Shown here: piece after piece, positions 1 to 60,000 of the stretch
Layout: each line of letters begins with the position of its first letter
How positions within the stretch are numbered: the first letter of the stretch is position 1
Assembly: GCA_949358305.1 (NCBI GenBank)
Contig: OX442314.1
Span: 54,943,369 to 55,003,368, forward strand
DNA length: 60,000 nt
Source: Strigamia acuminata
Lineage: Eukaryota; Arthropoda; Chilopoda; Geophilomorpha; Linotaeniidae
Direction of reading: 5' to 3'
Translations under genes and position numbers: made by a program
Notes under the pieces: model-generated
Told to the model about the DNA's origin: nothing
The model's database searches: none
What the model saw: only the letters and a program-made list of their open reading frames with translations

Positions 1-1
1 T

Positions 2-3000
2 ATTCCAACAACAACTACTTCTTCTACCACTCCTAGTGAGTCTAAACCAGGAATTAGTGTTGTATCGTCCACACCTCCATCTTCATCACCGATAGTGACA
101 AATCAACGGAAAACTTCAGTTTTGCAACCTGTGGCTTTCCAACTAGCATCTGGACCTGTTTCAAAGTCGACAGCCTTGCAAGCTGCGACTGCACAGAAAC
201 AAATCACCAAGAATGTGAATAAAAACTTTAAAATACCCCTTATTAAGCCTACTTCCAGTGTCAATTCAGCGGAAGCACCCAAGGAAGTGATCGCTCCAAT
301 GAAGGTATCTTTTGTCATGTTGACCTCGGAAGAGCTTAAAGAATCTCAAGAACCAATTATTGAGATAACACGCGCCGATAGATTGCGCAGAGAAGCTCCG
401 TGCGTAAAAATATCTTGGGCAAATGTGTCATTTACCGCGCTTTTAGATTCAGGCGCCCAAACTTGTATCATGAGCGAAGAATTATTTCAACAACTTCACG
501 AAAAGATGGGACTCGAATTTATTAATTTACATGAAAAGGTACAGGTCGCATCCGGACACGTAGTTACTGCTTCAAAATCAGTGACGCTTGCGTTGCGAGC
601 GCCATTAGGAGTGGTGAAATTCGTGTGTTTAGTGTTGCCTGATGCCAAAAATGACTTGATCCTCGGACGAGACTTTAACCAAGCAGTCGGAGCCACCATC
701 GATCATGGAAGGAGCCAGTGGAGCTTGGCTGGCTCAGACGAAATTCGTAAATTCGTGACCTATGAAGACGCCAAAAAATCCGAGTCCATCCTCGTATTTC
801 CAATGGCACCGGAGGAACTGGATAAATCAGCAACTCCGCCAGTTAAAATAAGTGAGATTGTTCCAAATAAAATACTCAAGAAGCCTGCGCCACCCAGTGA
901 CATTAACTGTGTGCTGCTGTTACACCAACCATTGAAAAATGAGGTTTTTGAGTATCCAAACGACGACTCACAAAGACAAGTAAAGACAATTAGGCATCGC
1001 AGTCGAATAACGTGGTCGAACATCTGGTCACCGAAACGAAAGGAAACTTCGAGAACTTCGAGTAAAGTGAAAAAGACAATCTCTCGTGAGTTGACTTTAA
1101 GCCAATTTCGTCGATTGCGCCGCCTTCGTCATAAATTGAATGTTATTCGTCCCATCGCCAAACAATTGATTGCGCAACGAGCCAAAGACATTAACGACAA
1201 AAAGAAGTTAATTAACGACTCCAGAACAACTGCGCAACCTGTTAATGGTGAGAACGACTCAAATTCAAATATTTACAACATCAACTTTTTGCAGTATCAA
1301 CCTAGTGAGAATCCGACCGATCTCGATTGGATTTATCACCAACTATGGAATAAGTTGTCTGTTACGCAAATCAAACTACTAATTGAAACTTTACAGCCAA
1401 TTTCACAGATTTTCCGAGAGGAAGTCGGTTTATGTAATAATACGGAATACGAAGTTAATCTGAAACCGGATTTTCGTCCGATCCATGTTCCAGTACGACC
1501 CGTAAACCCTGCGAAAAAGGCAATTATCGACAAATACATCGACAAGAAATTACAACAAGGTATAATTCGCCGTTCACAAAGCGATTGCGCCGTCGCCCCA
1601 GTGGTCGTGCCCAAAAAGACCGGGGAATGGAGGACAGCAATGGACTTCAGACCCATTAATGCGCAAACAATTCCGGATGTGTATCCACTTCCGGACATAG
1701 ACAATATATTTGCGTATTTAGGTGGTGCACATTGGTTCTCGATAATCGACGGGCGCGAGGCCTTTCACCAAATTGGAGTGCGCAAGGGAGATGAGCGATT
1801 CTTGGCCTTCATAACACACCGAGGACTGTTCGAATACGTTCGTATGCCCTTTGGCCCCATCAACGGCCCTGCAACACTCCAAAGAGCGATGAATAAGACC
1901 TTGGCCAAATATTTATATAAATTCGTATTTGTATACATTGATGATGTTATTATTTTTAGCAAAACATTTGAGGAGCATGTTCAACATTTGCGCCTCGTTT
2001 TGGAGGAATTATTTAATGCTGGTTTCACCATGAACGCCAACAAGACCGAGCTCTGTCAACAGCGCCTCGAGGTTTTGGGCCACATCGTGGAATCTGGTCA
2101 GATTTCTCCAAATCCAAAAAAAGTGTCAGCTATCCAAAATTATCCTGCGCCAACAAATTTGCGCGAGTTACAACGTTTCAAAGGTATGGTGGGTTATTAT
2201 CAATCTTTTATTGCGAACTTTTCCAAGACAAGTGAGGTATTCCGACCATTACTCAAAAAAGATGCTGTTTGGCATTGGAACGAAGCGCAACAAGAAGCTT
2301 TTGATTATCTTAAAGATCAAATAGCGACTCCAACGCTGAAAAGACGTTTTCCCAGCTGGAAAAAACCATTCATCCTTCAAACGGATGCAAGCTACTCCGG
2401 TTTGGGGTCGGCTTTAATGCAATTAAATGACGCAGGAGAAAGGATACCAATAGCTTTCGCTTCTCGTGCGCTTAACAGTGCTGAAAAAAACTATAATGTG
2501 ACTGAAATTGAGTGCCTAGCAGCCGTGTGGGCAGTGAAACGTTTCCGCGCTTATTTAGAAATGATGCCATTTTATTTAGAGAGTGATCATCGTTCTTTGA
2601 AGTGGTTATTTCAACAAAGAGAACCAACTGGCCGACTTGCTCGTTGGGTACTCTCATTAAGCGAATACAAATTCACTTTCCTGCACTGCTCAGGATGCAA
2701 AAATCGAGTGGCCGACGCACTAAGCAGAGCACCAGTCGATCCACCCGAACACGACGAGGAAGATGACAGTCCACTCGTCGATGAAGCCTGCTATACAGCA
2801 TATTTTGATGATTGTAACCAATGGCCAGCATTGTCCATAATTACTGAGTTGCCAAAAGACATTAATAGACAATTTAAGAAAATGTTCAAAGATAAATTCA
2901 TTAAATCAACTTTAATTTCAGCCATTTCTCCAACTAAACCAAAGAAAGAAAAAAGGAAATCTCGTATTCCTCGTCGAATTACGGTGAGCACGACACCATC

Positions 3001-5563
3001 AACTGCGCCAAATCAAATTGCGCAACCCACACCAACAATTGCACCTCCGACAGCGCAACCAACTCAACAAACAACTCCTGTTGCGCAACCAGTAACACCA
3101 CCCTTAATTTCACCTAATTCTCCATCAGTTCGTGTTTCAGTGCCACTTCGAGCGCGCAGACAACATTCGTTGATTCCAATATTGACAAAGAAAAGAGGAC
3201 GACCACGTAAAATTATGATAATTCCAGTGCTCTCCCCTCGCGCCAAACATGCTATTGCGACAAGGACTCGTGCTAGATTAAGGGATCCCACTTTAGTTCC
3301 AAAAATATCTCCGAAATTACCAAGATATGGAGCTAATATAAAGAAATGGACATTTCCGAAGCTGCTGAAAGCACAGAGGGTTGGAAAAGGCAAAAAGACG
3401 CCGAAAGCACCTCGTTCAGTGATTTCACCTATTCCCACAGCCCTTCCTAGTCCTATTCCTGTTCCCATTCCTACTCCTACGCTCCCTAACCAACCCAGTT
3501 CTTCAAGCAAATCAGAAGTTTCCATTCCTTCAGCACCAACTCCCCTCAATTTAAAACCAAAAGGAATACCCAAAAAATCATCTGGAATTCCTTCCCATAT
3601 TTTACCTCCTCGTAAAAAACCCGTTACTACACCACTTCCTATTTCCAAAATACCAACTCCACCAATTCCTAGGCCTAAAGGACGACCCCGAAAGTCAGCT
3701 GGAATTCCCTCTCATATTTTGCCACCAAAACCAAAACCTACCCCAAAATCAACGCCTATCCAAATTCCAAATTTTCCAACACCTTCTCCCACACAAACCA
3801 TCCCAATATCACAATCTCCTATTCCTCCAACCTCTCCTGTGTCTTCGCCGTCAACGACAACTGATACAGCACCGACTGTGCCACCAGTGTTTGACCCCGG
3901 ACCAGGGCCTTCTGGACACCAACTCCCCGATGGATACCCTTCCGAGCCGGACTCCGACACGTCGTCATCCGACACGGACAGTTTTAGCCCGATTCGGGAT
4001 TTTCCATCGCCGGTGGAGTATCCAGTGCCAAGAGGTGGAATGCCTCGAACTCCGACAAGATTGCGCCCGAGGTCTGAACGAACATTTATAGAATCAGACA
4101 GAAGGCTCACTGAAGCGGAGCAACAAGCTGAATTGGAACACGATCCACCTATTGAACATCCACCATTTGAAATGCTTCCCGACGCCGCTGAAATAATAGC
4201 CGCACAGAGACAAGATCCGTGGTCGCGTGAGTTGATATACTACTTAACTGCTCAAATGCTGCCGGTTGATCCAGTCGAAGCTGCGCAAGTTCAAAAAGGC
4301 GCGCAAAATTTTGGTATGCATAAAGATATGTTGTGTCGTTTTCCACCAGTTCATATTAATGAAATACGCAAGAGGCGTCAAATTTATCTCCCCTTGGAGT
4401 TGCGCGAACGATATTTCCGCGCAATGCATTACCCTCCTGTAGTGGGACACATGGGAAGAGAAAAAACCCTCCATCGTTTAAAGACGCGTGTATATTGGCC
4501 CAAAATGAGAGAAGATGTTCAAACTTGGATTCAAGTATGCGAGGCTTGTCAACGCGCGAAACCATTAAATCGCTTGCCTTATGGCAAAATGATAATGTCG
4601 AGAGCGCGCCACTTGTTTTCCGCAATATACATTGATTACTACGGCAAGAAACCACGTTCAGTGGGCGGCCATTGCTACGCCTTTGTAATGGTCGACTCAG
4701 CAAGTCGTTGGTTAGACGTAAGACTAACAGAAGATTCGACTATCGCAACTTCAGTTGCGCAAATTCAGAAATTTACGAAACGCTGGGGTTTTCCCAAAAT
4801 CATTATCAGCGACAATGCCCCCGCGTTCAGGTCACCTGAGTTTCGCAGCCAAATCCAGCAGTTAGGCGCAGTAAACCGCTACACTGCAGCGTACCACCCC
4901 CAAGGCAATATTGCCGAACGCCTGAATCAATCCTTAAAAAACTGCATTTTAGCTTACATAGACGACCACGATCGATGGGATGTAAATATCGGCTATTTTG
5001 TTTTGGCAATCAATTCGGCGTATCAAATTTCGTTAAAGTACTCTCCATTTAAGTTAGTTACAGGCCAAGAAGCCAGATTCCCTGGTGATATTGATAGTGA
5101 CACAGATGACGGGGAACCTTTACCACCTTCTGAGGCTGAAAACCTTCATGAGCAAATGCGCACCATGCGAGAACGGGCAATGAACAATTTGCGCGAATCC
5201 CAGATCCGCCACAAAAAATGGTTCGATTTAAAACGTCGCGCTCATGACTTTCGCCCTGGCGATTGGGTAACGTTGCGCAATCGGCAACCCTCTTCCGCCG
5301 ACAGACAGTTTGCAGCAGGCTTACGCCAGCGAACTGAGGGAGTCTATATCATTCACAAATTGGTGGGCCCCAATACTGTCATCTTAATGGACCAAAATGG
5401 CAGAAAAACACAACCATACAACGTTGTTGAACTTCGCCATTGGCATTTTGCGCAAGTTAATTTCCTAACTCTGAAAGATGTCGAAATCATCGACAAGCAT
5501 GTCGAAAATTATACTGCTAACACACTAGATATTTTCACTGCTTATTTTCTTTCTTTTAAATAA
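2..5563 (+). CDS. pol: Gypsy Pol polyprotein (protease, RT, RNase H, integrase), 5' truncated
   Basis: The frame is open from base 2 to a stop at 5563, so the true start is upstream of the window. Counting from position 95 as residue 1: a retropepsin site LLDSGAQ lies near 118; RT has DFRPINAQT, the MPFGP-type motif and a YIDD active site at 614-617; RNase H shows TDASYSGLGSAL near 764. A proline/serine/threonine-rich spacer follows (about 965-1380) with AT-hook-like GRPRK cores near 1034 and 1195. Integrase has an HHCC zinc region (H near 1452, then C..C) and catalytic D1514, D1573 and E1608, exactly 35 residues between the last two. The C-terminus has a basic GDWVTLR-type region. All catalytic residues seem present, so the protein is probably active in reverse transcription and integration. 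The 400-residue spacer between RNase H and integrase is unusually long. Confidence 0.95.
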   Translation: MPTTTTSSTTPSESKPGISVVSSTPPSSSPIVTNQRKTSVLQPVAFQLASGPVSKSTALQAATAQKQITKNVNKNFKIPLIKPTSSVNSAEAPKEVIAPMKVSFVMLTSEELKESQEPIIEITRADRLRREAPCVKISWANVSFTALLDSGAQTCIMSEELFQQLHEKMGLEFINLHEKVQVASGHVVTASKSVTLALRAPLGVVKFVCLVLPDAKNDLILGRDFNQAVGATIDHGRSQWSLAGSDEIRKFVTYEDAKKSESILVFPMAPEELDKSATPPVKISEIVPNKILKKPAPPSDINCVLLLHQPLKNEVFEYPNDDSQRQVKTIRHRSRITWSNIWSPKRKETSRTSSKVKKTISRELTLSQFRRLRRLRHKLNVIRPIAKQLIAQRAKDINDKKKLINDSRTTAQPVNGENDSNSNIYNINFLQYQPSENPTDLDWIYHQLWNKLSVTQIKLLIETLQPISQIFREEVGLCNNTEYEVNLKPDFRPIHVPVRPVNPAKKAIIDKYIDKKLQQGIIRRSQSDCAVAPVVVPKKTGEWRTAMDFRPINAQTIPDVYPLPDIDNIFAYLGGAHWFSIIDGREAFHQIGVRKGDERFLAFITHRGLFEYVRMPFGPINGPATLQRAMNKTLAKYLYKFVFVYIDDVIIFSKTFEEHVQHLRLVLEELFNAGFTMNANKTELCQQRLEVLGHIVESGQISPNPKKVSAIQNYPAPTNLRELQRFKGMVGYYQSFIANFSKTSEVFRPLLKKDAVWHWNEAQQEAFDYLKDQIATPTLKRRFPSWKKPFILQTDASYSGLGSALMQLNDAGERIPIAFASRALNSAEKNYNVTEIECLAAVWAVKRFRAYLEMMPFYLESDHRSLKWLFQQREPTGRLARWVLSLSEYKFTFLHCSGCKNRVADALSRAPVDPPEHDEEDDSPLVDEACYTAYFDDCNQWPALSIITELPKDINRQFKKMFKDKFIKSTLISAISPTKPKKEKRKSRIPRRITVSTTPSTAPNQIAQPTPTIAPPTAQPTQQTTPVAQPVTPPLISPNSPSVRVSVPLRARRQHSLIPILTKKRGRPRKIMIIPVLSPRAKHAIATRTRARLRDPTLVPKISPKLPRYGANIKKWTFPKLLKAQRVGKGKKTPKAPRSVISPIPTALPSPIPVPIPTPTLPNQPSSSSKSEVSIPSAPTPLNLKPKGIPKKSSGIPSHILPPRKKPVTTPLPISKIPTPPIPRPKGRPRKSAGIPSHILPPKPKPTPKSTPIQIPNFPTPSPTQTIPISQSPIPPTSPVSSPSTTTDTAPTVPPVFDPGPGPSGHQLPDGYPSEPDSDTSSSDTDSFSPIRDFPSPVEYPVPRGGMPRTPTRLRPRSERTFIESDRRLTEAEQQAELEHDPPIEHPPFEMLPDAAEIIAAQRQDPWSRELIYYLTAQMLPVDPVEAAQVQKGAQNFGMHKDMLCRFPPVHINEIRKRRQIYLPLELRERYFRAMHYPPVVGHMGREKTLHRLKTRVYWPKMREDVQTWIQVCEACQRAKPLNRLPYGKMIMSRARHLFSAIYIDYYGKKPRSVGGHCYAFVMVDSASRWLDVRLTEDSTIATSVAQIQKFTKRWGFPKIIISDNAPAFRSPEFRSQIQQLGAVNRYTAAYHPQGNIAERLNQSLKNCILAYIDDHDRWDVNIGYFVLAINSAYQISLKYSPFKLVTGQEARFPGDIDSDTDDGEPLPPSEAENLHEQMRTMRERAMNNLRESQIRHKKWFDLKRRAHDFRPGDWVTLRNRQPSSADRQFAAGLRQRTEGVYIIHKLVGPNTVILMDQNGRKTQPYNVVELRHWHFAQVNFLTLKDVEIIDKHVENYTANTLDIFTAYFLSFK

Positions 5564-5580
5564 TTTTTCTATTTATTTTT

Positions 5581-5581
<1 letters not shown>

Positions 5582-5616
<35 letters not shown>
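5582..5616 (+). repeat. poly(A) run, 35 bases
   Basis: An uninterrupted run of 35 A follows the pol stop codon by 18 bases. It sits inside the element, between its two ORFs. It could be simple slippage, or the trace of an RNA-mediated insertion that brought in downstream sequence. Confidence 0.9.
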
Positions 5617-5618
<2 letters not shown>

Positions 5619-6297
5619 AAACCAAAGTAATCCGGTGTAATTCCATCGTTACTTTAAAGAAAAATTTCATTTATGTTTTTATGTTTCTTTATTCTTAAAT
5701 ATTTTATGTTTTATGTTATTCGTTTTACGTTTCATATTTGTTCATTTCAAAATTGACTAAGTCCATTTCCAGTGAGGACAAAATTGCCCACTAGAGTGTG
5801 ACACTTTTAATTGCATTTTCAAAACACCACGTGTTTAGATTATTTATTTTCCCAATTTATTATTTCCATTTAGTTATATGTACCTATGTGTGTTTAGATT
5901 TGCATATGCTAAACTTTCTCATTGAAGATCAATGTTAAATTTGACTATTTCTTCTAGAACATTCATTTACGATCTTTCGTTAACTTCCAATTCTTCACAC
6001 TAGAGTTCGTCGTTCTATTGAAACAGTTACGACTATAGTCTCTAACACCCACACCTTATACCCATGTGCTCATATGACACCTGTGTGAGAAAGTTCTCGA
6101 AGCGTTTGACACTTGTGCATTCTTCTCCTATGGATTAACTTCATGTGTTGACTTTCGTGTGTTGTGTTGTGTGCGCGTTTATAATTTGCGCAATTCTAAT
6201 TGTAAGTAACGTTTGTGATATGTTCATTGTTTCAATTTGTGTATATAACCCCAATGATTGAAATCAATTAGGCACAATTACATCTCGTTGAGACAAC
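5617..6297 (+). other. spacer between pol and the second ORF
   Basis: About 680 bases of AT-rich sequence with no long ORF. It contains tataacccc at 6243-6251, about 50 bases upstream of the next start codon. This could be a promoter element or part of a spliced leader for the downstream ORF. I see no clear splice acceptor that decides between these. Confidence 0.4.
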
Positions 6298-9084
6298 ATG
6301 GCCGACAAGCATGTGTGTCGTTGCAAAGAGGATTTTCCGGGCGAACCCTACCCGAAGAACTTTGCCGAACCGCCGCTCCACGCAGTCGGGCCGCCCAAAT
6401 TTCCATGCTGGCATCCAAATGATCCACGTGAACACAGCTTTCCCAACTTCGAGATATGCCCGGTTTGTTCCGGATACGGGTACGAACTGGTTGTTTCAGG
6501 CGTGGATAAGACTTGCCGAGCGTGTGACGGGCGGGGCAATCTTCGACGCGGATTTCATCGTGTGTGGATGCGCCAGATTTATGGCTGGTGCCTGTTTCGT
6601 CGTGTGCAGGACAAAGTTTACCTAATCGGGGTGGAGTTTCCACAATTTCGGCCACCAAACGGTACACCAGCCATGGTGCAAAGATTCCGCGCCGGTCATT
6701 TCAAATATTGGCATCGACTCCAGCGAGAGGCGCGACAAGCGAGGATCGTGCCCAGAAGTTGGATTTACCCGACAGCCGAGTTAATGCGCGTTACATTTGC
6801 GCAAGTGCCGAATTTGCTCGCCGACGAAATCGCCGGTTTGGACCCGATGGACCAGGAGCAGCGGGAAGTTGACGAAGCGCAACCGACGTTGCCCCAATTC
6901 TTCCATAGTTTCCCTGGAACCGATGCGAGTCTCCAAGAGCAGATCAGCATTGCATTGGAGTCGTTGGGAGACCTCGCCACTATCGACGACAACTCTGACA
7001 CCGCGCTGCCATATTTTTACCAACGCAAGCCACCATGCTCGATAAATCGAAATCCAAATCGAGAGCAACAATTAGCCATTAAGGTGCGCAACACTTTGGC
7101 AACCTCGTCATCGGCGCTCCCGCACGATCCAACTCGCGACACGGAGACGGAACAATTCGTGCCCAGACCTTCGGCCGAGACGATCGCCAAAGCAGCCGAA
7201 AAGATGGCGACGCTCACCATTACCACCAAGGAGGACACCGAAAGTTTGTACTCTAATTCCACTGTGTCTAACGTTGAATTTTCAACTCCACCAACAGAAA
7301 TGGCGCTACGACCAGTGCCACAACTGCAATTTATTCCTGAATCACCAGTGTTAGCGGACGATTCTGCGCAAGAAACATTGCGCAAAGAGAGCATGAACGA
7401 TTCTCAACAATCTATCTCAGCCGCTAGACTTCCGGAATTCGATGTGCAGTCCACAATGAGTGTGACCCCGTCGATTCTGGACATCACGAATGAAATTCGC
7501 GGTAGTGTTCCCACCGCCAAAATAAGTGATGTGCGCAGACTGGAACGAAAGATGATTGACATTCGCGACATCGACATTCCGTCTGCCAAAACTGACTTTT
7601 CTCGGCCACGCGGACCGCCATTGAGCGCTAGACTGACACCAGCCGTAAACGCGCCGTCATCAGCGTCAACGCCGAGTTTACAAATTAACCCTGATATTGA
7701 CAATTTAAATATTAATTTATCTGCCGATCTTTTTCCAGCTTCGACCGTCTCTGCTGCTTCGGCCGATGTATTTTCACAAACGTACACGATCTCGCCAATT
7801 GCACCAGCAACCGAAGTTCCAGCGTGTCAGCAGGCAAAACCTTCAAAAGTTCCAACTTTGCCGGTGACGCCGATTACTTATGCGCAATTTCCAGGGCGCA
7901 ATGTAACTACGACAACGACGTCCGGCGCCAACTTTAACATGTCAACCACCACGGCTGCCACCGCCAAGATTCCCGTAACCTCGACTAGCGTTTCAAGCAC
8001 ATCATCTTACCGATCTCGACTCGATTGCGCAATTCCAAACATCGGACCTGGACTTTCATTCAAAAGGGTCGCTTCGCGATGTGAGTTGGCCTATGATAAG
8101 TATGGGGTAACTCAAAAGCCCGTCAACTCGTTGGAAGTCGTGGAGGAATTTTTGCGCAAATTCGAGGTCCAGATCTCCATCAAGGGACCTGGAGTTTCCC
8201 AGACCCGCTTCCAAATTCCATGGAAAGCTTGGAATACTTTGATCACTTTCATGTTGGTAGAAGATTTCAGCGTCTACCAGGGAGACTTTCGCACGACCCA
8301 AAAAGAAATGATGGACAAACGCCCCTACATTGCGCGACAAGTTGAAAAACGAATGTCCGAGTGTAGCACGTACGACTCTGAGACAGCAATTGAGATCCTA
8401 ATTTGGACCCTTCATCGTGAGATCTCCGTCCACCTCTACAAAGTCCAGGACACCAGGGACTATCACAATATGATGGAGGAGAAGAGACGGCAGGAACGAG
8501 ACGCGGAACACGAATTGGAAAAAACTCGAGTAGCAGAAGCTCATCGCAAAGAGGCCGAACGCGAAGCTCGAGAACAAGCAGAAAAAGAGGAAGAAAAGAG
8601 ACGGTCGGATGAATTGCGCCTTCAAGAATTGCGCAACCTGATGACGGATTCAGGTTTTTACCCGATGACAGCACCATCTATTCCACCGGCCCAAGGATCG
8701 CAAATTTGGGATGACACGCCACCTCGCATCACCCTGGAGCTGCTCCCTAGCCTTTTGCCTCCAGCTGCGGTCGAGTGCAACTTTGCGAATGCAAATGGAC
8801 CGTGTCTCCAGTTTGGGATGTCTGCTGCGTCAATCCGACAACTTTTCCAATCCCTCGCGTCTGCGGACCTACGCATGAGCCCGGAAGAGGCTAAGCCACT
8901 CCTCAATTCGCTATATCGCCGATATGGAGAACTCTTCTTGGACCATTGTAAGGCTGAGATTAACCGGCAGGGGGCCACCAACTACCGAGATGCCATGAGA
9001 GTTGTGGTCAACGTGGCGTTGAATATGATTAAATCATTTCGAATGCCAACACCTTACCGCACCTTGGCAGGTAATTCTCAATAA
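6298..9084 (+). CDS. accessory ORF of the Gypsy element in the env position, function unknown
   Basis: A single 928-aa ORF starts at the first ATG after the spacer, just after an A-rich ACAAC context. Near residues 54-80 it has two CxxCxGxG-type motifs (CPVCSGYG and CRACDGRG), the pattern of DnaJ-type zinc-binding repeats. The middle (about 230-590) is rich in Ser, Thr and Pro. Residues about 600-720 look globular, followed by a charged coiled coil (about 725-785, rich in E, K, R) and a helical C-terminus. I see no signal peptide, furin-like site or membrane segment, so it does not look like an envelope protein. It shares the element's TTGCGCAA word bias, which argues it has long been part of the element. 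It could be a nucleic-acid-binding accessory or a displaced Gag-like protein; I do not recognise the family. Confidence 0.7.
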   Translation: MADKHVCRCKEDFPGEPYPKNFAEPPLHAVGPPKFPCWHPNDPREHSFPNFEICPVCSGYGYELVVSGVDKTCRACDGRGNLRRGFHRVWMRQIYGWCLFRRVQDKVYLIGVEFPQFRPPNGTPAMVQRFRAGHFKYWHRLQREARQARIVPRSWIYPTAELMRVTFAQVPNLLADEIAGLDPMDQEQREVDEAQPTLPQFFHSFPGTDASLQEQISIALESLGDLATIDDNSDTALPYFYQRKPPCSINRNPNREQQLAIKVRNTLATSSSALPHDPTRDTETEQFVPRPSAETIAKAAEKMATLTITTKEDTESLYSNSTVSNVEFSTPPTEMALRPVPQLQFIPESPVLADDSAQETLRKESMNDSQQSISAARLPEFDVQSTMSVTPSILDITNEIRGSVPTAKISDVRRLERKMIDIRDIDIPSAKTDFSRPRGPPLSARLTPAVNAPSSASTPSLQINPDIDNLNINLSADLFPASTVSAASADVFSQTYTISPIAPATEVPACQQAKPSKVPTLPVTPITYAQFPGRNVTTTTTSGANFNMSTTTAATAKIPVTSTSVSSTSSYRSRLDCAIPNIGPGLSFKRVASRCELAYDKYGVTQKPVNSLEVVEEFLRKFEVQISIKGPGVSQTRFQIPWKAWNTLITFMLVEDFSVYQGDFRTTQKEMMDKRPYIARQVEKRMSECSTYDSETAIEILIWTLHREISVHLYKVQDTRDYHNMMEEKRRQERDAEHELEKTRVAEAHRKEAEREAREQAEKEEEKRRSDELRLQELRNLMTDSGFYPMTAPSIPPAQGSQIWDDTPPRITLELLPSLLPPAAVECNFANANGPCLQFGMSAASIRQLFQSLASADLRMSPEEAKPLLNSLYRRYGELFLDHCKAEINRQGATNYRDAMRVVVNVALNMIKSFRMPTPYRTLAGNSQ

Positions 9085-9257
9085 ACAATAACAATTTCTT
9101 TGAAATAGATATTCTACGGGACAGCAACATCGTCACTCGGAAAACCGTAGGACTACCCATTATGCGCCACCATTCTCTTTGCGCAATTAAACCAACAAAT
9201 CACCACCAAAAGTGTATTTCATCACTTCTACTCGTTCAACGATGTGAGAATATTTCC

Positions 9258-9554
9258 TTATAGCGCCCGTGTAAAATTTCTCATCTGAGTTACGGAACTG
9301 GTCTTATTCTCATCCTCACATATGAGTTAGAAGTAAAATGTATTTCATCTCAGCTATTCGTTTAGTGCCCCGAGAACAACTCCTTGTAGCGCCCGCCTAA
9401 AATTTCTCTACGGAGTTGCGGAACTGGTTTTGTTTCTCGCCATTATCGCGGGAGCTAGTGAAATATTTCATCATCAAAATTCATCTCACACGTCCTAGAG
9501 CATCAATTTCTTATAGCGCCCTCCTAAAATTTCTCTACGGAGTTGAGGAACTGA
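9258..9554 (+). repeat. three spaced copies of a 45-bp repeat
   Basis: Copies start near 9258, 9385 and 9510, spaced 127 and 125 bp. Each reads approximately tTaTAGCGCCC..TAAAATTTCTC followed by gAGTTg.GGAACTG. The conserved cores are separated by unrelated sequence of near constant length. This even spacing suggests a duplicated structural or protein-binding element rather than random drift. Confidence 0.8.
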
Positions 9555-10910
9555 TTTTGTGTTCTGGCCGTTGTGTTTGTGTTTCTCATCATCATTTTGT
9601 GTTAAGTGTTTTTTAACAAGTGTAGTATTCCACGGACTGCTGGAAACATTTATTGCGCAAATTTATCTGATCTTCATCACCGCTGGATAAGTGCTCCAAA
9701 AGTGAAGTGTTTTCATTTATTATGTTTATTTTTAAATACTTTAGCATGAACAATTAGCCGAACAATTACGAGACTTTTATTTGCTATAGTGTTTTCTCCA
9801 TTATTATTATTTTCATTATTATAATTTCATTACATTGTGATATTTTTGAATTTAAATCCTGATTTATTCCAGAAATTATTCTAATTGTTAAAATTCCTCA
9901 AAATTGAGATGATTAAATTTAATTTTAGTTTGTATTATTTGGATTACTGGAATAAGTCATGATAGTGATAATTATTTGTGATATTCATAATTGTAATATA
10001 TTAGTGTGATTTTTCAAATTTAGTGTTTCCTCAATCTTCATAATACCTAATATTTCTAACTGTGATAATTTTCCCGTGGCAACCGGTCCGGTTGTGCATG
10101 AGGATACCTTAATCCCTGTTTTTATTATTTCCCTTCCATGATTCCAAATAGTGTCATATTTATATTTTTTGTTTATCGCGCCAACATTGCGCAAATTTTC
10201 ATATTTTACGTTTATTTCTCCCATCATTCCTTATATACCTACCTGATGTTAAGTCTACATACATGTATGGTATCCCTTACCTTGTTTTGTTTTGCGCATT
10301 CATTTGCGCCCTAAATCCTAAAAAAAAAAGGTATCCAATCCGAATAAAACCCCTTGTTCGTGAGATAAACTCTCTTGTGACGTTCTTTATTTGTATTATT
10401 TTTCGTGTTTAAAATTTATCCGCGTAGAAATTTATTGCTTCGTTTTACAAAGCAAATGGGTAAAATAATTTTATTGTGATGACTTAAATTGAAAGTGTAT
10501 AGCCTCAAGTCCGTCCTAACCTAAAAAATTTAGTCCACGTCCCCCCTGTGAGTGTCACGTGTTTAGTTAGTCTTGTCTTCGTCCTTTAAAATTGTTTAAT
10601 CTTTATTCGATGAGTTTTATACGGTTTATTTAAAAAGTTTGTTTATTATTGATTTATAATTTTCATTTACAAGTCGGTGAATTATTCTCAAGCTTCCTGA
10701 TGAGTTAATTTTTGATTTTTGTTATTATTATTATCTGGTGACGACCCCTAAATTCTCATAACCATCATATTTAGTCAAGATCTTATTTAATCAAGAGTAT
10801 GTTAGTCTAGATATTTATTCCGTACATTTAACCAAGATTGTATTTATTGTTGTATTGTTTGGAGTGAGTCTCTCTCTCTTTGCCTTTATTTCAACAACTA
10901 TAATAAAGGT

Positions 10911-10925
10911 TTAAGGGGAGGGGGA
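10911..10925 (+). other. polypurine tract before the 3' LTR
   Basis: A purine run (aaggggaggggga) directly precedes TG of the LTR at 10926. In LTR retrotransposons this tract primes plus-strand DNA synthesis. It fixes the LTR start. Confidence 0.8.
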
Positions 10926-11695
10926 TGTCACGGGCACGTCTACCCGCCTATTTTTATTTTAGAATAACCCAATCCTATTTCTTATAATATTTTCTTGTTT
11001 CTCTCACTTGTGATGATTCATCTCGCTTACTCATCTTCATTTAATGAATGCGCAATCTAGATGATGCGCATATCATTATTTCTACAATTGAACTCCTATT
11101 TTCACCTTTCCACCCCCCTTCTCTAATTGATCTGACCAGTCACATGACTGAGTTTTCCTCTTTCCAATCATCCTAAGTTTAATCACTTCTTCTTATGCTC
11201 TCTACTGGATAACACCATTCTCCTTTAGTAACATTTAGATTTAGTCCTCTATTATTTGCGCCTTCAACAAGCGCTCCTACATCTAACCCTATTGCGCTAT
11301 TTTCAAAGCCGACATCTTTTATATTATCACTGCCCGATGATATCCCCTTTCCACTCTAGGTTTATATCATCGTGCTTTCATTCTTTTATGCCTACAAACA
11401 CCCGTCGTAAGCAAGGAACTGTCCAATATAAATTATGTTAGTCAAACGCGAGTATTAGGTTTCCTGAGTTTCTGGATGTCCTCATTTGAAGGAAACAACG
11501 TTTAGGGAAATCTACGAACTTTGCCCATTACTATTGCGCGAATTAGTTTTTGCGCGATATTTGTTTAGAATTAATTATACCAACAGAATTAATCGTGACA
11601 CACTCTTAATTTTGATTAAAGTCCTTGGTTTGAAAAGTGTAAATTGTGTAGATGAAATAAAAGGAAACTTTCTCTTGAGTTGTTAAAAAGAACAC
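10926..11695 (+). repeat. 3' LTR of the Gypsy element
   Basis: Starts TGTCACGGGCACG right after the polypurine tract. It contains CAATATAAATTATG near 11428, a possible core promoter, and aaataaaagg near 11655, a possible polyadenylation signal. The end is estimated near a CA around 11695; without the 5' LTR it cannot be fixed. Confidence 0.6.
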
Positions 11696-12000
11696 TGGTG
11701 ATTTTATTCTTAGACTAGAGAAAAGGGGGGAAAAGGGTATGTGGAGCTCTCTGATTGGAGAGCGGAATTAATTGACCTCAATTAGCTGATTCCAAGAAAG
11801 GTCAAGTGGAAGTTTAAGAAGTGAAGTTATAGGGTGAGAAGGTGGGGATTGCAATTAAGTAAATAGGTGAAGTTTAAAGTGGAGATAAATGCAAATAATA
11901 AACACCAGATAAAATACAAAATGACAAAATATCAAAATTGAACTTGAATGAATTAAATGGTAATAAAATGACAAATTGAACAACAATAAAACAATACATG
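11696..12000. other. intergenic, nothing recognised
   Basis: AT-rich sequence between the Gypsy LTR and the duplicated zinc-finger block. I see no gene, repeat or RNA in it. Confidence 0.5.
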
Positions 12001-12279
12001 AGTAAAACCCTCGGTTTTCACACAATGAGGGAAAAACTCGATCTTTAGAAAATCTGACGTACAGAACTGAAGCGGAAGATTAATCGACATCCTCCCCGAA
12101 ACAAACGTGAACTGCAAGAAATTTTGAATTAGGATTAATAGAACCAAATTTGTAAGAAAAACAAATGGGTTGCAATATGATCTTTGAAATTCCGATTCAG
12201 CAGCAACCGTTTTGAATTTAAGAGTTGTGAACAGGACAAACAAAATTTTAATTTGTATGCTTACAAGTTAGTTGTTAGT

Positions 12280-13185
12280 TTAATGTTTTTTCAAGCCATG
12301 TTTTTTCAGTTGCACACTATGAACACAAGAATAAGCACACAAATGGCACTTGAATGGTTTTTCCCCTGTATGAGTTGCAATATGTTTTCTTAAATCTCCA
12401 CTTTGAACACAAGAATAAGCACACAAATGGCACTTGAATGGTTTTTCCCCCGTATGAGTTGCAATATGTCTTTTTAATGCCCCACTTTGAACACAAGAAT
12501 AAGTACACATATGGCACTTGAGTGGTTTTTCCCCCGTATGGGTTGCAATATGTTCTTTTAATGCCCCACCGTGAACACAAGAATAAGCACACAAATGGCA
12601 CTTAAATGGTTTTTCCCCCGTATGAGTTGCAATATGTTTTCTTAAATCTGAACTTTGAGTGCAGGAATAAGCGCACAAATGACACTTGAAGATTTTTTCA
12701 CCCGTATGAGTTAATAAATGTCTTTTTAGATTTCCACTTCGACCACAAGAATAAGCACACAAATGGCACTTGAATGGTTTTTTCCCCGTATGAGTTGCAA
12801 TATGTCTTTTTAATGTCCCACTTTCAGTGCAGGAATAAGCGCACAAATGACACTCGAATGGTTTTTCCCCCGAATGGATTAACAGATGCCTTTTTAAAGT
12901 CTCACTTCTAACACAAGAATAAGCGCACAAATGACATTTGAAGGTCCTTTCCCCCGTATGAGTTAATAAATGTCTTTTTAGATTTCCACTTTCCCTGCAG
13001 GAAAAAGCACAAAAATTACACGTGAAGGGCTTTTCACCGGTGTGTTTAAGCATGTGTCGTTTCAATTGTGAATAATATGAACACGAATAATCACACAGAT
13101 TGCAACACAAATCCGACTCCGCCGCGTCTATTATTGGTGATTGCGAAGATTCACCACGATTTAACAGTAGTTCAATGTCCGCCAT
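12280..13185 (-). CDS. C2H2 zinc-finger protein 1 (10 fingers)
   Basis: An intact intronless 301-aa ORF starts at an ATGGCGG that is also the start of the PABPN1 copy and of the two sister genes. After a short N-terminus (MADIELLLNRGESSQSP...) come ten C2H2 fingers, C-x2-C-x12-H-x3-H, joined by TGEKP-type linkers; the last ends H-x4-H (KKHGLKKH). The unit is 84 bp. The core aromatic is a Tyr two residues after the second zinc Cys (CAYSC), and fingers carry an additional Cys there. Such arrays normally bind DNA in the nucleus; residues at helix positions -1, 2, 3 and 6 differ between fingers, as expected for sequence reading. There is no KRAB, ZAD, SCAN or BTB domain. The target is unknown. 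Confidence 0.93.
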   Translation of the reverse strand: MADIELLLNRGESSQSPIIDAAESDLCCNLCDYSCSYYSQLKRHMLKHTGEKPFTCNFCAFSCRESGNLKRHLLTHTGERTFKCHLCAYSCVRSETLKRHLLIHSGEKPFECHLCAYSCTESGTLKRHIATHTGKKPFKCHLCAYSCGRSGNLKRHLLTHTGEKIFKCHLCAYSCTQSSDLRKHIATHTGEKPFKCHLCAYSCVHGGALKEHIATHTGEKPLKCHMCTYSCVQSGALKRHIATHTGEKPFKCHLCAYSCVQSGDLRKHIATHTGEKPFKCHLCAYSCVHSVQLKKHGLKKH

Positions 13186-13308
13186 TTGAAAGTATAACCG
13201 TGATGTGTGCTGGTTCGGGTTTGCAACGCCTCTATGGAGATTGAAGAGAGAAATTGGTCTTTTTATACCTCAACGCAAATACGTAGTGTATGCGTTTGTC
13301 GTCCAATG
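13186..13308 (-). promoter_or_regulatory. TATA/CCAAT core promoter of zinc-finger gene 1
   Basis: On the gene strand a CCAAT box in reverse (ccaat at 13303-13307 on the plus strand) lies about 40 bp upstream of TATAAAAAG (plus tttttata around 13260-13267). The leader to ATG then shares gaaag and GGTTCGGGTTT words with the genes at 43649, 49074 and 56274. The same arrangement is present at all four genes, so the promoter was copied along with the coding start. Confidence 0.8.
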
Positions 13309-13587
13309 AATGAATGAATTAATCATTCAAAAGTCGTATGGACCCCGCATTAGGCAAATCTGATAATTAGCAAAAAATAAAATTTATGGCAAGACGTAAT
13401 TCGGTTTGTTATAGAAAGTTTGAATAATCGACTTGTGTTTAATGAGAACTCGGACAGGACGTTATATGGGCGACGAGGATGCTGTTCAGTGCATGAACGG
13501 GTATTTCTTCGTGAGTGTTCTTTGTGTTGGACGTTTTGCTGTTGGATTTGGCGATTGTTTTCATAGTGCTAGGCGTGGCTGCTAAAA

Positions 13588-13960
13588 ATGGCGGTGCCCA
13601 AAGTCAAGGTGGAGTCATTGGCCAGTGCGAACTTTTCCGTGGCAGCAGTGCCAACAAATTTTGCGCAGACGACGGGAGTTGCACCGTTCGACATTGCACG
13701 GGGAGAGCCCGCTACCCAGGGTCCACGTTGGACGAAGTGGGTTGGAAGGTTGGAGGTTTTCTTGACTGCCGCCGGAATTGTGAACGATGTTAGGAAGAGG
13801 GCATTAAGCAGGCGAAGCGGTCTACGACATTTACACGACACGTTACCCGCGACTGGAACGAATTACGCGACTGCCAAAACGGAATTAACAGCGTATTTTG
13901 CCCCTAAGAAGAATGTGTGTGACATGCAACGCTCAATTGCAAAAAACTACAGAGTAGGCC
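13588..13960 (+). pseudogene. Gypsy gag remnant fused to a Harbinger HTH fragment
   Basis: The translated piece contains WTKWVGRLEVFLTAAGI, then DTLPATGTNYATAKTEL and YFAPKKNV, the capsid-region signature of a common Gypsy gag family. After KKNV it changes to SIAKNYRVGQSTVT, which fits the helix-turn-helix of PIF/Harbinger transposases. The frame stays open to 14052 but runs into unrelated sequence. It is divergent from the zinc-finger gene, about 400 bp from its ATG. An upstream gcgacgaggatgc motif resembles Gypsy leader sequence. Confidence 0.75.
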
Positions 13961-14140
13961 AAAGCACTGTCACCAATTGTCACCAAATTGGCGACTCTCT
14001 AAATTGGCGACGGCCAAATCGGAGATTGCATGGCGATCGCCGAACCCATTAAATGGGAACCGCGTTCCCAAATTGGCCAGCTACCAAATTGGCGATGAAT
14101 GAAATTGTCGATGGGTCAAATTGGCGATTGCGAAAAAACG
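13960..14140 (+). repeat. degenerate aaattggcga repeat
   Basis: The word AAATTGGCGA or variants occurs about eight times, spaced irregularly, with a possible gcgatcgc palindrome at 14033-14040. It looks like the subrepeat-rich end of a DNA transposon, but I find no terminal inverted repeat partner. Confidence 0.5.
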
Positions 14141-14511
14141 CGAAAAAACGTGAGAAAACACGAGAATTTCACACGAGAATCTCGTGTCTTCTCTCGTTCT
14201 CTAATAACATTCTAAAAATGTTTTTAATCACATGTTTTTTATTTCCAGAAAACCAGAGCTTGTAGAACAAAGTTTTTATCATTTTTATCATTTATTTTGT
14301 AAATTAGTAATAAACTAATAAATAACTTCACTTTAGCCTAGCGCATTTACTCGGTGATTCACTGCAGCACATTAACGCCATTTTTTTTTCGGTTTTTCAT
14401 GTTTTTCAACTGGTTTTCACCCGTTTTAATCATTCCTTTAAATGATTTCTTAAGGTTTTTTTCATTTTTAAACCGTTTTTTTTTATGGTTTTTAATGTTC
14501 TTTCCCCAGTT
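14141..14511. other. AT-rich intergenic DNA
   Basis: T-rich sequence with runs of tttttt and no gene. It separates the gag remnant from the transposase relics. Confidence 0.5.
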
Positions 14512-15050
14512 TTTATCGTCAAGTATCCAGATGTTGCAGTGGAATGCCCTTTCAAAACCTACAAGTCGACATTGAGCCGACTTTGTCGCAGAGAAGTGCC
14601 AAAACTTGACAACCTAAATTCTTTTTATAATTTTTTTGAAACACAGAAACATGAAATTGCAGAGGAGGATCGCCTTTCGTATATTTACGATGCCACTCTG
14701 ATCGGTACGGACGGGGTCGGTGACAATCTTTTTCATAAACCGAGCCCTTTGTGTCCAATTACAAACCAAAAGTAAGGAGTATCACAGGGATGCTACTTTC
14801 AAGGTTGTCCCCAAATTTCCTGATGACGGAAACGGTTCGTTCTACCAGTTTCTTAGTGTTCAGACGATGGTGAGAGAAAAATTAATCCCATTCTGTTTCT
14901 GTCTGATGAAAAACAAAACGCGGTACGCTCATTGTTTGGCCACTTGGCACTCATAAAGGATGAAATTGCGATTGGTAGCACGTTCATGACAGACTTTGAG
15001 CCCGCTATGTACACAGCGCTGGATTTCGCCCCTTCTCTTCGTGTAATGTG
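14512..15050 (+). pseudogene. MULE-type transposase fragment
   Basis: Frames read YDATLIGTDGVGDNLF, then DATFKVVPKFPDDGN, FYQFLSVQTMV, LIPFCFCLMKNKTR and finally TFMTDFEPAM-like sequence. The order DxTFK.VP, Q-x-hydrophobic, LMxNK, DFE fits the catalytic core of MULE transposases, with D, D and E candidates present. The reading is split over at least two frames near 14720-14770 and after 14930, and lacks both ends. It is a dead relic. Confidence 0.6.
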
Positions 15051-15057
15051 ACATTAC

Positions 15058-15669
15058 AGCCATTACAGCCAAAAATTTAGCACTACTTTGAAAGAATACT
15101 ATTATAAAAAGAGTGATACGTACGAATTGTTGTGTAAAGCAACAATTTTAGACCCGAGGTTTCGATTGACATTCTTTGATGGCGAAGAAAGCAATATTGT
15201 TGATGCAATCGTGGATGAGGCCGTCATTCATTTGCAAAACAAAACGGAAGTTACGGAACGATTAACAACCCCGATATCGAGTGTGGATGGACCCAGCGGA
15301 ATAAAACGACCGAAATTAAGTGGTTTGGCCGCTATTTTGAAAACCCGAAACCAGCAAGCTGTTAGAGAACTGTCACATCGTGATATTATTTTAAAAGAAT
15401 TTGACTGCTTTAAAAAATCAACACCAACGCCAATTGAACAGGATCCCTTATTATGGTGGAAAATACACATTACGGATTTTCCTAACTTGGCTTACTTGGC
15501 CCGAAAGTATTTATGCCTTCAAGCCACCAGCGTCCCCAGTGAGAGGGTATTCAGTTGTGGGGGGAGAGTTATCACAGATGCTTGCGCACGTTTAACTCCT
15601 GAGCACGCTGAGGAGCAGATTTTTCTAGAAATGAACAAACACTTACTGCTTCCAAAGCAGAAGCAGTAA
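15058..15669 (+). pseudogene. hAT transposase C-terminal fragment (ZBED-like)
   Basis: An open frame from about 15088 carries ILDPRFR near the start and, at the end, DPLLWWKIH..FPNLAYLARKYLCLQATSVPSERVFS followed by RLTPEHAEEQIFLEMNK. This is the hAT dimerisation domain, with the family's SVPSERVFS motif intact. The N-terminal BED finger and the first catalytic region are absent; the upstream sequence belongs to a MULE relic, so this is a truncated copy. Its last codons form one arm of a perfect hairpin. Confidence 0.85.
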
Positions 15670-15682
15670 GTGTTTGTTCATT
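15630..15682. repeat. perfect 23-bp stem-loop at the end of the hAT fragment
   Basis: Bases 15630-15652 and 15660-15682 are exact reverse complements with a 7-base loop (CAAAGCA). The left arm encodes the end of the transposase, the right arm covers its stop and 3' flank. Confidence 0.9.
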
Positions 15683-15842
15683 CCTTTCCTTTTCATTTGC
15701 TAAATTTTCTTTTCTTTTCACATTTTTAATTTCAATTTGGTTTTAAATAAACTTTTTTTTATAAATTACAAAATAATTACTTTTGCCATGCCGGCATTAA
15801 GGCATTCAGTAAATAAATTCTATCAAATGGTGAAAATTGGGA

Positions 15843-15965
15843 TATCTTGCAATATTGCGAATTATTGCGAATTATTGCGATTATATCGCGATTATATCGC
15901 AAATGCAATATATCGCAAAAAAATCGCAACAAACCAATATCGCAATCGCATTCGCGAGAAAAAAT
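15843..15965. repeat. attgcga/tatatcgc repeat patch
   Basis: Short words ATTGCGA, ATATCGC and TCGCAA alternate over about 120 bases (for example attgcgaattattgcga, then ttatatcgcgattatatcgc). It is a low-complexity, partly palindromic patch. Confidence 0.75.
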
Positions 15966-17012
15966 AATCGCACAAGCCTAATAGGAAACTACATACAGCC
16001 TACAAGATTGCAACAGGAAAAAGACACGATGTTTGTGATTTGGAAGTTCCAAAAATTTAGAAATTATTTCAGGGTTCCGAAAACTTCCAACAAAGTGTGA
16101 CTGCAGAAATCTTGAGGTGGGAAGAAAAGCAAGCAACTCCATGTGAAGAAGTATAATGTATTTTGGGTAAGTCTTATAATTAATTGTAAGTAACACAAAA
16201 GCATGAAGTTTATGATTGATAAATGTGAAAAAGCAACTTCTAATTTTTGAAAGATACATTGTGCTTTTTCAATAGAAAAACCTACCGAAGAGGGCTGATC
16301 CCCCCAATGTAAATGCACAAAAGGAGGCGCCTTCATCAACATCCGTAACTACATGATTCCCACAAAATATAATGTAAGATGTCAAATCAATAGTTGTTAT
16401 AGCATTTTGTGGATGCATAGCTGGTTTCATGTGACTTAGCAAGCATGTTGGCAGTTTATTGTTTTAAGTCAACAAAATAATTGATTTACGCATGACATGG
16501 AACATTCCAACTCACAATGTAAAAGAAATACCAACATATTATGGTCGTCATTAGGTAAAAAATTTTGGAGCGGGCAAAGTTAAAAAAAATTGTCTCATTA
16601 ATAACATTACAAAACGACTAGCCTACAGTTCACTACCTCCAAACCAAAATCAAATAAGTGAAGTAAGACTAAAAAAGTTTTTGAGGATCTAGATTTAAAG
16701 AAATGGCCTGTGAAAGTAAAGTGGCCATCAGCACCCAAGGGAGTAAAAAATATATACCTGCATTATCAGGTACGTACCAGTAAATCATGAATTTCAAATA
16801 ATGTAGTCCTCATTAAAAAAAAAAATCTAGATAACAAAGTTGAACTGAATTACATTTCCAAAAAGATAGTGAATGGTGATCCACAAGTTGAAGAGATATC
16901 ACCATCTTTAAAACATTCACGCTAAAAAAGAAAGATATAGCTCAGCCAGCAATAATTCATGTGCCAAACTATCAAGATGGCAGCATCCCTGCACACCCTG
17001 AACAAAATGAAC
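15966..17012. other. AT-rich DNA with one exon-like stretch
   Basis: Mostly noncoding. At about 16664-16769 one frame reads KVFEDLDLKKWPVKVKW and onward to LHYQ, directly followed by gtacgt, a good splice donor. This could be an exon of a degraded gene; I do not recognise it and see no partner exon. The rest shows nothing I can name. Confidence 0.3.
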
Positions 17013-17095
17013 TGATTGGTCAATTTGCCAACGATTTAGTATTTTTAGTATTAAATACGAATACATCACTAAAACGTTGGCAAATTAACCAATCA
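17013..17095. repeat. 83-nt stem-loop with 28-nt arms
   Basis: Arms 17013-17040 and 17068-17095 are reverse complements except for two or three positions, with a 27-base AT-rich loop. Size and shape fit a microRNA precursor or a very short foldback element. Confidence 0.75.
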
Positions 17096-17433
17096 TGTAA
17101 TTCCATTTCAACAAGATCTTCTACGAAGTCCGAGCTACAACAACAAATGTAAATACAATGCAGCCATTTGTGATTGTTCACTTTGATGAGGACAATACAA
17201 CGGAAGCATTGCCGCCATCGTCCTAGTTGGATGGACTTACTGGCCCACCACAATCAGCCAGAAAGCTCGCAATAAACTGTTAAAGAAGTGTGGGATTGCA
17301 GATAAAAGTTGGACAAAATACAAATTAAAATTTTTTTTGCATATCCAAGTATGTTTTAAAAATATTATATTAATTACTTATAAAAAACTTGTGGTTTAAT
17401 CGGCATAAACCACAATTGATTCAAACTTCAAAA

Positions 17434-17979
17434 ATGGCTGACACCAACTACAGCATTGAAGCCGATAAAGAAGAAACCCTCTTTTTGAATGAGTGGAGTA
17501 ATGCCCCCACGGCTTGGGGAGACGAGGTAGAAAAAGCTTTCCTGTCAGATGGCGCCGCTGCCAAGATCGAAAAGCAGCTCACCACAAAATTATCAGTTAG
17601 TCTGCGCTCTACCCTGAGCAGACAATTCCCAATTCCTTCATGCCAGGTTACTTTCTTGCGACCTGCTAAACTTGATGCAGATATCGAAAGTTACATTAAG
17701 ATTAGATCCACCACCTTCTGCTTTCCACGCGAGAAACTGTTTAAAGAACTGACCGTTATAGCAATGAAGACTGCAGCAGTCACAGCTTCTGTCTTCGACC
17801 GAGAGTTTAATAACCGCCCTTTGAATCGCATGGAATCCCTGACTGCAATGCAGGCTATATTTTTTCAGATTCAATCAACCGTTAATATACTTAACGACGA
17901 AAGAAGACATAATGATGTATACCCTGATGTCGCACTTGGTTGTGACAGACCTTACGTCATAAAGTTTTTGGATTTTTAG
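17434..17979 (+). CDS. hypothetical protein, 181 aa
   Basis: The frame is open from 17389, but the ATG at 17434 (caaaaATGGCTGAC) is the better start because the one upstream sits in AT-rich noncoding-like sequence. The product begins MADTNYSIEADKEET, is mostly helical by composition and has no domain I recognise. The end is suspicious: the stop TAG lies in tttttggatttttag, which resembles a 3' splice site, and the sequence from there for about 95 bp recurs at 31782. The ORF may therefore be an exon reading into an intron. It is uninterrupted over 546 bases, which is unlikely by chance in this AT-rich context. Confidence 0.5.
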   Translation: MADTNYSIEADKEETLFLNEWSNAPTAWGDEVEKAFLSDGAAAKIEKQLTTKLSVSLRSTLSRQFPIPSCQVTFLRPAKLDADIESYIKIRSTTFCFPREKLFKELTVIAMKTAAVTASVFDREFNNRPLNRMESLTAMQAIFFQIQSTVNILNDERRHNDVYPDVALGCDRPYVIKFLDF

Positions 17980-18058
17980 TCCATTCTGCAAGACTAAGGT
18001 GTTCTAAACGCCTTGTAGAGTTTCAGGATAGATATCCAAATATAATCAATACTTATTG
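17965..18058 (+). repeat. 95-bp segment shared with 31782-31876, copy 1
   Basis: From tttttggatttttag through cttgtagagtttcaggatagatat to atcaatactta the two sites differ at only a few positions. Flanks on both sides are unrelated. The segment starts with a splice-acceptor-like tract and can encode ARLRCSKRLVEFQDRYPN, so it may be a duplicated exon. Confidence 0.8.
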
Positions 18059-18148
18059 AAGGGAACAATTCTCAAAAAGTACAAAATACTTCTTGAAAAC
18101 TAAAACATGAAAACTAAATATATTTGTTAATTTCAATTTTTTTATAGG

Positions 18149-18608
18149 CATTACAGCCATGTGTGAACAACTTCAACAAGAAAATTCAATTTTGAAGGAC
18201 CAAAATGAAAATTTAAAAAGTAACAATATTATTTATTTCATTTTATTTACTGGTTTCTCGATATCATCACATTTTATCAGAAAAATAACGACTTGCCATG
18301 AAGCAGACGCAAAATGTAATACCAAAAGATGAGGTAATTAAATTTCTTTCATAATATTTGCAGTTACAATTAATGAATATTATTTTATTAGACAACTAAT
18401 ATAGTGAGTGGAGTGCTGATAAACACTCATGACTTAAATATGTGCAGGTATTCAAGACATAAGCCTGCCACATACGCTAGAATTTTAGTGCAAGAAATTT
18501 TTCATAATATGGATTTAAAGTTACATGTATTGACTGACAACAAATGTAATGGGAACAAGCACATAGAACCCCCAAAACTGCCTGCATTGGACCAGATAAA
18601 AGAAATAA
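18149..18608 (+). pseudogene. possible BEN-domain gene remnant, interrupted by an LTR element
   Basis: Exon-like pieces lie between splice signals. One after ttttttatag (18149-18219) encodes a coiled coil ending QQENSILKDQNENLK before gtaaca. A second short piece runs to gatgag/gtaatt (about 18332). A third, after ttttattag at 18392, encodes VSGVLINTHDLNMCRYSRHK, then ARILVQEIFHNMDLKLHVL. A coiled coil followed by a helical R..S...AR.L..E.F....L pattern fits BEN-domain proteins, chromatin-associated DNA binders. The middle exon carries an in-frame stop relative to the first, and the LTR element inserted at 18609 cuts the last exon. The BEN assignment is tentative. Confidence 0.4.
18605..18608. 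repeat. target-site duplication ATAA, left
   Basis: ATAA directly precedes the left LTR; the same four bases follow the right LTR at 23419-23422. This proves an integrase-mediated insertion with intact ends. Confidence 0.9.
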
Positions 18609-18861
18609 TGTAAACTATCAACAACAACTTGACAGCTGACTAGAGAATAACATAACACGACACAGCTAGTTCAATTCAAAAGTGATTTTATTACAAACAA
18701 TTCCTCTTTAAATATCTCAGTGGTCAACCCTGATTGGCTGACCACAAAGGATAGCCTCTAATTGGCTGTCTTCCCCAAAAACGTCTATCGGACATATTCG
18801 TGTATGTCCTGCCCGCCCCCTGGCGATCGTTATCGCCTCGTCAAAATCGAAAAACTCCACA
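18609..18861 (-). repeat. 3' LTR of the gag-only element
   Basis: 253 bp, identical by eye to 23166-23418. On the element strand it has ATATTTAAAG as a TATA-like box and aataaaatc as a polyadenylation signal. It contains the words GATCGCCAGGGGGCGGG and CGGACATA-like sequence also found in the related LTR at 59576. Confidence 0.92.
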
Positions 18862-19416
18862 CTCGGTCATCCGACTACATGTCGGCGTCCTCGCCGACGC
18901 TTTGTCATTTCGTCTGCTCCCAACATCGTGTCGTCCTCGTAATGTTCCCCGATATAAACTGCTAAGCTTTCCCACCTTGCTCTGCATCGCGATCGCCCTC
19001 CAATTTCGATTCGTTCTTCTTCGCGCGCCCCTCAATTCATGACTCGACTTGTTTCCAACTCGTTGTCTGCGCTTTTTCTCATCCTCGTGGTCCGTTTTTC
19101 GATCTAAATACACGCATATTTCATCCGTCTTTGCATTTGGATTTGAGCTAAATGCTTCGGCATTTGTCCCGTCTTCTTCGGCTCGAAAATCGCGTCCATC
19201 TCTGTCGCTCTCGAACGTCTCGTGTCGCGCTTCTCTGCCCGGCAGAAGCTCGTCCAACGCGTCGTTCTTGTCAAATTCTTTCGGTCTGTTGTCAACTCCA
19301 ACTCCGTCCTCGTCGAGTCCATCCAACCCCGTGACAAATTCGTCTTGCGTTTCGGTTGTCTCCTTTCGAATTATCTCGTCTTCGTCATCCAATTCACCTC
19401 TAACTTCGTCGTTCAT
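18862..19416 (-). CDS. acidic ORF at the 3' end of the gag-only element
   Basis: A frame from an ATG at 19416 (MNDEVRGELDDEDEI...) runs into the LTR and stops at 18841 within it. The first 130 residues are very acidic, then the composition turns basic (EKKRRQRVGN). It has no recognised domain. It may be the separated C-terminal part of gag, since the gag frame upstream of the hairpin island is also acidic. No purine tract is visible between it and the LTR. Confidence 0.45.
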
Positions 19417-19486
19417 CTTGTGACGATTCTACTTTTGGGCTGATTTATTAGTCCAATTGAGATAGATAATTCGGTTTATACAAGAC

Positions 19487-21032
19487 GTTGCTAAGTTTAG
19501 CAACAACCCAACCGAGATAAGCTACGGAAGTCTTTACAAACATGGCACGTGATCGAATAGAAATAACTTACAGTTTTAGTGTGACATAACATATTTATTA
19601 CTAAATATTAACGACAAAAGATGGGTTCTTGACGCGTGTAAACGGGCGGCATCAACTGGTTGAAGATCCGGGCGAAGCCAGAGGGATACGGCTGACTTGC
19701 GGCATCGTCACAAATATCGCTACGGAGACGTATTTGGTCCGCAGCTCGATTATCTAAATAATGCGAAGAGTCCTTCGCAGGAATAGGAATATTCGGCAGA
19801 ATATTCCATTGTTTCAAATGAATAAGAGTAAAGTGATGAATGGAACACAACAAATGAATTGTTGTATAAATATTAATTGGGCGGGGACCGTCACGACAAT
19901 TGAGAGAACGTCGCGGGAGTTGTTGAGACTCCATCCGCCAGCATGCCTTACGACGACAAGATCTCGTGATCAGGCGCCGAGTATTTAATTGTGTGCTTTA
20001 ACTCGCTATCGGTGGTACCAACCACCAGGTAAACATTTCTATGGACTTACCGGGTTTAAAAGATATTGCCAATACAGGATTACCAATGCCCGAGTAATTT
20101 GTTTAACACAGTGTTGTTTAACTCCTGTTCACGGGTTACTAACCCGGAGGGTACGATGGGGCGGGGACCGTCACGACGGTCGAGAGAACCATCGCGGGAG
20201 GATTTGACTCCTCCATCCGCCAGCATGCCTTACGATGGCGGGATCCACTGATCGAGCACCGGGTAAAATATTAATCGGCCACTGCCGTTGGATTACCATT
20301 ATCCAGGTAGTTGTTTCTCGCAACATCTTTAGATATTACTCACGGGCTACCAACCCGGCGTGTCGCCTGTATATTAGGCCTTTACCGACTTTTAACGAGC
20401 GGAAGGACCAATCGTAGAAAGACGGGAACCTGCGTGGGTTGTTTACAACAACCATCCTGCAGCGGACTGTGGCCAGTTAGCTGAGGGACCTACTTTCATT
20501 TAGCAAGGTCGTACTGTATACGACCGTTATATTAAGCCACCGTACGAAATCCTACTGTCCCGTAGAACAGCTGGCTAACGTTACGGGGCCATTTCATGCG
20601 AATGCATGTCTATTACCGGAGTTAGCCTTCCCGAAAAGGCCCTACAACAGTAATAACAAAATAGTAATGAATACTAATTGTGGAGAACTGAGGTGGCCTG
20701 ATGTGTCGATAGAGAAAGTGAAATCAAACGATAACAGCAATTCAACTACAGACAGTATACAAGTTCAGTTATCAAGCAAGCCAGGGGGAAGTGAAAAACT
20801 GATGCTTATATAGTTCTGTAGAACTACTAGATTGGCGTACGAATCGGCGGATTCGTGGGTCACTAGTCCGGACCTAATATATGACTATGTCCAGATGGGC
20901 CCAGTTGGGGTCCGGAAGGGTCCAATTGGTTCCCTTCGACAGGTAAGTAAAGTGGATATTGATTCGATAGAATCAACATCATCAAGTAATTAATACTTAA
21001 TTTATATCGAATAAAATAGTTATATTTTATTC
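19487..21032. ncRNA. hairpin-rich island, candidate structured RNA
   Basis: No convincing ORF on either strand. Perfect stem-loops lie at 19487-19504 (8 bp), 19763-19778 (6), 19786-19807 (9), 19847-19865 (7), 20437-20453 (7), 20507-20525 (7), 20812-20825 (6), 20839-20856 (7), 20959-20976 (7) and 21009-21032 (10). A long-range pair GGCTAAC/GTTAGCC (20573 and 20621) encloses CATGC/GCATG. A 160-bp segment is duplicated inside and its copies keep base pairing although sequences differ. The GC content is higher than around it. It does not match rRNA, tRNA, hammerhead or intron cores that I know. It interrupts or replaces pol of the element. Strand is unknown because hairpins are symmetric. Confidence 0.5.
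19877..20320. repeat. direct duplication inside the hairpin island, with pairing preserved
   Basis: Copy 1 (from 19881) and copy 2 (from 20161), offset 280 bp, both begin GCGGGGACCGTCACGAC and share CCGCCAGCATGCCTTACGA. The stem CGTCG/CGACG (19909-19913 with 19951-19955) becomes CCATCG/CGATGG (20189-20194 with 20233-20238). The inner hairpin GGAGT/ACTCC (19916-19932) becomes GGAGGA/TCCTCC (20197-20214). Confidence 0.8.
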
Positions 21033-21130
21033 ACCGTGTCTAAATAATTATTTATCACACTTTTTAGTTTTAACCGAGTTTGAAATACGCGCGTTGATTA
21101 AACAGCGCCATCTATGGTGAACATTGATAA

Positions 21131-22733
21131 CTATCGATTTGTAATCATCACAATCTCTTTCAGATCCGCAACAAACTCCCCCTGCGCATCCAATTCTTCC
21201 GACTCCGTATCGTCTGGAATCGCATCAAATTCGTTCAAACCCGCATCTCGATTTACTTCGCTTTCTGCACCATGATCGGCGGCACTCTCGTCCTCGAATA
21301 CATCACCGTCGCCGTCCAATTTATCGTTCATTTCCCTCGATTCTTCTTCCGGTCTCTTCGCAATCGTATCGTCGTTTCGAGTCATCTCAATCGTGTCTTC
21401 ATCTTGGAACGTTTCGATCGCATCTTCGTTTCGAGTCGTCTCAATCGTGTCTTCATCTTGGAACGTTTCGATCGCATCCTCGTTTCGACTCGTCTCGATC
21501 GCGTCTTCGTCTCGATCCGTTTCTTCTACGTTGTTTTCATTGCCACCATCTCGAAGCGTCTCGTCTTCGCAATTTCGATCTTCTCGACTTGTGTTTGTGC
21601 GGTGCGAATCTCCCTCGGCTCGTCGCTAATTACCGGCGTCGTCACTTGCTCATTGACTCTGACCAAACTTCCCGTTACGCCCACTTCTGTGTGTTCCGAA
21701 AACGTTTTGTTGTTTCGGCAAATCTCGCTCTGCGTATTGATTCCCGCGCTGCATTCCTTCCCGTCAATTCGCATCTCAACTTGGATTTTCGTCTGCACTT
21801 TCCTGACCGAAATCTTGTAAATCTTCTGCGGTTTAACGTCTAGCTTCCGTTCCTTCTTCTGTTCTGGACACGCTTTTGCCATGTGCCCAAAACCGTTGCA
21901 GTTGAAGCATTTTACCCCGTTTGGACATGCGTTCGCCAAATGTCCCGACTCGTGGCACTTAAAACACTTCAACTCGTTTGGACAGTCCGATTTCTGATGT
22001 CCCTTCTCGCCGCACTTGTAACACTTCGGTCCTGCGTCGAATCCTCTCCCGTTTGGCCTCGTCGAGCTCGTTTTCGTTTTTGCTTCGATCGTTGTCCCCT
22101 TTGCTCGAGCTTCCAGGTTTTGCGCCGTTCCAACCATCTCGCTGATGTGTTGATATTGGACAACGTACATCGGCGCCGTCGCTGCTTTGCAGTCCGTCCA
22201 ACAGATAATTCTGCGCGTCGCTGATCGACATTCCCAGTCTTTCGCACGTGGCCCATTTTTGCCGTAAATAGGTTTCGGTGGTCTCGTCGTTCTTCTGTGG
22301 AGCCCGAATCAATCGTTCTTTATCTTCGTAAGACAGTTGTCGATCTGGAAAATTCTTCGTCAGCTCGATCGCCCATTTGTCGAAGTTCCGGATCGTCGTT
22401 CCTGCGCTATCTTGCCACACCTTCGCTGGTCCTTCTAACGCTGCTGCCGCCGTCGTTACTTTGGTCACGTTCGTCCACTTATATTCTTTGGCGTATTCGC
22501 GAACATCTTGTAACCATTGCGTGGTCGTACGCAGCTCGCTTCGTTCGCCCGAGAATCGTGGCAACTTCGGCGCGTTCTTTACTTCCTTCGGCTCTCTCTG
22601 CGATTTCTGCATGCTTTCCATCATCTGCAACATCTTCGTCATCATCAGATCTTTACTGTACACGCCGTCTGCTTCTAGCGACACGTTCTCTTCTGTCTTC
22701 GACTTGTCGTCGTCGTCTTCTAAATCGTTCCTT

Positions 22734-22765
<32 letters not shown>

Positions 22766-23053
22766 GTTTACGTCTCCTTCTGCGAGTCCCAACTCCGTAA
22801 ATATGGCCTGTCGTAATGCGCTGACCATATCGTGCCTTAATCTCGGTGGCGCAATATTCCGCTCGGCCAGTAGTGGCTTGATTTCTTTAACTCTCAACTT
22901 CGCCCACTCAGTCTCGGTTGGAAACTCTAGTCCGCGTCTAATCTTCGCTACGACTGCCTTTGCTCCGGCCATCTCTTTGCTCGTAATTCGGCTAACCTTC
23001 GTAACACGTGTTTGTTTCGGCGAATCGACTCTCTCGTTTCCCGAATTGTCCAC
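21131..23053 (-). pseudogene. gag: gag of the gag-only LTR element, two frame changes
   Basis: Translation starts at ATG 23053, about 110 bp inside the 5' LTR. The first frame has a basic N-terminus, an E-rich run (22735-22770) and a Gag-like region with WLQDVREYAKEYKW and LTKNFPDRQLSYED. Near 22166 the reading moves by one base into the frame with three CCHC knuckles (CYKCGEKGHQKSDC, CFKCHESGHLANAC, CFNCNGFGHMAKAC) and a protease-like AGINTQSEI. Near 21540 it returns to the original frame and continues acidic with a DAIETFQDEDTIETTRNE repeat to a stop at 21131. Gag would coat the RNA in a particle; the protease-like site lacks the usual DTG or DSG. Shifts may be mutations or expression features. 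Confidence 0.75.
21378..21530 (-). repeat. 54-bp coding minisatellite in gag
   Basis: Two full and two partial units of about 54 bp encode the repeating peptide DAIETFQDEDTIETTRNE. The units at 21400-21453 and 21454-21507 are nearly identical, so the expansion is recent. Confidence 0.85.
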
Positions 23054-23148
23054 GCGTTATTTGCTAACCCGAATTTCGAATTCTGCTTCCGTCGCCAAAA
23101 ACAATCGTCTTCTACTTTATTCGTCTATCTTATCGTCGCATCGAATCC

Positions 23149-23165
23149 TTCTATCCCACTTCTGA
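23149..23165 (-). other. primer-binding site of the gag-only element
   Basis: On the element strand the LTR is followed at once by TCAGAAGTGGGATAGAA. The same TCAGAAGTGGGATAGA follows the related LTR at 59840. Conservation at this position identifies the primer site; I cannot assign the tRNA and it may be a partial or internal tRNA match. Confidence 0.65.
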
Positions 23166-23418
23166 TGTAAACTATCAACAACAACTTGACAGCTGACTAG
23201 AGAATAACATAACACGACACAGCTAGTTCAATTCAAAAGTGATTTTATTACAAACAATTCCTCTTTAAATATCTCAGTGGTCAACCCTGATTGGCTGACC
23301 ACAAAGGATAGCCTCTAATTGGCTGTCTTCCCCAAAAACGTCTATCGGACATATTCGTGTATGTCCTGCCCGCCCCCTGGCGATCGTTATCGCCTCGTCA
23401 AAATCGAAAAACTCCACA
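23166..23418 (-). repeat. 5' LTR of the gag-only element
   Basis: 253 bp, same sequence as 18609-18861, flanked outside by the target duplication ATAA at 23419-23422. It would provide the promoter for the minus-strand transcript. Confidence 0.92.
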
Positions 23419-23423
23419 ATAAT

Positions 23424-23621
23424 ATGACGGACGATGCCAGGATTCAACGGAAAAGGGCCGCAAAATTCAGAGCAAAGAAGGAAGCTGCTAAAGCAGCTGC
23501 CGCCGCGCTTATCGACGTGCCCACTGAACTGGTTGCCGTGCCTGCAATGCCCCAACGAAAGACTTCATTGCTTTGCCAGGGAACTGTGGTTGTTAAACCT
23601 GCACTTTTCGCGCCAGTGCCC
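23424..23621 (+). pseudogene. 5' part of an older Gypsy-like ORF split by the BEL insertion
   Basis: From ATG 23424 the frame encodes MTDDARIQRKRAAKFRAKKE and an Ala-rich helix, ending at the BEL target site TGCCC. It continues in the same frame after the BEL element from 30107 to 30612. The left part lies directly beside the target duplication of the gag-only element, so both young elements landed within 200 bp of each other. The product resembles no family I know until the RT piece on the other side. Confidence 0.6.
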
Positions 23622-24218
23622 TGTCAAATGCTGACACTAGTTCTCAATTTTAAGTAGTGAGTTCCAAAGTCCTAGTTGCAAATGATGATTTGAAGTTGAA
23701 AATTTGGTATTTCTTGTAGATTCCAAGATGGCAGTCAGAGTAGAAAATAAAGCACACGCACACAGTTTTGAGTCTAAAGCTATACTGAAGGTTTTATTTC
23801 ACTGGGTGGGGGATATATACAACAGATGCTCCCATTGGTTCAATGGATTCAAACCCAACAGGTGGGTGTAATTAAAGATGGAGACACATTCCAAACTTGG
23901 AGGTGTCTCCGAGGTTATCTCTGGGGTCACAGACCTCAATTTGAGTGAAAATAAAACCAAATACAATAAAACAAGTAAAAACGTTATTTGGAATATTTAA
24001 AATAATGGAAATACAAAAAACACTTTTAGCAACTACAAAATTAATGTAAGAATAAAGAGTTTCAACAAAATAGATTTAAGCAATTTAGTAAATAAAAAAC
24101 ACACAAATTGTACACTTAAGGTATTTAAAAATCACAATATAAAATGCACAAAATAGTAAAACACAATAATTCAAAAAATAGACAAACATGTAATTTGTAA
24201 AACCACACGGTTTTCACA
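23622..24218 (-). repeat. 3' LTR of the BEL element
   Basis: 597 bp. The pol stop codon TGA at 24214-24216 is formed by the first bases of this LTR on the element strand. It reads the same as 29505-30101. Confidence 0.95.
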
Positions 24219-26970
24219 CTGCGGCGGCCAAACTGGAACTTCCCACTTCCAAATGGACAAGGCGTTGTATTGGGCGCCTCAACTTTCCTCCGTCTGAAGT
24301 TATCACTTCGCAGGAACGAATTTTTCCATCTCTGCCCAGACGCACCTCTGTAATTCGAGCCATTTTCCATTTGAGGCGAGGTTTGCAAAGTTCTTCAACT
24401 AGCACCACATCATTCACTTTAAGTTCAGTCAAATTCGGTTTAGATGAATAGTTTTTAAGTTCTTGCAAATATTCGCGGCTCCAGCGATTCCAAAATGACA
24501 TCAAAGTTCGCTGTCGGTAACGCCACTGTTTAACAAACTCGATTTGTGACGGTTCAACTGGATTCAAATACACAGGGTCTGGTAAATTGGTGATACGCAG
24601 TCCAGTAAAAAAATGTGACGGAGTAAGAGGCTCGGGCTCGTCAGGTGAATCGTACACGTAGGTGATGGGTCTGTTATTAACAACAGCCTCAACTTGCACA
24701 AGCACGGTTCCGAGTTGGAAAAAATTGAGAGAAGCGGTGCCAACAATTTTTTTCAGGCAGGACTTTACAGTCTTTACCATCCTCTCCCAAAATCCTCCCC
24801 ACCACGGAGCGTGCTCTACAATGAATTTCCAATTTATACCTTTTTCGGCCAAATAAGTTTTGAAACTGCTGTCCTTTGTAGATTTGAGTAATGCAGCTAG
24901 CTCGCGATTGGCTCGATGAAAAGTAGCACCGTTGTCACTGTATATGGTCTTGGGCAGGCCTCGTCGACCGATGAATCTCTCGAATGCGTCCAAAAAATCC
25001 GGTGTGGTTAAAGATGGCACCAATTCGAGGTGTACTGCTCGTATCGTTGCGCAAGTGAATAAGGCAATGTACGCTTTCGTCTTGCGTCCTCGAATGTAAA
25101 TGGGACCAGCAAAATCTACCCCCGTCACTTTAAATGGTTCACATCGCGTTATTCGGTCAAATGGGAGAGGTCCTGGAACCTCTGTCATCAATCGCCCCTG
25201 AATGCGTTTGCAGGTCACGCACTTGGACAGCAGTGTCTTCAAGGTCCTCCTTGCGGACGACGTCCAGTATGTCTCGCGAAAATGGGCTAACGTTGCAGTC
25301 AATCCGCAATGAAGGACCTGAGAATGACAAAAATTCAAAATTAGTTTTGCAAATTCACTTTTTGCACCCAAAACAATTGGTTGCACGGCGGTGTCCGTGT
25401 CTTTGGAATTGTTTAGTCGAGTTCGCAGGCGCATGAGTCCCTTTTCGTCCAAAAATGGGTTAAGCATCTTTAATTTGGATCCTGAAGTCAACTGTTTTGA
25501 TTCGTCTAGTTGTCTCATTTCTGCGCCATATTCCTCCCATTGGTGGATGATGATTAAATTGACTCGAGCGTCCTGGAGTTCCTGTGCGTCCAGGGGGCCT
25601 TGTCGACGATCGTTCGATTGTTTTTGTTGTCTCGCATTGAAAATGAATCGCTTACACCATCCCATCACCCGACAAATTCGCCTAAATGAGCTGAAATTTT
25701 TAAAATTGATAAAATTATTTCTTGTCTGGATCGATTCAATGTGTACGGTGTCTTCTAGTTCATCTGGAAAATCGTCGACATCAAAATTGCAGTTTGGCCA
25801 TTGTTGATGATCGTCTTTAGGCCATTGTTGATGATCGTCTTTAAGCCATTGTGGCCCCCTCCACCAAAGATCGTCTGTTACGAGAGTGTCGACATCCATC
25901 CCGCGTGTCAATCGGTCAGCTGGGTTTTCCAAGCCGGGCACATGTCTCCATGCATCAATCTTGGAGTTTTCTCGAATTTCCATCACTCGATTGTTGATGA
26001 ATGTCGGCGGTCTCTTTGCGGTATTTGTTATCCAGTGCAAACAAATTTGTGAGTCGGTCCAAAAATATGTTTGTCTTGGCTGGATGACTTTTCGAATTTG
26101 TACGGCCATTCTGACTGCTACAAGTGCTCCCATCAACTCTAATTTGGGCAGAGTTAATTGTTTGACTGGTGCAACTCTGCTTTTTGAAAAAATGAACGAA
26201 ATGGTGGTTGTTTCATCCTCTGATTTCAGGTAGGCGACTGCTCCATAAGCCTTTGGACTGGCGTCGCAAAACATGTGAAGTTCGCTGTTTTCTTGCGTTG
26301 CTCCTTTCAAATGTCTTGCTAGTTGAATGCTGTTTAGCTTCGGAATCTGGTTGGCCCACTGCGTCCACTCATCATACGATTTGTCATCCAATTTCTGATC
26401 CCATGGTAGCTTTTTTAACCAGAGTGATTGAAAAAATATTCGTGCGCTAATTGTAAACGGTGTCACGAACCCGAGTGGATCGAAAATTTTTGCTGTGATC
26501 CTAATTACTTCTCGTTTTGTTAATTCCCGTTTTTGTTCTTCAGAGTTTTCCACATCCAATCCCAACATGTCCGTTTTTGGATTCCATTTCAGTCCTAAAA
26601 CCTTTGACTTGTCGTCCTCGATCAGCTGGGCGTCGGACGGAATTTCTCGTCGAAATTGATTTCTCAGATTCTCTGAATTGGTTTGCCATTTGATTAAATT
26701 CATTCCCGCGGCTTTGAGGATGGTTCTGGATTGGATAAATATGCGTAATGCTTCTTCTTCATTGTCTAATGATGTAATAAAGTCATCCATGTAAAGGTAT
26801 TCGTTTAGAAGCTCGTATGCTTCGGGAAATTGCTGTTTGAATTTCTTCAGATGATGTTTAATTGTTGCGCTCAACAAGAATGGGCTGGGCGCCGCTCCAA
26901 ACAGAACTCTGGTTTGACGCAAAATTCGAATTACTGCTTTACTAATTCCGTCCCAGTCTGCCTCAACCAC
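24214..26970 (-). CDS. pol: BEL Pol, 3' part (rest of RT, RNase H, integrase)
   Basis: This frame takes over from the upstream one inside RT. It begins before RVLFGAAPSPFLLSATI and has YLYMDDFITS as the RT active site, HMFCDASPKAYGAV and WTDSQICLHWI of RNase H, an HHCC region (CHSQVLHCGL..CVTCKRIQG) and integrase catalytic residues in GVDFAGP (about 618), SDNGATF (about 678) and GFWERMVK (about 729). A DUF5641-type C-terminus (FWNRWSREYLQEL) follows. A short tandem repeat KDDHQQWP occurs near 25800-25850. All motifs appear intact downstream of the frame break. The frame ends with a stop overlapping the LTR. Confidence 0.93.
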   Translation of the reverse strand: MVEADWDGISKAVIRILRQTRVLFGAAPSPFLLSATIKHHLKKFKQQFPEAYELLNEYLYMDDFITSLDNEEEALRIFIQSRTILKAAGMNLIKWQTNSENLRNQFRREIPSDAQLIEDDKSKVLGLKWNPKTDMLGLDVENSEEQKRELTKREVIRITAKIFDPLGFVTPFTISARIFFQSLWLKKLPWDQKLDDKSYDEWTQWANQIPKLNSIQLARHLKGATQENSELHMFCDASPKAYGAVAYLKSEDETTTISFIFSKSRVAPVKQLTLPKLELMGALVAVRMAVQIRKVIQPRQTYFWTDSQICLHWITNTAKRPPTFINNRVMEIRENSKIDAWRHVPGLENPADRLTRGMDVDTLVTDDLWWRGPQWLKDDHQQWPKDDHQQWPNCNFDVDDFPDELEDTVHIESIQTRNNFINFKNFSSFRRICRVMGWCKRFIFNARQQKQSNDRRQGPLDAQELQDARVNLIIIHQWEEYGAEMRQLDESKQLTSGSKLKMLNPFLDEKGLMRLRTRLNNSKDTDTAVQPIVLGAKSEFAKLILNFCHSQVLHCGLTATLAHFRETYWTSSARRTLKTLLSKCVTCKRIQGRLMTEVPGPLPFDRITRCEPFKVTGVDFAGPIYIRGRKTKAYIALFTCATIRAVHLELVPSLTTPDFLDAFERFIGRRGLPKTIYSDNGATFHRANRELAALLKSTKDSSFKTYLAEKGINWKFIVEHAPWWGGFWERMVKTVKSCLKKIVGTASLNFFQLGTVLVQVEAVVNNRPITYVYDSPDEPEPLTPSHFFTGLRITNLPDPVYLNPVEPSQIEFVKQWRYRQRTLMSFWNRWSREYLQELKNYSSKPNLTELKVNDVVLVEELCKPRLKWKMARITEVRLGRDGKIRSCEVITSDGGKLRRPIQRLVHLEVGSSSLAAAV

Positions 26971-29435
26971 AGGAATCTTGTGACATCTCGATCCTTCATC
27001 GCAATTTGAATTTGGTGGAATGCCTTCTCAATGTCTGCCATGATTGCAATCAATTTCGCTCGAAATCCTAGCAAAATAAATATGATGTTTGGCAGGAAAT
27101 TAATGCCTTTTGACAGGCAGTCATTCAACGACAATTGTCCTTTTTTATGGGATGATGCGTCAAATACTATACGCATTTTTGTTGTTGTTCGATTTTCGCG
27201 TATGACGGGTCTATGTGGCATGTAGTAAGTTGTGCCGGGTTCGTCGCTCTCTTTTATTTCCTCCACGATTCCTTGTGCCAGTTGGTCGTCTATCACCTTC
27301 TTATATTCGAGGTAAAGGTTGGGCTGCTTCCGGAATCTGCGAATGAGATTTAAAAAACGCTGCTCCGCCACTTGACGGTTGTCATCGAGTTCGTCTGGAT
27401 TGATGATCCACGGCATGTCGACTTGGTAATTGTTTCCCGTCCACTTAATCGAATTGTTAAATTTTTCCAATACTTGCAGTTCATCTGTCGAGTTTATTGA
27501 TTCGTGCTTCACTCCAATGGCTTCCAATTCCCAAAATTGGCGAAGAATGTCGTCATTAGATGGATGAACCGCAATTTGGTTGATGCGACGCGTCTGTGTT
27601 GCGAGGATTTGAGTTGCGTTCGTCGTCTGGCCATGCAGGGTCCAACCAAATATTGTTTCCACTGCCATCAAGTTTTCTTCAACTGATTTGATCCGTCCCG
27701 TTACCACCTTCCAATAGTTGTCGCATCCGATCAAAATGGCAATCTGGCTTGAATGCAGCGCAGCCGACTTGCATTGGACTTGAACCTCCAATTGTTTTAA
27801 ATTGTCTGTCAGTTGTGAGTTTGGCACTTCGCTGGGCGTCGATGTCAACTGTGGTATTTCAATCGCTGTGATTTCGATTGCTGATCGCTTCCCACAAGTC
27901 GTTTGTAGGCGTAACTTCACTTGGTGACACGTCTCGATTTTTGGCTCCTGTCCAAATACAGATAAGTTTAATTTTTCCGTACCTATCCGCTTCAGTTTTA
28001 ATTTTTGAACGATGTCCGATCTGATGAACGTCCTCTGTGCGCCCCCATCCACGTAACAAACGCCTGTTGTCGTCTGATTTTCCCCTCCGCTCAGTTTTAC
28101 CAGCGTGATTTTCAAAAATTCGAATATTGGTTGGCTTTGAGTGATGACGGTGTTTGTTTGAACGCTTGGAATTATGGCGTCCTTTTTGGGTGCATCACAG
28201 ATGTGGGTGTGATGTGGTCCGTCGCATCGAAAACACTTCATATTTGTTCGACATTCCTCGGTCTTGTGTGGGTTTTTGCCGAGGCATTTGAAACACGTGC
28301 CTTTTGTGCGCATTTTTTCACGTCGTTCTTCGGCAGTGAGTGGACAGGCCTTCCTGTCGTGTGATTTAGAGTTACAAAATTGACAGATTTTTACCGTCAC
28401 GTTCAGCTGCTTGAGTGAGCTTTCACGAATTTCCTTTTTCTTTTTATCCGCCCTTCCTTTTCCGCGAGTGGTGTCATGGTCCGGTTTCTGCTGTGGCTGC
28501 GGATTTGGTTTATTTTGGTCAGCCATCATGTCGTATTTGGCCTCCCTCGCGTTGAAATTCTGCAACCAAGTCATTAAGCGCAGCACGGAACGTTCTCCCT
28601 CGTGTTCACGGTCGTATTCGCGTATCAAATTGCGTGGAATGGCGGACGCGAGAGCTGGAAACAAAGTCTTTTGATACTCGATTAATTGCACATTTAAATT
28701 GGACAAATTCTCGATGTTAATTTCCACGTGGCGATGCAATTGTTGAAGGCCAGTGCGATCCCGATCGTCTCGTACAACAGGCAGGTTTGTCAAATTTTTT
28801 ATAAATCGGTTCTCCAAAATTAATGGGTCCCCATATTTCTTTTTTAACCTGTCTACTGCTGTTACGTAATTATTATCGGTGATTTCAAGGGCTCGTATGT
28901 CGTCCAGCGCTTCTCCAATCAGATAGGTCCGCAGATGCAGCATCTTGTGGGTGTTGCTCAAGGTCGCATCATCATCAACCTGGATTGAAAAGGTTTTCCA
29001 AAACCCGCTCCAGTTTTCTGGCCTTTTCCCGTCAAATTTCGGTATTTCCAGCGCTTTCCTTTTTATGTAAGTTGATGGAGTGGCTGGTGGAATTCCGTTG
29101 ACTATTTGCGAGGCGATAGGGTTAATTGGGTAATGCGAATTTAAATACCGTGTCATTGTGGCCTTTGTGGTTGTCACTCGATCTTCAGTCACGTCCATGC
29201 TCTCGGTATTTTCGTCGATTTCGTGTTCCGTTTTAGAGAGATCCATGACCGTGTCGAATGCCTTGGTCACGCGTTGAAGTTTTCGTTCGAGTTGCGCTTC
29301 CCACACGGTAATTGTGTCCTTAGCCACGATGGTTTGAGTAGTAGTTAGGGCTGTGGTGATCGTGGCCATCAACGTATCGGTGACGACAATGGCGGCGGTA
29401 AACGCCCTTCTCTTCAGCTCATACTGGCGCACCAT
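26931..29435 (-). CDS. gag-pol: BEL Gag, protease and start of RT; frame broken in RT
   Basis: The open frame reaches 29510, but the ATG at 29435 (MVRQYELKRRAF) is the likely start; the upstream ATG lies in the LTR. Gag includes ALEIPKFDGKRPENWSGFWK, typical of the DUF1759 region. Two zinc knuckles follow (CFKCLGKNPHKTEEC and CFRCDGPHHTHIC). The protease site reads YVDGGAQRTFI, with DGGA instead of the common DSGA. RT starts with KMRIVFDASS and IMADIEKAFHQI. The frame ends about 25 residues later in sequence unlike RT, while the downstream frame resumes RT, so a one-base shift lies near 26935-26975. The break could be a mutation, an assembly error or, less likely, recoding. Confidence 0.92.
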   Translation of the reverse strand: MVRQYELKRRAFTAAIVVTDTLMATITTALTTTQTIVAKDTITVWEAQLERKLQRVTKAFDTVMDLSKTEHEIDENTESMDVTEDRVTTTKATMTRYLNSHYPINPIASQIVNGIPPATPSTYIKRKALEIPKFDGKRPENWSGFWKTFSIQVDDDATLSNTHKMLHLRTYLIGEALDDIRALEITDNNYVTAVDRLKKKYGDPLILENRFIKNLTNLPVVRDDRDRTGLQQLHRHVEINIENLSNLNVQLIEYQKTLFPALASAIPRNLIREYDREHEGERSVLRLMTWLQNFNAREAKYDMMADQNKPNPQPQQKPDHDTTRGKGRADKKKKEIRESSLKQLNVTVKICQFCNSKSHDRKACPLTAEERREKMRTKGTCFKCLGKNPHKTEECRTNMKCFRCDGPHHTHICDAPKKDAIIPSVQTNTVITQSQPIFEFLKITLVKLSGGENQTTTGVCYVDGGAQRTFIRSDIVQKLKLKRIGTEKLNLSVFGQEPKIETCHQVKLRLQTTCGKRSAIEITAIEIPQLTSTPSEVPNSQLTDNLKQLEVQVQCKSAALHSSQIAILIGCDNYWKVVTGRIKSVEENLMAVETIFGWTLHGQTTNATQILATQTRRINQIAVHPSNDDILRQFWELEAIGVKHESINSTDELQVLEKFNNSIKWTGNNYQVDMPWIINPDELDDNRQVAEQRFLNLIRRFRKQPNLYLEYKKVIDDQLAQGIVEEIKESDEPGTTYYMPHRPVIRENRTTTKMRIVFDASSHKKGQLSLNDCLSKGINFLPNIIFILLGFRAKLIAIMADIEKAFHQIQIAMKDRDVTRFLWLRQTGTELVKQ

Positions 29436-29483
29436 TTTGATTGTTTCAAATTTCGGAAAAATATAAAATAATTGGATAATACT

Positions 29484-29504
29484 TCCCGGGTTTCGGCACC
29501 AAAA
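29484..29504 (-). other. BEL primer-binding site, tRNA-Phe type
   Basis: On the element strand, three bases after the LTR, the sequence TGGTGCCGAAACCCGGGA is complementary to the 3' end of metazoan tRNA-Phe, including CCA. This primes minus-strand synthesis. Confidence 0.8.
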
Positions 29505-30101
29505 TGTCAAATGCTGACACTAGTTCTCAATTTTAAGTAGTGAGTTCCAAAGTCCTAGTTGCAAATGATGATTTGAAGTTGAAAATTTGGTATTTCTTGT
29601 AGATTCCAAGATGGCAGTCAGAGTAGAAAATAAAGCACACGCACACAGTTTTGAGTCTAAAGCTATACTGAAGGTTTTATTTCACTGGGTGGGGGATATA
29701 TACAACAGATGCTCCCATTGGTTCAATGGATTCAAACCCAACAGGTGGGTGTAATTAAAGATGGAGACACATTCCAAACTTGGAGGTGTCTCCGAGGTTA
29801 TCTCTGGGGTCACAGACCTCAATTTGAGTGAAAATAAAACCAAATACAATAAAACAAGTAAAAACGTTATTTGGAATATTTAAAATAATGGAAATACAAA
29901 AAACACTTTTAGCAACTACAAAATTAATGTAAGAATAAAGAGTTTCAACAAAATAGATTTAAGCAATTTAGTAAATAAAAAACACACAAATTGTACACTT
30001 AAGGTATTTAAAAATCACAATATAAAATGCACAAAATAGTAAAACACAATAATTCAAAAAATAGACAAACATGTAATTTGTAAAACCACACGGTTTTCAC
30101 A
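29505..30101 (-). repeat. 5' LTR of the BEL element
   Basis: 597 bp, paired with 23622-24218, bordered by TGCCC on the outside (30102-30106). Confidence 0.95.
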
Positions 30102-30106
30102 TGCCC

Positions 30107-30619
30107 TTCTCTGGGACTTTACTCTTGGCTGCATCGAAAATTGTAGTGCCAGAACGAGTGGCCGGCAAAGAGACTTCATTCTTGGTCGCGCCAATTGGAC
30201 TGTCCGCCCAGCAAACTGCATCGCCTGCCGTGCAAGTTGAAGTGTGTACGATTGAAATGCCTTCAAAAAGGCACAAGCAACCCGAAAGAGTTAAGCAGGC
30301 AGCTGTACGAGCGGTAGTACATTCTGAACCACCAGCCGAAGTTTTAATGCCACAGTCCGTTTTTGTTGTTTCGCCAGCCAAGCGAATTGATATAATACAA
30401 ATGCCGAGTATTGACTTGTTAATACATCATACCAGTCAAGCAAAATATTTTACATCAATTGACCTCATTAAAGGCTACTACCAGGTAGCTATGGCTGAAG
30501 AAGACCGTCCAAAGACAGCTTTTTACACACCAAATGGACCCTACCAGTTCATTCTGATGCTTTTCGTATTGTGTAACGCGCCATGCACTTCCAAACCAAA
30601 GTCAGAGCTTCGGAACTGA
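30107..30619 (+). pseudogene. 3' part of the split ORF, with a Gypsy RT core fragment
   Basis: The frame continues the ORF from 23424 across the BEL element. It reads VPERVAGKETSFLVAPIGL, then a basic stretch, and at the end IDLLIHHTSQAKYFTSIDL and KGYYQVAMAEEDRPKTAFYT. The last part is the RT core including the first catalytic Asp (SIDL), then a degraded FVLCNAP. It stops before the YxDD box. So the ORF is a dead Gypsy pol piece fused to unknown N-terminal sequence. Confidence 0.65.
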
Positions 30620-31057
30620 CGGAAGAGTAAGAATGGTGAGGAAATAAGTAATTAACTTGTTATATAATTTTTATATTTTTTTATATAGGAGGGGCACCGT
30701 GCCAACGAGTGCACAGGCGAGGCCCGGTGTTTTGGGTGTAAGGAGGCAGGGCACATTTCTGCAAATTGTCCAAAAGTCAAGTGCTTCAACTGTGATGTGA
30801 ACGGTCACTACGCCAGCAAGTGTCCGGAACCGAAACGAGAACGAAAATCGACGAAACCGAAGGAGGTGAAGACGCACGCTTGTAAAAAGATCGTAGGAGA
30901 AGCCATGATCCCGAAATTCGCAACCAGAATGACGATCGCGGGACGCTCGTGCACGGCAGGCATCGACACGCAGAGTGAGTTGTGTTTGGTCAGTAAGCTA
31001 ACTGGACTGAACAATGCCGTGGAAGCTACGACGACGATGGCGCCCGCGATGAGATGA
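30590..31057 (+). pseudogene. gag zinc-knuckle and protease-like segment, probably spliced
   Basis: From 30689, after ttatatag, the frame reads EGHRANECTGEARCFGCKEAGH and has a CCHC knuckle pair (CFGCKEAGHISANC and CFNCDVNGHYASKC), then CTAGIDTQSEL, the same protease-like motif as in the gag-only element (CSAGINTQSEI). A possible 53-bp intron with gtgagg at 30636 and ag at 30688 would join it to upstream sequence in phase 0. The frame stops at 31057; the next gene starts at 31054 in another frame. It is a diverged relative of the gag at 21131-23053. Confidence 0.55.
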
Positions 31058-31567
31058 CGATTTACGATGCCGACGACGAATCTTCGGACATCGAGCAACC
31101 ACCCAATGAAGTCGACCACATGGACGTAAGCGTCGATGGCCACAGTATTACGGCTGGTTTGATGCGTCTGCCTGCCGGCATGGAAGAACCGCCGCTTCCC
31201 GGTTACTTCACGTACTCATTCTTTCCGGCGTTGGGCCCTTTGTCGCCCGACGATGAACTTGAAGTTCTAACGGAAATCTACCGTCCGCTTTCTCCGACCA
31301 TTCCTTTGGTAGACCCGCCCGGCTTTACCTTTAACATCTATACGCCCGCTGAAATCGAGCACGCGCTTGCTCTCGACTCCAACCCGTAAAAATTCTGCTC
31401 TGTTTTTCCTATTTTGAACTCAACTAATTTATTCCCATCTTTGTAGTGCGTCCGATTCCGTCATTGACGCTGACATGGCCGCTCTCGTTGAGCATTTCCG
31501 CTCGCAGCTGACGGTCCGAGACGCCGTTTGTCTCGAGCCATCCGCAGATTTCTTTAAGCCCGAATAA
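31054..31567 (+). CDS. small two-exon gene, unknown function
   Basis: Exon 1 is 31054-31385 and exon 2 is 31447-31567, joined by a 61-bp intron that starts GTAAAA and ends TTTGTAG. Splicing keeps the frame (phase 2 at a CCT codon) and gives 150 residues ending PSADFFKPE. The product starts MTIYDADDESSDIEQPPNE, is acidic and proline-rich, with PPLPGYFTYSFFPALGPLSPDDE. Its GC-rich codons differ from the AT-rich surroundings. The start overlaps the stop of the zinc-knuckle frame as ATGA, and the frame is open further upstream and acidic, so it may be the C-terminal part of the same gag with a frame change. No known domain. Confidence 0.55.
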
Positions 31568-31781
31568 ATCTCGTCAAATCCACAAAAAATTTCGTTTTCT
31601 CAGTTTTGCGTTTCTGCCCTTGATCGGGCCTCGATCGTTAACAATTCCGATCCTAATTTGTTTGTCAAAACATATGCCCAATTTATTTCTTCTCGACACA
31701 ATTTCAGCAAAATAATTATTTTTAAACACAAAAAAAATTCGTTTAACCCAATCCGAACATGGTAATAAAAAAAAACTCATT
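31568..31781. other. intergenic, nothing recognised
   Basis: AT-rich sequence after the two-exon gene. It contains a run of A before the shared 95-bp segment. No gene or structured RNA was seen. Confidence 0.4.
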
Positions 31782-31876
31782 TTTTGGATTTTTAGTTCAT
31801 TCTGCAAGACTAGGGTGTTCTAAACGCCTTGTAGAGTTTCAGGATAGATATCTAATTATAATCAATACTTATGCCA
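31782..31876 (+). repeat. 95-bp segment shared with 17965-18058, copy 2
   Basis: Nearly identical to the copy near 17965, including the splice-acceptor-like start. Here the frame continues downstream as INTYARDSGKKIKVVLIANN, then reaches a stop at 31974. Confidence 0.8.
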
Positions 31877-32015
31877 GAGATTCAGGTAAAAAAATAAAGG
31901 TGGTTTTGATCGCAAATAATAGCGTCGGCATTGTTAAAAAAAAAAGTGAGTTGGAGTCAAAGCATGGAGTTTGATGTAGTCCACAACTAAAATTACCAAT
32001 GGGGGAGTCGATATT

Positions 32016-32471
32016 ATGGCCGACAAGATGGCAAAGTTTAACATTCCAGAATCCACGACGGACACCATCGACGAGGACCAGAGCGAGGCGATAGAGCTTG
32101 ACCAGCTTCTCCTCACCGCTTGAGAAACGGAAGAAGCGGACGGTTTTGAGGGTGAATTCACCCAAAAAACTGGCCAAACTCCGGATTTGAACCAATTGTT
32201 GGATGGACCAGCACCGCAACTGCCAGCGCCCATCCAGCCAGTTGTTAAGAACAACATAGTTTTGGCGGAGATCGTGGCACTCAATGAGCCACGAGTTCCC
32301 CCGTTAACTATAAAGAGGCCGAAGAAGACAAAACGAGGTATTGCCGATGACTGCACCCAAGCAGCCAAACAGTCGCGAAACATATCGTCATCTTCGTCTT
32401 CCAAAGCAGACGAGACGCCAGTGAAGAAGAGGAAGCCAAAACCGAAGACAATCAAGAAGCGCGGAGGCTAA
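32016..32471 (+). pseudogene. ORF with one in-frame TGA, basic C-terminus
   Basis: From ATG 32016 the frame reads MADKMAKFNIPESTTD and is open for 35 codons to TGA at 32121-32123. It then continues open for 115 codons to a stop at 32469. The second part goes from acidic through a proline-rich stretch to a strongly basic tail (KKRKPKPKTIKKRGG) that looks like a nuclear localisation or nucleic-acid-binding tail. Apart from the TGA it appears intact. I do not recognise the protein. An alternative start is the Met at 32187. Confidence 0.5.
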
Positions 32472-32653
32472 ATCGACGACACGAACCGGCGTCAAACGAG
32501 GCTCTTTAGCTTCAATAGTTAAAAAAGAGAAATCTAATGTTAAAATTAGTCAAATAGTCAAATGTCATTTATCAAATCACAGAAATGTCAAAATCTTTTA
32601 ATCAAATACTCGAACTGTATTAATTTGTTGTTTTTCATGTAATTACCAACTAG

Positions 32654-32931
32654 GGGTAGGTTTCGCCAAACATCCTGGGGACTCAGAGGATGATGTCAAC
32701 ATTTTCGAAAATTACGATATAGGACAGGAGTTAGATAACACTCCTCCTGAGAGTGAATCTGAGCTTGAGCCTGAGCCTGAGCGTAGACATTATGCAATTA
32801 GAACTGCAGAAAATGTGGTTGCACCAATAGAAGTAGAACAGTCAGAAACCAGTTCATCAGAAAGTTCTATTGAAGTAAGTTCCTCCGAATTAGAAACCAG
32901 TGAAGACTCAGGTATTCATGAAATGAAATAA
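32654..32931 (+). CDS. acidic terminal-exon-like ORF
   Basis: After accaactag (ending 32653) a frame encodes VGFAKHPGDSEDDVNIFENY and a long Glu/Ser-rich stretch ending EDSGIHEMK before TAA at 32929. The acceptor and open frame fit a terminal exon. No upstream exon could be identified with confidence; the ORF at 32016 is the nearest candidate. Function is unknown. Confidence 0.4.
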
Positions 32932-33144
32932 ATTAAACATTATTTTCTGCAAATGCAAGGATCTGGATCCATGGAAAGTTTAAGTATTGTTCCACATGGA
33001 AACGCTAGCGAGCTTGCCAAAGATGGTGGATAACCACAACCACCAGCGAGTATTCCAGCCAGCTGCCCACGAAAATGTTTGTTTGTGTTCATTAATATAT
33101 AAATTCATTAACTTATTTTCTTTTATTTAATTCAGTTAACTAAA

Positions 33145-33683
33145 ATGGAAAACCAGCAACAACATAACCGAAAACGTAAGCATCGACGAAACCGAAGCAA
33201 ACTTTATACACAAAGAAATGAAGATGAAGGAAAGGAGCCATCTGATTTTGTTCAGGTGCCAATTTTTGATATGGAAATTCATGATTCTGCAATATTAGAA
33301 AGTCAGGTAAATGACTTAATTACGGCAATGGATGAGACACCAGCGAAGGTTGATTTAAGCGTAAATGGTAACACATTTTTTATAATTATTACAGTCTTTT
33401 TTATGTTTAAATTTATTAGATTTATTAACTTAATTGAATGTATTAATAGATAAAGAAGAACCCATTATTCAAGATACGAACCAGTCAAAAAGGGATAAGG
33501 AAGAAATAGCCGAGGAAGTAGTTGGAGACACTGATGCAAATGGTAACCAAATATTTTATAATGTTTTAAGACTAAATATTAAATTTGTTTCAATGTCCAG
33601 ACTGTGAACCTCCACATTGGTACACCAATCTTCCACAGCATTACGAATGCATTCATGACAAGATCCCAAAAAGATCGCTCTAG
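33145..33683 (+). CDS. three-exon gene encoding a small acidic protein
   Basis: Exons are 33145-33367, 33450-33542 and 33601-33683. Introns are 82 and 58 bp; both start gtaac directly after AATG and end in ATAG or CCAG, and both are phase 1. The spliced product is 132 residues. It begins MENQQQHNRKRKHRRNRSKL (basic), turns acidic in exon 2 and ends with DCEPPHWYTNLPQHYECIHD and a short basic tail. The matching AATG/GTAAC donors suggest exon-intron duplication. No known domain; the coherent splicing is the main evidence that it is real. Confidence 0.6.
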
Positions 33684-33795
33684 AGAGGATTAAGAATGCA
33701 CTAGAGGAGATGAAAGCTGGCCCAAAAAAAAGATTAATTCGAAATCAGCCTGTCCAATATGTCCAAATTAGACTGGAACGAGGCTGGGTCAACAT

Positions 33796-34017
33796 ATGAA
33801 AACAGACAGGACTCAATTTATACAAGAAGGGAAAGATAAGTACGCAGAGTTGCAGGAAATACAAGAGGCATCCGATGCATCATCGTCATTGTCATCGTCT
33901 TCATCAGATAAGAATGTGAGGTCAACACGTGCTGCTGATTCGAAGCTGCTGTATATATCGTCAGAGAATAATATTGTTTTAAGCCTAGACGAACAAAGCC
34001 AACGAATAAAAGCCTAA
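33796..34017 (+). CDS. small Ser-rich ORF, 73 aa
   Basis: MKTDRTQFIQEGKDKYAELQ, then a Ser run (ASSSLSSSSSDK) and QRIKA at the end. It follows the three-exon gene by 110 bp in the same direction and could be another exon of that region. There is little else to support it. Confidence 0.3.
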   Translation: MKTDRTQFIQEGKDKYAELQEIQEASDASSSLSSSSSDKNVRSTRAADSKLLYISSENNIVLSLDEQSQRIKA

Positions 34018-34400
34018 ACTACAAATCGTAGCTTAGCATTTCATCGTGTCCACAGCCAACGGACCCAAAACGATTTTTATAATTCATATTTCAATACATG
34101 TAAAATTTAACTTTTAAATAAAATTACTTTTAGTAGAGCCATGTTTGCAAACATCAGATTAGAATTAGTGGCATCTTTAGATTTGGCTTTATCAAAACGC
34201 GGATCAGTCACATATGATTGTATTCAAAAAGTAAGCAATAGAAATCGTGATAATTTGGGCAAGAACGACAATGACCCAATGAATTGGTTATTATACCAGC
34301 ATTAGAACGTGAACCACCTGTGACAATGGCAATTATGTGTACCACAGAACGAGTTTGTCATCAATGCGACAAAAGACGACGGCTCATATGGAAGATTAAT
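34018..34400. other. degraded coding-like DNA
   Basis: From 34141 one frame reads MFANIRLELVASLDLALSKR and goes on to DDNDPMNWLLYQ-like sequence with stops. I do not recognise it. It ends at an ATTACCGGTAAA palindrome-like site, where a duplicated segment begins. Confidence 0.3.
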
Positions 34401-34989
34401 TACCGGTAAACACAATAGAAAGAAAAAAATCTAATTTTCCAACTGTGCGAATATTTAAATACACCCATAGCTAATTTTTATCGCCTTAAATAATATTCCT
34501 GTTGGTGAGGAAAGGAATGTGAATGGATAAAAATGTAACAAATATTCATTCTTTCACCACAACTTAATTAATTGATGTTTAATTAGTTAAAGCAATGAAT
34601 TGCTAAGTGTTTAGATATGGAGGCCACGTTAAAATTGCTCCATGCTGCATTCATAGAATGGAATACAGTCTTACAACAGCAATATCATGCATTTGGTAAA
34701 CGCTACATCCACAAAACGGGAATGCAGGCTAACAATACCAAAGAATAAAATTCAATTTCAAAACACTAGACCAGAGCTCTCATTCAGCACCACTGGAATA
34801 ATTGACCAGTGGCCCAGGGGCAACCACGAGGAGGTAGAGAGTTGGATTTCCTGCCCCCAATTCGCACAATAAAATATCTTTGTAAAATCTTCAATGAAAC
34901 CAATCAAATTCTCCCCACGCGGATGACTAGAAATCACACAATGGCTGCGGCAACGGCCTGGTAAATTGAACAAAGAAAATAATAAAATT
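34401..34989. repeat. segmental duplication, copy 1 (partner 53048-53603)
   Basis: From ttaccggtaa through attcctgttggtgaggaaagg, agaccagagctctcattcagc and gcaaccacgaggaggtag to ggcctggtaaattgaac, the two regions align with about 10 percent differences. Copy 1 is followed by a 6.7-kb LTR element and then continues at 41664; copy 2 carries a MITE at 53605. Confidence 0.85.
34986..34989. repeat. target-site duplication AATT, left
   Basis: AATT precedes the left LTR and recurs at 41664-41667. The uninserted sequence is visible in the duplicate near 54293 (aataaatttgtgtcc). Confidence 0.85.
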
Positions 34990-35808
34990 TGTCGCGTCCT
35001 ACTTTGTATAGGTTTAAATAGCGCTAACGTGTAATACTTTACCTGTGATCAATTATGCAAATACCCAAATGAATACTAAATGTATGTAAATAAACAGGTA
35101 ATTTATTCACCAGGCTTTATGCCTTTAAAATACACTCAGTAATAATTCTAGAGTCGACGTGGTCAGCGTCGAACAAAGGATTTCTCAAGATGGCGTCGTC
35201 GATTCCGCGTAGTCGGCGGAACAAAGGCGGCGTCTCGAGTTGTCGTTAATTCGTCACGGATTCGTCTTCACGGACGCGGTGGAATGCTCTCTCGAGTCTT
35301 CTATCCGTGCCTGTTGTCTAGGGTTTGGTTTAGCGTCGCAGAGGCCTCGTCTAGGAACTTTGGGGTTCCCTACAAAGCACTCGGACACTTACTTCGGCGA
35401 ATAATCGTCTGGGCGATTATTCTGGGTGATTTCACAAGGGCTATTCTCGTGCTTTCGCAGGAATAGCTCGCAAGTGACTTCGTGAGAGTTACAGTTTGCA
35501 CTTTACTCAGCGATCCTCGATCAATCCTAACTTGTAGTTGAAGTTGGCCTGACGGTGAGGTAGTTGCTGTGTTCTTGGTGTCGTTTGTGTAAGTTCTGTC
35601 TTTTGGCGGGAATTTCTCCCTTTTATGGGTCAGTGTGAGGGGCCGGCGCAGCCAATGGGGGCTTGCCACCCGACACCTCACTCCCCTCGGGGCACACACC
35701 TGCTCAGAGAGAGGCGGAGCCAACACGAGAGGAATGACCCGTCTGTTGCAGTGAGTCAAAGGGCAAATATCCGCTTGGGGGGAATATTTATCCCTTTTGC
35801 TCACCACA
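34990..35808 (-). repeat. 3' LTR of the giant-ORF element
   Basis: 819 bp. On the element strand it contains CCATAAAAGGGAG (plus 35613-35626), a TATA-like core promoter preceded by GCCATTGGCTG-like CCAAT sequence. The same box is kept in the solo LTR. Confidence 0.93.
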
Positions 35809-35822
35809 CGTCCTTCCCCCAG
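35809..35822 (-). other. polypurine tract of the giant-ORF element
   Basis: On the element strand CTGGGGGAAGGACG directly precedes the 3' LTR TGTGGTGAGC. It primes plus-strand synthesis. Confidence 0.75.
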
Positions 35823-35839
35823 CTTTGAACACGGGGTGT

Positions 35840-38800
35840 TCACAAGCGATCCCTAACTCTCCTCCAGCTCTTAGCCCGTGGTAACGTATAATCAAAACTT
35901 AAGGCTGAAGCCGGGATGTGTGGTGTCGGGAATAATTGGTTTCCGTTGGAAATAGAACGTGGGTTCACTTGCTCACTCATGGAGAACCAAACATGTTTAT
36001 TTTTTGGTTTGCATGTTGTTTCGGTCTGTGTACGCCTCCAATGAGTGAGGAATACAACGAGAGTTCCACTGTCGTTGTGGGTGGCCGATGTCTCTATGGC
36101 AATGGTCAGTACAAATGGGCTAGCCGTATGAGTTGGAATTGACTTTGTTGTTCTCGGTACTCTGGGTTGTTGATCCTGTGAGTTCTGCGATGAGTCTTGT
36201 CGCTCCCGATTGTTAGTTGATGGTGAAGTTGTCGAGGGCTCAACTGCAAGTGGTAAAATGACACACCAGGGGCTGGTTGGCTGTTGGCTAGCTGATGTAA
36301 TTGGCCAAGACAGTCCATCTCTGTCGTGTGTCAAACCATAGTGGATGTTGCTTGTCGAGGGGACAACTGGGCTCCACATGTCGCTCATTGATGGAGGTAT
36401 GCTTATATCCTCTCGATTAACGGTGGTCCAAACAGCCATAGCTTGTTTTACATGGCAATCTTGGGCCAAGTCTGTATTGGACAAAGTGGCGACGGCGACT
36501 TTGGCGTTTTCCATTTCACGAAGAAAAGTCTTGAGTTTGTTACAATTGGGATTCTGCCGGCTGTTTGTATTATTGTCACGTTGCTGGTTAATGTTGATAG
36601 GGTTTATCTTCTCACAGACTTGTGGGCGAATATTTCTCGCCTGAACGATGACTGGGTCAATTGGGGTTAATCGACTGCCCCACTTCTCGTTTGATAACTC
36701 CACCAGATGTCGTTCATCATCTATTGGGGCTTCCGTCATTGAATTTTCGATTGAGGGGGCTGTACCGGCATTGCTTTGTTTCTGGTGCTTGGCGCGGCCG
36801 GGCCCCACTGTGGTTGGTTCTTCATTTGCAATCTCTGTCGGCAGCGTTATTAAAGTCTTGATGCAGCGGTGAATGTGTTCTGATTTTGACTGAATTTCTA
36901 ACCATGTCTTTGGGGAAACTTCTGGCAGATATTGTGTCAGCCGATCCACATCCACAGGCTCTGATTTGTAGCTGTCTATTATTTGCAGCAGTTTGTAAGT
37001 ATTGCCGCCCTGTCCAGCTCTGCTCGTGCCGGAACTGCCTCTTTGAACTGCCTGACTGGCAGCCGTATCCTTGGCTGCACTGAGCAGTTTGTGAATTTCT
37101 TTCCAAACATGGTCATTAGCTTCACAGTCCGTGAATGGAATATCCGTTTCCAAATTGTGAATTCTCTCAAGTATGTCGAAATTTTGTGCAATCAGGTTTT
37201 GATTCCACTTGCACCCATATCCATATGTCTTGCTCGGGATATTCTTTAATTTGCCATCAAAATCTTTGAATATTTGAAAGACAAATTGCGTGTCATTGTC
37301 TGATAATACTTTTTTCTTGAATTTGAATTTCAGTGCTGCATCGAATAAATTCTCTGTGATCTCCACAGCAAAGCGTTTAGCGAGGGCACAGATCTTAATC
37401 CGCCCAGTGGCAACATATTGGGGATATTGTCCAATGAGATAAGAAGTGTTTTTTTTCATCCTGTCTGGGTGGCTGGTCAGCGGGGGCTCGTGTAACAAAC
37501 AGAGGATTTGTTTCTTCAGAGTTGACTGCACTGCTATCATTCTAGTGTTGTCTGGCTCACTCCAATTGTCTTTGAAGTTTGGACACAGTTTGTCTTGCTC
37601 ACAATCTGTTTTTAATGCTCCTTTCTCCATTTTTGGCTTTTCTTGATTTTCTTCCAAAATTATTGTTGCTTTCTTTATCTCTTCCCCTCCCAAGATGTCT
37701 TCGTCCAACTGATTCGCTCTCTTGAGCTCTGAGAAGGAGCGGTTAGCAACAAACTCTTTATTGTGGCACCTCATAGTGAGATCGGGCGGTCGGCGCTTCA
37801 TTGCAAATGGTTCACAATTGGCCGCTTGACTCTGCGCCGGTCGGTTCCTTTTTTCTCTTGTCTTTTTTCGTTTCTCTTTTTGGTTTTTCTTTCTGATGGG
37901 TTTAGTAACTTGAGGAGTTTGTAACGTCCCAACTGGAGATGGTTGAGCCCTTTTTCCTAGCTGTTTTTGTTTCACCGTTGCTCTGGTTTTTATCAGGCTG
38001 CGTGCAGAGGCCCTAATTTGACAGTCAACTTTGGGATTATGCAACGTGCTTGATTGATTAGGCTCCTGAACGCAGTCTTTTAGTTTTTTGCTTTCATTTA
38101 GACAGGGGGTGCCTTTATATTTGTTCATTGGAGGTAACAATCGATTCCATTGTCTGTCTTCTCGCTCGGGATGATGTTCGTCGCATTTCTGTTTGGCACA
38201 GTGAGGATGATGCGTTTTATCATTTTCAGAAGTGCTTTCTTCTGCTTCCTCCCTCTCCGAAATCGCTTGCTCCGGTTGGGCTGGAGTCACGTCGGGCTGT
38301 TTTTGTTGGTCAGTTTCCTGATGAGGACTTGATTGGTCATCTTGCAAACGCTCTGGTTTGTCATTCAAATTTTTTGGCAACAAATCTTTAATTTTTTCCA
38401 TTGGTTCTAATATTGCTTGCTCTGCCTTATTTGTTTGTCCATGCTCGTCACAAATATTCACGATTGGCAGTGGAGTCAGTGTAGAAACCCGTACATTGTT
38501 TAGCGTTTTATTTTTGTTTTGGTCGCAGTTTATTCTTCCCGAAAAAGAAAAGACTATTTTTGTTAAATTCTTTTCCTGTGCAGTCCTGTCGTCTGACGCT
38601 TTCGTTAACAGCTTGGTCAATTGGCCGACCTCGCTCGTTACTTCGGTGTAACTTGGACGTGAAAGGAGCGTTGCGTTTCTGTCTCGAGCTTTTTTCTTTG
38701 GCTTGTGTTTATAATTTTCAAATTCAGACTTGAGGCAACTTAGTAGTGTTTTAGTTCTACTCGATGTTTCCTTTCTATTGTCCTTTGTCGTTTGTTTGTC

Positions 38801-40774
38801 AGCGTGCGGCTTGGGATTGGTTACGAAATCCTTTCTCTTTTGCGAGCGAGGATGACAGCTCCGGAAAGATTGGTTGGAGGTGCTCGTGGGGTCGGGTCGG
38901 CGTTGGTCGCCGTCCCTGCCCGTTTGATTTCCTCTCGTGGACAACCGACTTGGGTGGTCGTCGTCCGACGAGTCGGAGGGGTCGGAGGGGTCGCCATGGG
39001 GGCGATTCTCCGCTCCTCTAGGTGGAACTTCATTGCCATCTTGTGGCTTTTTCTGGCTTCCGGATGGCGGCGGCTCCCTTCCGTCGCTGCTCCCACAAAA
39101 AGAATGCCATTTAGTTTCTTCATTCTCTGGGCCTTCGCGGTCCTTATTTGTATTCTTCCAATCGAGTGAAGCATTAGTGGTCGCTCCAGTTTCGGATCTC
39201 TTCGAGGGGTGACGGTCTCTTGATTTCGGTTCCAGTCGGTCTTCCTCTTGGGATCTTCCTAATTTTGCCGCTTTTGTTGGCTTTGTTCTGCGCTCTCTTG
39301 TTTCGATGTCAGAGCCACAGGGGGGCTTTTGGTTCATTTTTTGGTCTTTCTCTCTTTTATTTCTCTTCGAAATGTCTTGTTCGTATTTTCTTTGGAATTT
39401 CTCTGTTTCTTTTTTCCAATTCTCGGCTTCCCATCTTTTCTGTTCATCAATTATAGCTTGTTTTTTAGCTTCATATTCTTCTCTCCATCTTTCTCGCTCC
39501 CATTCTTCCTGCTCTCTCAGGAATTGTTCTTTTTCCTTTCTAGCCTTTTCAGCTTTCATTCTTTCATGGTATTGTTCTTCCCACTTTTGGTGCTGAATTA
39601 TGGCTTCTTCTCGTAATTTTTGCAGCTTTTCCATTTTATGTTGCGCCAGGAGTTCTCGGAATTGGTCCTTGTAGTCTTGGGCTTTTTTATGCTTTCCTTC
39701 TACGGTGACGTTCCATTCTTGCTTTATCTCGGCTTCCTGGTCTCCTCTCATTTTTTGTATTATTCTTTCCGTTCGCTCGGCTGTCCTTTTGTCGCGTTGT
39801 TGTTTTTCTTCTTCTTCCCTCCAAAGTTGTCTTCTTTCTGCGCTCAATTTTCGTTGCCGATTTATTGTTTCCAATCTCGCTTCTTCTCGAGCCTTTTCGC
39901 GGGCTTTGTAAAGGGCTTTTTGGGGGTCGGGTACAAAACCGCCTATTTCACTTGGCGTTTCTTGTTGCATGGGCGTCTCCGCTGCTGGTGTTGCGACTGG
40001 CGTTGCGGCTTGGGCCATACAGATAGCATCAGTGAGTAGAGTAATCGATTCCCAGACCGACGTCCCTACTGGAATGTCTATCGCTGCTTTCAGTCGGGTC
40101 GCTTGTTGTGTTAGCCGTATCAGGTGGGCTATCTCGGGAGAGACTGAAGCAGGTCGCACCGTAACCTGGGGGGTTATCGGGGTCCCGCTCCTGCCTCGCC
40201 GCGGAGTTTGTTCTAGCCGTATTAAATGGGCCACTTCAGGAGAAACCGAGGCAGGCCTCGCCGTAACTTGGGAAGTTATCGGGGTCCCGCCCTGGTCTCG
40301 CACAAGAGTTTGATCCACTGGTGGCGATGGGTTGGTGCTGATGGTATTTGTTTGCCTCGGAGTTTTGTGTGTCTCCTCGGCCACTAATATCGATACTCGT
40401 TCGGTTGATTGTTCGTGAATTTCTTCGCAATTTTCTGGAACTTCTGTATCGGTATCTTCGAAGGTTTGCGTATTTAAGGGAACCCGCTCTCGCTCTGGCC
40501 CAGGGGGGGCTGTGAGCGAGGCAGCTTGCTCCTCTTTCTGCGTATTCAAGGGAATCCGCTCTCGCTCTGCCCCATGGGGGGCTGTGAGCGAGGCAGCTTG
40601 CTCCTCTTTCTGCGCCTTCACTTTTTGTTTGTTCGCTCGGGCTTTCGCCTTAGCGGATTGTTCCGGAACTGGACCGTCCGACCTTTGGTGATAGTCGGAG
40701 GTTCTGTTTCCCTTTTTGAGCATAGGTTGCTCGGTTTCAGACGCGGATTGTTCATCTTTGTCTGACATTTTCAT
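35840..40774 (-). CDS. giant Gag-like ORF of the non-autonomous LTR element
   Basis: The frame is open from the primer site; the first plausible start is ATG 40774 (MKMSDKDEQ), giving about 1644 residues. Near the N-terminus two peptides are tandemly duplicated (QKEEQAASLTAP..ERER and PASVSPEVAHLIRL). A long charged coiled coil of E, K, R, Q follows (nt about 39310-39900). Then come hydrophilic low-complexity regions, a more globular segment (YLIGQYPQYVATGRIKICAL and FQIFKDFDGKLKNIPSKTYG, nt about 37170-37450) and a Ser/Thr/Pro-rich C-terminus ending RRVRDRL. There is no zinc knuckle, protease DTG or RT YxDD. It probably has a structural Gag-like role. It is uninterrupted, so selection or very recent origin kept it open. 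Confidence 0.8.
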   Translation of the reverse strand: MKMSDKDEQSASETEQPMLKKGNRTSDYHQRSDGPVPEQSAKAKARANKQKVKAQKEEQAASLTAPHGAERERIPLNTQKEEQAASLTAPPGPERERVPLNTQTFEDTDTEVPENCEEIHEQSTERVSILVAEETHKTPRQTNTISTNPSPPVDQTLVRDQGGTPITSQVTARPASVSPEVAHLIRLEQTPRRGRSGTPITPQVTVRPASVSPEIAHLIRLTQQATRLKAAIDIPVGTSVWESITLLTDAICMAQAATPVATPAAETPMQQETPSEIGGFVPDPQKALYKAREKAREEARLETINRQRKLSAERRQLWREEEEKQQRDKRTAERTERIIQKMRGDQEAEIKQEWNVTVEGKHKKAQDYKDQFRELLAQHKMEKLQKLREEAIIQHQKWEEQYHERMKAEKARKEKEQFLREQEEWERERWREEYEAKKQAIIDEQKRWEAENWKKETEKFQRKYEQDISKRNKREKDQKMNQKPPCGSDIETRERRTKPTKAAKLGRSQEEDRLEPKSRDRHPSKRSETGATTNASLDWKNTNKDREGPENEETKWHSFCGSSDGREPPPSGSQKKPQDGNEVPPRGAENRPHGDPSDPSDSSDDDHPSRLSTRGNQTGRDGDQRRPDPTSTSNQSFRSCHPRSQKRKDFVTNPKPHADKQTTKDNRKETSSRTKTLLSCLKSEFENYKHKPKKKARDRNATLLSRPSYTEVTSEVGQLTKLLTKASDDRTAQEKNLTKIVFSFSGRINCDQNKNKTLNNVRVSTLTPLPIVNICDEHGQTNKAEQAILEPMEKIKDLLPKNLNDKPERLQDDQSSPHQETDQQKQPDVTPAQPEQAISEREEAEESTSENDKTHHPHCAKQKCDEHHPEREDRQWNRLLPPMNKYKGTPCLNESKKLKDCVQEPNQSSTLHNPKVDCQIRASARSLIKTRATVKQKQLGKRAQPSPVGTLQTPQVTKPIRKKNQKEKRKKTREKRNRPAQSQAANCEPFAMKRRPPDLTMRCHNKEFVANRSFSELKRANQLDEDILGGEEIKKATIILEENQEKPKMEKGALKTDCEQDKLCPNFKDNWSEPDNTRMIAVQSTLKKQILCLLHEPPLTSHPDRMKKNTSYLIGQYPQYVATGRIKICALAKRFAVEITENLFDAALKFKFKKKVLSDNDTQFVFQIFKDFDGKLKNIPSKTYGYGCKWNQNLIAQNFDILERIHNLETDIPFTDCEANDHVWKEIHKLLSAAKDTAASQAVQRGSSGTSRAGQGGNTYKLLQIIDSYKSEPVDVDRLTQYLPEVSPKTWLEIQSKSEHIHRCIKTLITLPTEIANEEPTTVGPGRAKHQKQSNAGTAPSIENSMTEAPIDDERHLVELSNEKWGSRLTPIDPVIVQARNIRPQVCEKINPININQQRDNNTNSRQNPNCNKLKTFLREMENAKVAVATLSNTDLAQDCHVKQAMAVWTTVNREDISIPPSMSDMWSPVVPSTSNIHYGLTHDRDGLSWPITSASQQPTSPWCVILPLAVEPSTTSPSTNNRERQDSSQNSQDQQPRVPRTTKSIPTHTASPFVLTIAIETSATHNDSGTLVVFLTHWRRTQTETTCKPKNKHVWFSMSEQVNPRSISNGNQLFPTPHIPASALSFDYTLPRAKSWRRVRDRL

Positions 40775-40823
40775 TTGGTTATTTTTAAAAGAGATCACAA
40801 GTTCAGTTTGAGATTTATTTCTA

Positions 40824-40842
40824 AATCCCGGACAGGCCCCCA
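40824..40842 (-). other. primer-binding site, tRNA-Pro-like
   Basis: Two bases inside the 5' LTR, the element strand reads TGGGGGCCTGTCCGGGAT. The usual tRNA-Pro site is TGGGGGCTCGTCCGGGAT, so two adjacent bases differ. The tRNA may differ slightly in this species. Confidence 0.65.
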
Positions 40843-40844
40843 CG

Positions 40845-41663
40845 TGTCGCGTCCTACTTTGTATAGGTTTAAATAGCGCTAACGTGTAATACTTTACCTG
40901 TGATCAATTATGCAAATACCCAAATGAATACTAAATGTATGTAAATAAACAGGTAATTTATTCACCAGGCTTTATGCCTTTAAAATACACTCAGTAATAA
41001 TTCTAGAGTCGACGTGGTCAGCGTCGAACAAAGGATTTCTCAAGATGGCGTCGTCGATTCCGCGTGGTCGGCGGAACAAAGGCGGCGTCTCGAGTTGTCG
41101 TTAATTCGTCACGGATTCGTCTTCACGGACGCGGTGGAATGCTCTCTCGAGTCTTCTATCCGTGCCTGTTGTCTAGGGTTTGGTTTAGCGTCGCAGAGGC
41201 CTCGTCTAGGAACTTTGGGGTTCCCTACAAAGCACTCGGACACTTACTTCGGCGAATAATCGTCTGGGCGATTATTCTGGGTGATTTCACAAGGGCTATT
41301 CTCGTGCTTTCGCAGGAATAGCTCGCAAGTGACTTCGTGAGAGTTACAGTTTGCACTTTACTCAGCGATCCTCGATCAATCCTAACTTGTAGTTGAAGTT
41401 GGCCTGACGGTGAGGTAGTTGCTGTGTTCTTGGTGTCGTTTGTGTAAGTTCTGTCTTTTGGCGGGAATTTCTCCCTTTTATGGGTCAGTGTGAGGGGCCG
41501 GCGCAGCCAATGGGGGCTTGCCACCCGACACCTCACTCCCCTCGGGGCACACACCTGCTCAGAGAGAGGCGGAGCCAACACGAGAGGAATGACCCGTCTG
41601 TTGCAGTGAGTCAAAGGGCAAATATCCGCTTGGGGGGAATATTTATCCCTTTTGCTCACCACA
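40845..41663 (-). repeat. 5' LTR of the giant-ORF element
   Basis: 819 bp, matching 34990-35808 except one base seen. It is followed by AATT (41664-41667). Confidence 0.93.
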
Positions 41664-41667
41664 AATT

Positions 41668-42210
41668 GTGTCCCCACAACTCCTTGATTGAACATTTACC
41701 AATGTGAAAAGCTTGAAGTTCAATCAATGAATTAATACCCAGTGACGATGGCTTCGAAAAACGTGTGCCAACTGACGGAGGCAACGGCCTCGTAAATTCA
41801 ACAAAGAAAAATCAAAATCGTGTCCATACAACTCCTTGATTGCACACCTATCAACGTGAAAAGCTTGAAATTAAATCAATTTGAGAAAAATAATTTGAAT
41901 AAATACCCAGTAACGACGATAAACTAGAAAACGAAGGCTTCGAAGAATGCGCGCCAACTGACGGAAACGACATCCTCGACGACAATGGCGGCGGCATCGA
42001 CCTGGCAAATTGAGCGAAGAAAAATCAAAATTGTGTCCACACCACTTCTTGATTGTACAACTACTAATATGTAAAGCTTGAAATTAAATAAATTAATTTG
42101 AATACATACCCAGTGACTACGATAAACTAGAAAACGAAGGCTTCGAAGAACGCGTGCCAACTGACGGAAGGAGCAACATCCTCGACGTTAGTGCTACGAA
42201 TACAAAGAAA
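41668..42210. repeat. tandem repeat of about 150-215 bp, three units
   Basis: Units start gTGTCC.CACAACTCCTTGATT near 41668, 41818 and 42031. Each holds AAGCTTGAA.TT.AAT, CCCAGTgACGA, GAAAACGAAGGCTTCGAAGA, GCCAACTGACGGA and ends AACAAAGAAAAATCAAAAT. Related units lie at 54303-54600. Units carry different deletions, so the array is old. Confidence 0.8.
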
Positions 42211-43025
42211 TGAATGACTGATCAACGCTGTGTGGTGGCGATTAATTGAAACTACGTCATTTCTCATGCATATAAACGCACTTGAAGTACTTTCTATGAC
42301 GTAATATCGATAAAACCGCAATCATTGGTTACTGAATCAAGTATCACGGAAACCCGAAATGTGGACAACGGAATATCATAACAAGCGAAAAATAAAATTA
42401 GCAAAACATAAAGAAAGTACATTAATATTTGCTAAAAATAATTTTTTCCTCAAAAAATTTATTATTATTATTCTTAAAATTTCTTAGCCTAATAATTTTT
42501 CGTCTATTTGTATATTTCTGCTTTTCTGCTGGCACAGATCTGTGGGCTTGGGCCGCTGATTTTGTCTTGGAACAAGACAATACTTTTCATGTCACATGAA
42601 AAGCATTATTTTGACAGTTTTGCGTCGGGTGCTTTCTGCGTTTTTTGGAGGGGTTTTGCAGTTGGACGGTATTCGGTGGAAAACGCATGCGCTTCGGCCG
42701 GTGGATCGAATCGCCGTCGACCGGAACAAGTGTTGTTGAAGTGATTTTGGTTTTTTTTATTATTTTAATGAAAAATAGGTGTTTTTTTTATGATTTTTTT
42801 TGGTTTTTTTGGTTTATTTTTATATAAAATGACGAAATTAGCAAAAAATTGAAATTACTTGTTTTTTGTTATTAAAATTAGGATGTTTGTTTGTTTTATT
42901 TTATTTATCGTTTATTTACAGGTTTTAATTTGATTTTGTAGTTAAAATTGACTAATCTGGAAAAAAATACGAAAAATGAGAATGGTATGTTTGGTATGGA
43001 ATTAAATGCAGCTTATTGCTAGCTA
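42211..43025. other. AT-rich intergenic DNA
   Basis: T-rich sequence with no supported gene. A short palindrome-like ATGTCACATGAAAAGC is visible near 42590. It ends at the stop codon of the PABPN1 retrocopy. Confidence 0.4.
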
Positions 43026-43649
43026 TTAATACGGCGACGACCAATGTCGAGTCCTAGGTCTTCGAGTGGGCCCATAACCTCCTCTTGCATTCGGACGAAA
43101 TTGAGTGCAACGGCCTCTAAACGGGGCTCGATATTGTCCTCTCGGTGGCCGGTTCGTCGCCGTATAAATGCCCGGTCGGTTGGTGCGTTTCGCGCACACC
43201 TTAATCGCTCTGCCCCTGAACAGAGATTAGTCCATGGCCAAAGCGACCGCCACCGAATCCGAATCGGCGAACTCCATGTACGCAAATCCCTTGGGATGAC
43301 CCGTGAACTTGTCGGCCATTATGGTGACTCTATTGACCGCTCCGCATCCGACGAAATGTCGTTCCAATTCGTCCGCCGTCGTCCCGTAGTCGACGTTTCC
43401 GACGTAGATGGATCGCGAATCCGAATCCGCAGCGTCTCTTACCGGTGATTGCGAACCTGAAGATTCGCCACGATTTAGTATTCCAATGTCCACTTGCAGT
43501 TGCTTCAATTTGGCCACTTCCTCTTCAATTTCTTTCGCCGGGCCTCTGAGTTCTTCCGGCGGCGAATCGGCGTCGTTGCCGTCCTCAACAACTTTTTCTT
43601 CGTAGTCCAATGAATCGTTCATTTCTACGTCTCCGTTCATTTCCGCCAT
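43026..43649 (-). pseudogene. PABPN1: PABPN1 (nuclear poly(A)-binding protein) retrocopy with one nonsense codon
   Basis: From ATG 43649 the frame encodes an acidic N-terminus, a coiled-coil helix (AKEIEEEVAKLKQLQVDIG) and an RRM with RSIYVGNVDYG (RNP2-type) and HPKGFAYMEF (RNP1), both intact. At 43227-43229 a TAA stands where the family has Glu of ALDESLFRGR. After it the same frame stays open for 66 codons with SLFRGRAIKV, an Arg/Gly/Pro-rich tail and the family's end WSSPY before TAA at 43026. The full frame is 208 codons, like fly Pabp2 in size, with no introns, so it is probably an RNA-derived copy. The parent binds nascent poly(A) and sets tail length in the nucleus. Truncation removes the last RRM strand and the Arg-rich tail. 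The single lesion implies recent inactivation or a polymorphism. Confidence 0.9.
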
Positions 43650-43769
43650 TTGAAAGTAAATGTGGTGCGTGTTGGTTCGGGTTTACAACGACTCTAAGAG
43701 ACTAAAGAACAAAAAAAGTCTTTTTATACCACAACGCAATACGTCGTTTATGCGTTTAGTCATCCAATT
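43650..43769 (-). promoter_or_regulatory. TATA/CCAAT promoter of the PABPN1 copy
   Basis: TATAAAAAG (plus tttttata 43721-43728) lies about 75 bp upstream of ATG and a reversed CCAAT box (plus 43764-43768) about 40 bp further. The leader shares gccatttgaaagta and GGTTCGGGTTT with the three zinc-finger genes. Homology stops just beyond the CCAAT box. Confidence 0.8.
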
Positions 43770-43781
43770 ATGACAGTTATC

Positions 43782-44222
43782 AAACCGTTATAATTCCAAT
43801 ATTGGCACCAAATGGCGCTGACAGACCGAAAGTGCGCGAGATTTGATTTAAACACTAACGTGTACATAATATTTCAGTGCAAAGAAGAAAATATAATTTA
43901 TCAGCCCGATCAAATCCGTCGATATGACTCTGAGGCGGACGGAGGCGTCAAAACCTCCCGAGATGTTTGTGGATCATCGTCGACTGTCCCCGCAAAATTA
44001 ATAACCAACCATCGATGCGCCCACCTGGAAGGAATTTCAATTTTTTAGCTTTTAGAGTTCTAAATGTGGAAATAGCGTAAAGCTTAGTATTCAACGTGTT
44101 CTCGCGGTCAGCTACGATCATCCAACGTTCCACTTCCGGTTACAATAATCCGACTTTCTACTTCCGGTTGAAATTTCCAATTATTTTGTTAATGCACTGC
44201 AATCGATCGTTATTTTGACGTT
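43782..44222. repeat. segmental duplication, partner 54893-55345
   Basis: Both contain caccaaatggcgctgacagac, atcatcgtcgactgtccccgc and two cacttccggtt words, with about 5 percent differences. Here the segment lies upstream of the PABPN1 promoter; at the partner it joins the 3' flank of zinc-finger gene 3. Confidence 0.85.
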
Positions 44223-44409
44223 AAATCTTTAGATGTCGCGTTTATTTTATAGGAAGTTTAAAAAGTTTAAGAAGTCATTTTTGTGAAAATTTGAAGCCAA
44301 ACTTCTTTCATGTCAAAAATTTGTGTATTTGCAGCAAGTTTGGTTGGTTGAAAGACAACTAAACATTTAGCTAAAAACAACGTTAAAATTTTGTTGTCTG
44401 AATTGAATT

Positions 44410-44720
44410 TAGTAAAGGGTACTAGCTGTTCACCCGCAGAGCCATAAATCACTCAAAACCATAGATCAAACAAATGTAAAAATACATTTTTGCATAAACC
44501 ACACAAAAATGCAACCCAAATCCAAACCACACCAAACCAAAACAGAATCAAACCCAACGCCAATCCGGCCAATACCCAAACACAATCAAACCCAAAATTT
44601 AACCAAAACCCAACGCCAATGCAGCCAATACAATTTTGGCCCAAACCAAACCAGACCAAAACCCAAATGCCACTGCAGCCACCCGCAAAGACCCGCATAG
44701 ACCCGCATAGACCCCGCATA
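44410..44720. repeat. CCAAA-rich low-complexity repeat, partner 52198-52345
   Basis: Starts ACTAGCTGTTCACCCGCAG, as does the partner, then AAAACCATAGATCAAACAAA and a long stretch of C and A with CCAAACC words. It ends with GACCCGCATA repeated three times. This could be a degraded short interspersed element. Confidence 0.6.
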
Positions 44721-44756
44721 GATCCGGCATTTTGAATAATTGTGATGAAATTACAT

Positions 44757-45085
44757 CACAATTCACTGAATCCACGACTATTCATCGCGCGACCATTCAT
44801 CGGCGCTAAGTCATCGCGCGGCCAACTCATCGCGACATAAAACGGCACTAATAATAACACTAAAATCCCAAGAAGGGCTAACAAAGGGGGGGCTGCGCCC
44901 CCCCTTGACCCCCCGCGAACCTCACCTTGCTGGTTTTTTTATGCAAACCACTTCTTTGAGCCAACTTGTCGTGAGTTGGTCACGCGATGAGTTGGTCACG
45001 CGATGAGTTGGCCGCGCGATGACTTAGCCGTGCGATGACTTAGCGCCGATGAATGGTCTCGCGATGAATAGTCGCCGTACCAATT
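44757..45085. mobile_element. foldback MITE with CATCGCG subrepeats
   Basis: The left arm (44770-44840) and right arm (44975-45075) are inverted copies built from 15- to 17-bp subunits such as CTATTCATCGCG, CATTCATCGGCGCTAAG and CAACTCATCGCG. The centre holds a GC-rich hairpin (GGGGGGCTGCGCCCCCC, 44887-44903). No transposase. A target duplication could not be fixed. Confidence 0.75.
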
Positions 45086-45099
45086 CACTCAACCAAATG

Positions 45100-45335
45100 T
45101 TTTTTTTACCCGCTATTTTATGTTTTTACCCGCTATTTTGTGTTTTTACCCGCTATTTTATGTTTTTACCCGCTATTTTATGTTTTTAACCGCTATTTTC
45201 CCATATTTACCTGCTATTTCCTTCTATTTACCCGCTATTTTATGTTTTTAACCGCTATTTTATGTTTTTAATCGCTATTTTCCCATATTAACCCGCTATT
45301 TTCTCCGATTTACCCGCTATTTTATTTTGTTTTAT
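45100..45335. repeat. minisatellite, about 20-bp unit
   Basis: The unit tttttacccgctattttatg repeats about a dozen times with growing divergence to the right. Confidence 0.9.
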
Positions 45336-45544
45336 TATGCAACCACTTTTTTCAATTTTTTGGATAAAATTACCCAAAAAAGTTTGTTTTTTTCAAATTA
45401 AACGCCAACCATAAGTCAGATCAAAAAGTTATTGCCACCATCGTTTTCAGCGGAATTTTCTACTCTGGAAACATGTTTCAAACATTTTTTTCGGTGAATT
45501 TTACGAATTTTGGGTTTTTACATGGTGAAATTTAAATTTTGCAT

Positions 45545-45636
45545 AAATTTTTCAATCGGTCGCCCGCTAAGATGGCCCGAATCGGCACTTTTCCTCGCCC
45601 GAATCAAAAAGTAAAATATACAGGCTTGTGCAGAAT
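45545..45636. repeat. flank of the hAT insertion, related to 46975-47110
   Basis: The words CGCCCGCTAAGATGGCCCGAATCGG and aaaatatacagg recur in diverged form near 46990-47070. The pre-insertion sequence continues at 46896. An old tandem duplication was later hit by the hAT element. Confidence 0.55.
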
Positions 45637-46887
45637 TAGGGATTGCAGTACCGGTTTCAGTATCGGTTCCAGTACCGGTATTGGTACCGGGATTCAGTAC
45701 CAGTCTTGGTACCGAGGTTTTTTTTCTGTCGGTACTGAGGGCCGGTACTAGTACCATAAGCTTTTCGGGGTACCGGAACCGTCCCTCACACCGGAACCGG
45801 AACCGGTACTTTCCAGCATCATAAACAACACAACAACGCCAACTACTACCAGCATTTCTAATGATGTAGGAGGTGACAAATTTTATTTCACTCGTTATTT
45901 ACTCTTTTTAAATTAACTTGGAAATAGTAATAATGGCAAATGGCTGAACTAGAACAGCAAGCATTTGAATACGGCACAAAAAACCACTTGTACTAAATTT
46001 CCAAATCTGGTGCCACAACTTCAAACCCCAATATCTCAACAACCAGACCACGGATTTTTTTATTTCAAAAACCAAACGATATAGAGGACCTTCTCCTCTA
46101 CAAACCCTAAAAAGCAGAACACTCTACCCCTCTTGGTTTTCGAGCAGCAACCGTTTGAATTTGGCGCAACTGAAATTACAAAACCCAAATATTCCAAGTT
46201 TTTAGCATTTTTGTTTTCAGCGTTGTTGCATTTCAGAGTTTTTGATTTCCGTGCTTGCTACACGAAGGCAGGCTCCCCGGCAGGCTCCCAAATGCTTAAG
46301 TGTTCGCTGCTCAAAATCTAAGAGGGGTAGAGTGTTGTACCTTTCAGGGTATGTAGAAAAGGTTATTTAAATAAAAAAATCCGTAATCAGGTTGTTGAGA
46401 TATTGGGTTTGAAGTTGTGGCACCAGATTTGGAAATTTAGTAAAAGTCTTTTGTGTGCCATATTCAAATGCTTGCTGCTTGAAAACTAAGAGGAGTAGAG
46501 ACTTGTGCTGTTCACGGTTTGTTTAGGAGAAAGTCCTCTATCTTTTCGTGTAAAATCCATTGAAATCCGTGGTAAAAAAAATTGGGATTTGTTCTACTGT
46601 AGTTTGGGCAAATGTGAATGTGGTGCCAACTTCAGCCTGGTGAATAAATTACAGTACCTACTACAGTATTATCTAATTACACATGACAAATAAATATTTT
46701 TGTTGAAAAATAGATTGACTTTCCAGAACCGGTACCAATACCGGTGCCAGTACCGCTTTTGGTAGTAGTACCAGCCCCAATACCGGTGCCCATTTTTCAT
46801 TCGGGACCGGAACCGAATATAGTACCGGAAAAAAATTTCAGTACCGAATACCGGTACCACGAAAACCGTCCGGTACTGCAATCCCTA
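45637..46887. mobile_element. non-autonomous hAT element with foldback structure
   Basis: The ends TAGGGATTGCAGTACCGG and its reverse complement lie inside an 8-bp target duplication TGCAGAAT (45629-45636 and 46888-46895), the hAT length. Next to the tips are runs of GGTACC/ACCGG words. A further inverted pair of roughly 190 bp fills the inside (about 45948-46140 with 46290-46495), so the RNA or single strand would fold as one long hairpin. It has no transposase ORF. Confidence 0.88.
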
Positions 46888-47110
46888 TGCAGAATTGTCT
46901 CCTCTTCAAAATGAGCTTAGTTTTAGAATTTTCGGACCTCGTCTTGACATAGAAAACAATAAAAAACGATACGGGACGAACATTTAGGCCTGAATTTCCA
47001 TTCGGGCACCCGCTAAAATCGCCCTGAATCGGTACTTTTTTCACCCGAATGGAAATAAAAAATATACAGCCTGATGTGAAATTGTCCCCTCTTTCCAATG
47101 GTCTTGGTTT

Positions 47111-47816
47111 CAGAATGTATAAATCTCGTTTCGACGTAGAAAAGGTCAAAAAACGAATCGAAGCGAACATTACAGGACTATTGGTACGAACGGCTCCCGT
47201 CAGGTGGCGCTGCGGTCTACATAAATTGCCGTAATTTCGCCTTTTCTCCCTTTTAACGATAATTAATGTTTGTTTTCTCTTCATTAATAAGTAGAAAACG
47301 TAAAAATAGACCGGAATAATCTAATTTCCAAACTGAAAAGTCGTTTTAAACAATTTATTCATCAGGTGAACATACGACGCACCGCTCTATTACATCCCAC
47401 CAACATCCCACTATATAAGCCAAACTGATAGTATCTATGGTTGTACTGCTTCAGCATACTAATTGCTGAAACACTCAAATACAATGGAAATTGGTAGTTT
47501 TGATTGAAAAATCAATAGAATTTATTTTAAAAAAAAAAAATGACAAAACAGGAAGTGTTGAAATTGGCGGCCATCTTGACGTTACACATTACCGGAAGAT
47601 ACCGCCAACAGGTGGCGCCACTTTCGGAAAAAAACCACAAAAAATGACGCATTTCCGGTTCCGGCATTACGAAAAAAGTTACACTTCCGGAAGTGCTAAC
47701 TCTCACGCAGGGACTGACTTCTCCTCTTTAGTTTGGAGTTTAATTTAATAATAACAAAGAGATAGTTAATTCTACTAAAATTTCAGTAGTCTCTTGAGCC
47801 AACTAAAAAACAAATT
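47111..47816. other. intergenic, nothing recognised
   Basis: AT-rich. Two CAGGTGGCGC words (47199 and 47609) are the only repeated feature I noted. It ends where the zinc-finger block begins. Confidence 0.4.
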
Positions 47817-48084
47817 GAGTGCAATGAGGGAAGAACTCGGTCTTTAGAAACTCTGACGTACAGAACTGAAGCGGAAGATTAATCGACATCCTCCCCGAAA
47901 CAAACGTGAACTGCAAGAAATTTTGAATTAGGATTAATAGAACCAAATTTGTAAGAAAAACAAATAAATGGTTTTTCCCCAGTATGGGTTGCAATATGAT
48001 CTTTGAAATTCCGATTTAGCAGCAACCGTTTTGAAATTAAGAGTTGTGAACATGACAAACAAAATTTTTATTTGTATGCTTAGT

Positions 48085-49074
48085 TTAATGTTTTTTCAAG
48101 CCATGTTTTTTCAGTTGGACACTGTGAACACAAGAATAAGCGCACAAATGGCACTTGAATGGTTTTTCCCCTGTGTGAGTTGCAATGTGGCTTTTAAGTT
48201 GCCCACTTGTAATACACGAATAAGCACACAAATGACACTTGAATTGTTTTTCTCCAGTATGAATTGCAACATGTTTTCTTAAATCCCCCCTTTGAGCACA
48301 AGAATAAGCACACAAATGGCACTTGAATGGTTTTTCCCCCGTATGAGTTACAATATGTCTTTTTAATGCCCCACTTTGAACACAAGAATAAGCGCACAAA
48401 TGGCACTTGAATGGTTTTTCCCCCGTATAAGTTACAATATGTCTTTTTAATGCCCCACTTTGAACACAAGAATAAGCACACAAATGGCACTTGAATGGTT
48501 TTTCCCCCGTATGAGTTACAATATGTCTTTTTAATGCCCCACTTTGAACACAAGAATAAGCGCACAAATGGCACTTGAATGGTTTTTCCCCTGTGTGAGT
48601 TGCAATGTGGCTTTTAAGTTGCCCACTTGTAACACAGGAATGAGCACACAAATGGCACTTGAATAGTTTTTCGCCCGTATGAGTTGCAATATGCCTTCTT
48701 AAATTTCCACTTGTAACACAAGAATAAGCGCACAAATGGCACTTGAATAGTTTTTCCCCCGTGTGGGTTGCTATGTGTGTTTTTAAATGCTCACTTCGAG
48801 AGCAGGAATAAGCACACAAATGACACTTGAATGATTTTTCCCCCGTATGAGTTAATAAATGAGTTTTTAAAGCCCCACTATGAACACAAGAATATTCACA
48901 CAAATGACACTTGAAGGGCTTTTCACCGGTGTGTTTAAGCATGTGTCGTTTCAATTGCGAATAATATGAGCACGAATAATCACACAGATTGCAACACAAA
49001 GCCGACTCCGCCGCGTCAATCACCGATGATTGCGAAGATTCACCACGATTTAACAGCAGTTCAATGTCTGCCAT
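48085..49074 (-). CDS. C2H2 zinc-finger protein 2 (11 fingers, one damaged)
   Basis: An intact 329-aa ORF with the same N-terminus as its sisters and eleven C2H2 fingers. Fingers 6, 7 and 8 (CAYSCVQSGALKRHIVTHTG) are practically identical, showing recent tandem expansion of 84-bp units. In finger 7 the last zinc His is Tyr (HIVTYTG), so it probably cannot fold normally. The first finger (CNLCDYSCSYYSQLKRHM) and the last (CVHSVQLKKHGLKKH) are the same in all three genes, while the middle fingers differ in number and contacts. It is expected to be a nuclear DNA-binding protein. No effector domain is visible. Confidence 0.93.
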   Translation of the reverse strand: MADIELLLNRGESSQSSVIDAAESALCCNLCDYSCSYYSQLKRHMLKHTGEKPFKCHLCEYSCVHSGALKTHLLTHTGEKSFKCHLCAYSCSRSEHLKTHIATHTGEKLFKCHLCAYSCVTSGNLRRHIATHTGEKLFKCHLCAHSCVTSGQLKSHIATHTGEKPFKCHLCAYSCVQSGALKRHIVTHTGEKPFKCHLCAYSCVQSGALKRHIVTYTGEKPFKCHLCAYSCVQSGALKRHIVTHTGEKPFKCHLCAYSCAQRGDLRKHVAIHTGEKQFKCHLCAYSCITSGQLKSHIATHTGEKPFKCHLCAYSCVHSVQLKKHGLKKH

Positions 49075-49197
49075 TTCAAAGTATAAATGTGACGTGTGCT
49101 GGTTCGGGTTTGCAACGCCTCAATGGAGATTGAAGAGGGAAATTCGTCTTTTTATACCTCAACGCAAATACGTCGTGTATACGTTCGTCGTCCAATG
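49075..49197 (-). promoter_or_regulatory. TATA/CCAAT promoter of zinc-finger gene 2
   Basis: The TATA box (plus tttttata 49149-49156) and reversed CCAAT box (plus 49192-49196) have the same spacing as in the other two finger genes. The leader contains GGTTCGGGTTTGCAACGCC. Confidence 0.8.
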
Positions 49198-49462
49198 AAC
49201 GAATGAATCATTCAAAAGTCGTATGGACCCCACGGTAGGGTAATCTGATAATTAGCAAAAAATAAAATTTATGGCAAGACATAATTCGGTTTGTTATAAT
49301 AGAAAGTTTGAATAATCGACTTGTGTTTAATGAGAACACGGACAGGACGTTATATGGGCGACGAGGATGCATTTCAGTGCATGAACGGGTATTTCTTCGT
49401 GAGTGTTGTTTGTGTTGGACGTTTTGTGATTGTTTTCATAGTGCTAGGCGTGGCTGCTAAAA

Positions 49463-49790
49463 ATGGCGGTGCCCAAAGTCAAAGTGGAGTAGTTGGCCAG
49501 TGCGAACTTTTCCGTGACAGCAGTGTCATCAAACTTCACGCAGACGACGGGAGTTGCACCGTTCGACATTGCACGGAGAGCCCGCTACCCAGAGTCCACG
49601 TTGGACGAAGTGGGTTGGAAGGTTGGAGGTTTTCTTGACTGCCGCTGGAATTGTGGACGATGTTAGTAAGAGGGCGAAGGGGTCTACGACATTTACGACA
49701 CGTTACCCGCGACTGGAACGGATTACGCGACTGTCAAGACGGAATTAACAGCGTATTTTGCCCCTAAGAAGAATGTGTGTGACATGCAAC
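49463..49790 (+). pseudogene. Gypsy gag remnant in copy 2
   Basis: Same gag as at 13588, but the frame has an early TAG (gtggagtag at about 49488) and small deletions. The part TKWVGRLEVFLTAAGIVDDV is still legible. Confidence 0.75.
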
Positions 49791-50015
49791 GCTCAATTGC
49801 AAAAAAACTACAGACAGTGGTCTGCTATATCATTCACGAAACATGCTGTGAAATATTTAACATTTTACCGCCCATAGTGTTAAAAACACCAACCATTGAG
49901 GATTGGATTCGAATTGGCGCTGCTGACTTGTGAGTTTAACAAATTTTGGAATTTTCCAAATTGCTGTGGTGCAATTGACAGAAAAGACTTTGCAATTCCC
50001 CTATGTCAGCACCCC
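49791..50015 (+). pseudogene. PIF/Harbinger transposase fragment
   Basis: Frames read VVCYIIHETCCEIFNILPPI, then PTIEDWIRIGAADL, and after a break FNKFWNFPNCCGAIDRKDFAI. This matches the start of the Harbinger DDE domain (WxFPNCxGAIDGKH), with Arg in place of Gly. It is truncated on both sides. Confidence 0.7.
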
Positions 50016-50129
50016 TTACCGGTATCTTAATAAATCCACTTTTATTCTAACTACTGTAATTAGGTTTCCAAGATAGCTATATGTTAATTTCCTCCACTCG
50101 AGCATTTTACAAAAAGTTCCAAAAACATA

Positions 50130-50520
50130 ATATTGGCGACGAGGATAGATAATAAACGGGGGAAGCTGACACGTATAAACGGTTGTCGGACGTTGCCCTG
50201 CCGCGGAAACCAAAACGAAAAACGTTCGCGGAGCTTACAACGCTCCTGCAAAACCACCACAGGCTGAAACCATTGCAATGTGCTTAACTCTTCCGGTTAC
50301 AAAAAGGTCGCAACTTCCAAATGGGTCTGCAGCTCAATATTCGGTTGCCTTGCAGTTGCTCGCACAGCACTGCGACTACGGTGAAGCACTTCCGCTGCTT
50401 CTGGCCGACCGTTTCGTCCAAGGACTGCAATCCGAAGTTATTCAAATCGCCATAGTAAACCTCGACAAAGACGTGACACGTTGGAGAAAGCTCTCCACAC
50501 CGCATCTGCAATGAAAACAG
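50130..50520 (+). pseudogene. second Gypsy leader and gag fragment
   Basis: It starts with attggcgacgaggatag (50132-50148), the leader typical of many Gypsy elements. Then follow RKPKRKTFAELTTLLQNHHR and, in another frame, QYSVALQLLAQHCDYGEALP and LLADRFVQGLQSEVIQIAIV, a known gag motif series. At least one frame change and several stops disable it. Confidence 0.75.
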
Positions 50521-51097
50521 TGTTTTTTTTTATTGTCGCCCATTTATTATTTCATTTACTTTCGTTTACACTTAAATTGTGATCGATTGCGCTCTTAATC
50601 ATTGTGCGCATTTGCGTTTTAGTACGTTATTCTTTGCTGGCACAAATAATCACAGTAGCACCAACAACTCTGGCACTACTGTCACCAGCGTTATATCACC
50701 GATAACCACTGGATTTGCCACCTCAACTCCAGGTTTTGTGTCTTCAACACCATTTTCAGTTGGTTCCATCTTGCCAAGAAAATCAAGTGCTGGCAATTTG
50801 AACATGGAATGTGCATTCCGTGCGTGAACCGACTGAAAGTTTATGGTAAATTAATCTCTTTCCGTAAATATTTGTCAATTGGCCACACCCACGACCACGC
50901 AAACACGCATAGACCCGCGTGAACATTGTGCGCGGGTATTTCTTTTGTTACCGCTGCTAACAGAAATTGAAATTGATTTTTCTTTATTACAATTGTTTTG
51001 TTTTGTTTTTTTTCTCCACAGACTGCACATGAAGAAAACGAGAAGTTGGAGAAGAAAAAAGACTATATGGTAATGCTATATGACTTTGCTTCTTAAA
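50521..51097. other. degraded DNA, nothing firmly recognised
   Basis: One frame at 50640-50826 is rich in Thr and Ser (TTVTSVISPITTGFATSTPG), similar in style to Gag or nucleoporin-type linkers, with no domain. The rest is AT-rich. Confidence 0.3.
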
Positions 51098-51105
51098 AGC
51101 TATAT

Positions 51106-52458
51106 CAGCGGTCGGCAACAGGCGGACCGCAATCCGTATCCGGACTGCGGAAGGTCAAAACTTGGACCGCCAAATATTGTTAAATAACTTACCTATACTC
51201 AAAACCACCACAACGTTAATCTATTTCAGGCTGTTTACGCCTAACTGTGTACTGTGTTCTGCTACATGGAAAAGTAGTTTTGTTTATTTTCAATGAGTTT
51301 AAGTATAAAAAGTGATTAGATTGATGGATTTTATTTAATTGGTAATAAAATATTTATTTTATTTGCTAAATGACTTTTTTCCCTTTTTAATCAATCAATT
51401 AATCTAAGTATAGTTTGTTGGTTTCTTTTGGCAGATAAACAAAGGTTTAGTTTTTTATTGCCGTCAACAACGTGGAACCGAGTTCGTGACGCCCGTCCCG
51501 ATCGAGAACCGTCTCATTTAATTAGTAAGTAAATTAAATAAACGCAAATAACAATTGTAAACATCCATTCTAACCAAATTACTCTTTCTTATAGACCAAC
51601 CTATCCCCGAACCAAGATTGTGAGACTCAGAACGACCGAGATTAATTAGATAAGTACAGAATGAATTATTGTTTTGTTAGATTTAATTAAAAACCTAAAC
51701 TTTCTTTCAGAAACTTTCTAGACCAGATAACAGCGTGCATGCGATCTCTGAAAGGAACTTAAAGAACTCAGATCAATCAGATATGTGTTAACATTAAATC
51801 TTGTCTTTAATAACATTTATTAAAAACTCAACTTTGATTACAGAACCCCTCGACCGATGCTAAAACCGGATTCGATACTTTAGATTCCCTTGAATCTCCC
51901 TAGATGCCAACGAATTCTAGCTAAATTGTAAGTAAAAATAACTGATATTTTTCTTCCTTTATTAATGTAAAATTCGACTACATTTAAACTCTCTTATTCT
52001 TTTTCCTTCCTCTTTATCGTAAAATGCATCGTCCATTTGCGAAGCGATTCGCAACAGTTTGGATTTTTTATTATTCTTAGAATTTTCTTGTTTTTTCTTG
52101 TTTTTCCCTTTTTAATCAATTAATGTAAGTATACTTTGTTGGTTTCTTTTGGCAGGTAAACAAAAGTGTAGTTTTTTATTGCTTGTTTGTGCCTAGTTAG
52201 AATACAACTAGCTGTTCACCCGCAGAATGATAAATCAATCAAAACCATAGATCAAACAAATATAAAAATACATTTTTGCATAAATTTAACCCAAACCCAT
52301 AATGCAACCCAGACCCAAACCACACCAAACTACTACTGTATAATTACTTAAATGAGTCAAAATAAAAATTTAAAACTAGTAAAATTTTTTTTTTCTGGAC
52401 CTTGATAAAAATTTTTCATAGTATCCAGACCCCACTTAAAATTACTTGCCGAACCCTG
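51106..52458. mobile_element. second non-autonomous hAT element
   Basis: Ends CAGCGGTCGGCAAC and, reversed, CAGGGTTCGGCAAG are flanked by an 8-bp duplication AGCTATAT (51098-51105 and 52459-52466). No transposase remains. Inside are four exon-like units between 51460 and 51930 with splice-like borders, and near the right end the ACTAGCTGTTCACCCGCAG repeat. Confidence 0.87.
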
Positions 52459-52466
52459 AGCTATAT

Positions 52467-53047
52467 CATTAGGTTTGGAAGACATTTATACAACTAATTG
52501 TATTCTCACTCACCTGAACGAGGGCCGTGAAGAAAGTTAAGAGTGCACACCCGCTACCGTCGGCAGGAAAAGAAATGGCTAACGCAAATGTCAATCCCAT
52601 CTCCCAAGCATAAGTTTTACTTCACATCATCGGAGAGTACATAATGGACCAATAGGAGTTATGGGAGCATAACCTAAGGCGCCTCAGTTCAAGATTTGGA
52701 TGCGAAGTCCAAGGCATGTTCCTTTACAAACGATCAGTGTTTGGAAGGGACGTTATGCATTACATATTGCCCGAATGTTTCCAAGCCTTGTTGGGGGCTG
52801 CGTCCGATTGTAACCGGATTTTGATTCACCACCACGCCTATTGACGTATAACCATACAGGCAGCGGCTCAGGCCGGGGCGAGGCCCATAATTGGCAATGC
52901 ATGCTGTCCGGTACGCGTACCCGTCTCTACCCAACTATTTTCAATGTTTTCCGGCCCATGAGGTGCCAGTGGACATCCGGTCTGCTCCTGCGCCTGTTAT
53001 CACCCCGCGCCTACATTCTCAGGCCCATAAGAAGCGAGGAAGATTTA
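52467..53047. other. degraded coding-like DNA
   Basis: A GC-richer stretch (52840-53040) with several short open frames in all phases. Stops break every frame. It ends at the palindrome ATTACCGGTAAT (53047-53058). Confidence 0.3.
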
Positions 53048-53603
53048 TTACCGGTAATGACAGTAGAAAGAAAAAAAATCTAATTTTCAAATTGCAAATG
53101 TATTTAAATATATTTTTCGCCTTAAATAATATTCCTGTTGGTGAGGAAAGGAATGTGAATGAATAAAAATGTAAAAAATATTCCTTCTTTTACCACAACT
53201 TACTTAATTGATGTTTAAGTAGTTAAGCAATTAATTGCTAAGTGTTTAGATATGGACACCATGTTAAAATTAATTCATGCTGCATTCTTAGAATGAAATT
53301 CAGTCTTACAGCAGGAATATCATAGATTTGGTAAACGCTACATCCATAAACTAGAATGCAGGCTAACAATACCAAATAATAAAATTCAATTTCAAAACAC
53401 TAGACCAGAGCTCTCATTCAGCACCACTGGAATAAATAACTGACCAGTGGCCCAGGAGCAACCACGAGGAGGTAGAGAGTTGGATTTCCTGCCCCCAATT
53501 CACTAAATAAAATATCTTTGTAAAATCTTCAATTAAACGAATCATCAACTCACGTCCACGCGGATGACTAGAAATTACACAATGGCGCCAACAACGGCCT
53601 GGT
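53048..53603. repeat. segmental duplication, copy 2 (partner 34401-34989)
   Basis: The same order of words as copy 1. It is interrupted at 53605 by a MITE and resumes at 54276. Confidence 0.85.
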
Positions 53604-53604
53604 A

Positions 53605-54273
53605 CAGTCAAAGCTGCGTAGCCCGGACATAGCACCGACCGGACAGCTGTGTGGACCGGACAAGTTTGCCGGGACCCGGACCCAACCAATAAGGAGCAAT
53701 GGAAAATTTGCTCTTTGGTCCGGACAGCTCCCCCTTCCGGATTCCGGACAAAGCGATGCATCCCATATAAGGAAAAATCGCTGTGAAGTCCGGACAAAAC
53801 CCGATTTTCTAATGAAACAAATTACAAAAACAATTAAAAACACTAAAATTTAAATTAAAAATTAATTTAGTGCAGTTTTACAAGGGTTAGAAAAGGAAAT
53901 TTGCATTAAAGGTACTGTTACGACATGTGCACGTCGTAATGTACACGTCTTCACGAACGTAAACATTACGTATTTTTAGCGATACTTTGCATTTGCACTA
54001 CCCTTTAGTGCAAATTTCTGTTTTAAACTCTTATGAACCTGACAATAAACTGATTTTTGATTTTTAATTTAATTTTTATTGTTTCTTTCTTTAGAAAATT
54101 ACATTATTTAGTATTTTTTTAACGTAGCAGAAATTGATTTTCTTTAACTCTCTTGTCCGGACATGTGGCATTTGTCCGGACGAGAGCGCGTACGCGCCCT
54201 ACAAAACGGACATTCCCTAGACCGGACGAGTTTCTGGGACCCGTCCTATGTCCGGGCTACGCAGCTTTGACTG
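53605..54273. mobile_element. Tc1/mariner-type MITE
   Basis: A 669-bp element with 28-bp perfect terminal inverted repeats starting CAGTCAAAGCTGCGTAGCCC, flanked by TA on both sides (53603-53604 and 54274-54275). The word TCCGGAC recurs many times inside, in both orientations. No transposase. The empty site is seen in the duplicate at 34975. Confidence 0.92.
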
Positions 54274-54289
54274 TAAATTGAACAAAGAA

Positions 54290-54600
54290 AATAATAAATT
54301 TGTGTCCATACAACTCCTTGATTAATCACCTACCAATGTAAAAAGCTTGAAATTAAATCATATTGAATAAATACCCAATGACGACGATAAACCAGAAAAC
54401 GAAGACTTAGAAGAATGCGTGCCAACTTGCGGAAAGAATATCCTCTACGACAATGGCGGCGACCAAAGTCTTGTAAATTGAACTAAATCAAAATTGTGTC
54501 CACACAAATCCTTGATTGTGCACCTATCAATATACAAAGCTTGAAATTAAATAAATTTGAATTAATACCTAAGTAAAAACATCCTCCTTGAATTTCAGCC
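54290..54600. repeat. diverged units of the tandem repeat at 41668
   Basis: Units starting tTGTGTCCATACAACTCCTTG (54302) and ttgtgtccacacaaatcc (54495) match the array at 41668-42210. Confidence 0.75.
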
Positions 54601-54892
54601 AGGTGAATCAAACTGGGCGATATCAACTCTGCACCAATTTAGAAAAGGTTGCGCAATCAAACCCGAAAATATTTCAAATAAAACCACCAACCAGAACTTG
54701 GATAAAAGACCATCTAGAATAAAAATACTCGCAATTTAACTGAAGAAAAATAGAAGAAATTAATGAGAAAACCAATCGCGAATGCGATGTAAACCAACGT
54801 ACCGCTTGGCTCCATTGTGATAATTGTGCGACGGGATTCACATTTCGAGGAACACGACTATTTTATACATATAGAAACAATCCCAATTCAAA
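54601..54892. other. intergenic, nothing recognised
   Basis: AT-rich sequence between the tandem repeat and the duplicated segment. No gene seen. Confidence 0.4.
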
Positions 54893-55345
54893 CCGTTATA
54901 ATTCCAATATCGGCACCAAATGGCGCTGACAGACCGAAAGTGCGCGAGATTTGATTTAAACACTAATGTGTACATAATATTTCAGTGCAAAGAAGAAAAT
55001 AAACTTTATTAGTCCGATCAAATCCGTCGATATGACTCTGAGGCGAACGGAGCCATCAAAACCTCCCGCGATGTTTGTGGATCATCGTCGACTGTCCCCG
55101 CAAAATTAATAACCAACTCTCGATGCGCCCACCTGGAAGGAATTTCGATTTTTTGGCTTTTAGATTTCGACATTTTAGAGTTCTAAATTTGGAAATATCG
55201 TAAAGCTTAGTATTCAACGTGTTCTCGCGGTCGGCTACGAACATCCGACGTTCCACTTCCGGTTACGATAATCCGACGTTCTACTTCCGGTTGAAATTTT
55301 CAATTATTTTGTTAATGCACTGCAATCGATCGTTGTTTTGACGTA
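54893..55345. repeat. segmental duplication, partner 43782-44222
   Basis: See the partner. Here it abuts the 3' flank of zinc-finger gene 3 at gacgtacagaactgaag. Confidence 0.85.
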
Positions 55346-55536
55346 CAGAACTGAAGCGGACGATTAATACTAATCGACATCCTCGAAACAAACCTGAATT
55401 GCAATAAATTTTGGATTACGATTAATAGAACCAAATTTGTAATAACAGCAAATGAATGGTTTCCGATTTAGCAGCAACAGTTTTGAATTTAAGAGTTGTG
55501 AACATGAAAAACAAAATTTTTATTTGTATGCTTAGT

Positions 55537-56274
55537 TTAATGTTTTTTCAAGCCATGTTTTTTCAGTTGCACACTGTGAACACAAGAATAAGCGCACAGA
55601 TGGCACTTGAATGGTTTTTTCCCCGTATGAGTTGCAATGTGTCTTTTAAGATTCCCACTTGTAATACAGGAATAAGAACACAAATGGCACTTGAATGGTT
55701 TTTCCCCTGTGTGAGTTGCAATGTGGCTTTTAATTTGCCCACTTGTAATACAGGAATAAGCGCACAAATGGCACTTGAATGCTTTTTCCCCCGTATGAGT
55801 TGCAATGTGTCTTTTTTGATTACCACTTGTAACACAGGAATAAGAACACAAATGGCACTTGAATGGTTTTTCCCCTGTGTGAGTTGAAATGTGTGCTTTA
55901 ATTTGCCCACTTGTAATACAGGAATAAGCACACAAATGGCACTTGAATGCTTTTTCCCCCGTATGAGTTGCAATATGTTTTCTTAAATCCCCACTATCAG
56001 TGCAGGAATAAGCGCACAAATGACACTTGAATGGTTTCTCTCCCGTATGAGTTAATAAATGTCTTTTTAGATTTCCACTTTCCCTGCAGGAAAAAGCACA
56101 AAAATTACACGTGAAGGGCTTTTCACCGGTGTGTTTAAGCATGTGTCTTTTCAATTGCGAATAATATGAACAGGAATAATCACACAGATTGCAACACAAA
56201 TCGGACTCCCCCGCGTCAATCACCGGTGATTGCGAAGATTCACCACGATTTAACAGCAGTTCAATGTCCGCCAT
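55537..56274 (-). CDS. C2H2 zinc-finger protein 3 (8 fingers)
   Basis: An intact 245-aa ORF, with the same N-terminus and the same first and last fingers as its sisters. Fingers 4-5 and 6-7 form a duplicated pair (CAYSCITSGQIK then CSYSCVTSGN or CITSGN), so the array grew by 168-bp steps here. Finger 5 has Gln where Leu is usual in the helix (SGNQKRH). It shares finger 2 (CNFCAFSCRESGNLKRH) with gene 1 but not with gene 2. Presumably a nuclear DNA-binding protein with a different target. All zinc ligands are intact. Confidence 0.93.
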   Translation of the reverse strand: MADIELLLNRGESSQSPVIDAGESDLCCNLCDYSCSYYSQLKRHMLKHTGEKPFTCNFCAFSCRESGNLKRHLLTHTGEKPFKCHLCAYSCTDSGDLRKHIATHTGEKAFKCHLCAYSCITSGQIKAHISTHTGEKPFKCHLCSYSCVTSGNQKRHIATHTGEKAFKCHLCAYSCITSGQIKSHIATHTGEKPFKCHLCSYSCITSGNLKRHIATHTGKKPFKCHLCAYSCVHSVQLKKHGLKKH

Positions 56275-56397
56275 TCGAAAGTATTAATGTGATGTGTGCT
56301 GGTTCGGGTTTGCAAAGTCTCAATGGAGATTGAAGAGAGAAATTCGTCTTTTTATACCTCAACGCAAATACGTCGTCTATACGTTCGTCGTCCAATG
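56275..56397 (-). promoter_or_regulatory. TATA/CCAAT promoter of zinc-finger gene 3
   Basis: The TATA box (plus tttttata 56349-56356) and reversed CCAAT box (plus 56392-56396) match gene 2 nearly base for base. Confidence 0.8.
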
Positions 56398-56572
56398 AAT
56401 GAATGAATCATTCAAAAGTCGTGTGGACCCCACGGTAGGCTAATCTGATAATTAGCAAAAAATAAAATTTATGGCAAGACATAATTCGGTTTGTTATAAA
56501 AGAAAGTTTGAATAATCGACTTGTGTTTAATGAGAACTCGGACAGGACGTTATATGGACGACGAGGATGCAA

Positions 56573-56850
56573 CGACGGAAATTGCACCGTTCGACATTGC
56601 ACGGAGAGCCCGCTACCCAGAGTCAATGTTGGACGAAGTGGGTTGGAAGGTTGGAGGTTTTCTTGACTGCCGCCGGAATTGTGGACGATGTTAGGAAAAG
56701 GGCGATGCTGTTGCATTAGGCAGGCGAAGCGGTCTACGGCATTTATACGACACGTTACCCGCGACTGGAACGAATTCCGCGACTGTGAAGACGGAATTAA
56801 CAGCGTATTTTGCTCCTAAGAAGAATGTGTGTGACATGCAACGCTCAATT
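56573..56850 (+). pseudogene. Gypsy gag remnant in copy 3
   Basis: The gag capsid segment seen in copies 1 and 2 is present without its start. An insertion-deletion near 56700 (gatgctgttgcattaggcagg) shifts the frame. It ends with the same KNYRVG Harbinger piece. Confidence 0.7.
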
Positions 56851-56899
56851 GCAAAAAACTACAGAGTAGGCCGAATTAAGTGCTGAATTATAAAGGAAG

Positions 56900-57494
56900 G
56901 GGATTAAAACCCCTTTATTCTCAGAATGGATTAAATGTGGGTCAGGGATGAGTTTTACACCAGCGCCACGATGGTTAAGTGCGCAACTAAATTGGTTCCT
57001 TTTGGAAACCGTCAGTTTCCACATAGTGTTTTAGGACAAAAGGTAAAAACTTTAAAATTAGTAATTTTTTTTGATAAAAACTCTGCTTTTTTACAGCTAA
57101 CATCTGACACTTTGCCTCTCCCTGAACCATTCCGAGTGGCAGAGACTAATCTCATACTACCGTATGTTTTAGTTGCTGACGGAGCTTTTCCTTTGCTGCC
57201 AAGTGTAATGCGACCATTTCCCAGTGACAACCGACATGAGGAGCAGCGAATATTTAATTACAGATCAATCAGAATTCAAATCTTAATATTTATTTTACGT
57301 ATTTCTCATTTCATTTACTTTTTCAGACTCAGCAGAGCTAGGAGAATAATTGAGAACACATTTGGTATTATGGTGAGTCAATGGCGCCTGTTATCTGATA
57401 CTATTCACATGCAACTGAAAAAGGCCGTGGCAGCAATTAAAGCATGCATTGTTTTGCATAATTATTTACAGTCCAAAGACTCTATAAGACAGTA
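56900..57494 (+). pseudogene. PIF/Harbinger transposase C-terminal fragment with introns
   Basis: The frame reads VADGAFPLLPSVMRPFP and, after an interruption, LSRARRIIENTFGIMVSQWR and KACIVLHNYLQSKD, the diagnostic end of Harbinger transposase. A 55-bp intron with gtaaaa (57042) and ttacag (57096) removes sequence before LTSDTLPLPEP in phase. A second interruption at 57262-57326 ends in ttttcag but begins with AT instead of GT, so its donor seems lost. The upstream DDE part is missing. It lies next to the gag remnant of copy 3. Confidence 0.75.
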
Positions 57495-57506
57495 ATTACC
57501 GGTAAT

Positions 57507-57925
57507 GACTTGTTGAAATGTATCAAACCCCCCCCCCGATTTTCTTTTTTTATTTAGGCTTTATACTCCTTCCGGTTAATTAAGCTTAATGAAGGGAATT
57601 TGGGTGTTTAAGTTTGTATACCCAAATAAGGTGAAGGAAAGGGTTAAGGTAATGGAACTTCATTTCATTGTTTCCTTGTTTTCTCTCCTTCCATTTGTGT
57701 GTTTTAATAAAATATTTGCATTGAGTTTATAGGTTGTGTGTGAGCGCTCTAGGAGTTTGTAGACATTTAAACATTATGGAAGTCTTTTGTTATGTTTTGA
57801 TGTATTGATTAAGTACTGTGTATCTTGTTTTTTGTTATACCTTTTTGGTGTGTTGTATGCTTTTGTTGTGATTTGTGCATTGGTTTTGGAGTGGTGGATG
57901 TCTTTATACACAGACATCCATATAG
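57507..57925. other. AT-rich intergenic DNA
   Basis: It follows the palindrome ATTACCGGTAAT at 57495-57506 and a run of nine C. No gene found. Confidence 0.4.
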
Positions 57926-58170
57926 GAACGATGCAAATACAAGGCTGTAGTTGGCCACGGTTGTGGTAAAAAAGAGCACGTTGAACCTGTTTGTTTGTCT
58001 GGTGGCAAAGTGCAGACTCACCACCACATGACGCAGGAAGTGACGTCCTACCAGGTGGTTTTGTCCAACGAACCTACAGTCAATGCAGTTAAATTGACCG
58101 AGTGGTTGCCACTCCAATTAACCATGGATGTGGAAGGTGTCAAATTGAAAATGGAAACAGACACAAGATG
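57926..58170 (+). pseudogene. Gypsy gag-pol junction fragment
   Basis: Frames read a zinc-knuckle remnant HGCGKKEHVEPVCLSGGKV and then PLQLTMDVEGVKLKMETDT, which matches the start of a Gypsy protease. The expected Gly after DT is replaced by Arg and the sequence then leaves the family. Confidence 0.6.
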
Positions 58171-58522
58171 GATAATACATTCGCCATTGCCGCTACGTGC
58201 AGCAATGAGAGGGGCCGCTGATGAGGTCACAAGTGCTGCCGCCGCCGCCGCTTCCGCTGAGACGACAACCGGCGGTCACCACTGCCAAGCAAGCTGCCGC
58301 CGCAGCGGAGCAATCCTCCGCCGCTGCCCAGCAAAATGCCGCCTCTGTTGGGCGAATTGCTGCCTTGATTGAGCAAGTCGTTGCCGTCATCGCAACCTAC
58401 TCCAGACTGGCCTTAACCCTCCACTACCTGAAGCTACACAGACTGAAGGAGGTCGATCATCTCACGGATCCATAAGAGTGAGGGGTCACTCAATACCATC
58501 TGCATGATAATCGTAAATACTT
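58171..58522 (+). other. Ala-rich open stretch, unknown
   Basis: One frame (to a stop at 58475) encodes AKQAAAAAEQSSAAAQQNAA and a helical end. It is GC-richer than its flanks and is interrupted by the frame change from the Gypsy fragment. No family recognised. Confidence 0.35.
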
Positions 58523-59344
58523 TGTGGTGACCCAGTTGGATGAGTGTCCCCCCAGGGCGGATACTCGTCCTCTGAGTCACTATGATTGAAGAGTCGTTCC
58601 CCCCCCGAGTTGGCTCCACCTCCCCATGGCAGGTGTGTGCCCCGAGGGGGAGGAAGCGGCTGGTGGTCAGCCCCCATTGGTTGATCGCCGGCCCTTCACC
58701 CCACTGCATAAAAGGCTGTGTTTCCCGCCTAAAGTCAGAACTTACACAAACAACAGCAAGAACACAGCAACTACCTCACCGTCAGGCCAACTTCAACTAC
58801 AAGTTAGGATTGATCGAGGATCGCTGAGTAAAGTGCAAACTGTAACTCTCACGAAGTCACTTGCGAGCTATTCCTGCGAAAGCACGAGAATAGCCCTTGT
58901 GAAATTACCCAGAATAATCGCCCAGACGATTATTCGCCGAAGTAAGTGTCCGAGTGCTTTGTAGGGAACCCCAAAGTTCCTAGACGAGGCCTCTGCGACG
59001 CTAAACCAAACCCTAGACAACAGGCACGGATAGAAGACTCGAAAGAGCATTCCACCGCGTCCGTGAAGACGAATCCGTGACGAATTAACGACAACTCGAG
59101 ACGCCGCCTTTGTTCCGCCGACCACGCGGAATCGACGACGCCATCTTGAGAAATCCTTTGTTCGACGCTGACCACGTCGACTCTAGAATTATTACTGAGT
59201 GTATTTTAAAGGCATAAAGCCTGGTGAATAAATTACCTGTTTATTTACATACATTTGGTATTCATTTGGGTATTTGCATAATTGATCACAGGTAAAGTAT
59301 TACACGTTAGCGCTATTTAAACCTATACCAAGTAGGACGCGACA
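58523..59344 (+). mobile_element. solo LTR of the giant-ORF family
   Basis: 822 bp matching the LTRs at 34990 and 40845 in reverse orientation, starting TGTGGTGACC and ending CGCGACA, flanked by ACTT on both sides (58519-58522 and 59345-59348). The interior was lost by LTR-LTR recombination. The U3 part (58523-58690) is diverged while the rest is almost identical, and the CATAAAAGG box is kept. Confidence 0.93.
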
Positions 59345-59369
59345 ACTTTCACAATCGGAAGATTTTTAT

Positions 59370-59450
59370 TCGACAGCTCCCCCCTTCTGGATTCTGGACA
59401 AAGCAATGCGTCCCATGTATAGCAAAATAGCTGTGCCGTCCGGACAACTC
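59370..59450. repeat. fragment of the Tc1/mariner-type MITE family
   Basis: The words CAGCTCCCCCCTTCTGGATTC and TGGACAAAGCAATGCGTCCC correspond to 53726-53790 inside the MITE. Ends are missing. Confidence 0.7.
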
Positions 59451-59463
59451 AATTTATCGTTCA

Positions 59464-59477
59464 ACTGCGCATGCGCA
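59464..59477. promoter_or_regulatory. perfect palindrome CTGCGCATGCGCAG
   Basis: This 14-bp palindrome contains TGCGCATGCGCA, the consensus of NRF-1/Ewg-type factors. It lies about 100 bp upstream of the LTR at 59576. Confidence 0.5.
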
Positions 59478-59575
59478 GTAGAACAATATGAACAATATGA
59501 ACAATCATATTGCACCCACTAGTAAATATTGTACCCAAATATCAATTCAAATTGTTTTTATTTTATTGTTTTATT

Positions 59576-59839
59576 TGTGGAGTTTTTCGGGTTTCGACGG
59601 GCGATAACGATCGCCAGGGGGCGGGCGGACATACGCGAATATGTCCGATAGACGTTTTGGGGGTAGACAGCCAATTGGGGGCTGTTCCTTGTGGTCAGCC
59701 AATCAGGGCTGACCAGTCTCATATTTAAATGTATTAATTTGTAATAAAGAGCACTTTGAATTTAACAAGCTAGTGTGTGCGTCGCGGACCAGCGGGTCCG
59801 CCACTTTGTTTATTTGGGGTCAGCTAGTAATGGTTTACA
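59576..59839 (+). repeat. 5' LTR of a relative of the gag-only element
   Basis: 264 bp starting TGTGGAGTTTTTCG and ending GGTTTACA. It aligns along its length with the reversed 253-bp LTR but has many substitutions, and keeps the TATTTAAAT and AATAAAG boxes. Confidence 0.85.
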
Positions 59840-60000
59840 TCAGAAGTGGGATAGATGGATCTTAAGCGACGATAAAGTAGATGAATAAGCAGACGAAATT
59901 CGGGTTAACAATTAACTACGTGGCCGGTTCGGGAATAGAAGAGACGATTCGCTGGAACACCACGCGTTACGAGGGTTAGCCGAGCTACGGGACGAGAAGT
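59840..60000 (+). mobile_element. start of the related LTR element, cut by the window edge
   Basis: The primer site TCAGAAGTGGGATAGA follows the LTR. Near 59968 the frame PRVTRVSRATGRE matches TRVTKVSRITSKE at the gag start of the gag-only element. The rest lies outside the window. Confidence 0.8.

What the first reader, a model, noticed from the sequence alone, without database searches (positions are those of the whole stretch)
12280..56397. Zinc-finger family built on a captured PABPN1 promoter and N-terminus
The genes starting at 13185, 49074 and 56274 and the PABPN1 copy starting at 43649 share a reversed CCAAT box, TATAAAAAG, the leader word GGTTCGGGTTT, the start ATGGCGG and a coding stretch. 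PABPN1 reads DIGILNRGESSGSQSP..DAADSDS; the finger genes read DIELLLNRGESSQSP..DAAESDL. In the finger genes about 130 bases between the start codon and this stretch are missing, and after GA.TCGGATT the RRM is replaced by C2H2 fingers. Similarity continues upstream to the CCAAT box and then stops. So a new DNA-binding family seems to have arisen by deletion and fusion of a PABPN1 copy with a finger array, keeping its promoter. I know of no described PABPN1-C2H2 chimeric family.
Basis: seen in the sequence. Interest (0 to 1): 0.9.

Follow-up and report, generated by a model that had tools for sequence, protein, structure and literature searches.

The report
PABPN1-retrocopy/zinc-finger chimeric gene family
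In a centipede, a spare copy of an RNA-tail-binding gene became joined to a zinc-finger gene, and the hybrid, still carrying the spare copy's promoter, multiplied into some twenty-five loci; relatives of both parent genes are still present in the same genome.

Summary
The three finger genes and the PABPN1-like copy share 139 nt of promoter, leader and start at 78-81% identity (best E 3e-27), then 60-77 nt of coding. The window lies on chromosome 1 of the centipede Strigamia acuminata (scaffold length matches to the base). I found 25 chimera loci, 22 of them in C1:54.60-55.16 Mb; 16 of 25 are open through at least four fingers, and ten keep nearly the whole PABPN1 N-terminus that the window trio lacks. 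Both parent families are present: intronless PABPN1 copies, related to a multi-exon PABPN1 on another chromosome, and finger genes starting MKxKxxD(L/F)CCNLCDYS. The junction is in frame at GGATT, a 5-nt stretch common to both. A tree separates 19 chimeras from 6 PABPN1 copies (99/99) and makes the window trio one clade (98/96), which lost 153 nt. Genome-wide, all 26 scored promoter matches lie on chimeras or PABPN1 copies. DNA-contact residues vary most (pN/pS 1.4-1.5 against 0.3-0.4 elsewhere; positive selection suggested, not proven). The PABPN1 part evolves almost neutrally. Transcription and function are untested.

The parts
12280..13185 (-). Chimeric gene 1 (301 aa): 24 PABPN1-derived codons, then C2H2 fingers; intronless open frame
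13186..13307 (-). Gene 1 promoter and leader shared with PABPN1 copies (ATTGG 13307-13303, TATAAAAAG 13267-13259, AAACCCGAACC 13222-13212)
13110..13114 (-). Gene 1 fusion junction: GGATT, present in both parent families (PABPN1 TCGGATTCG, finger donors AGGATTT)
43227..43649 (-). PABPN1-like intronless copy, in-frame TAA inside the RRM (140 aa; sibling copies with the same start run to 199-208 aa)
43650..43768 (-). Promoter and leader of the PABPN1 copy (ATTGG 43768-43764, TATAAAAAG 43728-43720, AAACCCGAACC 43684-43674)
48085..49074 (-). Chimeric gene 2 (329 aa), same architecture; junction reads GGCTT at 49003-48999
49075..49196 (-). Gene 2 promoter and leader (ATTGG 49196-49192, TATAAAAAG 49156-49148)
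55537..56274 (-). Chimeric gene 3 (245 aa), same architecture; junction reads CGATT at 56203-56199
56275..56396 (-). Gene 3 promoter and leader (ATTGG 56396-56392, TATAAAAAG 56356-56348)

Best explanation
Origin (read from sequence): in the Strigamia lineage PABPN1 gave rise to intronless copies (retroposition, inferred from the lost introns), which multiplied on chromosome 1. The 5' half of one such gene (promoter, leader, acidic and coiled-coil N-terminus) was joined in frame, at the 5-nt microhomology GGATT, to a C2H2 gene of a local family just before its first finger, replacing the RRM. The hybrid was amplified, probably by segmental duplication, into at least 25 loci, 22 of them within C1:54.60-55.16 Mb. 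One branch, the three window genes, later lost 153 nt including the coiled coil. Function (inferred): the genes are expressed from the TATA-box promoter of the PABPN1 copy and make nuclear DNA-binding proteins whose fingers diversify at base-contact residues. In full-length members the PABPN1-derived N-terminus may act as a protein-interaction arm; in the window trio the protein is little more than a finger array.
For: Shared promoter and N-terminus. Nine loci match PABPN1 from residue 1 to 76-78 at 58-69% identity in front of fingers; ten of 19 anchored chimeras keep 219-237 nt before the junction. Multi-exon PABPN1 on C3 and single-frame copies on C1. Of 40 scored matches to a query across the junction, 21 start at query positions 1-5 and are chimera loci, the other 19 all start at 7; four finger-only genes were read and all four start MK.K..D(L/F)CCNLCDYS with GGATT at the junction point. 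The last fingers and 3' flank of one donor match chimeras past the stop codon. Tree: 19 chimeras against 6 PABPN1 copies 99/99, window trio 98/96. 16 of 19 ATG-anchored genes, 16 of 25 loci in all, are open with at least 4 fingers. All 25 rows of the N-terminal set (19 chimeras, 6 PABPN1 copies) have a length divisible by three. Contacts -1, 3 and 6 have pN/pS 1.48 against 0.28 at positions other than -1, 2, 3 and 6.
Against: No transcript, protein or binding data. The PABPN1-derived part evolves almost neutrally among 16 non-window chimeras (pooled pN/pS 0.89; 68 of 120 pairs below 1), and the window trio has lost most of it, so a function for that part is weakly supported. 9 of 25 loci are broken, truncated or lack the original start. 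Of 24 promoters compared, 4 lack an exact TATAAAA/TATAAAT, 3 lack AACCCGAACC, and 9 have no ATTGG at -119 to -126, among them the PABPN1 copy at 53.476 Mb. In 18 independent finger pairs contact pN/pS is 1.44 with bootstrap range 0.86-3.66, and two positions outside the contacts vary as much. Finger constraint may be inherited from the donor family. Two tree rows, 54.735 and 54.773, share SDFCC with two of the four donors and stand apart in the chimera part of the tree, so a second fusion or an exchange is not excluded. Relationships within the chimeras are largely unresolved (11 of 22 inner branches of the tree open).
Confidence: 0.85

Rival explanations
1. The family is a by-product of segmental duplication and is mostly decaying; the open frames survive because the fusion is young and the fingers were conserved in the donor family.
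For: N-terminal pN/pS 0.89 among 16 non-window chimeras (three of them broken further on); 9 of 25 loci broken, truncated or lacking the original start; variable duplication extents.
Against: 16 of 25 loci open; N-terminal lengths divisible by three in 25 of 25 rows (loci without a recognised start or junction were not in that set); finger framework pN/pS 0.28-0.37.
Confidence: 0.2
2. The promoter came from the finger side or from a repeat and was acquired by the PABPN1 copies afterwards, so that little was captured from PABPN1 except a coding stretch.
For: The intron-bearing PABPN1 lacks the promoter in its 400 nt upstream, and three deeper PABPN1-like copies (C1:52.3, 52.75, 34.3 Mb) show only matches of 14-23 nt to it. 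The finger donors' own promoters were not seen: only 376-533 nt before the junction point was held, and a splice acceptor there suggests an earlier exon.
Against: All 26 scored genome matches to the promoter part sit on a chimera (20) or a PABPN1 copy (6), none on a finger-only gene (40 of 64 candidates scored); one PABPN1 copy shares hundreds of bases upstream with several chimeras.
Confidence: 0.06
3. Gene conversion after an independent origin made the finger genes and PABPN1 copies look alike at the 5' end.
For: Physically interspersed copies on one chromosome favour exchange.
Against: The tree splits PABPN1 copies from chimeras 99/99 over promoter plus N-terminus; homology of finger-only genes begins abruptly at the junction.
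Confidence: 0.03

Closest known systems
Lineage-specific poly-C2H2 families with an N-terminal effector (KRAB-, SCAN-, BTB-, ZAD-ZNF; names partly recalled)
   Same: Clustered, recently duplicated finger arrays with TGEKPF linkers, a common N-terminal module, and variation highest at helix positions 3, -1 and 6. Emerson and Thomas 2009 (PMC2604467, passages read) report positive selection at -1, 3 and 6 in vertebrate families.
   Different: The N-terminal module is a PABPN1 fragment, with no KRAB, SCAN, BTB or ZAD hit. The same paper reports no positive selection in the fly and mosquito expansions.
Chimeric retrogenes (jingwei type; recalled)
   Same: A retroposed gene contributes part of a new fused gene.
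   Different: Here the copy supplies promoter and N-terminus, the join is a microhomology junction in DNA, and the hybrid became a multigene family.
PABPN1 / PABP2
   Same: Acidic N-terminus, coiled-coil segment and linker up to the RRM in full-length chimeras.
   Different: RRM and C-terminal tail replaced by fingers; the window trio also lacks the coiled coil.
BCL2L2-PABPN1 read-through transcript (PMC8955228, start of abstract in the search listing)
   Same: A PABPN1 fusion product.
   Different: Made by splicing of adjacent genes, not a duplicated genomic chimera with zinc fingers.

Membership tests
Poly-C2H2 zinc-finger proteins | Tandem C-x2-C-x12-H-x3-H fingers with TGEKP-type linkers | tested here: met
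   Pfam zf-C2H2 and zf-H2C2_2 hits in all three window genes; 106 fingers in 16 open genes
Poly-C2H2 zinc-finger proteins | Sequence-specific DNA binding | not testable with these tools
   No binding data
PABPN1 / PABP2 | RNA recognition motif | tested here: not met
   No RRM hit in the three window chimeras or in L045; present in the window PABPN1 copy and in L025 and L026
PABPN1 / PABP2 | Acidic and coiled-coil N-terminus | tested here: met
   Nine loci match residues 1 to 76-78 at 58-69% identity; not met in the window trio, which lost it
KRAB-, SCAN-, BTB- or ZAD-ZNF | The named N-terminal domain | tested here: not met
   No such Pfam hit in 3 window genes at E 0.001 or in L045 at E 0.01; other chimeras not scanned
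Chimeric retrogene | One parent intronless where its source gene has introns | tested here: met
   PABPN1 on C3 in seven exon blocks (the first weak, E 0.95), C1 copies in one frame
Chimeric retrogene | Transcribed fused product | not testable with these tools

The most novel reading that the evidence does not exclude
A young arthropod counterpart of KRAB-ZNF genes: DNA-targeting proteins under diversifying selection whose effector arm, taken from PABPN1, brings poly(A) polymerase or nuclear RNA-decay machinery to chosen chromosomal targets such as transposons, with one branch turned into effector-less competitors by deleting the arm.
Probability: 0.1. Interest if true: 0.88.

Novelty: new variant of a known kind. 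Interest (0 to 1): 0.66.

Why it matters
The parents of a new DNA-binding family are often no longer recognisable. Here members of the 5' parent family, members of the 3' parent family, the junction, near full-length descendants and a later deletion branch all survive in one genome, so the birth of a transcription-factor-like family can be tested step by step. It would also be an arthropod finger expansion with variation focused on DNA-contact residues, whereas the fly and mosquito expansions in Emerson and Thomas 2009 (passages) showed no positive selection.

Tried and rejected
Rejected: chance similarity (E-values); a dispersed repeat as source of the promoter (all 26 scored promoter matches on chimeras or PABPN1 copies); the idea that the multi-exon PABPN1 donated its promoter (400 nt upstream compared); the idea that the 153-nt loss was part of the fusion.

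Led nowhere: a search with chimera residues 1-90 gave no protein at E 0.01. A 12-member profile gave 4335 finger proteins among 7946 scored; only the best 120 are listed, and no row with a name is from Strigamia maritima, though many rows carry no name. This suggests, but does not show, absence there. The S. maritima genome paper names no PABP or C2H2 in its main text (PMC4244043, term search). Paper searches: PABPN1, zinc finger, chimeric gene, retrogene (0 papers); PABPN1, fusion gene, zinc finger (14, none on such a family by title); C2H2 zinc finger, chimeric, lineage-specific, arthropod, N-terminal domain (1); centipede, C2H2, zinc finger, genome (15 papers, 8 listed, none on this by title); four of KRAB, retrogene, promoter capture, zinc finger, chimeric gene (4); Strigamia maritima with zinc finger or gene family expansion (661, 15 listed); Strigamia acuminata, zinc finger (0). 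None describes this family as far as titles show. The library is open-access PubMed Central only.

Limits: G000 searches score only the best candidates, so 25 loci is a lower bound. Rows left out of the promoter and N-terminus tree: L068 (junction pattern not matched), and L055, L061, L063, L069 and L071 (no recognised start). and one search also left out L070. Contact-residue statistics use the 16 open genes only. In the protein tree the foreign N-termini of two copies were trimmed. Whether the S. maritima PABPN1-like genes lack introns was not tested. Structure prediction was not used: its stated rule does not list loci from the genome search.
Full report
Observation. The window's three finger genes (starts 13185, 49074, 56274, minus strand) and the PABPN1-like copy (start 43649, minus strand) share 139 nt of promoter, leader and start at 80.6, 78.4 and 79.1% identity and, after a gap, 60-77 nt of coding at 74-78%. 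GGTTCGGGTTT is exact at four places, all of them these genes. TATAAAA begins at -82 or -79 and reversed CCAAT at -122 or -119. The window copy is a PABPN1 homologue by sequence (best solved relative: an RRM named polyadenylate-binding protein 2, 3ucg, E 5.7e-29), with a TAA inside the RRM where sibling copies have glutamate.

Where it is. The genome holds 237,517,015 bases; its contig C1 has 66,985,994 bases. The published Strigamia acuminata assembly has a longest scaffold of 66,985,994 bp, and its chromosome 1 is 66.99 Mb (PMC10556566, first of three parts of the text read). The window is C1:54,943,369-55,003,368.

Census. Searches with the PABPN1 copy and with the finger-gene 5' end, and reading of the loci, give 25 chimera loci: the three in the window, 19 more in C1:54.597-55.160 Mb, and one each at C1:42.012, 56.848 and 57.665 Mb. 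One of the 19 (54.905) kept the promoter and leader but lost the PABPN1 coding part. Of 19 loci with an anchored ATG, ten keep 219-237 nt of PABPN1-type coding before the junction, six keep 108-189 nt, and the window trio keeps 78. The full form reads MAEMNENVEMHDSFDDEESLVEDGND...EEETAKLKQQQVDIELLLNRGGSSGSQSPVIDAAESD, then LCCNLCDYSC and fingers. Of the same 19, 16 are open through at least four fingers (106 fingers in all); the other 9 of 25 loci are frameshifted, stopped, truncated or lack the original start. The census is a lower bound because the tool scores only its best candidates.

The 5' parent. A search with a millipede PABPN1 finds a multi-exon gene at C3:26,464,208-26,465,300 (blocks at 73-83% identity). 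Reading it gives seven exon blocks, the first of them weak (E 0.95), several with visible GT...AG borders. The chromosome 1 copies read run through these borders in one frame, which points to retroposition. In a protein tree the C3 gene pairs with the millipede protein (95/84), while the 10 S. acuminata copies used and four S. maritima proteins (P0001-P0004) form one clade, 100/100 (one long branch, order within the clade partly open). The copy lineage therefore appears older than the split of the two species; whether the S. maritima genes lack introns was not tested. P0001 has a similar linker before the RRM (SRGEPSDFQSPIEDVEQSDARSIYIGN).

The promoter. Its part of the query finds 26 places in the genome, 20 chimeras and 6 PABPN1 copies (40 of 64 candidates scored). 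It was not found in the 400 nt upstream of the C3 gene (only a 15-nt match at the start codon), nor, beyond matches of 21 nt, in the stretches held upstream of four finger donors (376-533 nt before the junction point, so the donors' own promoters may lie further out). Identity between PABPN1 copies and chimeras is 0.61-0.87 in 25-column blocks back to about -125 and 0.33-0.46 beyond. That limit holds for five of the six PABPN1 copies and is not a property of the fusion: the copy at C1:53.476 Mb matches 7 of 18 chimeras out to 431-464 nt upstream of its own start (183-442 nt in the chimeras' own coordinates), so a longer 5' region was carried over. The TATA box is the best-kept element (20 of 24); ATTGG at -119 to -126 is present in 15 of 24. 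Three deeper PABPN1-like copies do not clearly share the promoter, so when it was acquired is open.

The 3' parent and the junction. A query across the junction gives 40 scored matches: 21 begin at query positions 1-5, and all are chimera loci; 19 begin at position 7. Four finger genes without the PABPN1 part were read (L066, L067, L072, L073; the first, third and fourth are among the 19). They begin MKTK(R/H)KDLCCNLCDYS or MKIK(R/H)QDFCCNLCDYS, and L066 and L067 have a likely splice acceptor about 80 nt before the ATG (judged by eye). At the junction point all four read AGGATTT(G/C)TGTTGC, two of six PABPN1 copies read GAGTCGGATTCGCGATCC, and chimeras such as gene 1 read GAGTCGGATTTGTGTTGC. 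The five bases GGATT are common to both parents, and the join is in frame. The last fingers and 3' flank of one donor (L067) match chimeras past their stop codons, so the part 3' of the junction is of donor type. Three chimera loci (54.644, 54.735, 54.773) read SDFCC, like two of the donors; the first is not in the tree and the other two lie at the edge of the chimera side, so a second fusion or later exchange is not excluded.

Order of events. On promoter plus N-terminus, 19 chimeras and 6 PABPN1 copies fall on two sides of a 99/99 branch, and the window trio is a 98/96 clade on the chimera side (11 of 22 inner branches are open, and row 54.773 is long). One fusion, then amplification, then one 153-nt loss (51 codons, with GGA at both edges) in the ancestor of the window trio is the simplest history. 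Pairwise upstream matches among chimeras of 88 to 1630 nt (153 pairs) fit segmental duplication of varying extent. Other chimeras have their own shorter in-frame N-terminal losses.

Selection. Among the 16 non-window chimeras the PABPN1-derived part has pooled pN/pS 0.89, and among 6 PABPN1 copies 0.75: weak constraint. All 25 rows keep a length divisible by three, but loci without a recognised start or junction were not in that set. In the fingers, variation is highest at helix positions 3, -1 and 6, with the residue before -1 close behind (entropies 3.07, 2.80, 2.24 and 2.20 bits). Over all between-gene pairs pN/pS is 1.48 at -1, 3 and 6 and 0.28 at the positions other than -1, 2, 3 and 6; the residue before -1 and one residue between the histidines also have high pN, 0.57 and 0.52. 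In 18 independent reciprocal-best pairs, matched on non-helix codons only, pN/pS is 1.44 at the contacts against 0.37 elsewhere (Fisher p 0.0012; bootstrap 0.86-3.66 and 0.20-0.74). The contrast is firm; an excess over neutrality is suggested, not proven. Emerson and Thomas 2009 found positive selection at these positions in vertebrate families and none in fly and mosquito expansions (PMC2604467, passages).

Function. Inferred only. The finger arrays fit DNA binding. The coiled coil of PABPN1 interacts with poly(A) polymerase according to PMC12024694 (passages; its reference list holds Kerwitz et al. 2003 on this interaction). Full-length chimeras keep the corresponding segment; the window trio does not. 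I think a DNA-binding role most likely and a specific role for the PABPN1 arm uncertain, given its near-neutral evolution.

Known or new. The kind, a lineage-specific poly-C2H2 family with its own N-terminal module, is well known. A PABPN1-derived module and promoter was not described in what my paper searches listed. I file it as a new variant of a known kind.

Noticed in passing
L026 (C1:54,798,098-54,801,451) and L027 (C1:55,081,837-55,085,187): Two other PABPN1 copies have the first part of their N-terminus replaced by about 100 residues of other sequence (MVFKCKQPSD... in L026, MVFTCKQPSD... in L027), open in frame with the RRM: a second kind of PABPN1 chimera. Pfam names only the RRM in L026.
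   Followed up: partly
C1, mainly 42-57 Mb: The finger-donor family looks large: 304 first-look candidates for a 101-bp query around the first finger; only 40 were scored.
   Followed up: partly
L055 (C1:54,903,510-54,906,644): A locus with the promoter and leader but no PABPN1 coding part, joined almost directly to fingers, without the original start codon.
   Followed up: no
window 43780-44221 and 54888-55344: The region upstream of the PABPN1 copy is repeated beyond the 3' end of the third finger gene at about 92% identity over 457 columns, so the copy's far upstream part is a repeat.
   Followed up: no
window 95-5563, 24214-26970, 15088-15669: Open frames of a Ty3-like element, a Pao-like element and a hAT-type transposase fragment.
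   Followed up: no
window 35840-40843: A 1667-aa open frame, rich in charged residues, without any Pfam match at E 0.01.
   Followed up: no
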